Part shown: in pieces, positions 1 through 64,000 of the stretch | How the letters are laid out: each line of letters starts with the position of its first letter | How positions within the stretch are numbered: the first letter of the stretch is position 1 | Assembly: GCA_905234605.1 (NCBI GenBank) | Contig: CAJOIE010000002.1 | Span: 124,001-188,000 of the forward strand | Length of the DNA stretch: 64,000 nt | From: an uncultured Bacteroidaceae bacterium | GTDB taxonomy: Bacteria > Bacteroidota > Bacteroidia > Bacteroidales > Bacteroidaceae | Reading direction: 5' to 3' | Program-made: the position numbers and the translations under genes | Notes under the pieces: model-generated | What the model was told of the DNA's origin: nothing | The model's input: only the letters and a program-made list of their open reading frames with translations | Database searches by the model: none

Positions 1-998
1 GCATTGCCCACGACGGCAAAGGTGTGCATGCCTGCGCGCGCCGGCAGGTCGGCAAGAGTGGTGGGCTCTATGGAGATGACCACCGTGCGCCCCACCTGCG
101 ACACCTCGACGGTGACGGTGTGTGTGGTGTAGACTGCGTCTTGGATGGTGAGAGTGGCCGCGCGTGCTATCTCCGAGACGGCAGCCGCCACGTTGAGACT
201 TACTTCCTGCGTGCCGGCACCCTGAGTGGCTGAGGGCGTAATCCAGGCCGGAATGTTGGTGATAGTCCATGTGGAATTGCTTGTCAGCGTGAAGTGGTAG
301 GTGTCGGCACCCTCGTCGGCCGAGATGCTGGCCGGACTCACACTGAGCACCACCTCATGGGCTGCCTGGCTGACGGCTATGGTCTGCTGCTTCTCGCCCT
401 TCTCGCCGGCTATTGTCAGCGTGGCCGAGCGTTCCTGCTCGTCGGGGTTGGCTGCCACCGTGATGGTGAGCTCCGCATTGCCCTGCCCCGACGTGGCCGA
501 GAGTGTTATCCAGTCGGGCTGTCCCGTGATGCTCCAGCGCGTGTTGCTGGTGAGGGTCAGAGTGTATGTCAGGCCGGCCTCGGGAACGGCGAGCGTGCGG
601 TCGGCTTCGGGCACGCCCACGGTCTCGCCGGCCACCAGCTGCGTCACATTGACCTTGCGTGCCACGCCGTCGGCCGAGGTGATGGTGACCACGCACGAGC
701 GGGTCTCAAGGGCTGAAGGGTTGACGCCCGTGGTGATGGTGATCTGGGCGTTGCCCGAGCCTTGCGGAGTGCCCACGGAGGCCCACGAGGCACTGCTCAC
801 TGCCGTCCAGCTGGTGTTGCTGCTCACGCTAATCTCCCCCGAGGATTTGTCACCCTCGATGGTGATGTCCTTGGCATCGAGATAGTCGGCCGAGGCAACT
901 ACTTCTGAGAGGTCGCTGTTGTCGCCGCCGCATGAGCTCATGGCGAAGAGGGCTGCCACAAGGCCGGCACCGACGAGGTATCGGTATGTCCTGTTCAT
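1..998 (-). CDS. BACON-domain lipoprotein (3' end outside window)
   Basis: Partial gene; its start is inside the window and its end lies beyond position 1. The N-terminus is a lipoprotein signal: a basic start, a hydrophobic stretch and a Cys at about residue 24 (FAMSSCGG), so the protein is probably anchored in the outer membrane. After the linker there are at least three repeats of about 80-90 residues, each with the pattern TSNTxW-(S/T)-x-W followed by GxGNAxLTITV, NP and RSATLTI. This is the BACON pattern of Bacteroidetes, an Ig-like fold common in surface glycan-binding proteins and glycosidases. What lies after the third repeat, possibly a catalytic domain, cannot be seen. A TATATTTG -7 box lies about 48 bp upstream of the start, and a repeat array lies about 95 bp beyond that box. 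The family call is strong; the substrate is unknown. Confidence 0.8.
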   Translation of the reverse strand, partial: MNRTYRYLVGAGLVAALFAMSSCGGDNSDLSEVVASADYLDAKDITIEGDKSSGEISVSSNTSWTAVSSASWASVGTPQGSGNAQITITTGVNPSALETRSCVVTITSADGVARKVNVTQLVAGETVGVPEADRTLAVPEAGLTYTLTLTSNTRWSITGQPDWITLSATSGQGNAELTITVAANPDEQERSATLTIAGEKGEKQQTIAVSQAAHEVVLSVSPASISADEGADTYHFTLTSNSTWTITNIPAWITPSATQGAGTQEVSLNVAAAVSEIARAATLTIQDAVYTTHTVTVEVSQVGRTVVISIEPTTLADLPARAGMHTFAVVGN

Positions 999-1045
999 AT
1001 TGGGAAGGGATTTTCGTGCTTAATGGGATGCATACACTCTGCTGG

Positions 1046-1053
1046 CAAATATA
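1046..1053 (-). promoter_or_regulatory. Bacteroidetes -7 box (TATATTTG) for the BACON lipoprotein
   Basis: The minus strand reads TATATTTG, an exact match to TAnnTTTG. It would start transcription near 1039, leaving a leader of about 40 nt. Confidence 0.6.
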
Positions 1054-1146
1054 GTCAAATCCGCTATCTACCATATATTTACGATGCAAAATCATCATTT
1101 TTCCCTTGCATGAGGCACAACAGCAGGTGACCACCCTATGCAAATC

Positions 1147-1248
1147 ACCCTGCACGGTCACGCCAATGACCATGCAGGGTGGTACGAGCACACCATGCAG
1201 GGTATGCGGCATGCAGGGTGCAGGGTGTACAGAAAGAGGGTGCAGGGT
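1147..1248. repeat. Array A1 of the 22-23 bp periodic TGCA repeat, five units
   Basis: Twelve-bp units start at 1147, 1169, 1192, 1215 and 1237 (spacings 22, 23, 23, 22). The first three match ACCNTGCANGGT exactly; the last two are AGGGTGCAGGGT. The DNA between units differs. The array ends three bases before the stop codon of the PAP2-like gene and lies upstream of the BACON lipoprotein promoter. A further related ACCCTATGCA sits at about 1133. Confidence 0.85.
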
Positions 1249-1251
1249 GCC

Positions 1252-1881
1252 TCACGACAGCATGATGCCTGCGAAACCGAGCACGGCACCTGCCACGCTG
1301 CCGGCCACCACCTGCATGAGCGAGTGCTGGCGCAGGAGCATGCGGCTCGTGCCGACCAGGCCGGCAATGAGGATGCACAGCGAGAGCCACCACAGGGGGT
1401 TGAAGCCGAAGATGAGGCTGTAGGCCATCAGCGCGCCCACCACGCCGCCGGCTCCGGCTGCATGCAGGGAAATCTTCCACCACAGGTTGATGAAGGCACA
1501 AGTGGCCTGGATGAGCAGCGAGCCCACGATGATGCCGCGCATGTAGTGGGGCAGGTGCAGGCGCGTGAGCAGGTGCAGCGTGAAAGCGTAGTAGAGGATG
1601 TATACCAGATAGGGGAAGAAGCGGTTCTGCCGCAGACGCAGCAGGTGGCGCTCCATACGGTTGGCACGACGCCAGAAACGCACCGTCAGGCGCGGCAGCA
1701 CTATGGTGCCGAGGGCTACCAGCGAAAGCACAAAGACCTTGAACTGCCACGGCAGCAGCGACAGGTAGGTGAACGCGAACAGTGCCACGAACCCCACCAC
1801 GGGGAAGAACTCGGGGCGGAACACACTCGACAGCCAGCGTGCCAGACGCAGCTGGCTCACCGCAGCACGGCTATGCAACAT
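1252..1881 (-). CDS. PAP2-like integral membrane protein
   Basis: A 209-residue protein with about five or six hydrophobic segments. It resembles the PAP2 (type 2 phosphatidic acid phosphatase-like) membrane family: WWKISLHAAGAGG resembles the K/SGH region, and SRMLLRQHSLMQV fits the R-x5-H motif. The Asp normally four residues after that His is Gln here, as I recall from Bacteroidetes relatives, so phosphatase activity on lipid phosphates is inferred only. The start at 1881 was chosen because a TACATTTG -7 box lies at 1928-1935; an ATG at 1959 would be upstream of the transcription start. The gene is monocistronic by position. It could act on undecaprenyl-PP or lipid A phosphate. Confidence 0.65.
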   Translation of the reverse strand: MLHSRAAVSQLRLARWLSSVFRPEFFPVVGFVALFAFTYLSLLPWQFKVFVLSLVALGTIVLPRLTVRFWRRANRMERHLLRLRQNRFFPYLVYILYYAFTLHLLTRLHLPHYMRGIIVGSLLIQATCAFINLWWKISLHAAGAGGVVGALMAYSLIFGFNPLWWLSLCILIAGLVGTSRMLLRQHSLMQVVAGSVAGAVLGFAGIMLS

Positions 1882-1927
1882 GGTCGACTTCACTACCGGA
1901 ACAGGGTTGCTTTTTGATTTCTCGCGG

Positions 1928-1935
1928 CAAATGTA
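1928..1935 (-). promoter_or_regulatory. -7 box (TACATTTG) for the PAP2-like gene
   Basis: Exact TAnnTTTG on the minus strand, giving a leader of about 40 nt and fixing the start at 1881. The 141 bp from here back to the rpoN stop hold no gene that I can see. Confidence 0.6.
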
Positions 1936-2076
1936 GTCTTTTCCCGCCAACATGCACACTCACTGACAGACAACCGTGCATTTGCCGACGGCAGAGCGTG
2001 CCGGAGACCGACACCACATTAACACCAAGGCCGGCACAGAGTATGCCAAGGCAATGAGCAGACACTGCGGTGTGCC

Positions 2077-3561
2077 CTATGTGCCTCGGCGCAGACTGGC
2101 CTTGGCGATGCCGAGCGAATCGCGGTACTTGGCCACGGTGCGGCGCGCCACGTCGTAGCCCCGCGAGCGCAAGGCGGCGGTGAGTGCGTCGTCGGACAGC
2201 GGGCGGCGCGGATCCTCGCCGTCGACAATCTCCTGCAAGGCTGCCTTGATGGAGCGCACACTGACGTCGGTGCCGTCGAGGCGTGCGGCAGAGGTGAAGA
2301 ACCACTTCAGCGGATAGATGCCCCAGGACGTCTCGACCCATTTGGAATTGCTCACACGCGACACCGTAGACAGGTGCAGGCCCGTGCGGCGCGCCACGTC
2401 GTCGAGTGTCATGGGACGCAGCAGGGTCTCGTCGCCGCTCTCAAAGAAAGGACGCTGCATCGCCACTATGGCGCGCATGGTGGAGAGCAGCGTAAGGCGG
2501 CGCTGCCGCAAGGCCTCGATGAAGGAGCGTGCACGCTCCACGCGCTCACGCAGGTAGACCACGCCGTCGCGCTCCGAGGGTGGCAGCGAGCGCAGGTCGC
2601 GCCCCTCGTAGCTCTGGAGGAAGGCTACGTCGTCGTCGCTGACACGCAACGGCGGCACATGGCCGTTGTTGAGAGTCACGGAGAGAGAGCCGTAAGGGTC
2701 GGTTTCCACAAGGAAGTCGGGCGTAATCTGCTGCAGGTTGCGGCCCACGGCCTCACCCATGCTGCTGCCCGGACGCGGGTTGAGACGGCGCACCTCGCGC
2801 TGCAGCATGTGCACCTGTGCATCCGTCAGCCGCATGGAACGCTGTATGCGGTCCCAGCGCTTGTGCATCAGCGTGTCGAAGTGCTCTGTCAGCAGCTGGC
2901 GCAGCAGCTGCTTCTGCGGCGAGGCAGGGCGCGGACCATGGTCCACCTGCAGCAGGAGGCACTGCTGCAGCGTCTGTGCCCCCACGCCTGCGGGTTCAAA
3001 GTTCTGAAGCACGCCGAGCACACGCTCTACTTCGTCGGTGGAGGTGTCCACGTTGTGATACACCTGCAGCTCGTCGCACAGCTGCTGGAGCGGCACCCGC
3101 AAGAGGCCGTCCTTGTCGAGCATGCCTATGATGTAGCGCATGATTTCCTCCTCGCGGGCCGTAAGATGATAGTAGCCTATCTGCTGCTCCAGCTGGTCGT
3201 AGAAGGAGAGCGTGTCGGAGGCTGTCGCGCCACTGTCGCCACGGGTGACCATGGCCACCGGCAGGGAGTCATCGTCCTGACTGCTGTCGGCCGCGAAAGA
3301 GCTGACATCGCCGAGCTCGTCGGCATCGTAGGCATCGGACTCACCGGCCGCATCGTCGGACGACGAGGCATCGGAGCCATAATCGTCGCCGGAGGATGTG
3401 GCGGCACGCTCCAGCGACACGTTGTCGGCCAGCTCCTGGTCGACACGCTCATGGAGAGCCTCGATGGGAAGCTCCGTGAGATGCGACAGGAGCAACTGCT
3501 GGGGCGAAAGCACCTGCTGCTGGGTCTGCTGCTGTGATGTGGTCTGGGAGAAGGATGGCAC
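2077..3561 (-). CDS. rpoN: RNA polymerase sigma-54 factor
   Basis: Sigma-54 directs RNA polymerase to -24/-12 promoters and needs an AAA+ activator. The N-terminal Gln/Leu-rich region I is clear (QQQTQQQVLSPQQLLL and ELPIEALHERV), followed by an acidic linker of about 80 residues rich in Asp, Ser and Ala, the core-binding domain, and a C-terminal DNA-binding domain with the RpoN box (ARRTVAKYRDSLGI). With the GTG start at 3561 the protein has 494 residues, the usual size. An ATG at 3672 in the same frame would overlap the porin gene by 46 bp and add about 37 residues that do not look like the family, so GTG is preferred with moderate confidence. It is probably the last gene of ychF-lgt-porin-rpoN. 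No sigma-54 activator is seen in the window. Confidence 0.93.
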   Translation of the reverse strand: MPSFSQTTSQQQTQQQVLSPQQLLLSHLTELPIEALHERVDQELADNVSLERAATSSGDDYGSDASSSDDAAGESDAYDADELGDVSSFAADSSQDDDSLPVAMVTRGDSGATASDTLSFYDQLEQQIGYYHLTAREEEIMRYIIGMLDKDGLLRVPLQQLCDELQVYHNVDTSTDEVERVLGVLQNFEPAGVGAQTLQQCLLLQVDHGPRPASPQKQLLRQLLTEHFDTLMHKRWDRIQRSMRLTDAQVHMLQREVRRLNPRPGSSMGEAVGRNLQQITPDFLVETDPYGSLSVTLNNGHVPPLRVSDDDVAFLQSYEGRDLRSLPPSERDGVVYLRERVERARSFIEALRQRRLTLLSTMRAIVAMQRPFFESGDETLLRPMTLDDVARRTGLHLSTVSRVSNSKWVETSWGIYPLKWFFTSAARLDGTDVSVRSIKAALQEIVDGEDPRRPLSDDALTAALRSRGYDVARRTVAKYRDSLGIAKASLRRGT

Positions 3562-3626
3562 GGAGGGATGTGTAAAGACGTGAAATGGGGATGTGACGGG
3601 GCGAGGCGGGGGCTTACATGAGCGGG

Positions 3627-4649
3627 TCAGAAACGCCAGTAGAGCTGCACGTCGGCCGTGTTGTAGTGGCACCCGGAGGTGTTGGTGGCCAGCTTGTTGA
3701 GGTGGCGGCCGTAGTTGAGCTGGAGCGCAAGGTTCTTATGGAAGGTGTGCATGGCACTGATGGCACAGATGCTGTGGGCATTGCTCCACGTGCGGCCCTC
3801 ACGGTAGACATCCCAGCGGGCATAGACACGGGTGTCGCACACCGGCGGCGTGCCCACAGCTACATACCATGCGTCGGCACGCCCTGCCGCGGCATCGACG
3901 GCCCACTCGGCACGCAACAGCCACTGCTCCACATAGTTGACACCCACACTCATGCGGCGACGCTGGAGTGTGGTGCCGTCGGTGTGCACATAGTCGCCAC
4001 GCCAGCCGAAGAGACCCACCTGCAACGGCTTCCACGGGCTGACGGTGAGCCCGCCGATGACATCCTTGCGCGAGTTGCGGTCGGAATGGTTGGTGCCCTG
4101 ACCGTTGTATACTCCGGCCTGATAGTGCAGGAGCGAGTGACTGTCGGTGCCGACGGGCAACACGTCGCCCTGCACCTGAATGCCGAAGTCGCGGCCGTTG
4201 GAGGGGTGCTCGCCCGTGCGGTCGTTGAAACCGGCCAGCCTGTCGGTGAGCTGCGAGTAGGCACCGAAACCTATCAGCCACGGGTGCTGCGGGTTCTCGA
4301 AGGTGAAGCACCGTTTCATCTGCCCTGCCTTGAGGCGGAACGCAGCCCAGCGTTGCCATTCGGCCCACGCATCGAGCACACGCGGACTGGACAGCGTGCT
4401 GCTGTTGCCGTTCACCTGCATCTGCAACTTGAAGGCTACATCGCCAAGACGGCTGTCCACGTAGAGGCGGGCCAGACGAATGCTCATATCACTGTTTCTG
4501 GAGGCACGAGCCTGGTCGGTGGCATTCACCTGCGCAATGACATAGCCGCCGAAGGTGGTGTGCTGCAACACCTCGGAGGCTGACGTCTGGGCGCAGGCCC
4601 TGGCTGTGCCCAGAGCCATCAGGGCTGCTATGAGAGTGGCACGTGTCAT
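3627..4649 (-). CDS. Phosphate-selective porin O/P-like outer membrane protein
   Basis: A 340-residue protein with a signal peptide (TLIAALMALGTARACAQ) and then many alternating amphipathic strands ending in an aromatic residue (VQLYWRF), as expected for an outer-membrane beta-barrel. The run FGGYVIAQVNATDQ, RLARLYVDSRLGDVAFKLQMQ and the later AGQMKRCFTFENP matches the OprO/OprP porin family in Bacteroidetes. It probably forms an anion channel, but the substrate is not shown. The ATG at 4649 overlaps the lgt stop in the common ATGA arrangement, so translation is probably coupled to lgt; an ATG 27 bp earlier lies inside lgt and is less likely. Confidence 0.75.
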   Translation of the reverse strand: MTRATLIAALMALGTARACAQTSASEVLQHTTFGGYVIAQVNATDQARASRNSDMSIRLARLYVDSRLGDVAFKLQMQVNGNSSTLSSPRVLDAWAEWQRWAAFRLKAGQMKRCFTFENPQHPWLIGFGAYSQLTDRLAGFNDRTGEHPSNGRDFGIQVQGDVLPVGTDSHSLLHYQAGVYNGQGTNHSDRNSRKDVIGGLTVSPWKPLQVGLFGWRGDYVHTDGTTLQRRRMSVGVNYVEQWLLRAEWAVDAAAGRADAWYVAVGTPPVCDTRVYARWDVYREGRTWSNAHSICAISAMHTFHKNLALQLNYGRHLNKLATNTSGCHYNTADVQLYWRF

Positions 4650-5479
4650 GCACGGGAGCGACGGGTGCCGCGCCACACGAAGTAGGCACCAAGCACGATG
4701 AAGGGGATGGACAGCAACTGCCCCATGTTGAGAGGCATGGACTGCTCAAAGGCCTCCTGAACCTCCTTGGTGTACTCTACGAAGAAGCGGAATGTGAAGA
4801 TGAGCAGTATGCACAAGCCGAAGAAGAAGCCCGACCCCACACGGTCGGGACGGCGACGGTAGAAGGCCCACCCCACGAAGAAGAAGAGTGCGTAGGCCAG
4901 GGCTTCATAGAGCTGACCCGGATGGCGCGGCAACTGGTCCACCTGCTCGAAGATGAACGCCCATGGCACATCAGTGGGTTTGCCTATAATCTCCGAGTTC
5001 ATCAGGTTGCCCATGCGGATGGCAGCAGCACAGACAGGGGTCACGATGGCTATATTGTCGAGCACCAAGAGCATGGGGAGCTGTGTGCGCCGCGAATAGA
5101 GCCACAAGGCAAACATGAAGCCCAGGGTGCCACCATGGCTGGCAAGACCCGTGTAGCCAGTGAAGTGCCACGAACCGTCGGCACCAAGGCGTGCAGGAAG
5201 TATCATCTCCAGCATGTGCGTACCCGACGAAAGGAAATACTGTGGCTCATAGAAGAGACAGTGACCCAGACGCGCACCTATGAGTATGCCTAAAAAGGAA
5301 TAGATGAAGAGCGGGTCGAACTTCTCCTCGGGGATATGCTGCTCCTTGAACAGGCGCTGCTCAAGGAGGAACACGGAGAGCAGGCCGACACACCAGCACA
5401 GGCTGTACCAGCGGATGCCGAAAGAGCCGATGCTGAATGCAACCACATCGGGGTTCCAGTGTATGAAGAGTGATGTCAT
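4646..5479 (-). CDS. lgt: Phosphatidylglycerol--prolipoprotein diacylglyceryl transferase
   Basis: An inner-membrane enzyme that moves diacylglycerol from phosphatidylglycerol to the lipobox Cys of prolipoproteins, the first step of lipoprotein maturation. At 277 residues it has the usual length and about seven membrane segments. Family motifs are visible: GARLGHCLFYEP, the HGG segment (ASHGGTLGF), RMGNLMNSEIIG, and RHPGQLYEA. It starts 30 bp after the ychF stop and overlaps the porin gene by 4 bp, so the run is probably one transcript. The window itself encodes at least three likely substrates: the BACON lipoprotein, GldK and the thioredoxin lipoprotein at 7929-9038. Confidence 0.97.
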   Translation of the reverse strand: MTSLFIHWNPDVVAFSIGSFGIRWYSLCWCVGLLSVFLLEQRLFKEQHIPEEKFDPLFIYSFLGILIGARLGHCLFYEPQYFLSSGTHMLEMILPARLGADGSWHFTGYTGLASHGGTLGFMFALWLYSRRTQLPMLLVLDNIAIVTPVCAAAIRMGNLMNSEIIGKPTDVPWAFIFEQVDQLPRHPGQLYEALAYALFFFVGWAFYRRRPDRVGSGFFFGLCILLIFTFRFFVEYTKEVQEAFEQSMPLNMGQLLSIPFIVLGAYFVWRGTRRSRA

Positions 5480-5508
5480 GGTCGTGGCTATAGATTATAT
5501 ATATGTGG

Positions 5509-6612
5509 CTACACGTTGAAGCGGAAGTGCATGATGTCGCCGTCCTGCACCACATAGTCCTTGCCCTCGACGCCCATGCGGCCAGCTTCACGCACTGCTG
5601 CTTCGGAGCCATAGGCTATGTAGTCGGCATACTTGATGACTTCGGCACGGATGAAGCCCTTCTCGAAATCGGTGTGTATGACGCCGGCACACTGCGGTGC
5701 CTTCCAGCCCCGGCGGAACGTCCACGCCTTGACCTCCATGGGCCCCGCTGTAATGAATGTCTGGAGGCCCAGCAGGGAATAGATGCTCTTGATGAGGCGG
5801 TCGCAGCCGCTCTCCGTGAGGCCCATGTCCTCCAGAAACATCTGTTTCTCCTCGTAGCTTTCAAGTTCGGCTATATCGGCCTCGGTCTGAGCGGAGATGA
5901 CCAGCAATGCTGCATCTTCGCCCTCAATGGCCCTGCGCACGGCATCCACGTAGGCGTTGCCGTTGGCGGCGGAGGCATCGTCGACGTTGCACACATAGAG
6001 CACAGGCTTGGTGGTGAGAAGGAAGAGGTTGCGGGCTGCTGCCTGCTCGTCGTCGGTCTCGAAGCTCACGGAGCGGGCACTGCGCCCCTCCACGAGAGCA
6101 GCCTTATAGGCTTCAAGCACTGACAGCTCTATCTTGGCCTGCTTGTCGCCGCCCACACGGGCTTGCTTCTCCACCCTGGCCATGCGGGCATCCACTGTCT
6201 CAAGATCCTTGAGCTGTAGTTCCGTGTCGATAATCTCCTTATCGCGCACGGGATCTACCGAGCCGTCGACGTGTACGATGTTGGTGTCGTCGAAACAGCG
6301 GAGCACATGGATGATGGCGTCACACTCGCGTATGTTGGCCAGGAACTGGTTGCCCAGGCCCTCACCCTTGGAGGCTCCTTTCACCAGACCAGCTATGTCG
6401 ACAATGTCGCACGTGGCCGGTACGATGCGCCCTGGGTGCACGAGCTCGGCCAGACGGGTGAGACGCTCGTCGGGCACACTGACTTGCCCCAACTGTGCAT
6501 CGATGGTACAGAACGGGAAATTGGCTGCCTGTGCCTTCGCACTCGACAGACAGTTGAAGAGTGTGGACTTGCCCACATTGGGCAAACCCACTATGCCTGC
6601 TTTCAAAGCCAT
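5509..6612 (-). CDS. ychF: Redox-regulated ATPase YchF (Obg family)
   Basis: A 367-residue P-loop protein of the Obg/YchF family that prefers ATP to GTP and binds ribosomes. The N-terminal G domain shows the P-loop (GLPNVGKSTLFN), the DIAGLVKGAS switch region and the YVCNVDD segment in place of the NKxD motif, which fits the altered nucleotide preference. The C-terminal TGS domain is present (GPMEVKAWTFRRG, FEKGFIRAEV, and YVVQDGDIMHFRFNV at the end). A TATCTTTG -7 box lies 33 bp upstream. It is the first gene of the run toward rpoN. Confidence 0.97.
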   Translation of the reverse strand: MALKAGIVGLPNVGKSTLFNCLSSAKAQAANFPFCTIDAQLGQVSVPDERLTRLAELVHPGRIVPATCDIVDIAGLVKGASKGEGLGNQFLANIRECDAIIHVLRCFDDTNIVHVDGSVDPVRDKEIIDTELQLKDLETVDARMARVEKQARVGGDKQAKIELSVLEAYKAALVEGRSARSVSFETDDEQAAARNLFLLTTKPVLYVCNVDDASAANGNAYVDAVRRAIEGEDAALLVISAQTEADIAELESYEEKQMFLEDMGLTESGCDRLIKSIYSLLGLQTFITAGPMEVKAWTFRRGWKAPQCAGVIHTDFEKGFIRAEVIKYADYIAYGSEAAVREAGRMGVEGKDYVVQDGDIMHFRFNV

Positions 6613-6644
6613 ATACTATCCAAATGGTCAAAAGGTTATTGCCG

Positions 6645-6652
6645 CAAAGATA
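6645..6652 (-). promoter_or_regulatory. -7 box (TATCTTTG) for ychF-lgt-porin-rpoN
   Basis: Exact TAnnTTTG on the minus strand, 33 bp before the ychF start. No other matching box was seen inside the four-gene run. Confidence 0.6.
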
Positions 6653-6684
6653 GCTATTTAGGGTGAACACCGTAGTGGCGACGC

Positions 6685-7932
6685 TCACTTTTCGGCCACC
6701 ACGCGCTCCACTTCACACAAGCGGCGGGAGCCGTCGGCCAGGGTGGTGGCAATGAGGTGCACGCCGCCGCCCTCGCGCAGATGCAACTGACGGCGCAGCT
6801 CAGCTGTTGATAGTGGGAAACCGCGTGTGGCTATGTCGGCCCGTGTGCGTGTCCCCATGAATGCCCGCAGCTCGCGCTTGGCAAAGGATGTGGCGGCCAC
6901 CACGCGCCAGATGCGTCCGGGGAACGCCGCCACCAACCGCGACGACGTGTAGAGGTGTGTGTCGGAGGCCAGCTTGGAGAGCCCGAAGCGGGAGCATGGC
7001 AGACGGAAGGCACCTGCCTTGAGCAGCGAAGCACCTGGCTCATAGAGATAGGCTTCCACAGCTGTGGCATAGGCGACAGGCGCGGCGGCCTCTTCGCCGC
7101 GGGTGAAGGAGAATGCCCGGACACCTGCAACATCGGCATCAACCGCTGCCACGGGGAGATCCACGCAGTGCACGACAGGCTCACCGCCACCTTGCAGTGA
7201 CATTGCCGCCAGGAGCTCCTTGCACTCGCCTCCCACACTGACCACATGCACTTGCCTGACACACCTCAGTGAGCGCAGCATGGCTGTGATGTCGAGCATG
7301 GGCGACAGCTTGACGAGCACCCAGTGCGCCGTGTGCAACAAAGCTTCTTGCAGCTGCACAACGTCGGGCATGCAGTCGGCCAGCATAACCACCTTGCGGC
7401 CGGCACTGTCGCGACGCGCAGGGTCGAGAAACAGGAGGTCGAAGCTCATGCCGTCCTGCATCGGGACTGTGAGTTGCTGGATGAAAGCCTCGGCCGTGGC
7501 GCATACCACATGTGCCGCTCCGAGTCCGAGGAGAGGCATGTTATGACGTGCCAGTTCCACGAGAGAGGGCTGTGCCTCGACACAGACGGCCCTGGCGAAG
7601 AGCGGTGCAATGGCAGCAAAGTCCACGCCCAGACCTGCCGTGAGGTCGGCAAAGGCGGCACGTGGCTGCGGCACGAGGGTCTGCACAAGCACACGCTTAT
7701 AGGCTGCCGTGACACCGCTCGAGCACTGCTCCAGCGAGAGGCGCACCGGCCACCGTATGCCTCCCACTGCTGCCCATCCGGGCAGCTTGCGCTCTGCAAG
7801 CTGGTAGCCTTCAATCTGCGTCAAGGCTTCGCTGAGACAGACATCCGCAGGCCCGCCCCTGAGGGCGAGCTTGCGGACATCGTCGTGCAGGTGGGCCTGC
7901 ACAAAAGCATCGGTGGCAGCCGATGTGGTCAC
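6685..7932 (-). CDS. Class I SAM-dependent methyltransferase with THUMP-like domain (PG_1098 family)
   Basis: A 415-residue protein. The middle holds a Rossmann methyltransferase core: motif I FADLTAGLGVDFAA, VCVEAQPSL after strand 2, and FLDPARR in the place of the catalytic loop. The C-terminal third (from about residue 270) looks like the ferredoxin-like and THUMP-like domains described for the P. gingivalis PG_1098 group. THUMP-like parts suggest an RNA target, but the substrate is unknown. The start overlaps the stop of the thioredoxin lipoprotein gene by 4 bp (ATGA), so it is the last gene of the sufC-sufD-ybeY-thioredoxin-methyltransferase run. Confidence 0.8.
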   Translation of the reverse strand: MTTSAATDAFVQAHLHDDVRKLALRGGPADVCLSEALTQIEGYQLAERKLPGWAAVGGIRWPVRLSLEQCSSGVTAAYKRVLVQTLVPQPRAAFADLTAGLGVDFAAIAPLFARAVCVEAQPSLVELARHNMPLLGLGAAHVVCATAEAFIQQLTVPMQDGMSFDLLFLDPARRDSAGRKVVMLADCMPDVVQLQEALLHTAHWVLVKLSPMLDITAMLRSLRCVRQVHVVSVGGECKELLAAMSLQGGGEPVVHCVDLPVAAVDADVAGVRAFSFTRGEEAAAPVAYATAVEAYLYEPGASLLKAGAFRLPCSRFGLSKLASDTHLYTSSRLVAAFPGRIWRVVAATSFAKRELRAFMGTRTRADIATRGFPLSTAELRRQLHLREGGGVHLIATTLADGSRRLCEVERVVAEK

Positions 7933-9038
7933 TTGAGGAGCTCCTCAACGCGGACGGCAAGGTCGTTGCCGCGCAAGTCGCGAGCCACCACAACGCCATC
8001 CTTGATGAACACTGAGGCAGGGATGGAGCGGACGCCGTACAAGGCGGCTCCCTCGCAGTCCCAACCCTTGAGGTCGGATATGTTGTGCCACACCAGGCCG
8101 AGGTCTGCTATGGCTTTCTTCCATGCCTCGGCATCGTTGTCGAGGCTCACGCCGATGATGTCGAAGCCCTGTGCATGGAACTGGTCGTAGACGCGTTTCA
8201 CGTTAGGCAGCTCGGCGCGGCAAGGCCCGCACCAGCTTGCCCAAAAATCCACCATCAGGAGCTTCGTTCCAGCAGCCACCTCGCCGACACTGAGCTCCGC
8301 TCCCTCGGGCGTGGCGGCTGTGATGTCGACGAAAGGCTGACCTATGGCCGTGCGTGCCTTGACCTCGTATGTCTCACGCATCTGCTCCAGACCTGTCACA
8401 TCGGCATCGGCAGGCAGCTGCTCCAGCATGGCCAGCACGAACTCATCGTCGAAGAGGGGTGCATAGTTAACTAAATATGTCTGCCCAGCGATATTGCCGA
8501 TGTTGCCTTCGACGAACTCGCTGTATACCTTCACGTATGTGTCCTCCAGCTCGCTGAGGCTGGCCTGCGCCTGCTCGCGCTGCGCGGCCGTTGCCAGCGT
8601 GTCGCTCAGCACGCCCATGATGTCGTTGGCCTGCCGCTGGATGTCCATCTCTTTCTGTCCCAGCTCTGAGAGAGCTTCATTGACGTGTGAGCCCACTACC
8701 TTGGCTGCCACATTCTCTGTGGTGTCGAGGGTGATGGTCAGGTCGGCAGCCTCGAGCACGAACTGTGTGGCTATGGTCAGGTCCTCGTCGGCCGAGGAAC
8801 GCCATATCACATAGCGCATGGCCGGCACGTCCTGTGTGCCCTTGAACACGAAGCGGCCTCCTTTGACCACAGTGGTCTGGATGGTGTCGATGTTGAACAT
8901 GCTTTCCACATTGGCCAGCACCACGGTGTCGCCGTCTTCGGCACCTGTCGCGGTGCCTGTAATCTTGTAGGAGTTGTCGGTGCAGCCGGCCATGCCCACG
9001 AGCACGGCTGCCATGGCTGCTGAGAGTAGTCTTTTCAT
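7929..9038 (-). CDS. Thioredoxin-like lipoprotein (TlpA/DUF4369 type)
   Basis: A 369-residue secreted protein. The start at 9038 gives a lipoprotein signal ending VLVGMAGC with Cys at about residue 19; longer in-frame starts would bury this signal. The N-terminal half has the DUF4369 pattern of beta strands (ITGTATGAEDGDTVVLANV), and the C-terminal half is a TlpA/ResA thioredoxin domain with the active site FWASWCGPCRAE and the cis-Pro region GVRSIPASVF. It probably reduces or isomerises disulfides in the periplasm. It lies 10 bp after ybeY and overlaps the methyltransferase gene by 4 bp. It has the CxxC that its relative at 29824-31032 lacks. Confidence 0.9.
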   Translation of the reverse strand: MKRLLSAAMAAVLVGMAGCTDNSYKITGTATGAEDGDTVVLANVESMFNIDTIQTTVVKGGRFVFKGTQDVPAMRYVIWRSSADEDLTIATQFVLEAADLTITLDTTENVAAKVVGSHVNEALSELGQKEMDIQRQANDIMGVLSDTLATAAQREQAQASLSELEDTYVKVYSEFVEGNIGNIAGQTYLVNYAPLFDDEFVLAMLEQLPADADVTGLEQMRETYEVKARTAIGQPFVDITAATPEGAELSVGEVAAGTKLLMVDFWASWCGPCRAELPNVKRVYDQFHAQGFDIIGVSLDNDAEAWKKAIADLGLVWHNISDLKGWDCEGAALYGVRSIPASVFIKDGVVVARDLRGNDLAVRVEELLK

Positions 9039-9048
9039 TGCTTTAAGG

Positions 9049-9510
9049 TTATAGGTGAAGTTGTTGTCTGTCGAGCTCTTCATTGCCGCCCGCCATATTC
9101 CGGAGCATGGCGAGAGCCGCGTCTTCGGCCGCCTCCATCTGCTCCCGCTCGCCGGGTCCCTTGTCGTTGATGCCACACAGGTGGAGTATGCCATGCACCA
9201 TCACTCGGTGCAGTTCGCGCCAATATGGCTGTTGCAGCTGCTCGGCGTTGGAGCGCACGGTGTCGAGACTGATGAACAGGTCGCCGCTGACGGTGGTGCC
9301 GTGGCAGTAGTCGAAGGTGATGATGTCGGTATAGTAGTCGTGGCGCAGGTACTGGCGGTTTACGTCGAGGATGGTAGCGTCGTCAACGAACACATAGGCC
9401 ACCTTGCCGAGCCGGCGGCCGTATGAAGCGGCCACGGCTTCCACCCAGTGTTCAATGAGTGCGGTGTCGATGGCCGGCAGGGCTACGTGTATGGTGTCGA
9501 AGGTCAGCAT
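9049..9510 (-). CDS. ybeY: Endoribonuclease YbeY (rRNA maturation factor)
   Basis: A 153-residue metal-dependent RNase involved in 16S rRNA 3' maturation and ribosome quality control. The zinc-binding signature HGxxHLxGxxD is present as HGILHLCGINDKGPGE, preceded by the typical TDIITFDY and GDLFISLDTV segments. The length fits the family. It starts 5 bp after the sufD stop, so it is very probably co-transcribed with the Suf genes. Confidence 0.97.
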   Translation of the reverse strand: MLTFDTIHVALPAIDTALIEHWVEAVAASYGRRLGKVAYVFVDDATILDVNRQYLRHDYYTDIITFDYCHGTTVSGDLFISLDTVRSNAEQLQQPYWRELHRVMVHGILHLCGINDKGPGEREQMEAAEDAALAMLRNMAGGNEELDRQQLHL

Positions 9511-9514
9511 GGGT

Positions 9515-10720
9515 CTACTTGCAGCGTTGGCATGTCCGGCACGCCACGGCCTGAGCCGCGAAGTGCTGGTTCAGCAGGGCGGCATAGCGCTCACGGGTGA
9601 CACTGTCAGGTATGCTCTCCACCACATATGCCGCAAATGCCTGCTTGAGCAGCGTGCGGGCCTCATCGGCACTGAGACCGCGCTGCTGCATGTAGAACAG
9701 GGCGTCGGCAGAGAGCTGGCCCACGGTGGCACCGTGTGAGCAGCGCACATCGTCGGCATATATCTCGAGCATGGGCTGTGTCCACATGCGTGCCTCTGGA
9801 GTGCACACGAGGTTGGCATTAGTCTCTACGGAATCGGTGCCCACGGCTCCGTGGGCCACATAGATGCGTCCGGCAAAAGCTCCCTGGGCTGCCTCGTCGA
9901 GCACATAGCGATAGAGCTGGCGGCTGGTGCATCGCGGCGCGAGATGCTCTATAAGGGTGTTGCTGTCCACATGCTGGGAGGCGTATTCCACGGCACAGCC
10001 CTGCAGATGGCACTCTGCACCCTCGCCGAGAAGTCGCACCCGGAGGCGGTTGCGCGTGGTGCCGGGACTGAGCGTCATGGCGGCATGTATGAAGTGTGCG
10101 CCCTCCTCGATGTCGGCACAGACATTGGCAAAGCGGCGGTTGCAGGCATCGGTGCGCTCGCATTCGTAGAGCTCAACCGTCGAGCCGCGGCGCGCCACCA
10201 CTTCCACCACCAGGGTGGTGAGCATGGGCACGTCGGCAGCAGTGCCCTGAGCCACATCGTCGATGCCCACGCAGAGGCGGCTGTCTTCGTCGGCCACGAT
10301 GAGCACACGCCTGTGAGCCATCATCGGCACGCCCTGCCGCTGCGGGTTGTTGAGACGCAAATGGCGACGCAGCTGCTCGCCGCGTCTGGCATGCACCACA
10401 ACGACATCCTGCGTCAACATGGTGTTGAGGGCAACGAGGGGGTCGTCGCCGACCTGTGCCACGGTGGCATACCTACTTCCCACTTGCTCCTGTGCAACGG
10501 CGTCAAGGCTGGCCACGCCTGCCGTGCCGACGTTCATGCCATAGTCGGGACGGAGAGCCGCCGCCACGTCGGTGTAGCGGAAGTCCTCGTCGCGCCGTGT
10601 CGGCATTCCGAGTGCCGCCAGGCTCGCGGCAGCCCTGTCGCGCCAGGCGTTGACCATGGCAGGGGCGTGGGCATCGAGTGCCAGGCGTTGCTCCGTGAAT
10701 AGGTCGAGATATTGCTTCAT
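9515..10720 (-). CDS. sufD: Fe-S cluster assembly protein SufD
   Basis: A 401-residue scaffold protein that works with SufB and the ATPase SufC to build Fe-S clusters. Recognisable features are the N-terminal helical part (RRDEDFRYTDV), the long right-handed beta-helix, and the C-terminal segment with CSHGATVGQLSADALFYMQQRG followed by LSADEARTLLKQAF. The very end carries three Cys spaced as CxxCxxC (CRTCQRCK), as I recall from Bacteroidetes SufD tails. The start overlaps sufC by 4 bp. SufB, its usual partner, is not in the neighbourhood. Confidence 0.95.
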   Translation of the reverse strand: MKQYLDLFTEQRLALDAHAPAMVNAWRDRAAASLAALGMPTRRDEDFRYTDVAAALRPDYGMNVGTAGVASLDAVAQEQVGSRYATVAQVGDDPLVALNTMLTQDVVVVHARRGEQLRRHLRLNNPQRQGVPMMAHRRVLIVADEDSRLCVGIDDVAQGTAADVPMLTTLVVEVVARRGSTVELYECERTDACNRRFANVCADIEEGAHFIHAAMTLSPGTTRNRLRVRLLGEGAECHLQGCAVEYASQHVDSNTLIEHLAPRCTSRQLYRYVLDEAAQGAFAGRIYVAHGAVGTDSVETNANLVCTPEARMWTQPMLEIYADDVRCSHGATVGQLSADALFYMQQRGLSADEARTLLKQAFAAYVVESIPDSVTRERYAALLNQHFAAQAVACRTCQRCK

Positions 10721-11469
10721 GGCTGCACGTCGTCCTTAATCCAGTCGAAGCCTTTCTGCTCTATCTCCGCGGCCAGCTGGGGTCCGCCCGTCCTGACTAT
10801 GCGTCCGCCGCGCAGCACGTGTACCACGTCGGGGCGTATGTAGTCGAGCAGGCGCTGGTAGTGGGTTATGACGATGGCCGACGTGTCGGGCTTGCGCAGC
10901 TTGTTGAAACCTTCGGCCACGATGCGAAGGGCATCGACGTCGAGCCCCGAGTCGGTCTCGTCGAGTATGCAGAACGAGGGCTCGAGCATGGCCATCTGGA
11001 ATATCTCGGAGCGCTTGCGCTCGCCTCCGCTGAAGCCTTCGTTGACGCTGCGGTTGGCAAGCTTGCTGTCGAGTCCCACAAGCTGGCGGCGTTCCTTCAC
11101 CATGCGCAGGAAAGAAGGCGAGTCCATGGGCTCGAGTCCCATGCTCTTGCGCCGTGCATTGACGGCGGCACGCAGGAACACGTTCATGTTCACGCCCGGG
11201 ATTTCCACGGGCTGCTGGAAGGAGAGGAAGAGTCCGGCGTGTGAGCGCTCGTCGGGCGACATGGCGAGCAGGTCCTGACCATTGTAGGTCACGGTGCCCT
11301 CGGTGACGGTGTAGGCTGGGTGCCCCACCAGCACGTTGGAGAGTGTCGACTTGCCGGCTCCGTTCTGCCCCATCAGGGCGTGTATCTCGCCATCGCGCAC
11401 GGTGAGGTCTATGCCACGGAGTATCTCCTTGTCGGCGACGGTGGCGTGTAGGTTGCGTATCTCGAGCAT
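10717..11469 (-). CDS. sufC: Fe-S cluster assembly ATPase SufC
   Basis: A 250-residue ABC-type ATPase of the SUF system. Walker A (GQNGAGKSTLSNVLVG), the Q-loop region (FLSFQQPVEIPGV), the signature (NEGFSGGERKRSEI) and Walker B (CILDETDSGLDVDAL) are all present and typical of SufC. The start at 11469 was chosen because a TACCTTTG -7 box lies at 11504-11511, which makes an earlier in-frame ATG at 11526 untranscribed. It is the first gene of its run, with no sufB upstream. Confidence 0.97.
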   Translation of the reverse strand: MLEIRNLHATVADKEILRGIDLTVRDGEIHALMGQNGAGKSTLSNVLVGHPAYTVTEGTVTYNGQDLLAMSPDERSHAGLFLSFQQPVEIPGVNMNVFLRAAVNARRKSMGLEPMDSPSFLRMVKERRQLVGLDSKLANRSVNEGFSGGERKRSEIFQMAMLEPSFCILDETDSGLDVDALRIVAEGFNKLRKPDTSAIVITHYQRLLDYIRPDVVHVLRGGRIVRTGGPQLAAEIEQKGFDWIKDDVQP

Positions 11470-11503
11470 GAGAGGTTGGTGGGTGTTCTTGTTAAGGTGT
11501 GTG

Positions 11504-11511
11504 CAAAGGTA
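11504..11511 (-). promoter_or_regulatory. -7 box (TACCTTTG) for sufC
   Basis: Exact TAnnTTTG on the minus strand, about 35 bp before the sufC ATG. It shows that sufC begins a transcript instead of following a sufB gene. Confidence 0.65.
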
Positions 11512-11539
11512 AGCGAAAAAGCGCAATCGCCGGCCACGT

Positions 11540-12319
11540 TCAGCGGTGTATCACGGCGCGCACCACGAACCATGCGTGAGCCATGAGTGTGCGCTGCCAG
11601 CCATAGTGGTGCGCCATGATGCGTGCCCGCTCCAGCAGCGAGCGGGTGTGGTTGCGTGTGGTGATGCCCTCGGCGAGGTAGTCTGTCAGGACGAGGTGTG
11701 TGTGGTGCACGGGTATGCCGCGGCGCGAGGCTCTCCGCAGTATGCGCACACACCAGTCGAAGTCTGCAGAGTAGCGGTAGGCGAGGTCGTAGCGCTCGGT
11801 GCGAGCCATGTCGGTGCGGACGTAGAAGCTCTGGTGGCACACGAGCATGCCGCTGAGGAAGCTGTCGGCAGTGAGCACGTCAGGAGCCTCGAGACGTCGG
11901 TGCCGCAGGAAGCGGCCGTCGGCATCCACGATGTCGGTCTCGCCATAGGCTACGGCCGGACGGCGCTGACGTGGATAGTTGTCGAGCTGTTCGGCCACGG
12001 CGGCGAGGGTGTCGTCGGCATGCAGGCAGTCGCCGGCGTTGAGGAAGAAGAGATAGTCGCCACGTGCCTGGGCCAGCCCCTTGTTCATGGCATCGTAGAG
12101 GCCGCTGTCGGGCTCGCGCACGAGCACTATGGAGCGTCCTTCCCGCGAGCCGGCACGCTCGGCATAGCGGCGCACCTCGGTGAGGGTGGCATCCTGCGAG
12201 CAGCCGTCGATGATGAGGTGTTCAATGTAGGGGTGTGTCTGTCGCTCCACGCTGGCCAGTGTGGGTGCTATGGTGGCGGCAGCGTTGTAGGTGACGGTGA
12301 CAACGGTGAAGCGTATCAT
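11540..12319 (-). CDS. Glycosyltransferase family 2
   Basis: A 259-residue GT-A type transferase that probably adds a sugar to a cell-surface or lipid-linked glycan. The N-terminal half is typical: FTVVTVTYNA, IEHLIIDGCSQDAT, EPDSGLYDAMNKGL and FLNAGD as the DxD-like region, then the SADFDWCVRILR segment. The nucleotide sugar and acceptor cannot be read from sequence. The start overlaps the GT4 gene stop by 4 bp (ATGA), so the two transferases are probably made together. Confidence 0.9.
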   Translation of the reverse strand: MIRFTVVTVTYNAAATIAPTLASVERQTHPYIEHLIIDGCSQDATLTEVRRYAERAGSREGRSIVLVREPDSGLYDAMNKGLAQARGDYLFFLNAGDCLHADDTLAAVAEQLDNYPRQRRPAVAYGETDIVDADGRFLRHRRLEAPDVLTADSFLSGMLVCHQSFYVRTDMARTERYDLAYRYSADFDWCVRILRRASRRGIPVHHTHLVLTDYLAEGITTRNHTRSLLERARIMAHHYGWQRTLMAHAWFVVRAVIHR

Positions 12320-13575
12320 GAAGCTGTGTGTTGTTGTGTGAGAAGGCTGTCGTAGAGCTGCATATACTGCTGCACTACGGCGTCCTCGTTCCATGTCGCG
12401 GCAGCTTTGCCTGCTGCCGCACAGGAGAGGCTGTGCGCCGCATCGCCGAGCACGTAGGCGATGCCCTCGGCGAGGTCGGCCACATCGCGGTAGCGGGCCA
12501 CGTAGCCGTTGACACGGTGGTCTATCATCTCGGGGATGCCTCCCACGCTGAAGCCCACGCAGGGCGTGCCGCAGGCCATGGCTTCCATTATGGTGTTGGG
12601 CAGGTTCTCCTCCCACGATGGCGTCACGAAGACATCGACGCCCTGATAGAGTGCAGCCATGTCCGCCTCACTGCTCACGTAGCCGGCCACATGCACGGGA
12701 AAGGGAATGTCGCGCGCCACGCTGCCGGCCATCTCGCCCACGACGACGAGTGTCAGCTGTCCGCGCCACGGCCTCAGCGCCGGCTCCTGCAAGGCACGCA
12801 GCAGTTCGGCAAGCCCCTTGCGCACGTTGGTCACCTTCTGGCAGGCGAAGAGCATCAGCTTGCCGCCGGGCAGACCGAGGCGGCGGCGCGCATCGGCCTG
12901 CACGCCAGGGTGGAAGATGTTGCTGTCGCAGGTGTTGGGGATGCTCGCCACGCCATGGCCCTCAAGCAAGGCACTCTTTCGCGCCTCGCCTGCCATCCAG
13001 CGACTACAGCCCACGAAGGTTATAGCTCCCTTTGCATAGGCTCTGCGCTTGGCCTCGAAGAGCTGCCACGACAGGTCGCGGGCCGACGGGCGCAGCAGCT
13101 GCGGGCAGTGGTGGCAGTGGGTGCCGAAGGCCTTGCAGTCGCGTGCATGATGGCAGATGGCAGTGCATGGCCACATGTCGTGCATGGTCCACACCACGGG
13201 CTTGCCGGAGCGAAGGATGCATTCGAGCTGATGCATGGAGAGCAGCCCCTGGTTGACCCAGTGGAAGTGGATGATGTCGGCCTCGCGGAACTCAGCTGTG
13301 CGCGTGACATCCGCACCGGCACAGGCAATATCGACGCTCCACAGGCCGTCGCGCGAGCATCCGTTGGCAACCCATATACGCAGACGCTCCCAGAGGAAAG
13401 CCAGCCTCAGCCGCCAACGCGGCGCAAGGGTCACGGTGTGAGGGCTGCCGGACTGGCGGTCGCGCACCAGCAGCCTGGCCTCCACGCCTGCGCGGTTGAG
13501 AGCCTCCACCAGGCGGCTCGCCGCTATGGCAGCTCCGCCCACGCGCTCGGATGTATTGACATGCAGCACTCGCAT
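12316..13575 (-). CDS. Glycosyltransferase family 4
   Basis: A 419-residue GT-B type transferase. It starts MRVLHVNTSERVGGAA, the normal N-terminus of Bacteroidetes family 4 enzymes, and shows a Cys/His-rich segment (CTAICHHARDCKAFGTHCHHCP) seen in a subset of these. The C-terminal donor domain has the E-x7-E motif in WEENLPNTIMEAMACGTP. A -7 box lies only 8 bp before the ATG, so the mRNA probably has almost no leader. Longer in-frame starts run through a repeat array upstream and are rejected. It forms an operon with the GT2 gene. Confidence 0.92.
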   Translation of the reverse strand: MRVLHVNTSERVGGAAIAASRLVEALNRAGVEARLLVRDRQSGSPHTVTLAPRWRLRLAFLWERLRIWVANGCSRDGLWSVDIACAGADVTRTAEFREADIIHFHWVNQGLLSMHQLECILRSGKPVVWTMHDMWPCTAICHHARDCKAFGTHCHHCPQLLRPSARDLSWQLFEAKRRAYAKGAITFVGCSRWMAGEARKSALLEGHGVASIPNTCDSNIFHPGVQADARRRLGLPGGKLMLFACQKVTNVRKGLAELLRALQEPALRPWRGQLTLVVVGEMAGSVARDIPFPVHVAGYVSSEADMAALYQGVDVFVTPSWEENLPNTIMEAMACGTPCVGFSVGGIPEMIDHRVNGYVARYRDVADLAEGIAYVLGDAAHSLSCAAAGKAAATWNEDAVVQQYMQLYDSLLTQQHTAS

Positions 13576-13582
13576 AGCGCGG

Positions 13583-13590
13583 CAAAGGTA
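13583..13590 (-). promoter_or_regulatory. -7 box (TACCTTTG) for the glycosyltransferase operon
   Basis: Exact TAnnTTTG on the minus strand, 7 bp from the ATG at 13575. Transcription would start at or next to the start codon. Repeat array A2 begins 58 bp upstream. Confidence 0.6.
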
Positions 13591-13648
13591 AACACTTTCG
13601 CGGCTATTCACCACTTTTGCGCCAACAGCATGCACAGAGAAGGCAAAC

Positions 13649-13727
13649 ACCATGCAGGGTGAAGCCACGCACCATGCAGGGTAACGGCAACACACCATGC
13701 AGGGTGTGCCCCGACAGGGTGCAGGGT
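13649..13727. repeat. Array A2 of the 22-23 bp periodic TGCA repeat, four units
   Basis: Units start at 13649, 13671, 13694 and 13716 (spacings 22, 23, 22). The first three are ACCATGCAGGGT, the fourth AGGGTGCAGGGT. The array lies between two divergent promoters: glycosyltransferases (minus strand, -7 box 13583-13590) and tRNA-Leu (plus strand, -7 box 13770-13777). It is about 60 bp from the first and 43 bp from the second. Confidence 0.85.
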
Positions 13728-13769
13728 AAAAAAAGCTGGCCTGCTGCGAGGCTCTTCGGGGATAATAGC

Positions 13770-13777
13770 TACATTTG
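13770..13777 (+). promoter_or_regulatory. -7 box (TACATTTG) for tRNA-Leu
   Basis: Exact TAnnTTTG on the plus strand, 14 bp before the tRNA 5' end. It may also drive the GH95 gene, since no other box lies between the tRNA and that gene. Confidence 0.6.
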
Positions 13778-13791
13778 CATCAACTAAGGCC

Positions 13792-13877
13792 GCCCAGATG
13801 GTGGAATTGGTAGACACGAGGGACTTAAAATCCCTTGACCCGTGAGGGTCGTACGGGTTCGATTCCCGTTCCGGGCA
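13792..13877 (+). tRNA. tRNA-Leu (anticodon TAA)
   Basis: An 86-nt class II tRNA with a long variable arm. The anticodon stem AGGGA/TCCCT closes a loop CTTAAAA with TAA at 13826-13828. The T arm ACGGG-TTCGATT-CCCGT is perfect. The acceptor stem GCCCAGA pairs with TCCGGGC with one A-C mismatch, and the discriminator is A. CCA is not fully encoded. The GH95 gene starts 47 bp after the tRNA end. Confidence 0.95.
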
Positions 13878-13924
13878 CAGCGTCTTAGGTTTCTCCCCAC
13901 TACCCTATCCCTTATCTGTTAGCT

Positions 13925-16900
13925 ATGAGACAACTCTCCACCCTACTATCCCTTCTGGCATTGGTAGGCACGTTGGCGTATGCACAGACGCCGCCCACCT
14001 TCAGCACCACAGACAGCGAGACATGGTATCTCGTGCAGTTCCGCAACGGCGAGGCCGCACTCCAGGACATGGGCGAAGGCACAGCCCTGCGCACAGCCTC
14101 CGCCGACAAGACCAACGAGGCACAGCTGTGGAAACTCACGGGCACGCAGAGCTCGTTTGAGCTCATCGGCAAGAGCGGACGCCACGTCTACTACAACGGC
14201 AGCCGCTATGCCGCATCGGCCTCGCAGACAGGCAACCTCAGGCTCGTCAGCACCACCAACACCACGTGGGCTCCCGCCTGGGAGATACAGACAGCAGCCA
14301 CCTCGGGCAACAGCATGAACCAGTGGGGAGGCGCAGGCACAGGGCGCGAGCTGGGCTCGTGGAGCGCGGGCGACACGAACAACCCTCTCCTCTTCATCGA
14401 CCCTGCCACACTGCCCGACACCGACCCGCAACCTGCCAAGCTCGACGAATGGCACTGCACCGCACGCACCGGCTACGTGCCCGACGACCTGCTCACACTG
14501 TGGTACACCGTGCCCGTGACACGCCAGGACGTGAGCGACCCATGGATGGAGTATGCCCTGCCCATCGGCAACGGGCAGCTCGGAGGCATGATATATGGCG
14601 GCATACGTCAGGACATAGTGCAGTTCAACGAGAAGACACTATGGAGCGGCTCGCCTACAAACTACAACCGCGACGGCGGCTACCAGAACTTCGGACACCT
14701 ATATATAGAAGACACCTCGGGACGCTTCGGCACCACAAGCACCAAGGGGGCAAAGGAATACCTGCGCTCGCTCGACATGGAGACAGCCGTGGCTCACGCC
14801 GAGTGGAAGAGCACCGACAAAAGTATCACTTTCTGCCGAGACTACATAGCCTCCCACCCCGACCAGGTGCTGGCCGTGCACCTCACAGCATCAGAGCCCG
14901 GACAGCTGTCGCAACGCATATACCTCTGGAACGCACACAACGTGCGCGGCCACTACGCCGACGGCGAAGGCTGCTTCGAAGGTGCAATGCAGACCGTGAG
15001 CTACAACGCACGCATCAAAGTGGTGGCCACAGGAGGCACCACGACGACCGACGATGCCGGCATACACGTGGAGGGAGCCGACGAGATACTCATCGTGCTG
15101 TCGGCAGTGACAGACTACGACCCAGTGGCCAGCGGCTTCGTCAGCGGCACGGCAGCCCTGACACAGCGCACACAAGAGGCCGTCGACGCTGCCGCCGCCA
15201 AGGGATGGAGTGCCCTGCTGGCCGACCACCTGTCCGACTATCAGCCGCTCTTCGACCGCTGCCGGCTCAACATCGACGGAGCCGTGAACAAAGCGGCCAC
15301 CAACACACTCGTCACCAACTATGCCGCACAGACCACAGCCACACAGCTCAAACGCTCCGTGGCAGCACGCATGCTCGAAATGCTCTACTTCCACTACGGA
15401 CGCTATCTGCTCATTGCCAGCTCGCGAGGCATAGACCTGCCAAACAACCTACAGGGCATCTGGAACCACAAGAACAACCCACCATGGTGCTCCGACATAC
15501 ATGCCAACATCAACATCCAGATGAACTACTGGCCGGCCGAGCCGATGGCCATGCCGGAGATGCATGAGAAATACCTCAACTACCTCTACAACATGGCCGT
15601 GGTGCAGCCCGTGTGGCGCAACTACGCCACAGGCAGCGGCACAGACGGGCGCTACCTGCATCACTCCACAGGCTGGGCATGCTACACGGAGAACAACATC
15701 TTCGGCTGCTGCACCGACTGGATGGCGGCCAACTACCCCGAGGCAGGAGCTTGGAGCTGCGACCACCTCTGGCAACACTACCGCTACACCCTCGACCGCG
15801 ACTTCCTGCGTGACAAGGCCCTGCCCGTGATGCTCTCGGCAACACGCATGTGGATGGAACGCCTCAAGCTGGCAGCCGACGGCACCTACGAGTGTCCCAA
15901 CGAGTACTCGCCCGAACACGGCCCCGTGGAGAACGCCACGGCCCACTCACAGCAGATAGTGTGGAACCTCTTCGACCAGACTATCAAAGCCATAGAGATA
16001 CTCGGCGGAGAGAGCGGCGTGAGCGCATCGCTGCTGGCACAAATCAAAGCCAAGTTCGAAAAGCTCGACAACGGCCTGCACACCGAGACATACAACGGCA
16101 CCACACGCAATGGCGTGAGCCAGGGCGAGACCATCCTGCGCGAATGGAAATACACCGACTTTGCCACCGGCAACGGAGGTGAGACAGGACATCGGCACCT
16201 CTCGCACATGATGGCCCTCTACCCCTTTGCCAACCTGCCGGCCAGCAACCCCTACTACGAGCCCGCCGTGCGGAGCCTCAAGCTGCGCGGACTGCCATCC
16301 ACAGGATGGAGCATGGGCTGGAAGGTGAACCTCTGGGCACGCGCCTTAGAGCCCGACCAGTGTGTGGAACTCTTCCGGCGTGAGTTCAAGCACAGCACCA
16401 CCTACGGCACCGACCAGAGCCAGGGCGGCATCTACTACAACCTCTTCGACAGCCACGCACCGTTTCAGATTGACGGCAACTTCGGCGTGGCCGCAGGCAT
16501 GGCCGAGATGCTCCTGCAGAGCCACACAGACACGCTGCAACTGCTGCCCGCACTGCCCTATATATGGCCCAAGGGGAGCGTGCGCGGCCTGCGCGCCGTG
16601 GGTGCCTTCGAGGTGTCGCTGGAATGGGACGCCGACACCCTGAACTGCGCTACCATCAAGAGCATGAAGGGCAGCAAGGCAATGGTGGCATACGCCAACA
16701 TCAGCAAGGCTCTCGTGCTCGACAATGGCGGCAACGAGGTGACAGTGACTGTGCTCTCGGCCGACCGCATAGAGTTTGCCACCACCGAAGGTAGCACCTA
16801 CACCATTCACATGAGCCCTAACACAGGCATCGCCCGACCCTTGCGGAGCGATGCCCAAAACACAACGAGCCGCATCTACGACCTCGCGGGCAGGCACGTC

Positions 16901-16957
16901 GACGTACCTGCACAACGTGGCATATACGTCAGAGACGGCCACAAGGCACTCAGGTGA
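13925..16957 (+). CDS. Glycoside hydrolase family 95 alpha-L-fucosidase with T9SS-like C-terminal tail
   Basis: A 1010-residue secreted enzyme. Signal peptide about 1-21; residues 22-170 form an N-terminal module of beta-trefoil-like appearance (QLWKL, WEIQ); the GH95 domain follows from about 195 (WMEYALPIGNGQLGGMIYGG). Probable catalytic parts are NINIQMNYW near 528 (the two Asn that position the water), YSPEHGPVEN near 662 (acid) and QIDGNFG near 848 (Asp). GH95 enzymes release alpha-1,2-fucose (some release alpha-galactose) from host or plant glycans. The last about 30 residues (IYDLAGRHV ... GIYV-DGHKALR) look like the short end of a type IX secretion signal, so export through the T9SS encoded downstream is inferred. 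No own promoter is seen; it lies just after tRNA-Leu. Its end overlaps priA tail-to-tail by 8 bp. Confidence 0.93.
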   Translation: MRQLSTLLSLLALVGTLAYAQTPPTFSTTDSETWYLVQFRNGEAALQDMGEGTALRTASADKTNEAQLWKLTGTQSSFELIGKSGRHVYYNGSRYAASASQTGNLRLVSTTNTTWAPAWEIQTAATSGNSMNQWGGAGTGRELGSWSAGDTNNPLLFIDPATLPDTDPQPAKLDEWHCTARTGYVPDDLLTLWYTVPVTRQDVSDPWMEYALPIGNGQLGGMIYGGIRQDIVQFNEKTLWSGSPTNYNRDGGYQNFGHLYIEDTSGRFGTTSTKGAKEYLRSLDMETAVAHAEWKSTDKSITFCRDYIASHPDQVLAVHLTASEPGQLSQRIYLWNAHNVRGHYADGEGCFEGAMQTVSYNARIKVVATGGTTTTDDAGIHVEGADEILIVLSAVTDYDPVASGFVSGTAALTQRTQEAVDAAAAKGWSALLADHLSDYQPLFDRCRLNIDGAVNKAATNTLVTNYAAQTTATQLKRSVAARMLEMLYFHYGRYLLIASSRGIDLPNNLQGIWNHKNNPPWCSDIHANINIQMNYWPAEPMAMPEMHEKYLNYLYNMAVVQPVWRNYATGSGTDGRYLHHSTGWACYTENNIFGCCTDWMAANYPEAGAWSCDHLWQHYRYTLDRDFLRDKALPVMLSATRMWMERLKLAADGTYECPNEYSPEHGPVENATAHSQQIVWNLFDQTIKAIEILGGESGVSASLLAQIKAKFEKLDNGLHTETYNGTTRNGVSQGETILREWKYTDFATGNGGETGHRHLSHMMALYPFANLPASNPYYEPAVRSLKLRGLPSTGWSMGWKVNLWARALEPDQCVELFRREFKHSTTYGTDQSQGGIYYNLFDSHAPFQIDGNFGVAAGMAEMLLQSHTDTLQLLPALPYIWPKGSVRGLRAVGAFEVSLEWDADTLNCATIKSMKGSKAMVAYANISKALVLDNGGNEVTVTVLSADRIEFATTEGSTYTIHMSPNTGIARPLRSDAQNTTSRIYDLAGRHVDVPAQRGIYVRDGHKALR

Positions 16958-18959
16958 GCGGGTCTACGTCGAAGTAGGCCTGCACGGAGCCACATCCTGA
17001 CGTAAGCAACAGCTGCTCACGTGCCTGCACAAGCAGGCGGCGCACATCGGCAAGCGGGAGTGTGGTTTCCACCTTTATCAGTATGCGGCGTATGTGCATG
17101 CCCGACACACGAGCCACAGGAGGCTCGTCGGGACCCAACACACGCGTGCCGAAGTGGGCGCGAAGCAGCAACGTGGCTTCGCGAGCCGCCAGCTCGACGG
17201 TGCGCAGGGCATGGTGGCGGACATAGAACACCACCATCTTGACAAAAGGAGGATAGACAAACTGACGGCGCTCGGCCATCTCCTGACGGTAGACGGCATC
17301 GAAGTCGGAGGCTATGACATGCTGCAAGAGCGGCAGTTGGGCATTGACCGTCTGGAGGATGACACGACCGCGCACACGTCGGCGCCCGGCACGGCCTGCC
17401 ACCTGGGATAGCATCTGGTAGGCACGCTCGTAGGCACGGAAGTCGGGCTGGTTGAGCATAGTGTCGGCACTAATGATGCCCACGACACTGACGCGCTCGA
17501 AGTCGAGACCCTTGGTGACCATCTGCGTGCCCACAAGAATGTCGGTCCCGCCAGCAGCAAAGTCGTGTATGATCTGCTCGTAGGCATCGCGGCTACGGGT
17601 AGTGTCGAGATCCATGCGAGCCACGCGGGCATCGGGGAAGTGAATGTGTATGTCGGCCTCCACACGCTCGGTGCCGAAGCCCAGGCCGCGCAGGTCGGCA
17701 TTGTCGCAGGCAGGACAACGCGCCGGAATATCAGTGGTGAAGCCACAATAGTGGCACGTCATGCGGCCGTCGTGCTTATGGAGTGTCAGCGTGACATCGC
17801 AATGCGGACAGCGCGGTGTCCACCCGCACATGTGGCACATGATGCTGTTGGAGAAGCCGCGACGGTTGTGGAAGAGTATCACCTGCTCATGCCGTCCCAG
17901 GGCATCGGTCATAGCCGTAAGCAGCTGTGGAGAGAAGCTTCCCGCCATGAGACGCTTGCGCTGCAGCTCACGCACATCGACAACGTCCACCGCGGGCAAG
18001 GCCACATCGCCATAGCGCTCGGTGAGAGCCACGTAGCCATACTTGCCCCGGCGGGCATTGAAGAAGCTCTCGAAAGATGGTGTGGCCGTGCCCAACAGCG
18101 TGCGGGCTCCGCTATAGCGAGCCAGCACCATGGCTGCATCGCGGGCATTGTAGCGAGGTGCCGGCTCCTGCTGCTTGAAGTTGACCTCGTGCTCCTCGTC
18201 GACCACCACTAAGCCTAACCGCTGGAAAGGCAGCAACACTGAGGAGCGCACACCAACGATAATATCGTAGGGCGAAGACGACACCTGACGGTGCCACACC
18301 TCGGCACGCTGCGCGTCGGAGTACTTGCTGTGGTAGACACCGAGACGCTCTCCGAACACGGCCCGCAGGCGGTCGGTGAGCTGTGAGGTGAGCACTATCT
18401 CGGGCAGGAGATAGAGCACCTGCCGACCCTGCGACAGTGTCTCGGCAATGAGGTGCATGTATATCTCGGTCTTACCGCTCGAAGTGACGCCATGCAACAG
18501 GCACACCGGATGCTGCCGCCATTGCGTGCGGACGGCATCGAGGGCAGCCTGCTGCGCCTGGCTCAGAGCCGGCAGTGTCCACTCCAAGGCGAGACTTCCG
18601 GCAGCTTGTGCCGCCTGTCGCGGCTGTTTGCCACGCTTGAGGTGGGCCGGCAGAGCGGCTTTCATCACCTCGCCCTCGGAGCACAGGTAGTAGTCGGCAA
18701 TCCACTGCCAGAACGACATCTGCGACGGAAGCACCACAGCCTCGGCATCGACCACCTCGATGATGTCCTTCACCACGATTGAGGTGTCGGGCGGAGGCAT
18801 GGCATGTATGCGGCAGACGATGCCCGTCTGCGTCTTCTGCTTGCCGAAGGGCACACGAACACGGCATCCCGCGTGAGCCCTGTCGGCGAGCTCTGGCGGG
18901 ATGCTGTATGTGAAGAGTTGCCGCAAGGGAACGGCAAGGAGTACGTCGCAGTAGGTCAC
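16950..18959 (-). CDS. priA: Primosomal replication restart helicase PriA
   Basis: A 669-residue 3'-5' helicase that reloads the replisome at stalled forks. Visible in order: N-terminal 3'BD, Walker A (GVTSSGKTEIYM), DEEH box (LVVVDEEHEVNFK), TATPSFES motif, eight Cys in the zinc-binding insert (CHMCGWTPRCPHC, CHYCG, CPACD), then helicase motifs V/VI (ILVGTQMVTKGLDF, QVAGRAGRR). It is somewhat short for PriA, mainly in the linker between residues 110 and 135. It starts 9 bp after the stop of the outer-membrane barrel gene, so the two are probably co-transcribed. Confidence 0.96.
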   Translation of the reverse strand: MTYCDVLLAVPLRQLFTYSIPPELADRAHAGCRVRVPFGKQKTQTGIVCRIHAMPPPDTSIVVKDIIEVVDAEAVVLPSQMSFWQWIADYYLCSEGEVMKAALPAHLKRGKQPRQAAQAAGSLALEWTLPALSQAQQAALDAVRTQWRQHPVCLLHGVTSSGKTEIYMHLIAETLSQGRQVLYLLPEIVLTSQLTDRLRAVFGERLGVYHSKYSDAQRAEVWHRQVSSSPYDIIVGVRSSVLLPFQRLGLVVVDEEHEVNFKQQEPAPRYNARDAAMVLARYSGARTLLGTATPSFESFFNARRGKYGYVALTERYGDVALPAVDVVDVRELQRKRLMAGSFSPQLLTAMTDALGRHEQVILFHNRRGFSNSIMCHMCGWTPRCPHCDVTLTLHKHDGRMTCHYCGFTTDIPARCPACDNADLRGLGFGTERVEADIHIHFPDARVARMDLDTTRSRDAYEQIIHDFAAGGTDILVGTQMVTKGLDFERVSVVGIISADTMLNQPDFRAYERAYQMLSQVAGRAGRRRVRGRVILQTVNAQLPLLQHVIASDFDAVYRQEMAERRQFVYPPFVKMVVFYVRHHALRTVELAAREATLLLRAHFGTRVLGPDEPPVARVSGMHIRRILIKVETTLPLADVRRLLVQAREQLLLTSGCGSVQAYFDVDPLT

Positions 18960-18968
18960 ATCAAGCTA

Positions 18969-19619
18969 TCAGAAGATGTAGGCAGCACGGATGGACCAAG
19001 TGTTGTTCTTGAAGTTGGACTTCACCTGGTTAACATCGCCTACGACATCGGTAGAGCTGATATTATACAGCGACTTGCCATCGCGGGTGATGGGTACGTT
19101 GTAGGTGAAGCCAGCCTGTATGCGCTTCAGCACTATCACGCCGGCACCGAGGTTAAGCGAGATATTGGCCTTGGAAGCCTCGAAGTACTGCTTACCCAAT
19201 GACTGTGCTTCGCCAAAGTCGCTCAAACTCCAGTCACGGTCGCCTATGTTGACACTCAGCTGCGGGCCAAGGGCTGCATAGATACCGAGCAGGCCACCGA
19301 TGTTGATCTGGTAGCGGGCATTGATGGGTATGTCAATGTATTGGAGTGCCTTCTCCTTCTCCCCCATGTCGTTGTACTTCTGGGAGAAGAGGATGGCACC
19401 GTCGACGCCGAAGCCGAGGGGTGCATTGAACATCAGCTTGGGGCCGATGAAGAAGCCGAGGCTATTGCCCGTATTGACGGCTTCTTTAAGTGCGTCCTTG
19501 GAGAAGCTGCTGGGCTCATTGATGTGCAGACCACCTTCGACGGCGAACTTCAGGCCCTGTGCATTGGCCATGGTGGCAACAGCTGCGAAGGCAGCAATAA
19601 GAGTAAAGAGTTTCTTCAT
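18969..19619 (-). CDS. Small outer-membrane beta-barrel protein (porin-family, PorT-like)
   Basis: A 216-residue protein with a signal peptide (LFTLIAAFAAVATMANAQ) and about eight predicted beta strands ending in an aromatic residue (WSIRAAYIF), the pattern of the OMP_b-brl_2 domain common in Bacteroidetes. Strands such as GFFIGPKLMFNAPLGFGVDGAILFSQKY are typical. The function is unknown; PorT, a T9SS protein, belongs to this general fold, but I cannot show this is PorT. A -7 box lies at 19676-19683, so it is separate from gldN. An ATG 6 bp further upstream is also possible. Confidence 0.7.
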   Translation of the reverse strand: MKKLFTLIAAFAAVATMANAQGLKFAVEGGLHINEPSSFSKDALKEAVNTGNSLGFFIGPKLMFNAPLGFGVDGAILFSQKYNDMGEKEKALQYIDIPINARYQINIGGLLGIYAALGPQLSVNIGDRDWSLSDFGEAQSLGKQYFEASKANISLNLGAGVIVLKRIQAGFTYNVPITRDGKSLYNISSTDVVGDVNQVKSNFKNNTWSIRAAYIF

Positions 19620-19675
19620 AGTCAAAATGATTTAGTGAAACAATATATGTCGTTGTCTCGATGTGCGCTTTCTGG

Positions 19676-19683
19676 CAAATATA
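19676..19683 (-). promoter_or_regulatory. -7 box (TATATTTG) for the barrel gene and priA
   Basis: Exact TAnnTTTG on the minus strand in the 110-bp gap after gldN; it gives a leader of about 50 nt for the gene at 18969-19619. Confidence 0.6.
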
Positions 19684-19729
19684 TAGCTATTGACGGATAT
19701 GCAGACATGTGAATGGCAATTATTGCATG

Positions 19730-20812
19730 CTACCTGCGTTGACGGCGTGCCGATGCTCTCGGCGCAGAGCTGCTGCTGGCGCGCTGCGGCTTGGACGAGG
19801 CAGCCGCAGCCGACGATGCAGCCCTGCGGTTGTTCTCCTTGGTTTTCTTAGCCTTGGCGGGTCGCGCAGGCTGGACTGAAGCAGCCTGCGTGGAGTCGGC
19901 AGCCACGGTGCTGCCGCTGCCCTGAGCGGTTGCATTGTCCGCAACAGCTTGCTGCACAGCCGGCTGGTGCCATATGCCTTGCTCGAAGTCATGCAGCTGC
20001 TGCTCAATGCGCTGCTGCTCGGCCACTCCTGTGCTGTCCTTAGGCAACACACGCCCTTGCATATTGTTGGTCTTATAGATCTTACCCTGATAGCGGTTGA
20101 GGGTGAAGTAGTCGTCGGCCGTCATGTTGGTGACGTTGTTCAGATTAGATGCCATCAAGGGCAAACGTGACAGGTAGGTGGCCACGTCGTCATACTTGAC
20201 CCAGAACAGCGGATAGGGAGTGGCTTCGGTGCCGAATTCATCGGCACCGCTCATCAGTACGGGGCACAAGGCCGTGACGCGTGCCTTGTAGGTGGCCGAC
20301 CGTTGGTCGAAGTAGCTCGTCTCCTTGATATAGAAGCGTGTGACTTCGGCCGATGGAATGTCCGAGGGCTCCACCACTAAGCGGCCGTCGCGCTCCTCGT
20401 AGGTGATGTAGTAGCGCTCCATGAGTTCCTTGACCTCGGCCTTGTCTGCTTCCTCGAAGCTCTCGTTGCCGTCGAGCTTATACTGATAGGCCGTGATACG
20501 TCCTGAGAGCACAAGGCGGAACAGATAGGTGAACAGGTTCTGGTTCTTGCCGCTGGGCGTCACAGGGTAATAGAGCGGAGCGTTGGCATCCTGTGTCAGG
20601 TCGAGCTGACGGTAGATGTCGCGCCGCCACACCACATCCTCGGGCATGGAGGCCGACGTGGGGAACATGAGTGCCGCGCGGTCGCTGCGCCTCTCGGCCT
20701 GTGCCGTGGGTGTCTGTGTCTGCACCGGCTGCACGGCGCGCCGGCGTGCCGGCTGGGCTGCTGCGGCGGCAGTGAGCACAAGAGCTATCGTGAGTGTCAG
20801 TATCCTGTTCAT
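19730..20812 (-). CDS. gldN: Type IX secretion / gliding protein GldN (PorN)
   Basis: A 360-residue periplasmic protein that forms the ring complex with GldK. It has a signal peptide (TLTIALVLTAAAAAQ) and the GldN core: PEDVVWRRDIYRQLDLTQDANAPLYYPV, LFRLVLSGRITAYQY, EVTRFYIKETSYFD, and YPLFWVKYDDVATYLSR. After about residue 275 the protein changes to a low-complexity tail rich in Ala, Ser, Lys and Arg that ends ARRQRR and is very basic. It is the last gene of the porP-gldK-gldL-gldM-gldN operon. The start at 20812 fits the signal peptide better than the ATG 30 bp upstream. Confidence 0.95.
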   Translation of the reverse strand: MNRILTLTIALVLTAAAAAQPARRRAVQPVQTQTPTAQAERRSDRAALMFPTSASMPEDVVWRRDIYRQLDLTQDANAPLYYPVTPSGKNQNLFTYLFRLVLSGRITAYQYKLDGNESFEEADKAEVKELMERYYITYEERDGRLVVEPSDIPSAEVTRFYIKETSYFDQRSATYKARVTALCPVLMSGADEFGTEATPYPLFWVKYDDVATYLSRLPLMASNLNNVTNMTADDYFTLNRYQGKIYKTNNMQGRVLPKDSTGVAEQQRIEQQLHDFEQGIWHQPAVQQAVADNATAQGSGSTVAADSTQAASVQPARPAKAKKTKENNRRAASSAAAASSKPQRASSSSAPRASARRQRR

Positions 20813-20862
20813 GGCAGAAGTGTATGTCAGTGTGTTAGTCACAGCATGGATTGGACATGCTG

Positions 20863-22428
20863 TCAGTTGATTGTCACGTCCATGGCTCCGTCGAGTGTGC
20901 GCTCCACTCCGTCGGGGCCGATGGCGCGTATGCGGGTTATGAAGAAACGCTTGCCACGCGAGAGGTCGCGTATCTGCTTCTTCTGGCGGGCGGTGAAGTC
21001 GGCAGAGTTGGCCACCTCAGGTATGGCGTTGCCCATGTTGTCGTAGAACACTGTCTCAAAGCCCTGCACGCGGAACGGTATGTTGAGCAGGCCGTCGTCG
21101 ACGGCGGCTCCGAGGCTTGGCGCGTCGAGCAGCACCTTCTTGGCAATCTTGCCTCCTCGGAAGCGGTTCTCCCCGCCTTGACCATCGTCGTAGGCGATGA
21201 AGGCCGCCGGGTCTGGCAGCTTGCGCACACGGAAGGTGAAACGCCCCATCTCCTGCACGCGCCCCTCAGTGCGAGCTGCCACGTTTATCACGGCATCGGT
21301 GCCCACCGCCGTTGGGCGGGCCACATAGCGGCCGTCGCCACGGGCTGTCAGCGTGCCACCGCTCATGGTCACTTGCAGCTGGCTCGACGACACGCCGGGC
21401 ACACTGACGCTCATGGGGTTGTCGTAGCCGGCATAGAGCACGTTCATCAGGTCGGCCGAGACCGTGGCCGAGGGTTCCACCACGGTGTACTTCTGCTGGA
21501 AGTCGCGGCGCACGAGGTCGCCCTGCGCGTTCATCATCTCGATGTATCCCACGAGGGTGAAATCGCCGGTGCGCGTGCACACCGTCTCATAGATGCCTTG
21601 GTCGCTCTGCACTTTCTGTCCACCTATATATATAGTGGGGCGGTTGGTGGTGTCGATGGCAGCCATGAGTATCTGTGCCGAGAACTTGCCGCCTTGCACC
21701 ACGGTCTGTGCCGAAGGTATGACGTAGGCGTTCAGTTCATTGACACGTATGTCCTTCACGCCGATGTTGGCAGAGAGGTCGTGCAGCACCTCGCCCTCGG
21801 CATAGCGCACATCGCTCTGTAGCTTGGTGAGCAGCGTCACGGCAGCAGCCGTGGGCATCGACTCGAACATGTACTCCTGCCAGTTTTTGCCAAGTGTGCG
21901 CACGCTGGCCGGAAGCTCTGTACTGAGGTTGGATGCAATGATGCGACGCTGGGCCGAGTCCTCAACCATGGTTATGACACGCTCACGGTAGCTGTTGATG
22001 GCTTCGAATAGGTGCCGGCCGCGCCCTGTGCCTGGAGCGAGCATCACTGACGATGCAGCCTCGAGGTCCTCGCGGTTGCGTATGTTGTTGACATCGCCGT
22101 CGCGGCCGTCGCTCTCCTGCACGATGAGTTGCTTGAGGCTCTCGGCAAAGTTGTAGAGCGAGTCGGACATGGCTCGCACGGTCTGTGCTTTCTCGTAGGC
22201 GGCACGCACCTTGACGGGGTTGGCCTGCATCTGCTCCTCAAGGTCGGCATAGATGCCACGGTTCACCTCGGTGGCGTTGGATGTGGTGGTGCGTATGCTG
22301 TTTTCCACTATCGAGAAGCCATTGAGCACATCGCTCGACACGTTGAGTGCGAGCATAGCCATGAGGACGACATACATGAGGTTGATCATCTTCTGGCGCG
22401 GCGATACTGGTCTTTTCTTTACGGGCAT
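20863..22428 (-). CDS. gldM: Type IX secretion / gliding motor protein GldM (PorM)
   Basis: A 521-residue inner-membrane protein that, with GldL, forms the proton-driven motor of the T9SS. It begins with a cytoplasmic PVKKRPVSPRQKMINLMY segment leading into one membrane helix at about 15-33 (MYVVLMAMLALNVSS), then a long periplasmic part: a helical domain followed by beta domains (VVEPSATVSADLMNVLYAGYDNPMSVSVPGV). Length and order match GldM of known systems. The 50-bp gap before gldN and 66-bp gap after gldL hold no promoter box. Confidence 0.97.
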   Translation of the reverse strand: MPVKKRPVSPRQKMINLMYVVLMAMLALNVSSDVLNGFSIVENSIRTTTSNATEVNRGIYADLEEQMQANPVKVRAAYEKAQTVRAMSDSLYNFAESLKQLIVQESDGRDGDVNNIRNREDLEAASSVMLAPGTGRGRHLFEAINSYRERVITMVEDSAQRRIIASNLSTELPASVRTLGKNWQEYMFESMPTAAAVTLLTKLQSDVRYAEGEVLHDLSANIGVKDIRVNELNAYVIPSAQTVVQGGKFSAQILMAAIDTTNRPTIYIGGQKVQSDQGIYETVCTRTGDFTLVGYIEMMNAQGDLVRRDFQQKYTVVEPSATVSADLMNVLYAGYDNPMSVSVPGVSSSQLQVTMSGGTLTARGDGRYVARPTAVGTDAVINVAARTEGRVQEMGRFTFRVRKLPDPAAFIAYDDGQGGENRFRGGKIAKKVLLDAPSLGAAVDDGLLNIPFRVQGFETVFYDNMGNAIPEVANSADFTARQKKQIRDLSRGKRFFITRIRAIGPDGVERTLDGAMDVTIN

Positions 22429-22494
22429 GTGTGGTGCAGCCTGTGTGGTGCGTTTATGGTGACTGTGATGTGAGCTTGTTTCTTGCTGCGTGGG

Positions 22495-23397
22495 CTATTC
22501 CTGTGGAGCGGCTTTGGCCGAGCCTACGGTGAGTGCCTTGATCATGCTGGCATACACGGCATTGAGCTCTTCTATCTGCTTTGCCATGAGGCGTGTCTGG
22601 TCGTTAATCTGGTCGATGGTGCCCACCTGCTGCGACACGCTCTTGAGCTGCATCTCGTAGATGGTGGCGATGCCCGTTAGCGTGCGTCCGAGGTTGAGCA
22701 TCTCCTCGTTGTCGCCCGTAAGCTTCTCCGCACGTTCCCTGACCTTGGCCAGCACGGCCGAGAGCTGCTGCAACTGCTCCACGTAGTCGTCTACGGCCTG
22801 CCCCACCTCCTCGGGGTTGATGGCTTCGGCCGTGGCGAGGTCTATCTGTCCTGCCGCCTGTTGCAACGGGCCTCCGATGATTATGGTGCCACTGCCGCCG
22901 ACCACGGCACCTGCCTGTGCTGCGCCCTGCGGCTGGGCTGTATCGGCCTCGCCGGCTGTCTGCCCCGCTGCGGGAGCCACGCCGCCGCTGCCTATGACTA
23001 TGGTGCCTGCGCCGCCTCCTGCGACACTGGCTGTGGCATCGGCAGGCGCTCCTCCGCCAACCACCACTCCGCCACCGGCCACGACAGGTTGCGACACGGC
23101 GACCTGGGCGGCATGCTTCAGCTGCTCCAGTTCCTCGAGGTCGACGAAGTCGTCGGCAAGCTCGGTGTCTTTCTTGGCATCGAAGGGACGGTCGAAGCCC
23201 GCGATGAAGAACACGAACACCTCGGTGCCCATGCCTATGAAGAGCATGGCGTTGGCTCCCGGGATGTGGGTGAGCTTGAACAGCGTGCCGAGGATGACCA
23301 CGGCGGCGCCCCATGAGTAGGCGTAGTTCATGAATGTCTGTCCGGGCACACTGTCCATCCAGTGTTGCAGGCGGGCTATAAGGCTGAATTTGCTCAT
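22495..23397 (-). CDS. gldL: Type IX secretion / gliding motor protein GldL (PorL)
   Basis: A 300-residue inner-membrane motor protein. Two membrane helices lie in the first 75 residues (YAYSWGAAVVILGTLFKLTHI and AMLFIGMGTEVFVFFIAGFDRP), including the Glu in helix 2 proposed to carry protons. The cytoplasmic part holds an unusual Gly/Ala-rich stretch (about residues 105-190) with repeated GGG...GTIVIGSGG / GGSGTIIIGG units, then a helical C-terminal part. The start at 23397 (MSKFSLIARLQ) matches the family; an ATG 18 bp upstream is also possible. Confidence 0.95.
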   Translation of the reverse strand: MSKFSLIARLQHWMDSVPGQTFMNYAYSWGAAVVILGTLFKLTHIPGANAMLFIGMGTEVFVFFIAGFDRPFDAKKDTELADDFVDLEELEQLKHAAQVAVSQPVVAGGGVVVGGGAPADATASVAGGGAGTIVIGSGGVAPAAGQTAGEADTAQPQGAAQAGAVVGGSGTIIIGGPLQQAAGQIDLATAEAINPEEVGQAVDDYVEQLQQLSAVLAKVRERAEKLTGDNEEMLNLGRTLTGIATIYEMQLKSVSQQVGTIDQINDQTRLMAKQIEELNAVYASMIKALTVGSAKAAPQE

Positions 23398-23475
23398 ATC
23401 GCATGCACGGGCCATGACCCGTGGGGATTAATCTTTTGGATTGTATTAGTGTGTTACGTTGTCACGGCGCGGTGG

Positions 23476-24990
23476 CTACTTCCTACCTTTGTTGCGCACG
23501 CCCGAGGCGTCCTGCACCATTGAGCGCACACAGCGGAAGCCTATGTAGGAGCGTGGCTGGTTTTGGTATTCGTATGAGCGCCAGGCGGAGCGTATCATGC
23601 TCTCGGGGTCCTTCCACGAGCCGCCGCGCACGCTCTTCTTCTTCAGGCGGTAGGGGTCCTCGATGGCGGCGTTGTAGCGCAGCTCTGGGTTCATGTCGCT
23701 CATGGCCTCCACGCCAGCCTCGGTGTATACGGTCGATGTCCACTCGGCCACATTGCCGGCCATGTCGTAGAGTCCGTTGCTGTTGGCCGAGAAGATGCCG
23801 CAGCGTGATGTGATGAGCGAGCCGTCGCCGGTGTAGTTGCCACGGTCGGGCTTGAAGTTGGCATAGAAGCATCCCTTGTCGCTCTTCACGTCGGCTGCTT
23901 CCCAGGGGAAGGCATTGCCTTCCTTGCCACGGGCGGCATATTCCCACTCTATCTCGGTGGGCAGGCGGTAGGGCTGTATGTCGGCAGCATTGGCACCGAG
24001 ACCTTTCACGAGGAACTCAGTGCGCCAGCGACAGAAGGCCGTGGCCTGCTCCCACGTCACGCCTACCACGGGGTAGTCGTCGTAGGCTGGGTTGGAGAAG
24101 TAGAGGCGCAGGTAGCGCTCGTTTTCGGCGTTCTGGAAGTCGTTGACCCAGCAGGTGGTGTCGGGATATATGTTTACTATATAGGTGTTGAGGAAGTCCC
24201 ACGGTCCGGACAGCGGGCGCGTGATGGTCTGGCGCACTATGCGCCCCTCGTCGTCTATGTAGGCGGTATCCTTGCTTATCATCACTTCCTCCGCAGGCGC
24301 CACATGGTCGGTGTTGAGGTCACGCTCGGCTGGGTCTAAGCGGAAACGGCGTTGTGCGGCGGCGGCGTAGTCGTACACCTCGTAGCGGTAGTTCATCTGT
24401 GAGGCATCGAGCATACGTGTGCCGTCGACGGGGTGCACGATGTATACGCTCTCTATGGCGCGTTGCTCGTCTTCGGTGGCACGCCGCCAGGGTATGGCCT
24501 TGCTCCAGTTGAGATGCGGCGTTACGGGGTTACCGTCCTTGTCCTCTTCTATGCGGAAGGTCTCGTCGCCGCCGTAGGCAGGGTCGGCCAGACGCTCACG
24601 TATGATGCTGTCACGCACGTAGTACACGAACTGGCGGTACTTGGCATTGCTCACCTCCGTCTGGTCCATCCAGAAGCCGTCGACGCTGATGTCGCGGCTG
24701 GGGAAGCCAGCGCCCCAGAGCGTGTCGTTGGCCTCGAGGCCAATGTGCAGGGAGCCTTTGGGCACGGCCACCATGCCGAAGGGCGTGGGCTCGCTGAATG
24801 AGGAGCCTCGCACACCTGTGATCTCTCCGCCCACGGCCATGGCGTTGGAGTGGGCTCCGGCGCACGAGGTGAGCAGCAGCACGGCCATTGCCACGATGCC
24901 GCCCGCGAGCGTGGCGGCTACGGTGGTGCCTTGCCCCGCCGTGCGGATTGAAGGTCGCGATGTATGCTTTGTGGTATGTCTGTCGTTCAT
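23476..24990 (-). CDS. gldK: Type IX secretion / gliding lipoprotein GldK (PorK)
   Basis: A 504-residue lipoprotein that forms the large outer-membrane-attached ring with GldN. The lipoprotein signal ends at LLLTSCAG. The rest has the fold of formylglycine-generating enzymes: SFSEPTPFGMVAVPKGSLHIG, DGFWMDQTEVSNAKYRQFVYY, PVVGVTWEQATAFCRWR, PYRLPTEIEWEYAARG, GLYDMAGNVAEWTS, VRGGSWKDPESMIRSAWR and IGFRCVRS at the end. This is characteristic of GldK/PorK. The start at 24990 gives a normal-length signal region; an earlier ATG at 25062 overlaps porP. Confidence 0.96.
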   Translation of the reverse strand: MNDRHTTKHTSRPSIRTAGQGTTVAATLAGGIVAMAVLLLTSCAGAHSNAMAVGGEITGVRGSSFSEPTPFGMVAVPKGSLHIGLEANDTLWGAGFPSRDISVDGFWMDQTEVSNAKYRQFVYYVRDSIIRERLADPAYGGDETFRIEEDKDGNPVTPHLNWSKAIPWRRATEDEQRAIESVYIVHPVDGTRMLDASQMNYRYEVYDYAAAAQRRFRLDPAERDLNTDHVAPAEEVMISKDTAYIDDEGRIVRQTITRPLSGPWDFLNTYIVNIYPDTTCWVNDFQNAENERYLRLYFSNPAYDDYPVVGVTWEQATAFCRWRTEFLVKGLGANAADIQPYRLPTEIEWEYAARGKEGNAFPWEAADVKSDKGCFYANFKPDRGNYTGDGSLITSRCGIFSANSNGLYDMAGNVAEWTSTVYTEAGVEAMSDMNPELRYNAAIEDPYRLKKKSVRGGSWKDPESMIRSAWRSYEYQNQPRSYIGFRCVRSMVQDASGVRNKGRK

Positions 24991-25058
24991 GCTTGTTGCC
25001 TGAAACTTAATATCCTTGTCTTTGTCGCTGCACTGGACTGCCCTGCGGCGGCTCTGCC

Positions 25059-26009
25059 TCACAGGAGGCGCACGCTCTGGTGGCGGTTGCGCCCGCGCTT
25101 GAAGAGGTTGAGGTCGGCCGTGTAGCCTATGCTCACCTCATGCGAGCCATGCAGCGCGCCGATGCCCGAGGTGTAGCACTCGTAGGCATAGCCCAGTTGT
25201 ATGCCGTGGAAGTCGCCGCCGATGTACACCGTTGCCGACACTGTGGGGCTGTAGCCCACGCCCGCATAGAGCTTGCCCTTGGGGCCGTCGTAGAGCATAC
25301 GGGCTGTCAGGTCGGCACGCCACGAGATGAGGTCGGAGCGCACCATGGCGGCAGTCTGCATTTTAATTAACGGCTGGCGCAGGCGAATATTGTATCCGCC
25401 CATCAAATAATACGTCTGCCGCAGCTGCAGCTCATTGGTCTTGGTGTCGCCGATGGTCACCGTGGGAGCCAGCGCGTGGGTCACCGCCATGCCGGCATAC
25501 CAGGCCTTGGCGTCGAAGCGCAGGCCGGCATCGAGGTCGAAGGCCGTGCCGTTGGCATCGCTCGTGGGGAAGGCAGGATCGCCGGTGTCACTCAGGTCGA
25601 GACGCGTGCCAGAGAACGTCTCCTGCGCCAGCACGGGGCGCACGCCTACGCTCATACGGCCGCCGAAGAGGCGGGCGTGGTAGGCATACTGGACGTAGAA
25701 GCGCTTGTGCTCGAAGAGACCTATCTTGTCGTTCTGGAAGCCTGCACCCACGCCGTGAGCCGGACCGATGAGCCACACCGGCAGGTCGGCTGCCACGAGC
25801 ATCGTGGCAGGAGCATGCTCGTAGCCCATCATCTGCATGGCATAGACACCGTGCACGCTGAGCATACCGTCGAGCCCTGAGGCCGCAGGGTTATGGTAAG
25901 CCTGCAGTGCCCAGTAGTGGGCAAACGAGGGATCCTGCTGGCCGCGCACCTGTGTGCCTGCCAGCAATAGCATGCCCGTTGTGATGAAGAGGCGCAGACT
26001 GAGCTTCAT
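25059..26009 (-). CDS. porP: Type IX secretion membrane protein PorP/SprF family
   Basis: A 316-residue outer-membrane beta-barrel of the PorP/SprF family, which anchors T9SS components at the surface. A signal peptide (SLRLFITTGMLLLAGTQVRGQ) is followed by the family start QQDPSFAHYWALQAYHNPAASGLDG, then barrel strands such as GVGAGFQNDKIGLFEHKRFYVQYAYHARL and YYLMGGYNIRLRQPL. It is the first gene of the T9SS operon (porP-gldK-gldL-gldM-gldN), matching the porPKLMN order of P. gingivalis. A -7 box lies about 70 bp upstream and repeat array A3 about 105 bp beyond that. Confidence 0.95.
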   Translation of the reverse strand: MKLSLRLFITTGMLLLAGTQVRGQQDPSFAHYWALQAYHNPAASGLDGMLSVHGVYAMQMMGYEHAPATMLVAADLPVWLIGPAHGVGAGFQNDKIGLFEHKRFYVQYAYHARLFGGRMSVGVRPVLAQETFSGTRLDLSDTGDPAFPTSDANGTAFDLDAGLRFDAKAWYAGMAVTHALAPTVTIGDTKTNELQLRQTYYLMGGYNIRLRQPLIKMQTAAMVRSDLISWRADLTARMLYDGPKGKLYAGVGYSPTVSATVYIGGDFHGIQLGYAYECYTSGIGALHGSHEVSIGYTADLNLFKRGRNRHQSVRLL

Positions 26010-26077
26010 GCCTTCGTGTGCGTGAGCGACCCCCATTGCTGCGGGGCCACGACTGTTCCTTTGTCCTTAATCGCAGG

Positions 26078-26085
26078 CAAAAATA
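26078..26085 (-). promoter_or_regulatory. -7 box (TATTTTTG) for the T9SS operon
   Basis: Exact TAnnTTTG on the minus strand in the gap upstream of porP. It is the only such box seen upstream of the five-gene T9SS run. Confidence 0.6.
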
Positions 26086-26127
26086 CACGTAAAAGCGACA
26101 CTGCCAAAACTTACACGGCGAAAACCT

Positions 26128-26135
26128 TACATTTG
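26128..26135 (+). promoter_or_regulatory. Orphan -7 box (TACATTTG) on the plus strand
   Basis: Exact TAnnTTTG facing right, into a stretch with no plus-strand gene before the tRNA at 33832. Transcription would begin near 26141 and run into the array A3 hairpin at 26226-26279. Only a 15-codon reading frame follows directly. It may be chance or the promoter of a small RNA. Confidence 0.35.
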
Positions 26136-26190
26136 CCGCCATGCCACCGTGCATGCCGTGGCCCGGGCATGCCGCAGCGGCTGGCTGAAC

Positions 26191-26269
26191 ACCCTGCACC
26201 CAGATGCACGGCACCATGCATGGTAAACGCCAGACACCCTGCACCCTCAGCGTGATGAGGATGCAGGGT
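26191..26269. repeat. Array A3 of the 22-23 bp periodic TGCA repeat, four units
   Basis: Units start at 26191, 26213, 26236 and 26258 (spacings 22, 23, 22). The second, ACCATGCATGGT, is a perfect palindrome; units 1 and 3 are ACCCTGCACCC(A/T); unit 4, AGGATGCAGGGT, is inverted. The 317-bp gap 26010-26326 between porP and the flotillin gene holds this array, the divergent promoter boxes and a hairpin; no gene was seen there. Confidence 0.85.
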
Positions 26270-26279
26270 GTCTGGCGTT
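26226..26279. terminator. Long hairpin (18-bp perfect stem) downstream of the flotillin gene
   Basis: Left arm 26226-26243 (AACGCCAGACACCCTGCA) is the exact reverse complement of right arm 26262-26279; five more pairs extend the stem inside after one mismatch, leaving a small loop. It lies 47 bp after the flotillin stop and carries array units 3 and 4 in its arms. There is no clear T-tract on either side, so it may be a processing or protein-binding structure and not a normal terminator. Confidence 0.5.
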
Positions 26280-26326
26280 AGTGTGCAGCCTGCGGCTTGT
26301 GTGCTGGCTGCCTTGTGGCTCATGCC

Positions 26327-27700
26327 TTACTCGGCGGCAGCTGCCTCGGTGCCGTCGGTTTCGGACTTGCGCTGTGCGAGGTACTGCGGGAGGTTGAGGC
26401 CGGCCTGGTCGAAGAGTTCCTGGAGTGGCGGTATGCTCTTGAAGAGACCGCTGACGAAGCCTGCCGTGGAGCCTTTGCCGTCGGTGCCGGCAGTGCCGCT
26501 GTCCCACACGGTGACCTTGTCGATGTTGATGCCCTTGATGGCTTCCACCTGTGTCCGGACAAGCTCGGGAAGTTTCTCGAGGAGGAGCAGCGAGTAGGCA
26601 GAGGTGGCGTCGCCGCCTGCGGCCTGCACCATCTTGTCGTAGCCTTGAGCCTGACGCGTGAGCACCTCGTAGAGGCCCTTTGCCTCGGCTTCCATCTTGG
26701 CATAGATGGCATCGGCCTCGCCCTTGGCGTTGACGCGCTTCTGCTCGGCCTCTGCCTCGGCGGCGATGATAAGACGCTGCTTCTCTATCTCCTGCTGCAC
26801 AATGACATTGGCCGTCTCCGTGGCACGCTCGCGCTCGGCACGTGCCACCTCGGCCTGCTGCTCTGCGGCGTAGGCTTCCTCGAGGGCGCGGGCCTGCTGC
26901 ACTTTCTCTGCCGCATTGGCCTTGCGCGATGCCTCGGCCTCGCGCTCGCGGCGGTAGGCATCGGAGTTGGCTATCTCCACCTTGGCCTCGTTCTCTCCCT
27001 TGACAGCCTGGGCGTTGGCCTCGGCGGTGCGGATACGGGTCTCGCGGAGAGCCTCGGCCTTGCCTATCTCACCTATCTTCTCCTGCTCCGCCACGCGGAC
27101 CTTGGCCTCGTTGATGGCCTTGGCGGCGGCTTCGCGGCCGAGGGCTTCGATGTAGCCGCTCTCGTCCTTGATGTCGGTGACGTTCACGTTGATGAGGCGC
27201 AGGCCTATCTTCTTGAGCTCTACCTCCACGTTGGTGGAGATTGCCTCGAGGAACTTGTCACGGTCGGAGTTGAGCTCCTCGATGCTCATAGTGGCGATGA
27301 CGAGACGCAGCTGACCGAAGAGTATGTCGCGTGCCAGCTCCTGTATCTGCTGCGGCGTCTGTCCGAGCAGACGCTCGGCGGCAGCCTGCATGTACTCTGC
27401 CTCGGTGGAGATGCCCACGGTGAAGCGGCAGGGCACGTCGACGCGTATGTTCTGGCGCGACAGGGCGTTGGTCAGGTTGGCATCGATGCTGAGGGGTGTG
27501 AGCGACATATAGGCATAGTCCTGCACGATGGGCCAGACGAATGCTCCGCCGCCATGCACGCACTTGGCCGAGCCCTTGGCACCCGAGGAGCCGTAGATGA
27601 CAAGTATCTTGTCCGACGGACAACGGCGCCAGCGGTTGATGAGCGCCACCACGAGGAAGAAGGCCACGATGGCCAGCACGACGAAGATGTAGAGTTCCAT
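26327..27700 (-). CDS. Flotillin-like membrane scaffold protein
   Basis: A 457-residue protein of the flotillin/FloT group. One N-terminal membrane segment (YIFVVLAIVAFFLVVALI) precedes an SPFH domain (DKILVIYGSSGAKGSAKCVHGGGAFVWP, SRQNIRVDVPCRFTVGI, DILFGQLRLVIATMSIEELN). Residues about 190-350 form a long Ala/Glu-rich coiled coil (EAxV, EAE repeats) for oligomerisation. Flotillins organise membrane microdomains. The NfeD-like gene 64 bp upstream is the expected partner, as in B. subtilis yuaF-yuaG, and both are probably co-transcribed. Confidence 0.92.
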   Translation of the reverse strand: MELYIFVVLAIVAFFLVVALINRWRRCPSDKILVIYGSSGAKGSAKCVHGGGAFVWPIVQDYAYMSLTPLSIDANLTNALSRQNIRVDVPCRFTVGISTEAEYMQAAAERLLGQTPQQIQELARDILFGQLRLVIATMSIEELNSDRDKFLEAISTNVEVELKKIGLRLINVNVTDIKDESGYIEALGREAAAKAINEAKVRVAEQEKIGEIGKAEALRETRIRTAEANAQAVKGENEAKVEIANSDAYRREREAEASRKANAAEKVQQARALEEAYAAEQQAEVARAERERATETANVIVQQEIEKQRLIIAAEAEAEQKRVNAKGEADAIYAKMEAEAKGLYEVLTRQAQGYDKMVQAAGGDATSAYSLLLLEKLPELVRTQVEAIKGINIDKVTVWDSGTAGTDGKGSTAGFVSGLFKSIPPLQELFDQAGLNLPQYLAQRKSETDGTEAAAAE

Positions 27701-27764
27701 AGTTGTTGATATAGGTTAGGTATTGGGTGTTGCTTAGGTCGTAACGTCTATATTGGCCATCGTC

Positions 27765-28379
27765 TCAGCCGGCAGGTGCCACGAGAGGCTCCACCAACAG
27801 CGAGCCGCCGTCGACGACGCTGAGGATGCGCACGCGGCTGCCTGTAGGCAGCTGGGCTCCGTCGGTGAAGGCATTGAGCTCATGCACAGAACCGTTGACG
27901 CTCACCTGCACCTTGCCGGCAGCCGCACGGGCGGCAGGGATGCGCAGGTAGACGTAGGCCGTCAGCCCCACGCAGTCGCTGACCTCAAAGTTTCCGTTAG
28001 TCTCTAACCGGAGTATGAGGCGCAGCATGACGACGAAGACGGCTACGAAGACAAGGCCGCACACGAAGGCAAGCAGCACGAGCAGCCCTGTATTGTGCAC
28101 CGCAGGCGACAGGCTGATGCCGCCCCAGCCGAAGCCAAGGAAGAAGTTGATGAAGTTGCGCAACGTGAACATGGAGAAGATGCCTGCCGAGCCGAGGGTG
28201 CCATCGTGGTCGGTGTCAACGTCGGTGTCGGCATCTATATCGCTGTCCATGTCGCCGATGCCTATCAGCATCAGCGTGTTCTGGATGACGAACACTACTG
28301 AGGCTGTGATTGCCGCAATCCAGAAGACTTGCAGCGTGGTGTCGAGTGAGCTGTACCACTCTGTCAGATATGTGAGCAT
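27765..28379 (-). CDS. NfeD/YuaF-like membrane partner of flotillin
   Basis: A 204-residue membrane protein. Membrane segments lie at about 18-40, 85-100 and 105-128, and the C-terminal 60 residues look like an NfeD OB-fold (GLTAYVYLRIPAARAAAGKVQVSVNG, GSRVRILSVVDGGSLLVEP). Between the first segments is an Asp-rich loop (DMDSDIDADTDVDTDHDG), which resembles calcium-binding loops; I recall similar loops in Bacteroidetes relatives. It comes directly before the flotillin gene, so a joint role in membrane organisation or protein quality control is inferred. Confidence 0.8.
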   Translation of the reverse strand: MLTYLTEWYSSLDTTLQVFWIAAITASVVFVIQNTLMLIGIGDMDSDIDADTDVDTDHDGTLGSAGIFSMFTLRNFINFFLGFGWGGISLSPAVHNTGLLVLLAFVCGLVFVAVFVVMLRLILRLETNGNFEVSDCVGLTAYVYLRIPAARAAAGKVQVSVNGSVHELNAFTDGAQLPTGSRVRILSVVDGGSLLVEPLVAPAG

Positions 28380-28475
28380 ATAGTGACGGGGTTATGTGTT
28401 GCCAGTAGTGGCTGTTTAACTTGGTTGCTGTGTACCATCTATTGCCAGGCAGATGCCGAAGTGACCCTGGCAACG

Positions 28476-28530
28476 GAGAAAAAAGTGCGCCCTCCTGCAT
28501 GCCCTGCCTTGTGGAGAGCATGCCGGAGGG
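28476..28530 (-). terminator. Rho-independent terminator after the HIT gene
   Basis: On the minus strand a stem of 12 pairs with one mismatch (CCCTCC-x-GCATGC and its complement, 28490-28502 with 28518-28530) is followed by GCGCACTTTTTT. It ends the greA-HIT transcript 65 bp after the HIT stop and separates it from the NfeD-flotillin operon. The rest of the 216-bp gap holds only a second weak inverted repeat (TTGCCAGG/CCTGGCAA, about 28442-28473). Confidence 0.7.
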
Positions 28531-28595
28531 CCGCAGTGTGCGATGCGTGAGCTTGTCGTGAGCCCGACCATGGGCATGGCAGCACAGCCGTGCCG

Positions 28596-29006
28596 CTATG
28601 CACCCTGCCCGCGCTCAAACTCCGCACGGATGGCGTCGGCCACGGCCTGCATCTCCTCGGCAGGCAGGCTCAACTTCTCGCGGGAGAAGAGCATGTCGCG
28701 CTCGCTCTGCATGGGCACGAGGTGGATGTGGGCGTGGGGCACTTCAAGGCCGAGCACAGCCTCGCCCACCTTGACGCACGGGATGACGCGCTTGATGGCA
28801 CGTGCCACACGTGCGGCAAAGACATGGAGCGACGCGAGTTCCTCGTCGGTCAGGTCGTAGATGTAGTCTACCTCACGGCGCGGGATGACCAGTGTGTGGC
28901 CTTTCACCAACGGGTTGATGTCGAGGAAGGCGTAGTGACGCTCGTCGGCTGCACAGCAGTAGGACGGTATCTCGCCGCTGGCTATGCGGGTGAAGATTGT
29001 AGCCAT
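28596..29006 (-). CDS. HIT-family nucleotide-binding protein
   Basis: A 136-residue protein of the histidine triad family. The triad motif HAHIHLVPM is near residue 97, and the N-terminal IFTRIASGEIPSY and HTLVIPRREV segments are typical of HinT-type hydrolases, which split nucleoside phosphoramidates and related AMP conjugates. Its exact substrate in the cell is unknown. It starts 50 bp after the greA stop and is followed by a strong terminator, so it is the second gene of a greA-HIT operon. Confidence 0.92.
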   Translation of the reverse strand: MATIFTRIASGEIPSYCCAADERHYAFLDINPLVKGHTLVIPRREVDYIYDLTDEELASLHVFAARVARAIKRVIPCVKVGEAVLGLEVPHAHIHLVPMQSERDMLFSREKLSLPAEEMQAVADAIRAEFERGQGA

Positions 29007-29055
29007 GATGCTATCTTGTTAAAGGGTGACGGATGGGTAGGTGCTGGCTGACGGA

Positions 29056-29526
29056 CTACTCCTCGAAGCTTATGCTCAACACCTCTAAATGTATGAGGCC
29101 CTGGGGCACGTGTATCTCTGCCACGTCGCCCACACGCTTGCCGAGCAGTCCCTGCGCAATGGGGGTCTTGACGCTTATCTTGCCCTCGCGAAGGTTTGCC
29201 TCGGTCTCGCTCACAATGGTGTAGCTCATCTTGGCGTTGTTCTTCACGTTGCGGAGCTCCACGCGGCAGAGTATCTGGACGGTGTCTGCACTGAGCTTGC
29301 TCGTGTCGATGATTTTAGCGTCGGCTATGGTTGCCTTGAGCTGGGTTATCTTCATCTCGAGTAATCCCTGAGCCTCCTTAGCCGCATCGTATTCTGCATT
29401 CTCGCTCAGGTCGCCCTTGTCGCGTGCCTCGGCGATGGCGGCCGAAGCCTTCGGGCGTTCCACAGCCTCCAACTGCTGTAGTTCGGCTACAAGCTTGTCG
29501 TAGCCTTTCTGTGTCATGTAAGCCAT
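29056..29526 (-). CDS. greA: Transcription elongation factor GreA
   Basis: A 156-residue factor that makes stalled RNA polymerase cut its transcript and resume. The N-terminal coiled coil carries the acidic tip (EARDKGDLSENAEYDAAKEAQG), and the C-terminal FKBP-like domain shows SYTIVSETEANLREGKISVKTPIAQGLLGKRVGD. Length fits GreA. The only promoter box nearby is about 245 bp upstream, leaving a long structured leader with a terminator-like hairpin. Confidence 0.97.
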   Translation of the reverse strand: MAYMTQKGYDKLVAELQQLEAVERPKASAAIAEARDKGDLSENAEYDAAKEAQGLLEMKITQLKATIADAKIIDTSKLSADTVQILCRVELRNVKNNAKMSYTIVSETEANLREGKISVKTPIAQGLLGKRVGDVAEIHVPQGLIHLEVLSISFEE

Positions 29527-29585
29527 TTATGTGTTATTTGTTAATGATGCATGTGCGGGGTGCCGTGCTGTGTCCTGCCCTCAGA

Positions 29586-29601
29586 TGCCGTCATGACGGC
29601 A
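29586..29601. repeat. Perfect 16-bp palindrome in the greA leader
   Basis: TGCCGTCATGACGGCA reads the same on both strands. It lies 60 bp upstream of the greA ATG, after the terminator-like hairpin in the direction of transcription. It could be an operator or an RNA stem. Confidence 0.5.
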
Positions 29602-29612
29602 CACCGCTTGGC

Positions 29613-29651
29613 GGCAGAATAAAAGCAAAGAGCTCCGTTGCTGCACGGAAC
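29613..29651 (-). terminator. Terminator-like hairpin in the greA leader (possible attenuator)
   Basis: On the minus strand TTCCGT-GCAGCA-ACGGAG forms a short stem and is followed by CTCTTTGCTTTTATTC. It lies between the promoter at 29771-29778 and greA. It could stop transcription before greA. Alternatively it could end the upstream thioredoxin-fold gene transcript. The whole stretch 29527-29823 (297 bp) has no gene. Confidence 0.45.
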
Positions 29652-29770
29652 CCTTCTCCTTCTTGCACCCTATGAGTTATTCAGCTGTTGTGCTTTGCAC
29701 TCGTGCCTGTATGGCCCTGTGGCCACAGACGGCACGTTGTCTGCTCTGTATTAGGAGTTAATGTTGCAGG

Positions 29771-29778
29771 CAAAGGTA
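29771..29778 (-). promoter_or_regulatory. -7 box (TACCTTTG) for greA
   Basis: Exact TAnnTTTG on the minus strand, in the gap after the thioredoxin-fold gene. Transcription would begin near 29764, giving greA a leader of about 240 nt. Confidence 0.55.
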
Positions 29779-29823
29779 GCCGTAAAAGGTTCTCGCACCA
29801 AATTTTTCACCAAAAAGGAGCAC

Positions 29824-31032
29824 CTACAGCGCAGTCTCTATGGCATGCCTTATGTCGCTGATTGCTTCCTGCCGCGCAATGAGTTCCGAGCCACGTCCGA
29901 CGAGGAAATAGGCCGGCAGCTGCTGTACGCCGTAGAGCAGCAGGATGTCGCTGCCGATGCCTTCTTCGCAGAACAGGCACACCCACGGCAGCTGCTCGCA
30001 CTTGGTCTTCCAGTAGTGTGCATCGGCATCGACTGACACCTGCACTATTTCGAGCCCCTGGCTGTGGTAGCTGTCATAGAGTTCGCGCAGCTGCAAGTTG
30101 CGCTCCTGGCTCTGTGGCAGGGAGTAGGCTGTGAAGTCGAGCAGCACCACGTTCTGGCCGAAGTCGGAGAGGCGACGTTCTGTGCCGTCGATGTCGGGAA
30201 AGCCAAAGTCTATGATGCCCGTCTCGTGCACCTTGGTGCTGTCGAGTGCCAACTCCACGGTCCGCACGGGGCGCGTGTTGCGCATGCCGCGCAGTGCTAT
30301 GTTCCGCAGGTTCTCCGTGCGGCGTGCATACGGGTAGTTGACCTCCCACTGTGTGGCCACGGCGGCGAAGCACCGCACGTCGCTCCGGTCGGTCTCTGGG
30401 TCGAAGAGCATCTGCGGGCCTATGGTCTGGAAGAGGGCGAAGTAGGCGGCAGCCGAGGCCGGTGCACGCAGTATGTAGTCCTCACGCAGGCGTGTCTTGT
30501 AGGCATCCACGAGCTGCCGTGCCTGCTGTTGTTGCTGCATGAGCGGGATGGTGCTGTCGGCAAAGAGTCGCTGTAGCTGCATTTGCAGCTGTTGGTTGAG
30601 GAGCGAGATGGTCTTGATGGAGCGTGATGTCTCGTTGCCCTCCACCTCGTAGTCCTGTGCCATGCGTGCAAACGTGGCGTTGACGGTCATGTCCTCGAGC
30701 GAGTCGACGGCGAAGTTGACGAGTCTGCCGGCAATGCGCAGGCGGTAGAACGAGGGGCAGCGGTCGGTGTAGGCGGGCACGGTGAAGCCGAAGGAGCCAT
30801 CATCGGTGAGACGCACGGAGTCGAGTGGCTCGATACCGGTGAGGGTGAGCCGCTCAAGCACGAGCACGGAGTCGGCTGCGCCCGTGATGGTGCCTGCCAC
30901 GCGCTGTCGGGGGCCTGCGCCGTTGCACGACACGAGGGTGAGGAAGAGGTAGCACACCAGGAGCACGGCTAAGGCCAGGGCCACTATGCCGCGCATTACA
31001 CTCTGGTTGAAGCGTGAGCGTGAGTGTCTCAT
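29824..31032 (-). CDS. Thioredoxin-fold lipoprotein lacking the CxxC active site
   Basis: A 402-residue exported protein. The N-terminus has a membrane/lipoprotein signal (GIVALALAVLLVCYLFLTLVSCNG, Cys near 36), then a DUF4369-like beta domain (RVAGTITGAADSVLVLERLTLTG), a helical region, and an AhpC/TlpA-type thioredoxin domain from about 275 (IDFGFPDIDGTERRLSDFGQNVVLLDF). In the position of the WCxxC active site it reads TAYSLPQS, so the redox Cys are missing; two Cys later (CLFC) do not fall at the normal place. The start overlaps the S41 protease stop by 4 bp. It may be a structural or binding partner of that protease, but this is a guess. Confidence 0.75.
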   Translation of the reverse strand: MRHSRSRFNQSVMRGIVALALAVLLVCYLFLTLVSCNGAGPRQRVAGTITGAADSVLVLERLTLTGIEPLDSVRLTDDGSFGFTVPAYTDRCPSFYRLRIAGRLVNFAVDSLEDMTVNATFARMAQDYEVEGNETSRSIKTISLLNQQLQMQLQRLFADSTIPLMQQQQQARQLVDAYKTRLREDYILRAPASAAAYFALFQTIGPQMLFDPETDRSDVRCFAAVATQWEVNYPYARRTENLRNIALRGMRNTRPVRTVELALDSTKVHETGIIDFGFPDIDGTERRLSDFGQNVVLLDFTAYSLPQSQERNLQLRELYDSYHSQGLEIVQVSVDADAHYWKTKCEQLPWVCLFCEEGIGSDILLLYGVQQLPAYFLVGRGSELIARQEAISDIRHAIETAL

Positions 31033-32666
31033 TGTCGGGTAAGTGTTTGTACGGCCTTGTGCAGGCAGTCGTCGAATTGCAGTGAATGCCGCAGCCCGCC
31101 GCTCTGGTAGTAGTAGCGCGACACGATCTCCGTCTCGAGCACCTTCTGTATCCACGGGCGGAAGAGCATCAGGTCGGAGCGCATGTCGGTATGGCTCAGC
31201 TGGTGTTCCAGCTCTGCCAGCTGGCTGGCAAACGCGTCGGCGCGGCCCTCGTAGCGCAGCACTTGCTGGAGTGTGGCCAGCACCTGCACGGAGCGGCCGG
31301 TATAGGTGAAGTCGCTGGCACAGATAGTGTCGACGAAGGCGGCATAGTCGTCGTCGGTGAGGCGGAACGAGCATGGAGCGTCGATGCTCTCGTGCTGCGC
31401 CATGAAGTGTGAGAGGTAGCGGAAGCAGGCTTCGCTTGCAGCAAGGTCGCTCACCATGGCAGGCATCATCTCGTCCGCCACGATGCTGTCGGGCTGTATG
31501 CCGCCCCCGTCGCGCACGATGCGTCCCTTGCGGGTGCGGAACTCGCGTGTGAGGCTGTCGGGCAGTGTCGTGGCAGCCCCGTCGACGGTGCGGTGGCGGT
31601 AGTCGTAGGCCTGTATGCAGCGTCCTGAGGGAATATAGTAGCGCGACGTGGTTATCTTGAGCTGTCCGCCATACGCTGTCTCGCGCACGGCCTGCACCAG
31701 ACCCTTGCCGTATGTGCGCTGCCCGATTATCGTGGCACGGTCCATGTCCTGCATGGTGCCGCTGATGATTTCGGCAGCCGATGCCGATGTCTCATTGACC
31801 AGCACGGCTATGGGCATCACGGTGTCGATGGGCTCCGCGGGCGTGAGGTAGTCGCGGCATGCCGACGGGAGCTTGCCTTTGGTGCTGACCACGAGCGAGC
31901 CCTTCGGCACGAAGAAGCCCACTATTTCCACAGCCTCTTGCAGCGAGCCGCCAGGATTGCCGCGCAGGTCAAGCACGAGGCTGGTCATGCCCTGCTCCTT
32001 GAGCGTGGCCACGGCGTAGCGCACGTCGCGCGAGCACTGGTCGGTCACGCTCGAGAGGCGCACGTAGCCTACGTGGCGAGTGCTGTCCACCATGCCGTGC
32101 CATGGCACTGCCGGCAGCTGTATCTGCTGGCGTGTGATGCGGAAGGATAGTGGTTTCTTCACTCCTGCACGGCGCACCCGCAGCTCGAAGGTGCTGCCGG
32201 GCTCACCGCGCAGTGCCTGACTGACGCGCCGGTTGTCCCACCCTTTGACGTCCTTGCCGTCGATGGTCTGTATGATGTCACCCGTGCGCAGGCCTGCCGT
32301 CTGTGCGGGGCAGCCCTCGTAGAGCTGGTCGATGGCGGCGCGGTCCTCGCTGCTGATGTAGCGTATGAGGGCACCTATGCCGGCATAGCGGCCCGTGGCC
32401 ATGGTGCGCAGCTCGTCCTGGTCGTCGCCCTCGTAGTACACGGTGTAGGGGTCCATCTCGTCGAGCATGCCCTCGATGGCCATGCGCACCACGGTGTCTG
32501 CCGATATGGTGTCCACGTAGAAGAGGTCGAGCTGGCGGTATATGTCGGCAAAGAGCTCTATGCCGCGTGCCACATCGCGGGAGTGCGACGTGCCTCCCTG
32601 TGCCATCGCTGCCAGCGGCAGGAGTAGCACGACGGCCGCAGCCTGTAGTGTATGTCTTAGCATCAC
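31029..32666 (-). CDS. S41 family C-terminal processing peptidase (CtpA/Tsp type)
   Basis: A 545-residue periplasmic serine protease. A signal peptide (LQAAAVVLLLPLAAMAQG) precedes an N-terminal helical part, a PDZ domain (about 90-175; CPAQTAGLRTGDIIQTIDGKDVKGW) and the S41 catalytic domain with LVLDLRGNPGGSLQEAVEI, the nucleophile region VNETSASAAEIISG and the Lys in TYGKGLVQ. CtpA enzymes trim or degrade periplasmic proteins from the C-terminus. It follows the PfkB kinase gene by 39 bp and overlaps the thioredoxin-fold gene. Confidence 0.94.
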   Translation of the reverse strand: MMLRHTLQAAAVVLLLPLAAMAQGGTSHSRDVARGIELFADIYRQLDLFYVDTISADTVVRMAIEGMLDEMDPYTVYYEGDDQDELRTMATGRYAGIGALIRYISSEDRAAIDQLYEGCPAQTAGLRTGDIIQTIDGKDVKGWDNRRVSQALRGEPGSTFELRVRRAGVKKPLSFRITRQQIQLPAVPWHGMVDSTRHVGYVRLSSVTDQCSRDVRYAVATLKEQGMTSLVLDLRGNPGGSLQEAVEIVGFFVPKGSLVVSTKGKLPSACRDYLTPAEPIDTVMPIAVLVNETSASAAEIISGTMQDMDRATIIGQRTYGKGLVQAVRETAYGGQLKITTSRYYIPSGRCIQAYDYRHRTVDGAATTLPDSLTREFRTRKGRIVRDGGGIQPDSIVADEMMPAMVSDLAASEACFRYLSHFMAQHESIDAPCSFRLTDDDYAAFVDTICASDFTYTGRSVQVLATLQQVLRYEGRADAFASQLAELEHQLSHTDMRSDLMLFRPWIQKVLETEIVSRYYYQSGGLRHSLQFDDCLHKAVQTLTRQ

Positions 32667-32705
32667 GTGTGTACCTTAATATATTATGTATGCGTGCGCG
32701 CCCGT

Positions 32706-33683
32706 TCAGATATTTCTCATGCGGGCTGCAAAGCTCGCGGCATCCACCTGCGTGCCCATCACCTGCACCACCTCGCCTGCCGAGAGGTTGCCTGCACGGA
32801 GACAAGCCTCGAGGCTGCCGCCACGGGTGTAGGCATGCAGGAAACCTGCGGCGAAGAAGTCGCCGGCTGCCGTGGTGTCGACCGCATGCACCTGCTCCGA
32901 GGGACCCTTGGCAGCGAGGCATGTGCGCCCTTCTGCCATGCCCCACGCCCCGCGCTTGCCCACCTTGACCACAGCCACCTGCGTCAGCTCGCCCAGCATG
33001 CGGAGGGCTGTCTCGGGGTCATCCTGACGTGAGAAGGCGGCAGCCTCCTCCTCGTTGGCAAAGGCGATGTCGACGTACTCGCTTATGAGGTGTCGCACAA
33101 AGGCATGGTCGGCCTCGACGATGTTCCACGAGGCCAGGTCGTAGCTCACTAAGAGGCCGCCGTAGTGGGCTCTGCTCATGATGTTCTCCACGAGAGCATG
33201 GTCCTGCACGAGGTAGCCTTCCACATGGAGCACTCCATAGCCATCGTCGGCCGTGGGCAGCAGTGCCGTGTCGATCTGCGGAGCCGCACCGAGATGCGTG
33301 GCGAATGTGCGCTCGCCGTCGGGCAGGATGAAGGTGTTGGCCACACCCGTGGGCTTGTCCGCCACCACACGCAGGCGGGCATCGACGCCGTGGGCGGCAG
33401 CCTCCGTGGCAAAGAAACGGCCCATCGCGTCGTCGCCCACCGTGCCAACGAAGCCTACGCTGTCGCCCATCATGGCAAGGGCATGGATGGTGTTGCTGGC
33501 ACTGCCGCCGGTGGCGCGCCCGGCATGGAGGCTCTCCATGGCACGCGAGATGGCGGCATGCTGCTCAGCGTCTATATGTGTCATGCCGCCCCGCGGCAGC
33601 CGCAGCTCGCGCAGCACGCTGTCGCTGTCAAGACGCACAAGCACGTCAACGAGTGCATTGCCTATTCCTACGATTTTGGTCAT
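32706..33683 (-). CDS. PfkB-family carbohydrate/nucleoside kinase (adenosine kinase-like)
   Basis: A 325-residue sugar or nucleoside kinase. The N-terminal signature (GIGNALVDVLVRLDSD), GGSASNTIHALAMMG and the C-terminal anion-hole/catalytic motif DTTAAGDFFAAGFLHAY are clear. The overall pattern resembles the adenosine kinase-like PfkB proteins of Bacteroidetes, but ribose or other sugars cannot be excluded. The start at 33683 is set by the -7 box at 33703-33710 and the usual N-terminus; the mRNA leader would be very short. It begins the kinase-S41 protease-thioredoxin-fold run. Confidence 0.88.
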   Translation of the reverse strand: MTKIVGIGNALVDVLVRLDSDSVLRELRLPRGGMTHIDAEQHAAISRAMESLHAGRATGGSASNTIHALAMMGDSVGFVGTVGDDAMGRFFATEAAAHGVDARLRVVADKPTGVANTFILPDGERTFATHLGAAPQIDTALLPTADDGYGVLHVEGYLVQDHALVENIMSRAHYGGLLVSYDLASWNIVEADHAFVRHLISEYVDIAFANEEEAAAFSRQDDPETALRMLGELTQVAVVKVGKRGAWGMAEGRTCLAAKGPSEQVHAVDTTAAGDFFAAGFLHAYTRGGSLEACLRAGNLSAGEVVQVMGTQVDAASFAARMRNI

Positions 33684-33702
33684 CCTGTCATTATTTTTTT
33701 GG

Positions 33703-33710
33703 CAAAGGTA
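33703..33710 (-). promoter_or_regulatory. -7 box (TACCTTTG) for the PfkB kinase operon
   Basis: Exact TAnnTTTG on the minus strand, 20 bp before the ATG; transcription would start about 13 nt before it. It lies back-to-back with the tRNA-Asn promoter. Confidence 0.6.
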
Positions 33711-33733
33711 TTGGTTTGTACCGATTATTGCAC

Positions 33734-33741
33734 TACTTTTG
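33734..33741 (+). promoter_or_regulatory. -7 box (TACTTTTG) for the two tRNA-Asn genes
   Basis: Exact TAnnTTTG on the plus strand, about 90 bp before the first tRNA-Asn. Confidence 0.5.
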
Positions 33742-33831
33742 CGCCGCATTTCCGAGAAAATCGCGCTGCACCGACAGGCCTGCGCCTCCCCGCCAGCGCA
33801 TCTCTGCCCGCCGCAAGGCATCTATCCACAC

Positions 33832-33905
33832 GCTTCAGTAGCTCAGTTGGTTAGAGCACCTGACTGTTAATCAGGGGGTCGTTGGTTCAAGCCCATCCTG
33901 GAGCG
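33832..33905 (+). tRNA. tRNA-Asn (anticodon GTT), copy 1
   Basis: A 74-nt tRNA followed directly by an encoded CCA (33906-33908). Acceptor GCTTCAG pairs with CTGGAGC with one G-T wobble. Anticodon stem CCTGA/TCAGG closes CTGTTAA with GTT at 33866-33868. The T loop is TTCAAGC. Confidence 0.95.
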
Positions 33906-33926
33906 CCACAGACTCGGCAATGCACT

Positions 33927-34000
33927 GCTTCAGTAGCTCAGTTGGTTAGAGCACCTGACTGTTAATCAGGGGGTCGTTGGTTCAAGCCCATCCTGGAGCG
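33927..34000 (+). tRNA. tRNA-Asn (anticodon GTT), copy 2
   Basis: Same 74-nt sequence as copy 1, starting 21 bp after it; anticodon at 33961-33963. CCA is not encoded here (next bases are CAT). A hairpin terminator follows. Confidence 0.95.
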
Positions 34001-34010
34001 CATACCACTG

Positions 34011-34050
34011 ATGTCCGCAGCACCGAGCGTGCGAGCGGACATCTTTGTTT
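34011..34050 (+). terminator. Terminator after the tandem tRNA-Asn genes
   Basis: Stem ATGTCCGC (34011-34018) pairs with GCGGACAT (34035-34042), with a few inner pairs (GCAC/GTGC), and is followed by CTTTGTTT. It lies 10 bp after the second tRNA. Confidence 0.65.
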
Positions 34051-34077
34051 AAGAGCACCGCCAGACTGCGTCGCGAC

Positions 34078-34155
34078 ACCATGCAGGGTGTTGTCCCGCA
34101 CCATGCACCCACGCTGGCACCACCATGCAGGGTCCACACCGCCACCATGCAGGGT
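34078..34155. repeat. Array A4 of the 22-bp periodic TGCA repeat, four units
   Basis: Units start at 34078, 34100, 34122 and 34144, spaced exactly 22 bp. Three are ACCATGCAGGGT and the second is ACCATGCACCCA. The array lies between the tRNA-Asn terminator and the helicase start at 34190; no TAnnTTTG box was seen between array and helicase. Confidence 0.85.
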
Positions 34156-34189
34156 GTTGCAGCCCCACTAACACATTCATCTCAACCAC

Positions 34190-36073
34190 ATGACATTCAC
34201 CGAATTAGGTCTCATCGAACCACTGCTGCAAGCCGTCACAGAGCTGGGCTTCGAGACACCCATGCCCGTGCAGGCCGCCGTGATACCCCATCAGCTCACC
34301 TCCACCCAGGACCTCGTGGCCCTGGCACAGACCGGCACGGGCAAGACTGCGGCCTACGGCCTGCCCCTGCTGCAGCGTCTGGCCACGACCCTCACCGATG
34401 CCGGCCCCGAAGCCCACGTGGCCACGACAGCCATCGTGCTCTCACCCACACGCGAGCTCTGCCTCCAGATAGCCGACGACCTCGAGGCCTTTGCCCGCCA
34501 CCTGCCGCAGGTGCGCGTGCTGCCCGTGTACGGCGGCACCGACATCATGCCACAGGTGCGCGCCCTGCGCCGCGGAGTGCACATCATAGTGGCTACGCCC
34601 GGACGCCTCATCGACCTCATGCAGCGCGGCGCCGCCAAGCTCGACGCCGTGCACACCGTGGTGCTCGACGAGGCCGACGAGATGCTCTCCATGGGCTTCT
34701 CGGAGAGCATCGACGCCATCCTTGAGGGCGTGCCCGAGGAGCACCGCACGCTGCTCTTCTCGGCCACCATGAGCAAGGAGATAGAGCGCATAGCCACACG
34801 CTATCTGCACGATGCCCGCCAGATTGTAGTGGGGAGCCGCAACGAAGGGGCCGAGAATGTCAACCACGTGTACTACATGGTGCGTGCCTCCGACAAGTAC
34901 CCCGCACTGAAGCGTGTCGTGGACTACTATCCAAAGATCTACGCCATCATCTTCTGCCGCACGCGCATGGAGACGCAGGAGATTGCCGACCACCTCATAC
35001 AGGACGGCTACAACGCCGACGCCCTCCACGGCGACCTCTCGCAGCAACAGCGCGACCTCACCATGCAGCGCTTCCGCCAGCACCGCATACAGCTGCTCGT
35101 GGCCACCGACGTGGCAGCGAGAGGCCTTGATGTGGACGACCTCACACACGTCATCAACTACGGCATGCCCGACGATACCGAGAACTACACCCATCGCAGC
35201 GGCCGCACCGGACGTGCCGGCAAGAAAGGCACCAGCATAGCCATCATACACCAGCGCGAGCGCAACCGCATACGCGACGTGGAGCGCACTATCAAGAAAG
35301 ACTTTGTGCGGGGCACACTGCCCTCGCCCAAGGAGATATGCTCCAAGCAGCTGTGGAAAGTCATCGACGACATAGAGCGCGTGGAGGTGGATGAGCAGGA
35401 GATAGAGGACTTCCTGCCCGAGGTGCGCCGTCGCCTCGAGTGGCTCGACAAGGACGACCTGCTGCGCCGCGTCGTCAGCCGTGAGTTCAGCCGTTTCCTG
35501 CGCTACTACGCCAACGCCCCCGAAATAGAGGAGATAGACCCCGGCACCCGACGCCCGGCCGACAAAGCTAAGAGCCGCAAAGCCGCCGACAAGCGACAGC
35601 CGGGCGATCACGCCCCAGAAGCCGGCTTCACACGCATCTTCATCACGCTGGGCAAGGTGGACGGCTTCTACGCCAGGGAGATAATAGGCCTTGTCAACAA
35701 CCGCTGCGCAGGTCCCAAGGTGGAAATGGGGCGCATCGACCTGCGGCCCACATTCTCATTCTTCGAGGTGCCCGAAGGCGAGGCCAAGCGTGTGCTCGAC
35801 GCGCTGCAGGGCCTCACCGTGAAAGGCCGCCACGTGGGCGTCGACATAGCCGAGGGCACACCCGCCAAGGGCACCACGGCCGAGAAACACGGCGGCCGCA
35901 AGCCACGCGCACAACGCCGCTTCGAGCAGGCACAGGGCGACAAGCCTAAAGCCTATAACAACAAGGGCAAGGCCAACAAAGGAGAGAAGAAAGGCCGCAA
36001 GGACAAACCCGCCAAAGAGAAAGGCGGCAAGGACGACTGGAAGCAGTTCTTCCGTCACGACGACCGCACCTGA
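34190..36073 (+). CDS. DEAD-box RNA helicase with DbpA-type RNA-binding domain
   Basis: A 627-residue ATP-dependent RNA helicase of the DeaD/CsdA type. Q motif (FETPMPVQAAVIP), motif I (AQTGTGKTAAYGLP), DEAD motif (VVLDEADEMLSMG), SAT, and motif VI (YTHRSGRTGRAGKKG) are present. At about 470-560 is a DbpA/CsdA RNA-binding domain (FTRIFITLGKVDGFYAREIIGLVN ... GRHVGVDIAEG is the pattern). The last about 60 residues are rich in Lys, Gly and Asp. Likely roles are ribosome assembly and unwinding of mRNA, often at low temperature. It ends 5 bp before the end of the RibF-CPBP gene on the other strand. Confidence 0.95.
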   Translation: MTFTELGLIEPLLQAVTELGFETPMPVQAAVIPHQLTSTQDLVALAQTGTGKTAAYGLPLLQRLATTLTDAGPEAHVATTAIVLSPTRELCLQIADDLEAFARHLPQVRVLPVYGGTDIMPQVRALRRGVHIIVATPGRLIDLMQRGAAKLDAVHTVVLDEADEMLSMGFSESIDAILEGVPEEHRTLLFSATMSKEIERIATRYLHDARQIVVGSRNEGAENVNHVYYMVRASDKYPALKRVVDYYPKIYAIIFCRTRMETQEIADHLIQDGYNADALHGDLSQQQRDLTMQRFRQHRIQLLVATDVAARGLDVDDLTHVINYGMPDDTENYTHRSGRTGRAGKKGTSIAIIHQRERNRIRDVERTIKKDFVRGTLPSPKEICSKQLWKVIDDIERVEVDEQEIEDFLPEVRRRLEWLDKDDLLRRVVSREFSRFLRYYANAPEIEEIDPGTRRPADKAKSRKAADKRQPGDHAPEAGFTRIFITLGKVDGFYAREIIGLVNNRCAGPKVEMGRIDLRPTFSFFEVPEGEAKRVLDALQGLTVKGRHVGVDIAEGTPAKGTTAEKHGGRKPRAQRRFEQAQGDKPKAYNNKGKANKGEKKGRKDKPAKEKGGKDDWKQFFRHDDRT

Positions 36074-36078
36074 GGACC

Positions 36079-37770
36079 CTACACGCCACGCGCCGCCGGC
36101 CTGCGCCGCCACAGCAGCCACAACGCAGCCATAGCCGCCGCACACGACACCGCAACCACCCAGGCCATCGTGCTCCCTCCCAGCAGCTCCACCAAGGAGT
36201 CTGTCTCAGGACAACAGAGAGTGAGCACGGTGGCCGACGTGTTGTTGAGCACATGTATGCACACAGGAGCCGCCAGCGATGCCGTCTCCGCATGTGCCCA
36301 TGCCAGCAGGAGACCGAGCACGAAGGCTGCCGGCATCTGCGGAGGGTTGAGGTGCACGAGCGCGAACAAGGCGGCACTTGCCACTATGGGGTAGCGGCGC
36401 AGACACATCTGCACGCCGCCACGGAACAGCAGCTCCTCAGCCACAGGGCCGAGCACACACACCACGGCAAGGCCTGCCCCGTCGTGCATCAGGGCCGAGA
36501 ACGTGGCCTCGTCGACCACGGCAGGCAGCGCGGGCAGCAGCAGTTCCTGAAGGATGTTCACACACGGTATGGCCAGCATGGCAAACAACAGCATCCACAC
36601 CATTCCACCGATGCGGCGCGCGCTGAAACCGCCCACGAGGTGCCGCCACGTGGTCCTGCGCGGATGGCACACGGCGAAGGCAGCAATGGCAGCGACATTC
36701 GCCGTGAGCAGAGCTATCACCATCACGTTGCAGCGCGCAGCAACGGCAGAGCCCAGCCCCGGCGGCAGCATCGGCAGCAACAGCATGGCAAGGCCACCCA
36801 CGGCACCGCCTGCCGCCTGCGTGATGAAGAACAGCAGCAGATAGGTCAGAGGGCTCTCGCGCAGACGCTGCCACCATGTGGGCTTGCCGCAGAGTGCCTG
36901 CCGCGTCTGCGCCTCGTCGCGCCGCAGCTGCGACACGAGGGCTGCACGTGAACGGAAGGCACGCTCCGACCGCAGCCGCTGCACGAAGGTGATGGTCTGT
37001 CGCGTGCCATACAGGTTGCCGTCATAGTCGAGCACATGGGCTTCCACGGAACACTGCCGGCTGTTGTCCACCGTGGGGCGCACACCTATATTAAGCATCG
37101 CCGCCCTCTCGCCCAGGCGGACGGCGTATGAGCCGTTGGCAGGCAGAGCCTGCCGCGGTTCCACAGCCTCGAGATTGGCCGTGGGAAAGCCAAGCTGCCG
37201 CCCAAGGGCATGGCCGTGCACCACAGTGCCCGTCCAGGTGTACGGGCGTCCAAGCAGCTGGGACGCGGTGTCCACATCGCCATCCATGAGCGCACGGCGT
37301 ATGGCCGAGCTGCTCACATGGCCGCCCTCTAACGGCGTAGCCTCTACGACCTCGATGCCCGCCTCGTGCCCGTAGCGACGGTAGAGCTCCAAGGGAGGTA
37401 CGTCACCCTCGGCAGGCACGGGCCGGCCGAAACGGTGGTCGTAGCCCACGACGAGTGCCGTCACATGCAACTGCTCGTGCAACACCCGGAGCATGAACTC
37501 ACGAGCCGTGAGGCTGGCCATAGCCTTGTCGAAAGGCAGCACATAGATGTCGTCCACCCCACTGGCTTGCAGCAGCCGCATCTTCTCCTCGGCTGTAGTG
37601 AGGCACGCAGGTGCCGTGCCCGGAGCAAACACGGTGCGCGGATGACGGTCGAAGGTTATAATGAGTGAGCGTGCATCGCGGCACTGTGCCTCATGCAGCA
37701 CCTGCTGTATGAGCCACTGGTGACCGCGGTGCACGCCGTCGAAGAAGCCTATGGTGGCAACTATACCCAT
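36079..37770 (-). CDS. ribF: Fusion of riboflavin kinase/FAD synthetase with CPBP intramembrane protease
   Basis: A 563-residue protein joining two families with no stop between. Residues 1-310 are RibF: FAD synthetase domain (TIGFFDGVHRGHQWL, ITFDRHPRTVF, VVGYDHRFGR, SSSAIRRALMDGDV) and riboflavin kinase domain (GRQLGFPTANLE, LPANGSYAV, SVEAHVLDYDGNLYG, VQRLRSERAF). Residues about 325-555 are a CPBP/Abi membrane protease with several membrane helices and the motifs AEELLFRGG, ALVHLNPPQ and HVLNNTSA that hold the catalytic Glu and His. RibF makes FMN and FAD. Fusion to a membrane protease would tie it to the inner membrane. It is the last gene of the aldo/keto reductase-ddh-ribF run. Confidence 0.93.
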   Translation of the reverse strand: MGIVATIGFFDGVHRGHQWLIQQVLHEAQCRDARSLIITFDRHPRTVFAPGTAPACLTTAEEKMRLLQASGVDDIYVLPFDKAMASLTAREFMLRVLHEQLHVTALVVGYDHRFGRPVPAEGDVPPLELYRRYGHEAGIEVVEATPLEGGHVSSSAIRRALMDGDVDTASQLLGRPYTWTGTVVHGHALGRQLGFPTANLEAVEPRQALPANGSYAVRLGERAAMLNIGVRPTVDNSRQCSVEAHVLDYDGNLYGTRQTITFVQRLRSERAFRSRAALVSQLRRDEAQTRQALCGKPTWWQRLRESPLTYLLLFFITQAAGGAVGGLAMLLLPMLPPGLGSAVAARCNVMVIALLTANVAAIAAFAVCHPRRTTWRHLVGGFSARRIGGMVWMLLFAMLAIPCVNILQELLLPALPAVVDEATFSALMHDGAGLAVVCVLGPVAEELLFRGGVQMCLRRYPIVASAALFALVHLNPPQMPAAFVLGLLLAWAHAETASLAAPVCIHVLNNTSATVLTLCCPETDSLVELLGGSTMAWVVAVSCAAAMAALWLLWRRRPAARGV

Positions 37771-37795
37771 ACGCTTACTGCCTCAATAGCCTGCA

Positions 37796-38695
37796 TCACA
37801 CGAGGTGACCGATGAGCTCCTCGCGCTCGCCGGCCAGCAGGTCGATTACCGGCAGCTCTATCATGGTGTAGCAGCCAGGCTGCTGGCGCGAGGCCGCGCG
37901 GGCACATGCCACGAGCACCTGGGCCGTGAGAGCAGGGTTGTTGATTTTCATGTTGAACTCGAAGAGCTGGTTGTGGGTCTGGCCAGACACGCCCTTGCGC
38001 ACAAGATTGACACCGTGACCCACATCGTTGAGGTCGGCAACACAGGCCACCTGCTGCACGTGGGTCTCGTCGTTGACAAAGTAGGGGTCGGCAAGCACAG
38101 CTGCCTTCACCGCGGCAAAGTCGGCACCGTCCTCCAGCTCCACATATACCATGCGGCGGTGCACACCCGTGCCCAGAGGTATAGTGACACTCAGGGCGTC
38201 GCGCACGCCGGCTATGCTGCGCACGGCCACACTGTGCCCCATCGAGCGGCCAGGACCGAAGTTGGTGTAGGTCACGCCCTTGGGGGCTATGGCTTGCATG
38301 AGTGTGCGCACCACGCTGTCGGAACCCGGGTCCCATCCGGCACTGATTATGCTCACCGCACCGCCGGCCTTGGCGGCAGCGTCGAGAGAGCGTCGCAGCC
38401 CTACAATCTGGGTGTGTATGTCGAAAGAGTCGACGGTGTTGATGCCCAGCGCAAGTATCTCCTTGGCGTAGGCTTCCACGCTGCGGGTGGGCGTGGCAAG
38501 GATGGCCACGTCGACATCGTGGAGCTGGCGTATGTCGCTCACCACCTCGTAGGGTGCGAGCTCTGCGGGCAGGTCGGCAGCACCGTGGCGGCGCACGATG
38601 CCGGCAATCTCGAAGTCGGAGGTAGCCTGCAATGCCTGCAGGGTGTACTTGCCAATGTTGCCATAGCCTACTATGGCGGCACGTAGTTTCTTCAT
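37796..38695 (-). CDS. ddh: meso-Diaminopimelate D-dehydrogenase
   Basis: A 299-residue NADP-dependent enzyme that makes meso-diaminopimelate directly from tetrahydrodipicolinate and ammonia, supplying lysine and peptidoglycan. The N-terminal Rossmann motif (RAAIVGYGNIGKYTLQAL), ATPTRSVEAYAKEIL, DSFDIH, ISAGWDPGSDSVVRTL and NFGPGRSMGHSVAV all match this family. Length is normal (about 300-325). It lies between an aldo/keto reductase and ribF, with 21-25 bp gaps on both sides. Confidence 0.95.
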   Translation of the reverse strand: MKKLRAAIVGYGNIGKYTLQALQATSDFEIAGIVRRHGAADLPAELAPYEVVSDIRQLHDVDVAILATPTRSVEAYAKEILALGINTVDSFDIHTQIVGLRRSLDAAAKAGGAVSIISAGWDPGSDSVVRTLMQAIAPKGVTYTNFGPGRSMGHSVAVRSIAGVRDALSVTIPLGTGVHRRMVYVELEDGADFAAVKAAVLADPYFVNDETHVQQVACVADLNDVGHGVNLVRKGVSGQTHNQLFEFNMKINNPALTAQVLVACARAASRQQPGCYTMIELPVIDLLAGEREELIGHLV

Positions 38696-38716
38696 CTTGG
38701 GTTATGTGTTTGTGGT

Positions 38717-39730
38717 TTATGTATGTGCAGCTTGCAGTGCTGCTTCTATTGCCTGCAACTCTTCAGGGGTCAGGGGTGCGCTGTTCACCACTGCGGCATT
38801 GCGCACGAGCTGCTGCGGTGAGCTGGCTCCCACGATGAGCGATGTCACGCCGTCCTGCTGCAAGGCCCATGTCAGGGCCATGGTGGCCAGCGTCTCTCCA
38901 CGCTGCCGCGCTATGGCGTTGAGCCTGCGAATAGACTCCAGACGGGCTGGTGTGAGTGCCGACGCCTGCAGGTAGCGCGGATCGTGAGCCATGCGGCTGT
39001 CGGCAGGTATACCATCGAGGTAGCGGTCGGTGAGCAAGCCTTGTGCCAGCGGCGAGAAGCCAATGAACCCCACGCCTTCATGCCGGCACAGGGCAAGCAC
39101 CGAGCTGTCGCCGCCGTCGGTCACGCCACGGTCGAAAAGATTGAGCCGCCCCTGATAGATGAGGCAGGGCACATCGTGGCTGCGCAGATAGTCGTAGCCC
39201 ACGGCTGCGGCCTCGCGCGGCCAGCGCGAGAGACCTACATACAGGGCCTTGCCAGCCCGCACGATGTCGGTCAACGCCTGAAGCGTCTCCTCGAGGGGAG
39301 TGGCAGGGTCGTAGCGATGACAGTAGAAGATGTCCACATAGTCGAGCCCCATCCGTCGCAGGCTCTGGTTGAGGCTGGCCACGAGGTGCTTGCGCGAGGC
39401 CCAAGTGCCATAAGGACCCTCCCACATGTCGTAGGCGGCCTTGGTGGAGATGAGGAGTTCATCGCGATGACCGCGGAAGTCGTCCCTGAGCATCTTGCCC
39501 AAGCGCTCCTCGGCAGCTCCTGGTGCGGGCCCGTAGTTGTTGGCCAGGTCGAAGTGGCAGATGCCCATGTCGAAGGCCGCACGGGCAATGGCACGGCTCT
39601 GATCCTCGGGCGTCACCTCGCCGAAGTTGTGCCAGAAGCCTAATGAGAGCACTGGCAGCTGTATGCCGGAGAGGCCGCAGCGGCGATATGTCATGGTGCC
39701 GGCATAGCGTGAGGCAGATGGTGTATACAT
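38717..39730 (-). CDS. Aldo/keto reductase (YghZ / L-glyceraldehyde 3-phosphate reductase group)
   Basis: A 337-residue NADPH-dependent oxidoreductase with a TIM barrel. The N-terminus (MTYRRCGLSGIQLPVLSLGFWHNFGE) and FDLANNYGPAPGAAEERLG with catalytic Asp/Tyr, KAAYDMWEGPYG with Lys, and HRYDPATPLEETL with His match the YghZ group, which reduces L-glyceraldehyde 3-phosphate or methylglyoxal. The longer N-terminus beginning MYTPSASRY is conserved in this group, so the start at 39730 is kept. It is the first gene of its run, with a -7 box 29 bp upstream. Confidence 0.92.
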   Translation of the reverse strand: MYTPSASRYAGTMTYRRCGLSGIQLPVLSLGFWHNFGEVTPEDQSRAIARAAFDMGICHFDLANNYGPAPGAAEERLGKMLRDDFRGHRDELLISTKAAYDMWEGPYGTWASRKHLVASLNQSLRRMGLDYVDIFYCHRYDPATPLEETLQALTDIVRAGKALYVGLSRWPREAAAVGYDYLRSHDVPCLIYQGRLNLFDRGVTDGGDSSVLALCRHEGVGFIGFSPLAQGLLTDRYLDGIPADSRMAHDPRYLQASALTPARLESIRRLNAIARQRGETLATMALTWALQQDGVTSLIVGASSPQQLVRNAAVVNSAPLTPEELQAIEAALQAAHT

Positions 39731-39758
39731 GCTGGAGCGTCAGTGTGGTTTGCTGCTG

Positions 39759-39766
39759 CAAAAATA
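39759..39766 (-). promoter_or_regulatory. -7 box (TATTTTTG) for the aldo/keto reductase-ddh-ribF run
   Basis: Exact TAnnTTTG on the minus strand, 29 bp before the ATG. Confidence 0.6.
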
Positions 39767-39842
39767 GTGCAAAATAGCTCTCGGCGGACAGCACGCCTAT
39801 ACATTAATATATAATAGGGAGCTACCGGCTCGCCGGCAGGCA

Positions 39843-39850
39843 TATCTTTG
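39843..39850 (+). promoter_or_regulatory. -7 box (TATCTTTG) for the membrane protein-sigma-antisigma genes
   Basis: Exact TAnnTTTG on the plus strand, giving a leader of about 85 nt for the gene at 39941. Confidence 0.55.
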
Positions 39851-39940
39851 TGCAGGAATATTGCCCCGCCTGCAACTTTACCGCTACCTGCCTCGTCAAT
39901 ATCATAGACAACAGCAACAAAGCATAACACAGCAAGCATC

Positions 39941-40837
39941 ATGAAACATCTCTCCATCATCCTCTCCATGCTCCTATGCATGGGCACCTCCACGCCCTCT
40001 TCCGCCGCCATGCAGACCGCCGAGCAGCAAGCCACAGTCCGCTCCATGGCCAACACCGTGGGGCGCATGGTAGGCACGGCAGCCCGCATGCCTGCCACAG
40101 CCATCGCCAACCCTGCCAAGGCGCAACGCATGGCCGACAGTCTTGAAGCCATGGGCAACGAGTTGGAGCGTCTGGGCGACAGCCTCGAAGCACTCACCGG
40201 CGACACCATCCTGTCGTATGAGGACTCGGAGGCCGACGACGAGCTGGCCAACATCCTGAATGAGGAATTCACCAACGCCGCACACGATGCCATCGGCGGC
40301 GGCGACTTCGGGCATATGTCGCGCCTGGAACGCTGGCTGACGGGGGTTCTCGGCATCGGCGGAGGCTTGCTGGGCATCACCATAGCCATACTGGTGTGTG
40401 CGCTACTCTTCGTCATCTTCACCACGCCGCTGTGGCTGGTAGCACTGATTGCATACATCATCTATCGCAACACACGCCGCAGCGAGGCTGGCATGCACAT
40501 GGCCATGCAGGGGGCAGCTCCTGTTCCCACAAGCGCACATGCCGAGGCTGTGGCCTACGACACGTGGCGCAGCGGTGTCAACCAGACTGCCGTGGGTCTT
40601 GGGCTGGCCATCCTCTTTGCCGTGCTCGACCTCGACCTGCTCTGCGGCATAGCCGCCTTGGTGACCTGCCTCGGAGTGGCAAAGCTCATCATATCGCGCC
40701 GCAAGGTGCCTGCAATGCCCGAGCAGCCACAACAACCGGTGTCTGCTGCTGAAACGCCGTCAACAGCCAGCGAGACAGCCGCCGCCACCGACAGTGCCGA
40801 CACTCCACACTACAGCGACAACGCCACCGAGGCATAA
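39941..40837 (+). CDS. Membrane protein of unknown function (DUF6249-like)
   Basis: A 298-residue protein with a signal peptide (SIILSMLLCMGTSTPSSAA), a helical region with repeated MADSLEAMGNELERLGDSLEAL pattern (about 60-90), a membrane helix pair at about 135-165, a further pair at about 215-245, and an Ala/Thr/Ser-rich tail. The general build fits DUF6249 proteins, which often sit next to ECF sigma genes in Bacteroidetes. Function is unknown. The sigma gene starts 11 bp after its stop, and a -7 box upstream could serve all three genes. Confidence 0.6.
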   Translation: MKHLSIILSMLLCMGTSTPSSAAMQTAEQQATVRSMANTVGRMVGTAARMPATAIANPAKAQRMADSLEAMGNELERLGDSLEALTGDTILSYEDSEADDELANILNEEFTNAAHDAIGGGDFGHMSRLERWLTGVLGIGGGLLGITIAILVCALLFVIFTTPLWLVALIAYIIYRNTRRSEAGMHMAMQGAAPVPTSAHAEAVAYDTWRSGVNQTAVGLGLAILFAVLDLDLLCGIAALVTCLGVAKLIISRRKVPAMPEQPQQPVSAAETPSTASETAAATDSADTPHYSDNATEA

Positions 40838-40847
40838 GCTCACCGCG

Positions 40848-41354
40848 ATGCGCCAAGACCCAGAACAGCAACTGTTTGCAACCATCGTGACAGCCCATCA
40901 GGAGGCGTTGCGACGGTTGCTGCGGCGACTCACCGGCGGCGATGCCATGCGGGCCGACGACCTGGCACAGGAGGCTTTCGTCAAGGCTTGGCAGAGCCGC
41001 CACAGCTTCCGCGGCGAGGCATCGGTGGGCACGTGGCTGATGACCATAGCCTACCGCACGTTCCTCGACGATGAGCGGCGGCTCTCCTCGCGCCTCAATG
41101 CCACCCTCGGCGACACCACGCCGCAGCCTGCCACATCAAGCCACGACAGTCTGCCGCTCGACATCGACACTGCCCTCGCCACACTCTCTGCCACGGAGCG
41201 CACATGCATAGTGCTCCAGGCCATGGAGGGGCGCAGCATCAAGGATATTGCCACCATCACGGCCCTGCCCGAGAACACAGTGAAGAGCCACCTCAGCCGT
41301 GGCAAACAGCGATTAGCCACCTACCTACGACATAACGGATATGAAGCAATATGA
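40848..41354 (+). CDS. ECF-type RNA polymerase sigma factor
   Basis: A 168-residue sigma-70 family factor with only regions 2 and 4. Region 2 holds DDLAQEAFVKAWQSRHSFRGE and WLMTIAYRTFLDDERR; region 4 holds LSATERTCIVLQAMEGRS and the helix-turn-helix ENTVKSHLSRGKQRL. The start at 40848 fits the family; an earlier in-frame ATG at 40794 overlaps the upstream gene. The next gene overlaps it by 14 bp and looks like its anti-sigma factor. The signal it responds to is unknown. Confidence 0.92.
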   Translation: MRQDPEQQLFATIVTAHQEALRRLLRRLTGGDAMRADDLAQEAFVKAWQSRHSFRGEASVGTWLMTIAYRTFLDDERRLSSRLNATLGDTTPQPATSSHDSLPLDIDTALATLSATERTCIVLQAMEGRSIKDIATITALPENTVKSHLSRGKQRLATYLRHNGYEAI

Positions 41355-41793
41355 CGACGAGGCTCTTGTAGCCCATTTCCTGCACAGCGCACAGACAGCC
41401 GTTCCCGACGATGGCTTCACCGACTCCGTGCTCCAGCACATAGCATCGCTGCCAGCTGCCGAGCCCGAGGCAGCGGCCGACAGCGTGGCAGCACGCACCG
41501 CGCTCCGCATGGCCCGCTACAACCGCGGCCTCACGCTCCTTGGCTACGCAGCTGTCATCGTCGCAGCAGCATGGGTAATAGTGGAGGCATGCACGTCGGC
41601 TACCGTCATCAATGCCGCCCATGCCCTCATGGACTACAATGCCGATGCCCTGCTCATACAGGCCGTGGCAACAGGCCACCGCATCAACAGCGCGTTGCCG
41701 CCGCTGTCCCACATCGTGGTGGTTGCCATAGGGCTGAGCATCGTCATGGCATCGCAGGTGCCGGAGCTGCTACGCCGGTCGGTAAGCCATTAG
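41341..41793 (+). CDS. Probable anti-sigma factor, small membrane protein (DUF5056-like)
   Basis: A 150-residue protein with a cytoplasmic N-terminus (DDEALVAHFLHSAQTAVPDDGFTDSVLQHI), one membrane helix near 62-80 and a second at about 124-140. The acidic N-terminal helix and membrane anchor are what is expected of a sigma-binding regulator. The 14-bp overlap with the ECF sigma gene supports that pairing. No zinc-binding (HxxxCxxC) motif is visible, so it is not a ZAS-type anti-sigma. It ends 6 bp before the SpmAB-like gene end on the other strand. Confidence 0.65.
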   Translation: MKQYDDEALVAHFLHSAQTAVPDDGFTDSVLQHIASLPAAEPEAAADSVAARTALRMARYNRGLTLLGYAAVIVAAAWVIVEACTSATVINAAHALMDYNADALLIQAVATGHRINSALPPLSHIVVVAIGLSIVMASQVPELLRRSVSH

Positions 41794-41799
41794 CAGCAT

Positions 41800-43032
41800 T
41801 CAGCTGAAGAAGATGCTGCACATGACGATGGCTGCTACAATCGATGCCAGGTCGGCAAGCAGGCCCAGTGCCAGAGCATTGCGCGTGTGGCGGATGCCCA
41901 CACTGCCGAAGTATACGGCCAGGATGTAGAATGTAGTATCTGTGGAGCCTTGGAAGACGCAACTCAGGCGCCCGGCTATCGAGTCAGGCCCATAGGTGGT
42001 CATGCACTCCAGCATCATGCCGCGCGCACCGCTGCCGCTGAGAGGCTTCATGAAGGCAGTAGGCAGCGCGCCAACTATGTCGCGGCTGCCGCCGCAAGCC
42101 TCCACCACCCAGCCTATGCCGTCGAGCAGCCAGTCCATGGCACCTGATGCACGCAGCACGCCTATGCCCACGAGGATGGCCACCAAGTAGGGCACAATGC
42201 CGATGGCTGTCTGGAAACCGCCCTTGGCTCCGTCGATGAAGGCATCATACACATTGATGCCTTTTCTCATGCCCGCCACCATGAATGCTATGATGATGCC
42301 CAGCAGCAGTATGCCGGCCACACCGTTGGAGATTGTGCCCATGCGCTCCTGGTCGAGTGTAGCCGCCGCCCAGGCTGTGCAGCCCACGATGGCCGCCAGC
42401 ACGAGCACAGCCACCAGCACGGGGCGGCACAGGAGGTTGATGCGCTGCACAAGTCCCGTGATGCACACCCCCACCATGGCCGACGTTAGTGTCGTGAGCA
42501 GTATTGGCAGGAACACGTCGGTGGGGTCGGCAGCTCCGAGCGACGCGCGGTAGGCCATGATGCTCACCGGCACGAGGGTCAGGCCGCCTGTGTTTAGCAC
42601 CATGAACATAATCATGGCGTTGGAGGCCGTTTCCTTGTGCGGGTTCAGTTCCTGCAGACCGGCCATGGCCTTGAGGCCTATGGGCGTGGCGGCATTGTCG
42701 AGCCCCAGCATGTTGGCCGAGAGGTTCATGAAGATGTTGCCCATCACGGGATGACCGTCGGGCACTTCGGGAAACAGGCGGCGCAGCAGGGGGCTCAGCC
42801 AACGCGCCAGCACGGCCACAGCCCCGCCCTGTTCTCCTATGCGCATGATGCCCATCCAGAGGCAGAGCACTCCGGTGAGGCCTATGGAGATGTCGAAACC
42901 TGTGCGCGAGCAGTCGATGGTGGCCTGTATGATGTCGGTGAAGGCTGTCACGTCGCCCATGAAGACGAGCTTGCAGAGAGCCACGGCGGCAGCTATCAGG
43001 AAGAATGCCGCCCAGATGTAGTTCAGAGCCAT
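41800..43032 (-). CDS. SpmA-SpmB-type nucleoside recognition membrane protein (fused)
   Basis: A 410-residue membrane protein with two nucleoside recognition (Gate) domains joined in one chain. The first half resembles spore maturation protein SpmA (NIFMNLSANMLGLDNAATPIGLKAMAGLQELN, NTGGLTLVPVSI); the second resembles SpmB (GGFQTAIGIVPYLVAILVGIGVLRASGAMD, GALPTAFMKPLSGSGARGMM, FQGSTDTTFYILAVYFGSV). Bacteroidetes usually carry this fused form although they do not sporulate. It probably transports a small molecule, not known. It lies 5 bp after the U32 peptidase gene, so it is probably its operon partner. Confidence 0.88.
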   Translation of the reverse strand: MALNYIWAAFFLIAAAVALCKLVFMGDVTAFTDIIQATIDCSRTGFDISIGLTGVLCLWMGIMRIGEQGGAVAVLARWLSPLLRRLFPEVPDGHPVMGNIFMNLSANMLGLDNAATPIGLKAMAGLQELNPHKETASNAMIMFMVLNTGGLTLVPVSIMAYRASLGAADPTDVFLPILLTTLTSAMVGVCITGLVQRINLLCRPVLVAVLVLAAIVGCTAWAAATLDQERMGTISNGVAGILLLGIIIAFMVAGMRKGINVYDAFIDGAKGGFQTAIGIVPYLVAILVGIGVLRASGAMDWLLDGIGWVVEACGGSRDIVGALPTAFMKPLSGSGARGMMLECMTTYGPDSIAGRLSCVFQGSTDTTFYILAVYFGSVGIRHTRNALALGLLADLASIVAAIVMCSIFFS

Positions 43033-43037
43033 GGTAG

Positions 43038-44366
43038 TTAGTGCTTGTCGGTTATTGGGTTGGCTTGTTGCTCCACGCTACCGCTCGTGTCCAGGCGGAA
43101 GAGCTTGTCGGAAGGCCGCACCTTTGCCTCCACGGCGAAGGATACGTTGTCGCCCTGCCGCACCTGTGGGACGGCAAGGCACGAGTCATCGTGCATCTCA
43201 GTGACGGTGCCGGAGATGGCTCCCGTGGTCGGGCCGGTGACGAGGTAGCGGTCGCCCACGTGCAGCTCGGCGGCTTCGATGTGGAACTCGCCGAGGCCGA
43301 GGCGTGAATAGTACTTGGTGGCACGGCCCACGTAGACTTTGCGCTCGGTGGCCTCGGAGCCGTAGCTGCGTGTCCACTCTCCGAGCTTCTGGCCCTGATA
43401 GTAGCCGTCCCAGAAGCCGCGATTGAAGACGCGGCTCAGACGCTCCGTCCACTCTTCCTGCCGCGACTGGAACGCGGAGAGGCGTGTGTCTGCCGATGAC
43501 GGTTGAGGGCTCATTGCCGTGGCATCGGCAAGTATGGCGTCGAGGGCCTCGCGGTAGCACTCCACCACGGTGCGCACATATTCAGGCCCGCGTGCACGTC
43601 CCTCAATCTTGAACACGCGCACTCCGGCCGCCACCAAGCGGTCGAGGAAGCCTATGGTCTTGAGGTCTTTGGGGCTCATGATGTAGGGACCATCCACGAG
43701 GAGCTCGGTGCCGGTGTCGGCATCGTGCACGGTGTAGGCTCGGCGGCAGAGCTGTGCACACTCACCACGGTTGGCACTGCGGCCCGCATTCAGCAGGCTC
43801 AGGTAGCACTTGCCGGAGACAGCCATGCAGAGGGCTCCATGGCAGAACATCTCTATGCGCACCTCACGCCCCGAGGGGCCGCAGATGTGCTGCTCACGGA
43901 TGTCACGGTGTATGGCTTCCACCTGCTCTATGCGCAGTTCGCGAGCCAGCACCACCACGTCGGCCCATTGCGCATAGAAGCGCAGGGCCTCGGTGTTGGA
44001 GATGTTGAGCTGTGTGGACAGGTGCACCTCGAGGCCGAGCTCACGGGCACGGTTGAGCGCAGCCACGTCGGAGGCTATCACAGCCGAGATGCCGGCCTGG
44101 GCCGCTGCCTCGAGTGTCTGGCACAGCAGGGGCATGTCGTCGTCGTAGACAATGGTGTTGACGGTGAGATAGCTCTTCACGCCATGCTCCCTGCATGTGG
44201 CGGCAATCTCGCGCAGGTCGTCGAGGGTGAATGCCGACGCCGAGTGAGCGCGCATGTTAAGGCGTCCGACACCGAAGTAGACACTGTCGGCACCGGCCTG
44301 AAGCGCGGCGGCGAGGCTCTCACTCGAGCCTACGGGGGCCATGATCTCGAAGTCGGCGCGCGTCAT
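43038..44366 (-). CDS. U32 family peptidase (TrhP/RlhA-like RNA hydroxylation protein)
   Basis: A 442-residue protein of peptidase family U32. Typical parts are APVGSSESLAAALQAGADSVYFGV, HLSTQLNISN, IEMFCHGALCMAVSGKCYLS and NRGECAQLCRRAY with the conserved Cys, followed by KDLKTIGFLDRLVAAGVRVFKIEGRARGPEYV. In E. coli relatives act in hydroxylation of tRNA (TrhP) or 23S rRNA (RlhA), so an RNA-modification role is more likely than proteolysis. The C-terminal part (HVGDRYLVTGPTTGAISG) is a beta-rich domain. The start overlaps aroQ by 4 bp. Confidence 0.92.
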   Translation of the reverse strand: MTRADFEIMAPVGSSESLAAALQAGADSVYFGVGRLNMRAHSASAFTLDDLREIAATCREHGVKSYLTVNTIVYDDDMPLLCQTLEAAAQAGISAVIASDVAALNRARELGLEVHLSTQLNISNTEALRFYAQWADVVVLARELRIEQVEAIHRDIREQHICGPSGREVRIEMFCHGALCMAVSGKCYLSLLNAGRSANRGECAQLCRRAYTVHDADTGTELLVDGPYIMSPKDLKTIGFLDRLVAAGVRVFKIEGRARGPEYVRTVVECYREALDAILADATAMSPQPSSADTRLSAFQSRQEEWTERLSRVFNRGFWDGYYQGQKLGEWTRSYGSEATERKVYVGRATKYYSRLGLGEFHIEAAELHVGDRYLVTGPTTGAISGTVTEMHDDSCLAVPQVRQGDNVSFAVEAKVRPSDKLFRLDTSGSVEQQANPITDKH

Positions 44367-44788
44367 TGTGCAGCGAGCAGTGCTTCTATGGCCAGGCGGT
44401 AGCTGTCGAGGCCGAAGCCGCAGATGACACCACGGCAGGCGGCCGAGATGTAGCTGTGGTGGCGGAAGTCCTCGCGGGTGTGCACATTTGAGATGTGCAC
44501 TTCCACGGCGGGAGCCGACACGGAGCGCAGGGCGTCGCAGAGAGCCACACTGGTGTGGGTGTAGGCTCCCGCGTTGAGCACTATGCCGTCGGCATCGAAG
44601 CCGCAGCTCTGTATGCAGTCCACGAGGTCGCCCTCGTGGTTGCTCTGGTAGTAGTCTATCTGCACCTCGGGATAGTGCTGGCGGAGCTCGGCGAGGTAGT
44701 CGTCGAATGTGCGTGAGCCATACACGGATGGTTCGCGCACCCCCAGCATGTTGAGGTTGGGACCGTTGATAATCTGTATCTTAGCCAT
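44363..44788 (-). CDS. aroQ: 3-Dehydroquinate dehydratase, type II
   Basis: A 141-residue enzyme of the shikimate pathway that converts 3-dehydroquinate to 3-dehydroshikimate. It begins KIQIINGPNLNMLGVREPSVYG with the catalytic Tyr and shows YYQSNHEGDLVDCI, IVLNAGAYTHTSVAL and VEVHISNVHTREDFRH with the key His/Ser residues. The start at 44788 matches the family; an ATG 54 bp earlier has no similarity. It is probably co-transcribed with the downstream U32 peptidase gene. Confidence 0.96.
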   Translation of the reverse strand: MAKIQIINGPNLNMLGVREPSVYGSRTFDDYLAELRQHYPEVQIDYYQSNHEGDLVDCIQSCGFDADGIVLNAGAYTHTSVALCDALRSVSAPAVEVHISNVHTREDFRHHSYISAACRGVICGFGLDSYRLAIEALLAAQ

Positions 44789-44860
44789 ATCTAAGGAGAG
44801 GATGTAAACTGTAGGATGTAAGACCCGACACGATTGAGGCACCGATGTGCCCTGTTGCTC

Positions 44861-45937
44861 TCAGTGGGTGCGACGGACGGCATAGTCGAGGTATGCACCG
44901 AGCGCGGTGGCCACGTCGGGGTTGCGGAGTGTGGCAAGTATGGCGCGTGCCTCGGCGGCGAGCCGCTGCATCTCCTGCTCGGTATAGGCCACACCGCCCT
45001 GCTCACGGGCCATGCGGATGAGAGCCTCGAAATCGGCAGCGGTGGCCTCGCCACGACGCACGCGCAATGCCATCTCGGTGTAGGCCTGTGCGGAGGTCTC
45101 TGCCGACGGGGCTGAAAGGGGGTGCAGGGTGTCGGCGCGGAGGGTGCAGGGTGTCGGCGCGGAGGGTGCAGGGTGCACGGCCGACACGGTGCAGGGTGCC
45201 TCGTGCCGCGTCAGTGGGTAGAGGTATGGCAGTGACAGCTTGCCCTCGCGGAGGTCGTTGGCCGCGGGCTTGCCCACGTCATGCTGTGTGTCGAGGTCGA
45301 AGAGGTCGTCGCGCAGCTGGAAGCACAGCCCCACGAGATGGCCGAGGCGCTCCATGGCCTCCACCTGCCGGTCGTCGGCTCCTCCGAGACGGGCTCCGAG
45401 GCGCGCGCATGTGGCGAAGAGGGCTGCTGTCTTCTTGGCTATGACCTCGTAGTAGGTGTCGATGCTGAAGGTCGTGGCATCGGTGGCATGCAGTTGCAGC
45501 AGCTCGCCGTCGGCCAGCTGCTGCCCCAGCCATGCCGTGCGCTCCACGGCCTCGGCGCAGCCCGTGCGCACTATCTGGCTGAGGGCTGCCGACGTGAGGT
45601 AGTCTCCCACGAGCACTGCGGCCTTGTTGTCGAAGAGTGCGTTGACGGAGGCCTGGCCCCGGCGGCGGTCACTCTCGTCGACCACATCGTCGTGCACGAG
45701 GCTCGCCGTGTGCAGCAGCTCCAGCCCCACGGCGGCATGGATGGCTGCCGGCGTGACTCGGCCTGCCTCGCGTGCGCACAGCAGCAGCAGCGTGGGCCGC
45801 ATAATCTTGCCTGCGCGCTGCCCTATGTGCTGCAAGGCGGCATGGAGCAGGCTGTTGGGCGAGCTGAGGGTGGAGCGGTAGGCCCGGCTGTAGTCCGTGA
45901 GCTCCTGTTCTATGGGACGGCGTATGGTGTCTGTCAT
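44861..45937 (-). CDS. All-trans polyprenyl diphosphate synthase, with a repeat array inserted in the gene
   Basis: A 358-residue prenyl chain-elongating enzyme, probably making the side chain of menaquinone. Both Asp-rich motifs are intact (HDDVVDESDRRRG near 82 and LRDDLFDLDTQ near 213), along with GKIMRPTLLLL and VLVGDYLTSAAL. Residues about 246-273, after KLSLPYLYPL, are encoded by repeat array A5: a stretch rich in Pro, Cys, Thr, His and Ala that is not part of the family and lies in a loop between helices. The four repeat copies are read in three different frames. A -7 box lies 9 bp before the start, so the mRNA is nearly leaderless. The downstream gap to aroQ is 72 bp. Confidence 0.92.
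   Translation of the reverse strand: MTDTIRRPIEQELTDYSRAYRSTLSSPNSLLHAALQHIGQRAGKIMRPTLLLLCAREAGRVTPAAIHAAVGLELLHTASLVHDDVVDESDRRRGQASVNALFDNKAAVLVGDYLTSAALSQIVRTGCAEAVERTAWLGQQLADGELLQLHATDATTFSIDTYYEVIAKKTAALFATCARLGARLGGADDRQVEAMERLGHLVGLCFQLRDDLFDLDTQHDVGKPAANDLREGKLSLPYLYPLTRHEAPCTVSAVHPAPSAPTPCTLRADTLHPLSAPSAETSAQAYTEMALRVRRGEATAADFEALIRMAREQGGVAYTEQEMQRLAAEARAILATLRNPDVATALGAYLDYAVRRTH
45119..45197. repeat. Array A5 of the 22-23 bp periodic TGCA repeat, four units, inside a gene
   Basis: Units start at 45119, 45141, 45163 and 45186 (spacings 22, 22, 23): GGGGTGCAGGGT, two AGGGTGCAGGGT and ACGGTGCAGGGT. The first two intervals are identical. The array is in the coding sequence of the polyprenyl synthase (minus strand). 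Confidence 0.85.
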
Positions 45938-45945
45938 AATCGTGG

Positions 45946-45953
45946 CAAAGGTA
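45946..45953 (-). promoter_or_regulatory. -7 box (TACCTTTG) for the polyprenyl synthase
   Basis: Exact TAnnTTTG on the minus strand, 8 bp from the ATG at 45937; transcription would start at or beside the start codon. Confidence 0.6.
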
Positions 45954-45975
45954 GGGCTTTGTCAGAATAAATCGT

Positions 45976-45983
45976 CACCTTTG
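45976..45983 (+). promoter_or_regulatory. Near-consensus -7 box (CACCTTTG) for the radical SAM gene
   Basis: One base off TAnnTTTG, 8 bp before the ATG at 45992 and back-to-back with the polyprenyl synthase promoter. If used, the mRNA has almost no leader. Confidence 0.4.
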
Positions 45984-45991
45984 CAGTTGAT

Positions 45992-46771
45992 ATGTCGACC
46001 ATCATCTACCCCTCACCCGTATTCGGTCCGGTGCACAGCCGCCGCCTCGGCGTCTCGCTCGGCATCAACCTCCTGCCTGCCGACGGCAAGGTGTGCTCCT
46101 TCGATTGTATCTACTGCGAGTGCGGCCTCAACGCCGAGCGTCGTGCCTCGCTGCCGCTGCCCACGCGCACGGAGGTGGCAGCAGCCCTCGAGACCAGGCT
46201 CACGGAGATGGCAGCCCGGGGCGTGCGTCCCGACGTGCTCACCTTTGCCGGCAACGGCGAGCCCACGCTGCACCCTGCCTTCGCCGCCATCATCGGCGAC
46301 ACCATTGCCCTGCGCGACCGCCACTGCCCCGAGGCACGCATCAGCGTGCTCTCCAACGCCACACAGCTGCACCGCGCCGACGTGCATGCAGCCCTCATGC
46401 GCGTGGACAACAACATACAGAAGCTCGACACCGTGGACACAGCCTTCATACGCGCCGTGGACCGCCCCCAGGGCCGCTACGACGTGGAGCGCGTGGTGGC
46501 ACAGATGAAGGCCTTCGGCGGGCAGGTCGTAGTGCAGACCATGTTTCTCACCGGCACCGACGCCGCAGGCCACGACGTGGACAACACCACCGAGCGGCAC
46601 GTGCAGCCGTGGCTCGACGCACTGCGCCGCATAGCCCCGCGCCAGGTGATGATATACACCGTCGACCGCGAGACACCCGTGCCCACACTGCGCAAGGCAC
46701 AGCCAGAGCGGCTCGACGCCATAGCCGCACAGGTGAAGGCAATAGGCATCGACTGCTCCGTGGCCTACTGA
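45992..46771 (+). CDS. Radical SAM protein
   Basis: A 259-residue radical SAM enzyme. The [4Fe-4S]-binding CxxxCxxC is CSFDCIYC (about residues 35-42), and the GNGEPTLHP segment (about 89) is the GGE-like SAM-binding motif seen in a family of unassigned radical SAM proteins. The N-terminus FGPVHSRRLGVSLGINLLP is typical of that group, and TMFLTGTDAAGHDVDNT and VMIYTVDRETPVP follow in the usual places. The substrate is unknown. It is the first gene of a plus-strand run and is followed 11 bp later by the aspartyl protease gene. Confidence 0.85.
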   Translation: MSTIIYPSPVFGPVHSRRLGVSLGINLLPADGKVCSFDCIYCECGLNAERRASLPLPTRTEVAAALETRLTEMAARGVRPDVLTFAGNGEPTLHPAFAAIIGDTIALRDRHCPEARISVLSNATQLHRADVHAALMRVDNNIQKLDTVDTAFIRAVDRPQGRYDVERVVAQMKAFGGQVVVQTMFLTGTDAAGHDVDNTTERHVQPWLDALRRIAPRQVMIYTVDRETPVPTLRKAQPERLDAIAAQVKAIGIDCSVAY

Positions 46772-46782
46772 GACACCGACAC

Positions 46783-48021
46783 ATGCGCCACACCACACTG
46801 CACATACTGCTGCTGGCAGCACTCACGGCATCTGCCGCCGAGCGTCCCTACCTCTATAACCCCAAGCGCATCAGCGTGCGCGAGCACGGCTTTGTGGACA
46901 CCATCGCCGTGACCTACAAGGACGGACGCGTGTGGGTGCCCCTGCGCATCGGCGGCCGCAAGGCTCGCTTCATGCTCGACACAGGTGCCGCCCTGTGCAC
47001 CATAGAGCAGGGGGCAGCAGAGCTGGAGCTCACACCCCTGGGCACCATAGCCCGCGCCACCGACGCCAACGGCGTGTCGCAGCAGGCCCGCGTGGTGGCA
47101 CTGCCCGAGATGGAGCTCGGCAGCATACACATAACACAGATGCCGGCACTCATGCAAGCAGGCCGCGGCAGGAAGCCGCAGAGCCACACATCAGTGCCAC
47201 ACCACAAAGCAACCGCCGAAGGCACCATGCAGCAACCCGAGCTCACAGGCACACTGGGCTTCGCCATCATAGCCTGCGGCCTGACAGCCAAGCTCGACCT
47301 GCGCGCCGGCCATCTCATACTCACCGACCGCCGCGACTACTTCGCAGCCGAAGGCGGCAGCCGTGTGCGCTACCGCCACTACCTCAACACTCCCGAGGTG
47401 CCGCTCACGCTGGCAGGACGCACACGCGAGCGCGCCGTGCTCGACACAGGCAACCCGCACCTGCTGCTACTCTCTGCCAAGAGTCTGGCACGCTGGCAGG
47501 ACGAAGGCTCGCCCGTGGCAGCACAGGTGGAGGCCACCACGCACGGACAGGCCTTCACTGGAGCGCATGGCATGGAAGCAATGCGCCGTGTGGACTACGT
47601 GTGTCTCGACCCCGTGGCGTGGGCCGACGTGCAACTGCACAGCCTGCGCACCATAACCACCACAGGACCCACCAGCATCGGGGCAGCACTGTCAGAGCAC
47701 GGAGCCATCGTCGTCGACCCGCACCGCACCACCATCACACTGCAACCCTACGACAACATCCGCGACATCAGCCTGACCACACCCTACACCGACATCTACT
47801 ATGCCGCACAGCAGGACGGCCGTCCCTACGTGAGCCTCGTGCGCCCTGGCTCCGACCAGCAGCGGCAGGGCATGCACGCCGGCGACGTGGTGGAAGCCGT
47901 CAACGGCACACCCATGCGCACCCTGATGCAGCTGCAACGCTACCCCTTCGTGCGCGGACAGGCATACACCTACACCATGCGCCGCGGCCCCGTCACCTAC
48001 GAGGCTACACTCATCAAGTAA
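46783..48021 (+). CDS. Exported retropepsin-like aspartyl protease with PDZ domain
   Basis: A 412-residue protein with a signal peptide (HTTLHILLLAALTASAAE). It has two retropepsin-like motifs in one chain: FMLDTGAALCTI near 62-73 and AVLDTGNPHLLLL near 216-228, so the two active-site Asp may pair within one molecule as in pepsin-like proteases. The last 90 residues form a PDZ domain (RPYVSLVRPGSDQQRQGMHAGDVVEAVNG). A protease role in the periplasm is inferred. It lies 11 bp after the radical SAM gene. Confidence 0.78.
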   Translation: MRHTTLHILLLAALTASAAERPYLYNPKRISVREHGFVDTIAVTYKDGRVWVPLRIGGRKARFMLDTGAALCTIEQGAAELELTPLGTIARATDANGVSQQARVVALPEMELGSIHITQMPALMQAGRGRKPQSHTSVPHHKATAEGTMQQPELTGTLGFAIIACGLTAKLDLRAGHLILTDRRDYFAAEGGSRVRYRHYLNTPEVPLTLAGRTRERAVLDTGNPHLLLLSAKSLARWQDEGSPVAAQVEATTHGQAFTGAHGMEAMRRVDYVCLDPVAWADVQLHSLRTITTTGPTSIGAALSEHGAIVVDPHRTTITLQPYDNIRDISLTTPYTDIYYAAQQDGRPYVSLVRPGSDQQRQGMHAGDVVEAVNGTPMRTLMQLQRYPFVRGQAYTYTMRRGPVTYEATLIK

Positions 48022-48043
48022 AACGGACACACATCACCCCTCA

Positions 48044-49534
48044 ATGGCAAAATACACATCTCTGGCCAAGGACACAGCCATATACGGCCTGAGCAGCATA
48101 GTGGGCCGCTTCCTCAACTACCTGCTCGTGCCCCTCTACACGCACTACATGCCGCGCGAGAGCGGCGACTACGGCGTGAGCACCAACATATATGCCTACA
48201 CAGCCCTGATACTGGTGCTGCTCACCTTCGGCATGGAGACGACACTCTTCCGCTTTGCCGCCGATGCCCCCTGTGCAGGCAGCAAAGACAAGCCTGCCAC
48301 GCCCGCCACCGGCAAGCTGTGGGCCGACACCGTGTTCACCACAGCCATGGCAGTGGTGGGCACGCTGACAGGCGTGTTCCTGCTCTGCATGTTCGGCTTC
48401 ATCACCCCGATAGCCGCCGCACTGGGCTATGCAGACCACCACGAGTACATCCTGATGATGGCCGCCGTGGTGGCTATGGATGCGCTGCAAGCCCTGCCCT
48501 TCAGCTACCTGCGCTACCAGCAGCGCGCCATGCGCTTTGCCACGCTCAAGCTGCTGTTCATCTTCATCAATATAGGCCTCAACCTGCTCTACTTCGTCGT
48601 GCTGGGCAAGACCTCCGTGTTCTATGTCTTCTTCATCAACCTCGTGTGCACGGGCTTCATCACACTGCTCTTCGTGCCCGGGCTGCTGCGGGTGCACTGG
48701 CATCTCGACATCTCCCTGCTCGGCCACATGCTCTCCTACTCCTGGCCCATACTCGTGCTGGGCATAGCAGGCATCCTCAACCAAGTGGCCGACAAGATAA
48801 TATTCCCGTTAGTGTACCCAGACACGGCAGCAGCCACCGTGCAGCTGGGCATCTACGGCAGCTGTGTCAAGATAGCCATGATCATGGCCATGATCACACA
48901 GGCCTTCCGCTACGCATACGAGCCCATAGTGTTCGCCAAGGCCAAGGATGCCGACAAGGGAGAGTACTATGCCCAGGCCATGAAGTACTTCATCATCTTC
49001 ACCCTCCTGGCATTCCTCTGCGTGGTGGGCTACATGCCACTCCTTAAATATATTATAGGGCCGGGCTACCGCGAGGGGCTGGGAGTGGTGCCCATAGTGA
49101 TGGCCGCCGAGATCATGATGGGCATCTACTTCAACCTCTCCTTCTGGTATAAACTCATCGACAAGACCATCTACGGAGCCGTGTTCTCGCTCGCAGGTTG
49201 CGCCGTGCTCGTGGTCATCAACATCATCTTCATACCGCGCTATGGCTACTGGGCTTGTGCCTGGGGCGGCTTTGCCGGCTATGCCACGTGCATGACCCTG
49301 AGCTACCTTGTGGGCCAGCGCATCAACCCCTTCCCCTACCCCATGCGCGACATAGCCCTCTACGTGGCACTCGCCGGCGCGCTCTTCGCCATCATGAGCA
49401 ACCTGCCCGAGGCATGGCCCGCCGCCGCACACCTCGGGGTGTCTACCGCGCTCATAGCACTCTTCGCCGCCGTCATTGCAGGCCGCGACCTGCCACTCCG
49501 CAACCTTCCCGTGGTGGGCAAGTGGTTCAAGTGA
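48044..49534 (+). CDS. Polysaccharide flippase (Wzx/MATE-like)
   Basis: A 496-residue membrane protein with about 12-14 hydrophobic segments. It begins KDTAIYGLSSIVGRFLNYLLVPLYTHYMP, the usual start of Bacteroidetes polysaccharide biosynthesis flippases, and has QVADKIIFPLVYPDTAAATVQLGIYGSCVKIAMIM in the middle. It probably moves lipid-linked oligosaccharides across the inner membrane. No glycan-synthesis genes are directly adjacent, so its glycan is unknown. It follows the aspartyl protease gene by 22 bp. Confidence 0.88.
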   Translation: MAKYTSLAKDTAIYGLSSIVGRFLNYLLVPLYTHYMPRESGDYGVSTNIYAYTALILVLLTFGMETTLFRFAADAPCAGSKDKPATPATGKLWADTVFTTAMAVVGTLTGVFLLCMFGFITPIAAALGYADHHEYILMMAAVVAMDALQALPFSYLRYQQRAMRFATLKLLFIFINIGLNLLYFVVLGKTSVFYVFFINLVCTGFITLLFVPGLLRVHWHLDISLLGHMLSYSWPILVLGIAGILNQVADKIIFPLVYPDTAAATVQLGIYGSCVKIAMIMAMITQAFRYAYEPIVFAKAKDADKGEYYAQAMKYFIIFTLLAFLCVVGYMPLLKYIIGPGYREGLGVVPIVMAAEIMMGIYFNLSFWYKLIDKTIYGAVFSLAGCAVLVVINIIFIPRYGYWACAWGGFAGYATCMTLSYLVGQRINPFPYPMRDIALYVALAGALFAIMSNLPEAWPAAAHLGVSTALIALFAAVIAGRDLPLRNLPVVGKWFK

Positions 49535-49582
49535 GAAGGCTATGCAGCTATACTATCTGACAACCGTCACAAGAGCAACATA

Positions 49583-52471
49583 ATGCCTAAGACCAGCCGT
49601 GAGATACAGCGCGACGCCAAGGCCTTCGTGAAGAAATGGCAAGGTCGCGGACAGGAGCGACAGGACGACAAGACCTTCTGGGAAGACCTCCTTGAGGATG
49701 TGTTCGGCGTGCCCAAGGCCCGCGATGAGATAGAGACCCAGAAGCCAGTGCCTTTCGAGGGGACAACCAAGTGGATAGACGTCTACGTGAAGACATCAAA
49801 GGTTGTCATTGAGCAGAAAAGCCTCGGCACCGACCTCGACAATGCCACAGCACAGAGCGGTGGCCGCATGATGACTCCCATGCAGCAGGGCAAACGCTAC
49901 TACGACTGGCTCAACCGCCCGGAGCAGGGACGCTACATCATTGCATGCAACTTCCAGGAGCTACGCATCTTCGACACCTTCCACAAGACAGCCCCAGAGA
50001 CAATCATCACCCTCGAGGAACTGCCGTCGAAATGGGAGAAGCTGGCGTTCCTTGCCCAGCCATGCAACCTCGCAGAGGCAAAGGAAAGGCACGAGGAAAG
50101 CGTGGCCGACACAGCCAGCGGCTATGTGCGCCGCCTGTATAAGGAACTGCTCAAGAGCTTGCCTGCACCTACTGCCGATGAGCTCCACAGCATTAATGCC
50201 TTCTGCGTGCGCGTCGTGTTCTGCCTCTTCGCAGAGGATGCCGGCCTGTTCAGCGACGAGTTCTTCCACTCGTTCCTGCATAAATTCGATGCCGACGAAC
50301 TCCAGAAACGCTTCGACCACCTGTTCGAGGTGCTCGACCTTGAGGAGCGCGACCGTATGGCCTATAAGTATGCGCCCAAGGAGCTTATGGCGTTCCCCTA
50401 CGTGGACGGCGGCCTGTTCCAAAAGGATGAGCACTATGCCACGCCACCCATCACGACGGATGTGCGCGACATCCTGCTCGGTGCGTGGAACATCACCATG
50501 CCTGCCTCCGGCGAGCCCTTCCGCTGGGGTGACATCTCCCCTACCAACTTCGGATGCATCTTTGAGAGCACCGTAGCCTCCGGCCTGCGTGCGTCCGGCG
50601 GTATGCATTACACCACACCGGCCAACATCCACAAAGTCATCGACCCGCTCTTCTTTGATGAGCTGCGAGAGGAACTTGACATCTTGCTGAGAATGCCCAC
50701 GGAGAAGCGACAGGAGCGCAAGGCAGCCGAGGACAGGCTCGAAGCCTTCCGCACCAGACTCTCCTCCCTGCGCTTCTTAGACCCCGCATGTGGCAGCGGC
50801 AACTTCCTGACAGAGACCTATAAGTCACTGCACGAACTGGAACTGGAGGCTATAAAGAAACAGCTGAGCCTCACCTATCAGAAGTACACGAGCAACGTGG
50901 ATCCGTGCAAGGTGCAGATAGGGCAATTCTTCGGCCTTGAGACAGACGACTTCGCCGTCTCAGTGGCCAAGGCATCGCTATGGATAGCCCAGTGCCAGAT
51001 GCTCCAGCGCACAGAGGAGGTGCTGGAGTGCACCCTGACGATGCTGCCCCTGTCCAAGAACGCCAACATACATTGCTGCAACGCGCTAACCACCGACTGG
51101 AACAAAGTGCTACGCCGCAAGGCCGACGCCCCAACATATATAATAGGTAACCCGCCATTCTTGGGCAGCAAGCTGATGAGTCAGCAGCAGCGCGCCGACC
51201 TCAAGGCAGCCATGCCCGACAGCATCGGCGGCAAGCGCGTCTGGGCAGGCCAGGGAGAGCTGGACTTCGTCGCTGCCTGGTATGCCAAGGCAGCCGCCTA
51301 CATGCACGGCAAGCAGAAAGTATCGGCTGCTTTTGTCTCAACCAGTAGCATCGTGCAAGGTGAGCAGGTGGCTCTGCTGTGGCAGCCGCTCATGACACAC
51401 TACAAGCTTCACATCGCTTTTGCCTGGCGCACCTTCCGCTGGTTCAACAAGGCCGACGAGATGGCCCATGTGCACTGCATCGTCGTAGCCTTCTATCTCG
51501 GCAACAGGCGGAAACACATACAGCCTCTGCTTCTCGAAGAAGGCAAGCCGCCAGTGCACGCCTCCAACATCAATGCCTACCTGCTTGATGCCGGAGACTT
51601 CTTCATCAGCAGCCGTAGCACTCCGCTGTGCAACGTGCCGGAGATAGGCATCGGCAACAAGCCTATCGACGATGGCAACTACCTCTTCACGGAAGCAGAG
51701 ATGCGAGCCTTCGTAGCCAAGGAGCCAGCCTCGGAGCCATTCTTCCGGCGTTGGTATGGTGCCTCGGAGTTCATCAGCGGCAAGCCCCGCTATTGCCTTT
51801 GGCTTGGCGACTGTCCTGCTGCTGTGCTCAACACCATGCCACGCTGCAAGCAGCGTGTGCAGGCCGTGATAGCCTATCGCCGACGCAGCCGCAGTGCCCA
51901 GACGCGGGAGCTGGCCAACATGCCCCGACGTTTCCACGTGGAGAATATGCCCAAGTGCAACTATATCATCGTGCCCTGCACATCGTCGGAGAACCGTCGG
52001 TACATCCCCATGGGTTTCATGACGCCAGATGTCATGGCCAGCAATGGTGTCCTCATAGTTCCGGATGCCACGCTCTATCACTTCGGCGTGCTGGAGTCGC
52101 ACCTGCACATGGCATGGATGCGCGTCGTGGGCGGCCGTCTGAAGAGCGACTACCGCTACTCCGCACGCATTGTTTATAACAACTTCCCCTGGCCGGAAGC
52201 TACAGAGGAGCAGAGGCAGTCCATCAGCCATACGGCTCAAGCCATACTGGACGCACGCGCGGCAGAGGCTGACGCCAGTCTGGCCGACCTCTACGACCCA
52301 GCCACCATGCCGCAGGCTCTCGCTCTGGCTCATCGCGCCAACGACCGCGCCGTTGCCGCCCTGTTCGGCATCGGCGAGCATCTCACGGACGAAGAGATTG
52401 CCTGTGAGCTCATGCGCAGGAACAAGGTCTTAAGCCGGAGAAAGCAGCCTGGAAGAAAGCGTCAATGCTGA
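49583..52471 (+). CDS. MmeI-like (Type IIL) restriction-modification enzyme
   Basis: A 962-residue single-chain enzyme with both cutting and methylating parts. The N-terminal nuclease shows Asp66 and Glu77-Gln-Lys79 (WIDVYVK and IEQKSLG), the D-x10-E-x-K arrangement of MmeI relatives. A helical spacer follows (about 150-330). The adenine methyltransferase has motif I DPACGSGNFL near 399 and motif IV NPPF near 523. The remaining region (about 640-960) is the target-recognition and C-terminal part (PRRFHVENMPKCNYIIVPC, SARIVYNNFPWPE). Such enzymes methylate one strand and cut about 20 bp away. No separate restriction or specificity subunit is adjacent. It may be a defence gene gained by transfer. 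Confidence 0.9.
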   Translation: MPKTSREIQRDAKAFVKKWQGRGQERQDDKTFWEDLLEDVFGVPKARDEIETQKPVPFEGTTKWIDVYVKTSKVVIEQKSLGTDLDNATAQSGGRMMTPMQQGKRYYDWLNRPEQGRYIIACNFQELRIFDTFHKTAPETIITLEELPSKWEKLAFLAQPCNLAEAKERHEESVADTASGYVRRLYKELLKSLPAPTADELHSINAFCVRVVFCLFAEDAGLFSDEFFHSFLHKFDADELQKRFDHLFEVLDLEERDRMAYKYAPKELMAFPYVDGGLFQKDEHYATPPITTDVRDILLGAWNITMPASGEPFRWGDISPTNFGCIFESTVASGLRASGGMHYTTPANIHKVIDPLFFDELREELDILLRMPTEKRQERKAAEDRLEAFRTRLSSLRFLDPACGSGNFLTETYKSLHELELEAIKKQLSLTYQKYTSNVDPCKVQIGQFFGLETDDFAVSVAKASLWIAQCQMLQRTEEVLECTLTMLPLSKNANIHCCNALTTDWNKVLRRKADAPTYIIGNPPFLGSKLMSQQQRADLKAAMPDSIGGKRVWAGQGELDFVAAWYAKAAAYMHGKQKVSAAFVSTSSIVQGEQVALLWQPLMTHYKLHIAFAWRTFRWFNKADEMAHVHCIVVAFYLGNRRKHIQPLLLEEGKPPVHASNINAYLLDAGDFFISSRSTPLCNVPEIGIGNKPIDDGNYLFTEAEMRAFVAKEPASEPFFRRWYGASEFISGKPRYCLWLGDCPAAVLNTMPRCKQRVQAVIAYRRRSRSAQTRELANMPRRFHVENMPKCNYIIVPCTSSENRRYIPMGFMTPDVMASNGVLIVPDATLYHFGVLESHLHMAWMRVVGGRLKSDYRYSARIVYNNFPWPEATEEQRQSISHTAQAILDARAAEADASLADLYDPATMPQALALAHRANDRAVAALFGIGEHLTDEEIACELMRRNKVLSRRKQPGRKRQC

Positions 52472-52505
52472 CACATGCATACACCAACACTAACACCTAC
52501 ATAAC

Positions 52506-54767
52506 ATGAAAGCAACTATCTCAAGCAAACTCTGCCTGCTTGCGCTGACAGCCATGGTGGCTGTCGCAGGCGGCACCGCACGTGCCGACGAGGGCATGTG
52601 GCTGCTGGGACGCATGGACCAGCGCACCATGGACGTGGCACGCTCCTTAGGCCTGGAGCTCACGGAGCAGGAACTCTACAACGACGAGGGCACGGCTCTC
52701 AATGCCTGCGTGGTGGACTTCGGCGACTACTGCTCGGGGGTCATCGTCTCGCCCGACGGCCTGCTGTTCACCAACCACCACTGCGGCTTCAGCTCTATCC
52801 AGCAGCTGTCGACGCCCGACGACGACATCCTTGCCAATGGCTTTGTGGCCCGTTCAAGAGAGGAGGAGCGTCCTGTCGACGGCCTCTTCGTGAAGATATG
52901 GCTGCGCTGTGAGGACGTGACGGCCCAGGTGCTGGCAGAGCTCGACAGCGTATATGCCAACCCTGAGCTGGGGCGCAAGGCAGGCAAGCAGCGGCAGGCT
53001 GTGCTCTACAACGACTATGTCGGCAGCATCATGGACAAGATAGCCATGCGTGCGCAGCGGCGTGCCAACGAGGAGCGCAAGGAAGGCATAGTGTGTGAAG
53101 TGAAAGCCTTCGAAGGCGGTCGCTCATATCTGCTCAACTACTACCGCCAGTACGACGACATTCGCCTCGTCTTCACCGTGCCCCAGTCGCTGGGCAAGTT
53201 CGGGGGCGACACCGACAACTGGATGTGGCCCCGCCAGACGGCCGACTTCAGTGTGTTCCGCATCTACGCCGACTCCTTAGGCCTGCCTGCCGACTACAGT
53301 GCCGACAACGTGCCGCTGCGCCCGCGCCGCTATGCACGCATCAGCCTCGAGGGCTACACGCAGGGCAGCTACTGCATGACGATAGGCTACCCTGGCTCCA
53401 CAAGCCGCTATCTCTCGAGCTACGGTGTGGAGGAGCGTGTGGATGTGGCCAACATACCCCGCATCCGCGTGCGTGGCGTGAAGCAGGATGTATGGCGCCG
53501 CTGGATGACTGCCGACCGCACCGTGGGCATCAAGTATGCCTCCAAGTATGCCTCCTCGTCCAACTACTGGAAGAACTCGCAGGGCATGAACGAGGCTGTG
53601 GCGCGCCTCGGCATCGTGGCCGAGAAGGAGGCTCGCGAGCAGGAGCTGCGCCGCTGGTTTGCCGCCACACCAGCCTTGCGTGCACGCTTCGCCCAGATGC
53701 TGCCGCAGCTGAAGAAGGACTACCGCACACGCCGTGATGCGCGCTACGCACAAGGCTTCGTCAGCGAAGCCCTCTACGGCACAGAGCTCATCACCTTCGG
53801 CCGCCTGGCAGCACGCGTGGCCGACATGCATCCCGACCGCCGCAGAGGCATCACGGAATATGTACGCGACCTCTACAAGGACTACGACCCGCGTGTCGAC
53901 GAGGACGTGATGGCCGCCTTGCTTGAGGAATACGCCCGCGAGGTGCCGTCGCGCTACCTGCCCCGCTTCTACAAAGACATCCGCCGTCTCTTCAAGGGCG
54001 ACTATAAAGCCTTTGCCCATGAGATATTCGAAGGCACACGCCTCACCTCCTTTGAGGGGTGGCAGACACTCGTCGACGCCGAGGTCAGTGCCGAGGGCAC
54101 CTACGACGATGCCCTCGAGCAGAAGCTGGCCGACGAGGAGGCCTACCGCGACCACGTGGGTTCCGACCCTGCCGTTATACTCGCCGAGGAAGTCGGTGCC
54201 ATGGTGGCGGCCGTGATACAGCCAGTGCTGGAGCGCACAGGAGCCAGCATATCGTGGAACGAGGCACTGCTCACACAGGCCGTGATGGAGAAGGAGATGG
54301 ACCAGCCCCACTACTCCGACGCCAACTTCACGCAGAGGATGAGCATAGGCATCGTGTCGGACTACACCAACTCGGGCACGCACCACGACTACATCACCAC
54401 GCTGCCCTCGCTGCTCGACAAGATAGACCACGGGGCCGACAACCCCGACTACGTCGTCGAGGAGGCCGTGGCCGCCCTGCTCCGCACGGCCTCCTACGGC
54501 CGCTATGCCGACCAGCGCACGGGCCAGCTGCCGCTATGCTTCCTCACCACCAACGACATCACCGGAGGCAACTCGGGCTCACCCATGTTCAACGGCCGTG
54601 GAGAGCTCATAGGCCTGGCCTTCGACGGCAACTGGGATGCCCTGAGCTCCGACATCTCGTTCGACGCAAGCCTCACGCGCTGCATCGGCGTGGACATACG
54701 CTTCGTGCTGTGGCTCATGGACCGCTGGGGCCACGCCGACCGTCTCATCAGCGAGCTGCTGCCATGA
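52506..54767 (+). CDS. dpp7: S46 family dipeptidyl peptidase, DPP7 type
   Basis: A 753-residue exported peptidase that removes dipeptides from oligopeptides for amino-acid use. A signal peptide (KLCLLALTAMVAVAGGTARA) precedes the catalytic His in FTNHHCGF (about 91), Asp in GGDTDNWMWPR (about 235) and Ser in GGNSGSPMFNG (about 691). In the S1 pocket the residue after GLAFD is Gly, as in DPP7 (prefers hydrophobic residues), where DPP11 has Arg for acidic residues. It lies 34 bp after the MmeI-like gene and overlaps the Nudix gene by 4 bp. Confidence 0.93.
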   Translation: MKATISSKLCLLALTAMVAVAGGTARADEGMWLLGRMDQRTMDVARSLGLELTEQELYNDEGTALNACVVDFGDYCSGVIVSPDGLLFTNHHCGFSSIQQLSTPDDDILANGFVARSREEERPVDGLFVKIWLRCEDVTAQVLAELDSVYANPELGRKAGKQRQAVLYNDYVGSIMDKIAMRAQRRANEERKEGIVCEVKAFEGGRSYLLNYYRQYDDIRLVFTVPQSLGKFGGDTDNWMWPRQTADFSVFRIYADSLGLPADYSADNVPLRPRRYARISLEGYTQGSYCMTIGYPGSTSRYLSSYGVEERVDVANIPRIRVRGVKQDVWRRWMTADRTVGIKYASKYASSSNYWKNSQGMNEAVARLGIVAEKEAREQELRRWFAATPALRARFAQMLPQLKKDYRTRRDARYAQGFVSEALYGTELITFGRLAARVADMHPDRRRGITEYVRDLYKDYDPRVDEDVMAALLEEYAREVPSRYLPRFYKDIRRLFKGDYKAFAHEIFEGTRLTSFEGWQTLVDAEVSAEGTYDDALEQKLADEEAYRDHVGSDPAVILAEEVGAMVAAVIQPVLERTGASISWNEALLTQAVMEKEMDQPHYSDANFTQRMSIGIVSDYTNSGTHHDYITTLPSLLDKIDHGADNPDYVVEEAVAALLRTASYGRYADQRTGQLPLCFLTTNDITGGNSGSPMFNGRGELIGLAFDGNWDALSSDISFDASLTRCIGVDIRFVLWLMDRWGHADRLISELLP

Positions 54768-55321
54768 CACACCCGCTCGACATCTTCGCATTCTGCCCGC
54801 ACTGCGGGGCCGCCGCCTTCGTGCCCCACGGCGGCAAGGCCAAGCACTGTGAGGCCTGCGGCTTCACCTACTACCTCAACCCCTCGGCGGCAACCGTGGC
54901 ACTGATAGAGCGCACCGCAGGCGCAGATGCCCACACGGAGTGGCTCTGCGTGCGCCGCGCCAAGGAGCCGGCACGCGGCACCCTCGACCTGCCCGGCGGC
55001 TTCTCCGACATGGACGAGACCAGCGAGCAAGGCGTCTGCCGTGAGGTGAGAGAAGAGACGGGGCTGGAGGTGGAGCGCACAGAGTTCCTCTTCTCCTTGC
55101 CCAACCGCTACGAATACTCAGGCATGGTGATACCCACCATCGACATGTTCTACCGCTGCCACGTGGCCGACACCACACAGGCATGCGCCGCCGACGATGC
55201 CGCCGAGCTGCTGTGGCTCCGCCCTGAGGACATCGACCCTGCCGCCTTCGGCCTGACAAGCATACGCCACGGTGTGACACGCCTGCTGGCAGAGAGAAAC
55301 AGCCGGCCTGCGGAACTATGA
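54764..55321 (+). CDS. Nudix hydrolase with N-terminal zinc ribbon (NudC-like)
   Basis: A 185-residue pyrophosphohydrolase. It has a zinc ribbon (FCPHCG ... CEACGF) in the first 32 residues and the complete Nudix box G-x5-E-x7-REVREETG ([12 protein letters not shown] then [10 protein letters not shown]). The build is like NudC proteins that act on NADH and remove NAD caps from RNA, but shorter, so the substrate is uncertain. Start and DPP7 stop overlap as ATGA. The repeat array A6 starts 7 bp after its stop. Confidence 0.9.
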
Positions 55322-55327
55322 AGAAAG

Positions 55328-55407
55328 GGGGTGCAGGGTGACAGCCCATCACCCTGCACCCACACGCCCATCACCCTGCACCCTCCTGACAGAGCACCCT
55401 GCACGGT
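55328..55407. repeat. Array A6 of the 22-23 bp periodic TGCA repeat, four units
   Basis: Units start at 55328, 55351, 55373 and 55396 (spacings 23, 22, 23). The first is GGGGTGCAGGGT; the other three face the other way (ACCCTGCACCCA, ACCCTGCACCCT, ACCCTGCACGGT). The array is in the 214-bp gap between the Nudix gene and metK, 53 bp upstream of the metK -7 box. Confidence 0.85.
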
Positions 55408-55459
55408 GCCGGCAAGCAGAATGCACGGCGCGGAGCATGCCCGTGTGCCCTTTTTGCCT

Positions 55460-55467
55460 TACCTTTG
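55460..55467 (+). promoter_or_regulatory. -7 box (TACCTTTG) for metK
   Basis: Exact TAnnTTTG on the plus strand, with a leader of about 62 nt. No SAM riboswitch fold was recognised in that short leader. Confidence 0.65.
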
Positions 55468-55535
55468 CCGCGCAGCGATGCATCGACTGCACATCCGTCA
55501 GTCCACAACTTCCAACACTCAACACTCCAACCATA

Positions 55536-56822
55536 ATGGCATACCTGTTCACATCAGAGTCAGTGTCCGAAGGTCACCCCGACAAGGTGGCCGACCAGAT
55601 AAGCGATGCCGTGCTCGACCATCTGCTCGCCTTCGACCCACAGTCGAAGGTGGCATGTGAGACCCTCGTGACCACAGGCCAGGTCGTTCTGGCCGGCGAG
55701 GTAAAGAGCGAGGCATACGTCGACCTGCCCGAGATAGCCCGTCAGACCATACGCCGCATAGGCTACACCCGCGGCGAGCTCATGTTCGAGGCCAACAGTT
55801 GCGGCGTGCTCTCCGCCATCCACGAGCAGAGCCCCGACATCAACCGCGGCGTGGAGCGCAGCGACCCCATGGAGCAGGGAGCCGGCGACCAGGGCATGAT
55901 GTTCGGCTATGCCACACGCGAGACACCGACCTACATGCCCCTGGCCCTCGACCTGGCACACCGCATCCTGCGCACCCTTGCCGACATACGCCGCGAAGGC
56001 CGCCAGATGACCTACCTCCGTCCCGACGCCAAGAGCCAGGTCACCATAGAGTATGGCGACGACGGGCACCCCCGCCGCGTGGACACCATCGTCGTGTCCA
56101 CACAGCACGACGAGTTCATCCAGGCACACGACGGCGACGTGGCACGCGCTGAGAGCGAGATGCTCGCCACCATACGCCACGACGTGGTGCACACACTCAT
56201 GCCCCGCGTGGTCGAAGGCATCACGGACGCACACGTCAGGGCACTCTTCGACGACCACATCAAGTACCACGTCAACCCCACGGGCAAGTTCGTCATCGGC
56301 GGCCCACACGGCGACACCGGCCTCACCGGCCGCAAAATCATCGTCGACACCTACGGCGGCAAAGGCGCACACGGCGGAGGAGCCTTCTCCGGCAAAGACC
56401 CATCCAAGGTGGACCGCTCGGCAGCCTACGCCGCACGCCACATAGCCAAGAACATGGTGGCCGCCGGCGTGGCCGACGAGATGCTCGTGCAACTCTCCTA
56501 CGCCATCGGCGTGGCCGAGCCCGTGAGCATATACGTCGACACCTACGGCACCTCACACGTAGGCCAGAGCGACGGCGAGATAGCACGCATGACAGCACGC
56601 CTCTTCGACCTGCGCCCACGAGCCATCGAGGACCGCCTGCGCCTGCGCCAACCCATCTACGAGGAGACAGCAGCCTACGGCCACATGGGCCGCGAGCCAC
56701 AGACAGTCACCAAGACATTCCACAGCCGCTACAACCGCCCCGTGACACTCCAGGTGGAGCTCTTCACATGGGAGAAGCTCGACTACGTGGACCGCATACG
56801 CGCCGCCTTCGGCATCAGCTGA
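55536..56822 (+). CDS. metK: S-adenosylmethionine synthetase
   Basis: A 428-residue enzyme that makes SAM from methionine and ATP. Family motifs are clear: [20 protein letters not shown] at the N-terminus, [12 protein letters not shown] and the P-loop-like [22 protein letters not shown]. The start at 55536 matches the usual MAYLFTSES beginning; a longer in-frame start would translate the repeat array and lie upstream of the promoter. It probably heads a run with the LOG gene 67 bp downstream. SAM made here feeds the methyltransferases and radical SAM enzyme nearby, a general and not specific link. Confidence 0.98.
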
Positions 56823-56889
56823 CCATTCGCCACTATCATCCTGACACCCACCACTTGACCGTGCCCGAGGCACACATTCCGACATACAG

Positions 56890-57465
56890 ATGAACATCGC
56901 CGTCTATGCAGCATCGAGCACACGTCTCGATGCTGCTTACTATGAAGCCGCACGCGCCATAGGCCACGAACTCGCACGCCGAGGCATAGGCCTGGTGAAC
57001 GGAGCAGGCAACATGGGCCTCATGGCCGCCACCGCCGACGCCTGCCTCCAGGACGGAGGCACCGTGACAGGCGTCATACCCACCTTCATGGTCGAGCAAG
57101 ACTGGCACCACAAAGGTCTGACACGGCTCATAGAGACAGCCGACATGCACGAGCGCAAGCACACCATGGCCATGCTCTCCGACGCCTGCATAGCCATGCC
57201 CGGCGGCTGCGGTACACTCGAGGAGCTCATGGAAGTGATCACATGGAAACAGCTCGGCATCTACCTCAAGCCCATCGTCATCCTCAACCTGCGCGGCTAC
57301 TACGACCACCTGCTCCAGCAGCTTGAGCACGGCATAGAAGAGCACTTCATGGGAGAGCGCCACCGCGACATCTGGCGCGTGGCCACAACAGCCACCGAAG
57401 CCGTAGAGCTCGCCGTGAGCACCCCCCTGTGGGACCCCTCAGTGCGCAAGTTCGCCGCCATCTGA
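56890..57465 (+). CDS. LOG family protein (TIGR00730, nucleotide 5'-monophosphate phosphoribohydrolase)
   Basis: A 191-residue Rossmann-fold protein. The motif PGGCGTLEELMEVITWKQLG (about 100-118) is the PGGxGTxxE signature, and NGAGNMGLMAATADACLQ matches the N-terminal nucleotide-binding part. LOG proteins split ribose 5-phosphate from nucleotide monophosphates; the plant-hormone use is not implied in this bacterium. It lies between metK and the DUF4271 gene. Confidence 0.92.
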   Translation: MNIAVYAASSTRLDAAYYEAARAIGHELARRGIGLVNGAGNMGLMAATADACLQDGGTVTGVIPTFMVEQDWHHKGLTRLIETADMHERKHTMAMLSDACIAMPGGCGTLEELMEVITWKQLGIYLKPIVILNLRGYYDHLLQQLEHGIEEHFMGERHRDIWRVATTATEAVELAVSTPLWDPSVRKFAAI

Positions 57466-57511
57466 ACACCGCCATCATTACGCGCGTACCTTATATAATA
57501 TACCACCACCC

Positions 57512-58303
57512 ATGCCACTGCCACTGTTCTACACGGCCGACACCCTTGCCGCGCGCGACACCGTGCTCTTCAGCCCCATGCTCGGAGCAGAACACTACGG
57601 CATGAGTGCCCAGCTGCGCACAGCCATGCCAGCCGACAACGACACCGTGGCAGCCATCAGCCTCACAGTGGCAGCCCTCCTCGCCATAGCTGTGTACCAC
57701 TCACGCAGCGTGCTGGCCGACCATGTGGCAGCACTCTTCCTGCCATCCTCACGCACCAAGGCCGCCGAGGGCCCGCACGCCCTGAACGGCTTCACGCTGA
57801 CAGTCTTCGCACTAACCTTTGCCGCCAGCACAGCCATCCTCTTCCACCAGTATGCCGCCACCACGCCCCCAGACCGCCACATGCTCGCATCATGGCTCGC
57901 CGACACACCCATGCTCGGCCTCTACACCATGGCAGCCCTCGCCTACCTGCTCCTGCGGCTGACACTGACAAGCATGGTGCACGCCGTGTTCATGACCACA
58001 GCACACAGCCGTCTGGCACGCCAGAACCTGGCCACATGCCTCGTCATCGAAGCCACATTGCTCTACATAGCCGCACTCGCAGGCACACACCTTTGCCTAC
58101 CAGGCCATGCCCTCCTCTGGGCTGCCGGAACGTGCTTCCTTTTGGGCAAAATGGCTGCCACATGGCGCATCAGTCCCTACCTTTTTGCCCAAAAACATGG
58201 CCTCGTGCACTTTTTTACCTACTTTTGCACCCTCGAAGCAGCACCCCTCTCGCTGCTATGGTCCACATTAGTCTTCATGACGAGCTACTTGGCCGCATTG
58301 TAA
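57512..58303 (+). CDS. DUF4271 membrane protein
   Basis: A 263-residue protein with six or more hydrophobic segments (for example AAISLTVAALLAIAVYHSR and MLGLYTMAALAYLLLRL) and the C-terminal LFAQKHGLVHFFTYFCTLE seen in DUF4271. It comes directly before hemD, as in many Bacteroidetes. Function is unknown. Near its 3' end is a TACTTTTG box (58220-58227) that could be an internal promoter for hemD and the genes after it. Confidence 0.75.
   Translation: MPLPLFYTADTLAARDTVLFSPMLGAEHYGMSAQLRTAMPADNDTVAAISLTVAALLAIAVYHSRSVLADHVAALFLPSSRTKAAEGPHALNGFTLTVFALTFAASTAILFHQYAATTPPDRHMLASWLADTPMLGLYTMAALAYLLLRLTLTSMVHAVFMTTAHSRLARQNLATCLVIEATLLYIAALAGTHLCLPGHALLWAAGTCFLLGKMAATWRISPYLFAQKHGLVHFFTYFCTLEAAPLSLLWSTLVFMTSYLAAL
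58220..58227 (+). promoter_or_regulatory. Possible internal -7 box (TACTTTTG) before hemD
   Basis: Exact TAnnTTTG on the plus strand inside the 3' part of the DUF4271 gene, about 100 bp before the hemD start. It may be chance within coding sequence. Confidence 0.35.
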
Positions 58304-58327
58304 TGCCAGCCGTGAAAGCACACAAAC

Positions 58328-59077
58328 ATGATAAAGAAGATACTGGTATCACAGCCCAAACCATCATCCGACAAGTCGCCCTACTACGACATAGCAGCCA
58401 AGCATGGCGTTGAGATAGTGTTCCGACCTTTCATCAAGGTGGAAAGCCTGACAGCAAAGGAGTTCCGCGCGCAGAAGATCTCCCTGAGCACATTCACCTC
58501 AGTGGTCTTCACCTCACGCCACGCCATCGACCACTTCTTCCAGCTGGCCAAGGAGCTGCGCTTCGTCATACCCGAAGACTTCAAGTACTTCTGCATCACG
58601 GAGCAGATAGCCCTCTATATACAGAAATATGTGCAATACCGCAAGCGCAAGGTCTTCTATGGCAACACAGGCAAGTTTGCCGACCTGCTCCCGCAGATGG
58701 TAAAGCACAAGGGCGAGCGTTTCTTCGTGCCACAGAGCGACGTGCACACCGACGAGATACCGCGCATGCTCGACGAGAAGGGACTGGAACACCGCGAGGG
58801 TGTGATGTACCGCACCGTAGCCAACAACTTTGGTGCCGACGAGGCCTTCGACTACGACATGCTCGTATTCTTCAGCCCAAGCGGCGTGAGCAGCCTGCTC
58901 ACCAACTTCCCCGACTTCGAGCAAGGGCAGATAGCCATCGCCACCTTCGGCCCCACCACAGCCAAGGCCGTCAAGGACGCAGGTCTGCGCCTCGACCTGG
59001 AAGCACCCACACCCCAGTATCCCAGCATCACCTCCGCCCTCAACGCTTACCTGACAGAGGTTAATGGCAAAGCCTGA
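58328..59077 (+). CDS. hemD: Uroporphyrinogen-III synthase
   Basis: A 249-residue enzyme of tetrapyrrole synthesis. It has the low-conservation two-lobe HemD pattern: KILVSQPKPSSDKSPY at the N-terminus, VVFTSRHAIDHFF, the FFSPSGVSSLLTNFP segment and IATFGPTTAKAVKDAGLRLDLEAPTPQYPS with the Tyr near the end. Length is normal. The rnpA start overlaps its last 14 bp, so translation of the two is probably coupled. Confidence 0.92.
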   Translation: MIKKILVSQPKPSSDKSPYYDIAAKHGVEIVFRPFIKVESLTAKEFRAQKISLSTFTSVVFTSRHAIDHFFQLAKELRFVIPEDFKYFCITEQIALYIQKYVQYRKRKVFYGNTGKFADLLPQMVKHKGERFFVPQSDVHTDEIPRMLDEKGLEHREGVMYRTVANNFGADEAFDYDMLVFFSPSGVSSLLTNFPDFEQGQIAIATFGPTTAKAVKDAGLRLDLEAPTPQYPSITSALNAYLTEVNGKA

Positions 59078-59483
59078 CGCCCTACCCAAGAGCGAGCGAC
59101 TGTACCGCCAGAAAGCCATCGACGCGCTCTTCGGAGCCGGTAGCCACGGGCTGTCGGCCTTTCCGCTCCGCGCCGTGTTCCGCGTGTGTCCGCCCGATGC
59201 ATGCGGCATCCCTGCCACACGGCAGGTGCTCTTCTCCGTGGCCAAGCGCAAGCTGCGCCATGCCGTAGACCGCAACCGTGCCAAGCGGCAGCTGCGCGAA
59301 GCCTGGCGCCTGAACCGCAGCCTGCTGCAAGCCGAGGCCACACAGCACGCACACATAGCCTTCATCTGGCTGGCCGACACACCACAGGACACTCCCACCA
59401 TAGTGCGCAAGATGCGCAACCTGCTCCACAGGATAGAAGAGCAATGCGCACCTGCACGCAAGGTGCAGCAACCCTCCGTCTGA
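59064..59483 (+). CDS. rnpA: Ribonuclease P protein component
   Basis: A 139-residue basic protein that assists the RNA subunit of RNase P in cutting tRNA 5' leaders. Typical segments are [42 protein letters not shown] (the RNR motif) and IAFIWLAD. It is encoded between hemD and yidD. The usual neighbours rpmH and the origin region are not here, which is a common rearranged order in Bacteroidetes. Confidence 0.95.
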
Positions 59484-59500
59484 GACAGTCTCATCACACC

Positions 59501-59743
59501 ATGCTGAGCCGACTGCTTGCCACACTGCTCATAGCACCGATACGCTTCTATCAGCGCTTCATCTCCCCGCTGACACCACCCTCGTGCCGTTTCACCCCCA
59601 CATGCTCGGCCTACGCCATCGAAGCCCTGCGCCGCCACGGTCCGCTGCGCGGCCTCTGTCTCGCCGTGCGCCGCATACTGCGCTGTCACCCGTGGGGTGG
59701 CCACGGCTACGACCCCGTGCCGGAGACATTCACATGGTGGTGA
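59501..59743 (+). CDS. yidD: Membrane protein insertion efficiency factor YidD
   Basis: An 80-residue protein of the YidD family, which assists the YidC insertase. The hallmark is [25 protein letters not shown] with the three Cys, followed by [17 protein letters not shown]. Length is typical. The start at 59501 follows the rnpA stop by 17 bp; a much longer in-frame upstream start falls inside rnpA and is not plausible. Confidence 0.96.
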
Positions 59744-59789
59744 GCCGGCACCGACACGCAGCTCTGCAAGAGAGCACAGCCGCTCCGTC

Positions 59790-60383
59790 ATGACACTCCT
59801 TAACCTGCACACCCACACCCCTCTGCCAGCGGGCGAGCACGCCATCAGTTCGCGCGGCCTGCATCCCTGGCATGTGGATGCACACTGGGCCGACCGCCTC
59901 GCAGCCATCGCAGCCGCTACAGACTGGCTCATCCTCGGCGAGTGCGGGCTGGACAAGCTCTGCCAGACGCCATACAGCTTGCAGACCACAGCCTTCGAGG
60001 CACAGATAGCCCTGAGCGAAGCCATGCACAAGCCTGTGCTCATCCACTGCGTGCACGCCATGGACGATGTGCTGCGCCTGCATGCCCGCGCCACACAGCC
60101 CTGGGTGTGGCACGGTTTTCGCGGCAAGCCCGAGATGCTGCGACAGCTGCTGCGCGCCGGCTTCCATGTCAGCTTCGGTCCGCGCCACAACACGGAAAGC
60201 CTCGCCGCATGCCCGACAGACCGCCTTTTCCTTGAGACCGACGACACGGCTCTCCCCATCCTTCCGCTCTACGAGCAGGCGGCCGCGGTCAAGGGCCTCA
60301 CGCCATCACAGCTGGCTGCCAGCATCTGGCATAATGCCGAGGTGCTCACAGGCCTGCCAGCCAGTGCCTTAGGCAAGGCTTGA
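59790..60383 (+). CDS. TatD family hydrolase (short form)
   Basis: A 197-residue metal-dependent hydrolase, shorter than the usual 255-265. Metal and active-site segments are present: NLHTHTP, GLHPWHV, GECGLDKL, VLIHCVHAMDD and LETDD. TatD proteins are DNA exonucleases or related phosphohydrolases; its real substrate is not known. It follows yidD by 46 bp and precedes the NlpC/P60 peptidase, which has its own promoter. Confidence 0.85.
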   Translation: MTLLNLHTHTPLPAGEHAISSRGLHPWHVDAHWADRLAAIAAATDWLILGECGLDKLCQTPYSLQTTAFEAQIALSEAMHKPVLIHCVHAMDDVLRLHARATQPWVWHGFRGKPEMLRQLLRAGFHVSFGPRHNTESLAACPTDRLFLETDDTALPILPLYEQAAAVKGLTPSQLAASIWHNAEVLTGLPASALGKA

Positions 60384-60439
60384 GCCTGCCAAAAGGTGTT
60401 AAAGCACAGCCAAGCCCTTGCCGCGCACCGTGCTTTGCG

Positions 60440-60447
60440 TATCTTTG
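60440..60447 (+). promoter_or_regulatory. -7 box (TATCTTTG) for the NlpC/P60 peptidase
   Basis: Exact TAnnTTTG on the plus strand, 22 bp before the ATG at 60470; this excludes an in-frame start at 60380. Confidence 0.6.
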
Positions 60448-60469
60448 CCGTCGTCTTAGCCCTTTGTCA

Positions 60470-61066
60470 ATGTCCCGCAAGCTCCTCCTATTATTGGTGC
60501 TGCTGTCCGCCACCGTGATGGCACACACGCCGACCCGCCGCCACCGCGTGCTGGTCGCGGAGCCCGATGCCCCATTGCTTGCGGGTGCACCGGCCAAGGC
60601 GTTGGGCGACTTCCTCATGCTCCTCTCCCCCACTGAGCGCAGCCTTGCCCTCGGCGAGATAAGCATGCGCGTGACCGACCTCCTTGCGGCAGCCCGTGCC
60701 AAGCTCGGCTCGCGCTACCGCGTGGGCAGCACCGGCCCCACGGCTTTCGACTGCTCAGGCTTTACATCCTACGTGTTCCGCCAGCTCGGCGTGTCGCTTG
60801 CCCGCTCCTCACAGGAACAGAGCCGTGAGGGCACGCTGATGAGCGACCCCACGCAGCTCCGCCCCGGCGACCTTGTCTTCTTCGGGCGCAGCGGGCGCAA
60901 GTCGCGCACGGTGAACCATGTGGGCATCGTGACCGACACCGACCCCGAGCGCGGCACCTTCTCCTTCATCCACAGCAGCACGTCGCAAGGTGTCATCACG
61001 AGCAGCAGCACCGATGCCTACTGGTCGCGGCGTTTCGTCGGCGGCCGCCGTGTGCTCACCGACTGA
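60470..61066 (+). CDS. NlpC/P60 (C40) cell-wall peptidase
   Basis: A 198-residue exported peptidase. A signal peptide (KLLLLLVLLSATVMAH) precedes the catalytic domain with Cys in FDCSGFTSYVF (about 102), His in VNHVGIVTD (about 151) and the third residue His in FIHSST (about 166). Such enzymes cut peptide cross-links or stem peptides of peptidoglycan. It stands alone with its own promoter and converges on the rnr gene, leaving a 37-bp gap with no clear terminator. Confidence 0.92.
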   Translation: MSRKLLLLLVLLSATVMAHTPTRRHRVLVAEPDAPLLAGAPAKALGDFLMLLSPTERSLALGEISMRVTDLLAAARAKLGSRYRVGSTGPTAFDCSGFTSYVFRQLGVSLARSSQEQSREGTLMSDPTQLRPGDLVFFGRSGRKSRTVNHVGIVTDTDPERGTFSFIHSSTSQGVITSSSTDAYWSRRFVGGRRVLTD

Positions 61067-61103
61067 CCTTCCCGCCACCCACTGCCAACAGGCACACAGC
61101 GGC

Positions 61104-63308
61104 TCACTCGGCGGCAAGCACGAAGTCGAGTTGCTTCTTGTCGAGATTGGCACGCGCCACCGTGACCCGTATGGCATCGCCAAGCTGATAGCGGTGGTGA
61201 CGACGCCGTCCCACAAGCATATAGTTGCGCTCGTCGAAGGTGTAGTAGTCGTCGCCCAGGTCGCGCATAGGCACCATGCCCTCGCAGTGACTGTCCGTGA
61301 GCTCCACGTAGAGGCCATACTCGGTGACGCCCGAGATGATGCCGTCGAAGGTCTGACCGATGCGGTCGGCCATATACTCCACCTGCTTATACTTGATGCT
61401 GTCGCGCTCGGCCATGGCCGCCGTCTGTTCCATGTCGGAGCAATGTTCGCACAGAGTCTCGTAGCGCTCCCTGCCTGCTGAGCGCCCGCCCTCGGCATAG
61501 CGTGTGAGCAGACGGTGCACCATCAGGTCGGGATAGCGCCGTATGGGCGAGGTGAAGTGGGTGTAGTAGTCGAAAGCCAGTCCGTAGTGGCCTATGTTGA
61601 TGGTGGTGTACTTAGCTTTCATCATGGCACGCAGTGTCACGAGCTGCACGAGGTTCTCCTCGCGCTTCCCCTCCACGCCGTGCAGCAGCTTGTTGATGCC
61701 CCGGCTGATGTCCTTGGGCGTTCCCGTCGTGCGCAGCTTGTGGCCGAACTTCGACACGAACTGGGCGAGGTTCATCAGTTTGTCGGCATCGGGCTGCTCG
61801 TGCACGCGGTATGGCAGCACCTTGGCCTTCTTGCCCTTGGGCACGCGGCCCACGCTCTCAGCCACGGTGCGGTTGGCCAGCAGCATGAACTCCTCAATAA
61901 GCTTGTTGGCATCCTTTGCCACCTTGACGTATGTGCCCGTGGGGTGCCCCTTGGCGTCTATGTCGAAGCGCACCTCGGGGCGGTCGAAGTCCACGGCCCC
62001 GCCCTCCATGCGCCGCTGTCGCAGCAGCTTGGCCATGCGGTTGAGGGTGATGAGCTCGTCGGCGAAGTCGCTGGCAGGGCGCGGCGTGCCTTGCTGCTCG
62101 GGCTGCCGCACCACGGTGCGTGTCTTGAGGTCGTCGGCCGAAGCCTCATGCCGCTCCTCCAGCAGCTGCTGCACCTCCTCATAGGCAAAGCGGCGGTCGC
62201 TGCGTATGACGGTGTGTGCAATGTGCCATGCACGCACTTCGGCCTTGTCGGTCATGGTGAAGATGACGCTATATGTGAGCTTATCCTCGTCGGGGCGCAG
62301 CGAGCATAGGTTGTTGCAGAGACGCTCTGGCAGCATGGGTATGGTGCGGTCCACGAGGTATATGCTTGTGGCGCGCTTCTGCGCCTCACGGTCGATGACG
62401 GAGCCCTCCGCGACGTAGTGCGAGACATCGGCGATGTGCACTCCCACCTCCACGAGGTTGCTGCCAAGACGGCGGAAGGAGAGAGCGTCGTCGAAGTCTT
62501 TGGCGTCGTGCGGGTCGATGGTGAAGGTGACGCGGTCGCGCATGTCCTCGCGTCCGGCCATGTCGGCCTCCGTGATAGTGGCAGGCAGCCTGTCGGCAGC
62601 ATCCTCCACGGCCTTGGGGTATGACAGCGGCAGTCCGTACTCCGCCAGTATGGCGTGCATCTCCACGTTGTTGTCGCCCGATGGGCCGAGCACTGTCAGC
62701 ACCTTGCCCACAGGGTGCTTGGCTTCTTCGGGCCACTCCGTGATGCGGCACACCACCTTGTCGCCGTTTCTGGCACCGTGGAGTGCATGGCGCGGGATGA
62801 AGATATCCGTTGCCAGCGTGCGGTCCTCGGTCTGCATGAAGGCATAGTCGCGTGCCACGCTGATGCGCCCCACGAAGGTCTTGTCCGACCGCTCCACGAT
62901 GTCTGTCACCTGTGCCTCGCGCACGTGCCGGTTGCGGCGTGCCATCATCTGTATGCGCACGCGGTCGCCGTCCATGGCGTGCATGGAGTTGCGCTCGGCC
63001 ACGAGTATGGGGTCGCCGCCGTCGTCGGGCACGAAGGTGTTCTTGCCGTTGGCCTTGCGCTGGAAGCGGCCTTCCATGACATTGCTCTTGTTGGCCTGGG
63101 CCCAGCGCATGGAGCCGCGCTCCACGAGGAAGTCGTCCATGACGAGCTCGTCCATCACATCCAGGCACAGACGTCTGGCAGGGTGCGTGTTGAGGCCGAG
63201 GGCACGGAAGACGGTGCGCGCGTCGAGCTCCTGCCCGGGGTGTTCCTCGAAGAGTTTCATCGTGAGCTGTGCTATATCTCCTTTCTTTAGGTGGCGTGAC
63301 TTGGTCAT
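61104..63308 (-). CDS. rnr: Ribonuclease R
   Basis: A 734-residue 3'-5' exoribonuclease that degrades structured RNA. The RNB domain carries the metal-binding Asp cluster in TIDPHDAKDFDDALSF (about 255-270), followed by VDRTIPMLPERLCNNLCSLRP and FTSPIRRYPDLMVHR; cold-shock domains precede it and an S1 domain ends the protein (FDGIISGVTEYGLYVEL). Length is normal. The only weak promoter candidate is AACATTTG at 63352-63359. Confidence 0.96.
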   Translation of the reverse strand: MTKSRHLKKGDIAQLTMKLFEEHPGQELDARTVFRALGLNTHPARRLCLDVMDELVMDDFLVERGSMRWAQANKSNVMEGRFQRKANGKNTFVPDDGGDPILVAERNSMHAMDGDRVRIQMMARRNRHVREAQVTDIVERSDKTFVGRISVARDYAFMQTEDRTLATDIFIPRHALHGARNGDKVVCRITEWPEEAKHPVGKVLTVLGPSGDNNVEMHAILAEYGLPLSYPKAVEDAADRLPATITEADMAGREDMRDRVTFTIDPHDAKDFDDALSFRRLGSNLVEVGVHIADVSHYVAEGSVIDREAQKRATSIYLVDRTIPMLPERLCNNLCSLRPDEDKLTYSVIFTMTDKAEVRAWHIAHTVIRSDRRFAYEEVQQLLEERHEASADDLKTRTVVRQPEQQGTPRPASDFADELITLNRMAKLLRQRRMEGGAVDFDRPEVRFDIDAKGHPTGTYVKVAKDANKLIEEFMLLANRTVAESVGRVPKGKKAKVLPYRVHEQPDADKLMNLAQFVSKFGHKLRTTGTPKDISRGINKLLHGVEGKREENLVQLVTLRAMMKAKYTTINIGHYGLAFDYYTHFTSPIRRYPDLMVHRLLTRYAEGGRSAGRERYETLCEHCSDMEQTAAMAERDSIKYKQVEYMADRIGQTFDGIISGVTEYGLYVELTDSHCEGMVPMRDLGDDYYTFDERNYMLVGRRRHHRYQLGDAIRVTVARANLDKKQLDFVLAAE

Positions 63309-63445
63309 AGTCTTAAGAGGTGGTTAATGTTGGCTGAGGTGTTCCCTGCTGCAAATGTTGTCATTTTGGGGCAGTTATCATGTTGGTGCAGCCACTTTTC
63401 CGCTCACGGCACGAGGTTTTTGGAGCTTATTCGTCAATTCTTGCT

Positions 63446-63453
63446 TACCTTTG
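63446..63453 (+). promoter_or_regulatory. -7 box (TACCTTTG) for the epimerase gene
   Basis: Exact TAnnTTTG on the plus strand, 27 bp before the ATG at 63481. Confidence 0.6.
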
Positions 63454-63480
63454 CGGCCTCAACAAGCCTCCATACTGCTT

Positions 63481-64000
63481 ATGCGCATCCTTGTAACCGG
63501 AGCCTCGGGCTTCATAGGCAGCTTCATCGTGAGCGAGGGTCTGCGGCGCGGCCACGACGTGTGGGCCGGCGTGCGCGAGAGCTCCAGCCGGGCCTACCTC
63601 AGCGACCCTGCCACGCACTTTGCCACACTCAACCTGGGCGACCCCGTGCAGCTGCGCCGCCAACTGCGAGCACTGCGCGAGCAGATGGGCGGCAAGTGGG
63701 ACTACGTAATCCACGCGGCCGGAGCCACCAAGAGTGCCACGCGCGACGGTTTCTTCCGCACCAACCTCCACGGCACACGCCATCTGGTCGAGGCTCTGCG
63801 TGCCGAGCAGATGATGCCCGAGCGGCTGGTGTTCGTAAGCTCCCTTAGTATCTTCGGAGCCATACGCGAGCACGACTACTCGCCCATCCTCGCCACCGAC
63901 ACGCCGCGCCCCAACACGGCCTACGGCGAGAGCAAGCTGGCCGCCGAGCAATGGCTGGCAGCACAGGCCGACGTGCCATGGGTGGTGCTGCGCCCCACGG
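63481..64000 (+). CDS. NAD-dependent epimerase/dehydratase (3' end outside window)
   Basis: Partial gene with 173 codons visible. It is an extended short-chain dehydrogenase: glycine-rich NAD motif GASGFIGSFIV at the start, VIHAAGATKSA, VFVSSLSIFG with the active Ser, and YGESKLAAE with the Tyr-x3-Lys pair. Such enzymes change nucleotide sugars or other small molecules; the substrate is unknown from this part. A -7 box upstream gives a leader of about 20 nt. Confidence 0.92.
   Translation, partial: MRILVTGASGFIGSFIVSEGLRRGHDVWAGVRESSSRAYLSDPATHFATLNLGDPVQLRRQLRALREQMGGKWDYVIHAAGATKSATRDGFFRTNLHGTRHLVEALRAEQMMPERLVFVSSLSIFGAIREHDYSPILATDTPRPNTAYGESKLAAEQWLAAQADVPWVVLRPT

Follow-up and report, generated by a model that had tools for sequence, protein, structure and literature searches.

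A 64,000-nt stretch from the genome of an uncultured Bacteroidales bacterium (the window; the genome, 87% complete, is labelled G000) carries a short, nearly palindromic sequence repeated in arrays at intervals of 22 or 23 bp, and the question that this locus raises is what such arrays are and what might read them. On recount, all six arrays of the first-pass annotation were present in the window, and the eleven exact copies of the core ACCNTGCANGGT that it had counted were all recovered, every one of them within an array. When up to one mismatch was allowed, ACCNTGCANGGT matched 16 times in the window as against 3.17 expected (sd 1.90). The arrays and their neighbours are as follows.

1145..1250, no strand: array 1, five units starting at 1147, 1169, 1192, 1215 and 1237 (steps 22, 23, 23, 22)
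1252-1959, minus strand: called PAP2-family gene (Pfam), one base away from array 1
13625..13729, no strand: array 2, five units starting at 13627, 13649, 13671, 13694 and 13716 (steps 22, 22, 23, 22), the first unit degenerate; between a glycosyltransferase gene (minus strand) and tRNA-Leu
26144..26293, no strand: array 3, six units starting at 26146, 26191, 26213, 26236, 26258 and 26280 (steps 45, 22, 23, 22, 22), one unit missing between units one and two (the 45-bp step)
34076..34157, no strand: array 4, four units starting at 34078, 34100, 34122 and 34144 (steps 22, 22, 22); two tRNA-Asn genes on one side, a DEAD-box helicase gene (34190-36073, plus strand) on the other
45117..45199, no strand: array 5, four units starting at 45119, 45141, 45163 and 45186 (steps 22, 22, 23)
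44861..45937, minus strand: polyprenyl synthetase gene (358 aa, PF00348), which carries array 5 in its coding sequence
55326..55431, no strand: array 6, five units starting at 55328, 55351, 55373, 55396 and 55418 (steps 23, 22, 23, 22); between a NUDIX gene (end at 55321) and metK

The perfect palindrome claimed at 26213 was found there, within array 3, as ACCATGCATGGT, and Pfam bore out the PorP/SprF (T9SS), glycosyltransferase and MetK genes that had been named beside arrays. At the gathering threshold, Rfam detected nothing in the window but the three tRNAs.

The six-array observation was confirmed and proved larger than first described. Exact cores numbered 239 in the whole genome of the window, compared with 6 for the same pattern read backward as a control, and exact-core pairs at a pitch of 22 or 23 bp numbered 83 versus 0. 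A profile scan covering 674 kb (29% of the genome) identified 59 arrays, most commonly of four units, in which 201 of 207 steps measured 22 or 23 bp, so that the distance peak proposed as a genome-wide test was strongly positive; at the same threshold, neither one Markov resample nor any contig with its sequence reversed yielded an array. The arrays are of high copy and mainly extragenic, with 7 of the 59 overlapping called genes, and by extrapolation a genome would hold some 200 of them. Chains with a period of 17-18 are also present in contig 1 of G000.

Within the arrays, the near-palindrome described earlier was looser than that term implies: among 266 units in the 674 kb, the outer dinucleotides were CC-GG in 102, GG-GG in 35, CC-CC in 29 and GG-CC in 2, while 98 units had a different dinucleotide on at least one side. 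Similarly, the spacers mostly differ, as had been claimed, but are not wholly free, given that GGC or GCC is preferred near the centre (0.40 versus 0.22 in shuffled spacers for 22-bp steps, and 0.62 versus 0.28 for 23-bp steps); in a raw count, 199 of 10,522 pairs of spacers from different arrays had at least 8 identical positions. The statement that all units face one side of the helix was not established, because a pitch of 22.5 bp is not equal to two whole turns. Two turns of relaxed B-DNA fall about 1.5 bp short of this value, and successive units would therefore drift around the helix unless the DNA were wrapped or underwound.

Arrays occur about once per 10-11 kb in the 674 kb of G000 and none are closer than 5.9 kb. 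Minimum gaps of 6.4 and 5.9 kb were matched in none of 20,000 uniform placements and in none of 20,000 placements confined to intergenic sequence. Spacing was also even in G077, a relative with a different core (CV 0.20, P 0.0008), where seven arrays were found and the reversed control gave one, so that one of the seven could be due to chance. In G011 the spacing as it stands was not significantly even (CV 1.10, P 0.84); with a 50.6-kb prophage-like insert, in which no array was found, taken out post hoc, it was even at P 0.004, and G023 was weakly even (P 0.019). Even spacing is thus strong in two clades and weaker in a third, and the chromosome-organisation site that the first-pass annotation had listed as an alternative gains accordingly. 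Its general rule that arrays lie upstream of promoters did not survive, since the enriched class is the convergent gene pair (odds ratio 5.2, p = 2.3e-5, on our own gene calls). Fifteen of 44 convergent pairs in G000 contain an array, as do 13 of 46 divergent pairs, among 52 array-bearing adjacent pairs altogether, and the convergent bias was seen in two clades (G000 and G011). Inspection by eye of the genes flanking eight strong arrays in five genomes revealed no common gene.

The exact paired core of the window's genome was absent from 60 of 60 relatives in a comparison set of one genome per species. Genomes of the genus keep the array layout with other, often palindromic cores that are common within a clade: paired GGTTAACC occurred in 4 of 121 genomes and paired CAACRYGTTG in 5 of 121, and five of the nine genomes concerned carry 105-255 copies; in two relatives 145 of 145 steps were exactly 22 bp. 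Viral contigs hardly contained these two paired cores (1 and 0 stretches). Between the close species G011 and G023, all 14 arrays that could be mapped, out of 28 in G011, were retained with unit number unchanged; starting from G023 instead, both flanks could be placed for 15 of its 26 arrays, and 14 of these corresponded to a G011 array of the same family, the remaining one (33959) being uninformative with its flanks in rearranged places. Divergence between these two species was 0.8% in the inner core (3 of 384 sites), as against 12.3% in the spacers (60 of 488) and 11.0% in the flanks (319 of 2,890), a comparison of aligned sites which shows purifying selection on the core in this sister clade rather than in the species of the window. 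Fixed pitch, retention and conservation confined to the core together argue that the arrays are selected, sequence-specific sites that are probably bound by protein.

One array reached a gene by insertion. The polyprenyl synthetase has an in-frame insertion, about 36 residues long and largely made by array 5, which none of the 9 homologues of the genus in the alignment possesses. Elsewhere, the homology of one G077 array region to G079 or G009 stops about 130 bp before the array, and hence no empty site could be read in either genome. Array copies within G023 and within G079/G009 are alike along the array, and queries with four arrays in G023 returned hits of about 80-90 bp, that is, the array itself.

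These observations bear unequally on the explanations that can be offered. A mobile repeat of REP or MITE type, maintained by its own copying with no function for the host, would fit the insertion of array 5, the numerous, chiefly extragenic and clade-specific arrays, and the likeness of copies along the array within G023 and G079/G009. It is improbable nonetheless: cores are 14-fold more resistant to change than the intervening spacers, every mappable array was retained between G011 and G023, no flanking inverted repeat was noticed in an unsystematic look, even spacing would require insertion immunity, and the Y1/RAYT transposase (PF01797) was not matched in G000, a search of 10 genomes giving no match in 7 and weak ones in G003, G016 and G066. 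Local slippage, with palindromes favoured as replication hairpins, could have produced minisatellites such as the near-perfect tandem copies with identical spacers at C1:295871, and adjacent units are directly more alike than random pairs (9.25 versus 8.45, sd 0.13); yet a single core turns up at scores of unconnected sites in one genome while other species of the genus do not have it, a pattern that local slippage cannot produce, and conservation is confined to the core, leaving this explanation very improbable.

Operators of a global transcription regulator, their number reflecting a large regulon, are an unlikely explanation but one with points in its favour, as cooperative arrays of dyad sites look like operators, divergent pairs do carry arrays, and those in the window adjoin metK, tRNA and helicase genes. 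Against it, the most enriched class of gene pair is promoterless in between, even spacing is unexpected for a regulon, and a simultaneous change of core at more than 100 operators is hard to imagine. The convergent bias in G000 and G011 would suit protein-bound arrays that halt RNA polymerase at gene ends, chiefly convergent ones, and by eye some arrays finish with a strong inverted pair and then a T-run (C1:176555, 233343 and 399393). However, 29 of the 44 convergent pairs lack an array, 37 of the 52 array-bearing pairs are not convergent, and termination alone would not yield even 10-kb spacing. Moreover, the complementarity of adjacent units shows no excess over random pairs, which speaks against an RNA hairpin, and we regard such roadblocks or terminators as quite unlikely.

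Several described systems share features with the arrays. Noc, SlmA and MatP recognise as dimers 12-16-bp palindromes dispersed over the chromosome, a likeness to the sites described here, but these are mainly single sites rather than four-site arrays of fixed pitch; Noc and ParB are examples of shifting DNA specificity. ArgR, HipB and Lrp/AsnC bind cooperatively to palindromic sites, several in a row at intervals of about two turns, a layout like that of our arrays, and Lrp-type octamers (four dimers) wrap DNA, but these tandem operators serve limited sets of promoters. The arrays resemble REP/BIME elements, which are palindromic, numerous, extragenic and species-specific, form regularly spaced clusters, have been suggested to act in organising the chromosome and in termination, and in the case of BIME-2 bind DNA gyrase, according to the accessible part of one report (PMC2817692). 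REPs alternate in orientation, whereas here the arrays are direct with a fixed 22-23 bp pitch and are evenly spaced along the chromosome, and neither of the REP tags GTAG and CGTC, which define families in the portion available of another report (PMC3733652), stood beside the core in a profile of 142 units. BrickBuilt of Porphyromonas gingivalis, in the available text of its description (PMC4596501), is likewise an intergenic, species-restricted repeat of a member of the Bacteroidales with a 23-nt unit; there, however, 23-nt copies are contiguous and spacerless (up to 22.8 copies), are bounded by a leader and a tail with IS5-like terminal repeats, and lie at 19 places in one genome, all intergenic, whereas the present arrays mostly have four units with a selected core and freely changing spacer (the 0.8% and 12.3% given above) and occupy about ten times more places, one of them inside a gene. 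Short repeats alternating with non-identical spacers recall CRISPR, but the 12-bp core and 10-11-bp spacers, at 59 places in 674 kb, are far too short against the usual 24-48 bp (PMC3733652, same portion), and the spacers here are partly conserved at the centre. In the part seen of a candidate-RNA survey, palindromic elements of Bacteroidetes were mostly predicted terminators (PMC8040213). The claim that no published family has this pattern agrees with the literature searched, which gave no description; we found no described repeat class that joins a fixed two-turn pitch to a strongly selected, clade-specific dyad core and to even placement at intervals of about 10 kb.

Candidates for the binding protein were sought among conserved DNA-binding families. 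The Lrp/AsnC protein has the recognition helix SRAAIHQRVQ in seven genomes (G000, G003, G014, G027, G028, G066 and G077), in an alignment that leaves out the G011 and G023 proteins and in which rows G003a and G016b are wrong frames. TetR_N gave one match in each of five genomes, with GRRTLYTYF in all five, preceded by K in four and by L in G000. Both the conserved Lrp/AsnC protein and the lone TetR, the superfamily to which SlmA belongs, were rejected as readers because each keeps the same recognition helix across clades with different cores. Among 35 XRE/HTH_3 matches in five genomes, 26 had loci to examine (four of these, cut by contig ends, were left aside at first, and G079_C7 was read afterwards), and one group of 147-164 aa, consisting of an HTH, a variable linker and the conserved end EIRVFYDDGTFETF, occurs in G000, G011, G023 and G077; the match read in G079, a genome 62% complete, is not an orthologue. 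In this group the residues presumed to contact DNA, by analogy with the 434 repressor, differ between the three clades and are identical in G011 and G023, which are close kin anyway. The helix is not hypervariable, as eight positions showed 20 combinations in 124 aligned sequences (four of our own plus the best 120 of 3,715 homologues), the commonest accounting for 64. Within 1.5 kb of the gene there was no array of known core in G000 or G077 and no GGTTAACC-core array in G011 or G023; the group reached the cut-off of no NCBIfam model, and no further copy was found among 371 loci (4.2 Mb). On these sequence comparisons the XRE protein is a weak lead, and a doubtful one, for the array binder.

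We return to sites for a dimeric, sequence-specific protein, the part of the earlier interpretation that stands apart from its promoter-upstream generalisation and that is supported by the fixed pitch, the half-site rule and core selection in the sister clade. That relatives have this layout but a different palindrome points to an unrecognised chromosome-marking or -organising protein, and we give a probability of roughly 0.5 to the reading in which a clade-specific dimeric protein binds the arrays cooperatively and organises or insulates the chromosome. Each array would be a compound site, most often with four dyads at a distance of 22-23 bp, for a cell-encoded dimeric protein; its dimers would lie next to one another along about 85-100 bp, perhaps with the DNA wrapped, and would form a stable knot. 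Such knots, roughly every 10 kb and preferably between convergent genes, might serve as organising or insulating elements, whether as barriers to supercoiling or transcription or as places where a nucleoid protein is anchored. New places would be reached by insertion and the arrays then kept by core selection, and in each clade another core may have taken over, presumably read by another or changed protein. A bolder and rather unlikely extension is a chromosome-wide lattice in which one fast-changing family of dimeric proteins reads four-dyad arrays about every 10 kb, the pitch being set by protein assembly and the core acting as a clade password that is replaced at times; such a lattice would fold the chromosome and mark it as self, would prefer convergent seams, and would fit a prophage-like insert without arrays and viral contigs nearly so.

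If one protein reads the arrays, it would be a new factor organising the chromosome across a large group of Bacteroidales; the clade-wise change of core would then be a natural experiment in which a DNA-binding protein and a hundred-odd sites have changed together.

All six arrays that the first-pass annotation had placed in the window (C2:124001-188000 of genome G000, an assembly of 2.36 Mb in 26 contigs that is 87% complete) were found where it put them, its count of eleven exact cores was reproduced (16 core matches against 3.17 expected when one mismatch was allowed), and the proposed unit spacing of 22 or 23 bp held. Across the whole of G000, exact cores numbered 239 and exact core pairs at the 22/23-bp pitch 83; the reversed pattern gave 6 and 0. 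A profile trained on contig 1 and scanned over contig 1 (400,000 of 407,152 bases) and the complete contig 2 (274,340 bases) returned 33 and 26 arrays, respectively; at the same threshold neither one Markov resample nor the reversed sequence of either contig gave any, and at a lower threshold each of the two contig 2 controls gave one. The 207 steps between units comprised 126 of 22 bp, 75 of 23 bp and 6 of 44-46 bp, the last corresponding to one missing unit, and four units was the commonest array size (32/59). Half-sites among the 266 units were CC-GG in 102, GG-GG in 35, CC-CC in 29 and GG-CC in 2; the remaining 98 units had different bases on at least one side, and nearly every unit kept at least one half-site. 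Adjacent units were directly more alike than random pairs (9.25 vs 8.45, sd 0.13) and not more complementary (8.21 vs 8.37, sd 0.12), a combination that fits DNA sites growing by local duplication rather than RNA hairpins. Chains of period 17-18 also rose above background in G000:C1:1-400000 (L160-L179), with 7 and 6 three-unit and 6 and 5 four-unit chains.

All 60 relatives, 36 from within the genus and 24 from other families of the order, lacked the paired TGCA core, but other species carried arrays of their own close to rhlE and the prenyl-synthetase gene. Three-unit chains with a step of 22/23 were present in the examined stretches of all ten other genus genomes, the sole one in G074 being a simple TTAGGG-like repeat. 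Of the four-unit chains, 15 in G011 had a step of 22, and steps of 14-20 and 23-33 gave no chain there; G077 had 3 at 22 and G027 had 1 (against 0 in both), G016 and G066 had 4 and 2, each with one chance chain at 14, and G003 had 2, with three counts at 14-16; in G014, G015, G028 and G074 repeats of other periods were counted as well. Short samples of six further genomes held clear arrays in G026 and G075, weak ones in G081 and G004, and none by the de novo method in G030 and G020. The cores were clade-specific:

Array cores in related genomes
G077: TTCAACACGTTGAA-like
G011 and G023, both side by side: AAAGGTTAACCTTT and ACTTCTCTAGAGAAGT
G016: AACCAGTGACTGGTT
G014: GAGACGGCCGTCTC and GTGACACCGGTGTCAC
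G026: CGCCGCATGCGGCG
G027: CTGGCGCCAG
G015: CCCTTAAGGG

Scored strictly on a 70% consensus, 30 of the 87 arrays detected de novo were clear palindromes. Several more were members of the same families in which one position varied, and others, including those of G003, were not clear palindromes. Counts made genome-wide in 121 members of the genus placed paired GGTTAACC in G011 (105), G023 (112), G100 (17) and G099 (1), with 0 in the other 117 and 0 in the control, and paired CAACRYGTTG in G077 (255), G079 (157), G009 (132), G089 (1) and G143 (1), with 0 in 116 and control counts of 1 each in G092 and G120. Among 80 named loci, the 46 whose titles placed them in Bacteroidaceae, Prevotellaceae or genera of these families peaked at steps of 21/22 (17) and 22/23 (14) against 0-6 at other steps, a peak that comes from 14 loci, simple repeats among them; the other 34 showed no such peak (3 and 0).

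Array flanks that could be mapped between G011 and G023 were 87-98% identical. Both flanks lay in the G023 contig for 14 of 28 G011 arrays, and each of these 14 sites had retained an array with the same number of units and from the same family. Over 13 GGTTAACC-type array pairs (48 units), changes affected 3/384 inner eight core bases, 19/288 outer core bases, 60/488 spacer bases and 319/2,890 flank bases, and the step was exactly 22 bp in 110/110 GGTTAACC-type and 35/35 CTGCAG-type steps of the two contigs. Because gene conversion would hardly preserve an 8-bp core while the intervening spacer drifts, we interpret this pattern as selection that acts on both the core and the length of the spacer.

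Arrays were evenly spaced along the chromosome. In G000 the mean gap was 12.5 kb in contig 1 and 10.7 kb in contig 2, with minima of 6,445 and 5,875 bp and CVs of 0.48 and 0.30, and under uniform placement neither the observed minimum nor the CV was reached in 20,000 draws for either contig. With as many arrays drawn only from intergenic regions by our own gene calls (185 and 104 of them), median minimum gaps were 767 and 796 bp, the observed minima were again reached in 0/20,000 draws, and the observed CVs in fractions of 0.0001 and 0. The largest gap in contig 1 was occupied by a series of large genes that mostly pointed the same way and, judged by eye, resembled SusC/SusD genes. In a second clade with another core, G077 had seven arrays (one in the reversed control) at gaps of 13.9, 11.4, 18.6, 11.6, 11.7 and 11.8 kb (CV 0.20, P 0.0008). 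Evenness was weaker in a third clade (G023, CV 0.66, P 0.019; G011, CV 1.10, P 0.84), where the 56-kb gap of G011 holds a 50.6-kb insert relative to G023 (G011:C18:185056-241027) that lacks arrays and whose called genes are prophage-like by eye; without it, a post hoc test gave P 0.004.

Arrays were biased toward convergent gene pairs, as judged from simple gene calls of our own, both in G000 (15/44 vs 37/406 other pairs; odds ratio 5.2, p 2.3e-5) and in G011 (8/15 vs 19/161; odds ratio 8.5, p 3.5e-4), and 7 of 59 G000 arrays overlapped called genes. The fifth window array makes up most of an in-frame insertion of ~36 residues in polyprenyl synthetase that is missing from all nine aligned homologues (drawn from 29 returned loci of other genomes, the gene being matched in 57), so arrays can arrive as inserted DNA. 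On contig C18 of G011 (L233:14862-16204, L234:1430-2507), a small lipoprotein gene (MTKKFFQGLFAFFVAAVLSV...) is present in two copies, each flanked by two arrays ~1.1-1.3 kb apart, a segmental duplication that includes its arrays.

A weaker feature was an enrichment of GGC/GCC in the middle of the spacer, which lies 11 bp from the core: 0.40 and 0.62 vs 0.22 and 0.28 shuffled in G000, 0.77 vs 0.22 in G011, 0.64 vs 0.26 in G023 and 7/7 vs 0.07 in G026. The excess was less clear in the second G011/G023 family (0.31 vs 0.05), G077 (0.30 vs 0.09) and G016 (0.25 vs 0.04), and G014 showed none (0 vs 0.03). Since DNA that is wrapped favours an 11-bp alternation between GC and AT, we suggest that array DNA may be wrapped.

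Noc, SlmA and MatP are nucleoid proteins with dispersed sites, and the arrays work like such sites. They also work like BIMEs, yet no RAYT, the transposase of REP elements, was found in G000, and the arrays are not classed with BIMEs. The two paired cores were nearly absent from viral contigs, the first search pattern being narrower than the core. In one 41-kb viral contig from IMG/VR (IMGVR_UViG_3300022204_000006, L302:8180-8300) there is a distinct tandem array. Its units are about 22 bp long, include the palindromes TTAAACCATGCATGGTTTAA and TTAAACCGTCCATGGTTTAA, and may be repressor operators. As proteins that might bind the arrays, Lrp and a lone TetR failed, their recognition helices being identical across clades with different cores. 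A weak lead is an XRE protein (L349:1486-1977, L363:1231-1680, L346:1486-1935, L348:1489-1929). Its family has no NCBIfam name and numbers 3,715 homologues at E <= 1e-10; the C-terminal end (EIRVFYDDGTFETF) is strongly conserved, and the helix residues vary between subgroups.

A dimeric protein would occupy four neighbouring dyads, in a role that would be structural rather than regulatory. One core would have been replaced by another during evolution, and the two families within G011 and G023 may represent a stage of such replacement. No description of such compound dyad arrays was found in the literature searched; they are a real, selected, genus-wide class, and one that probably extends beyond the genus.
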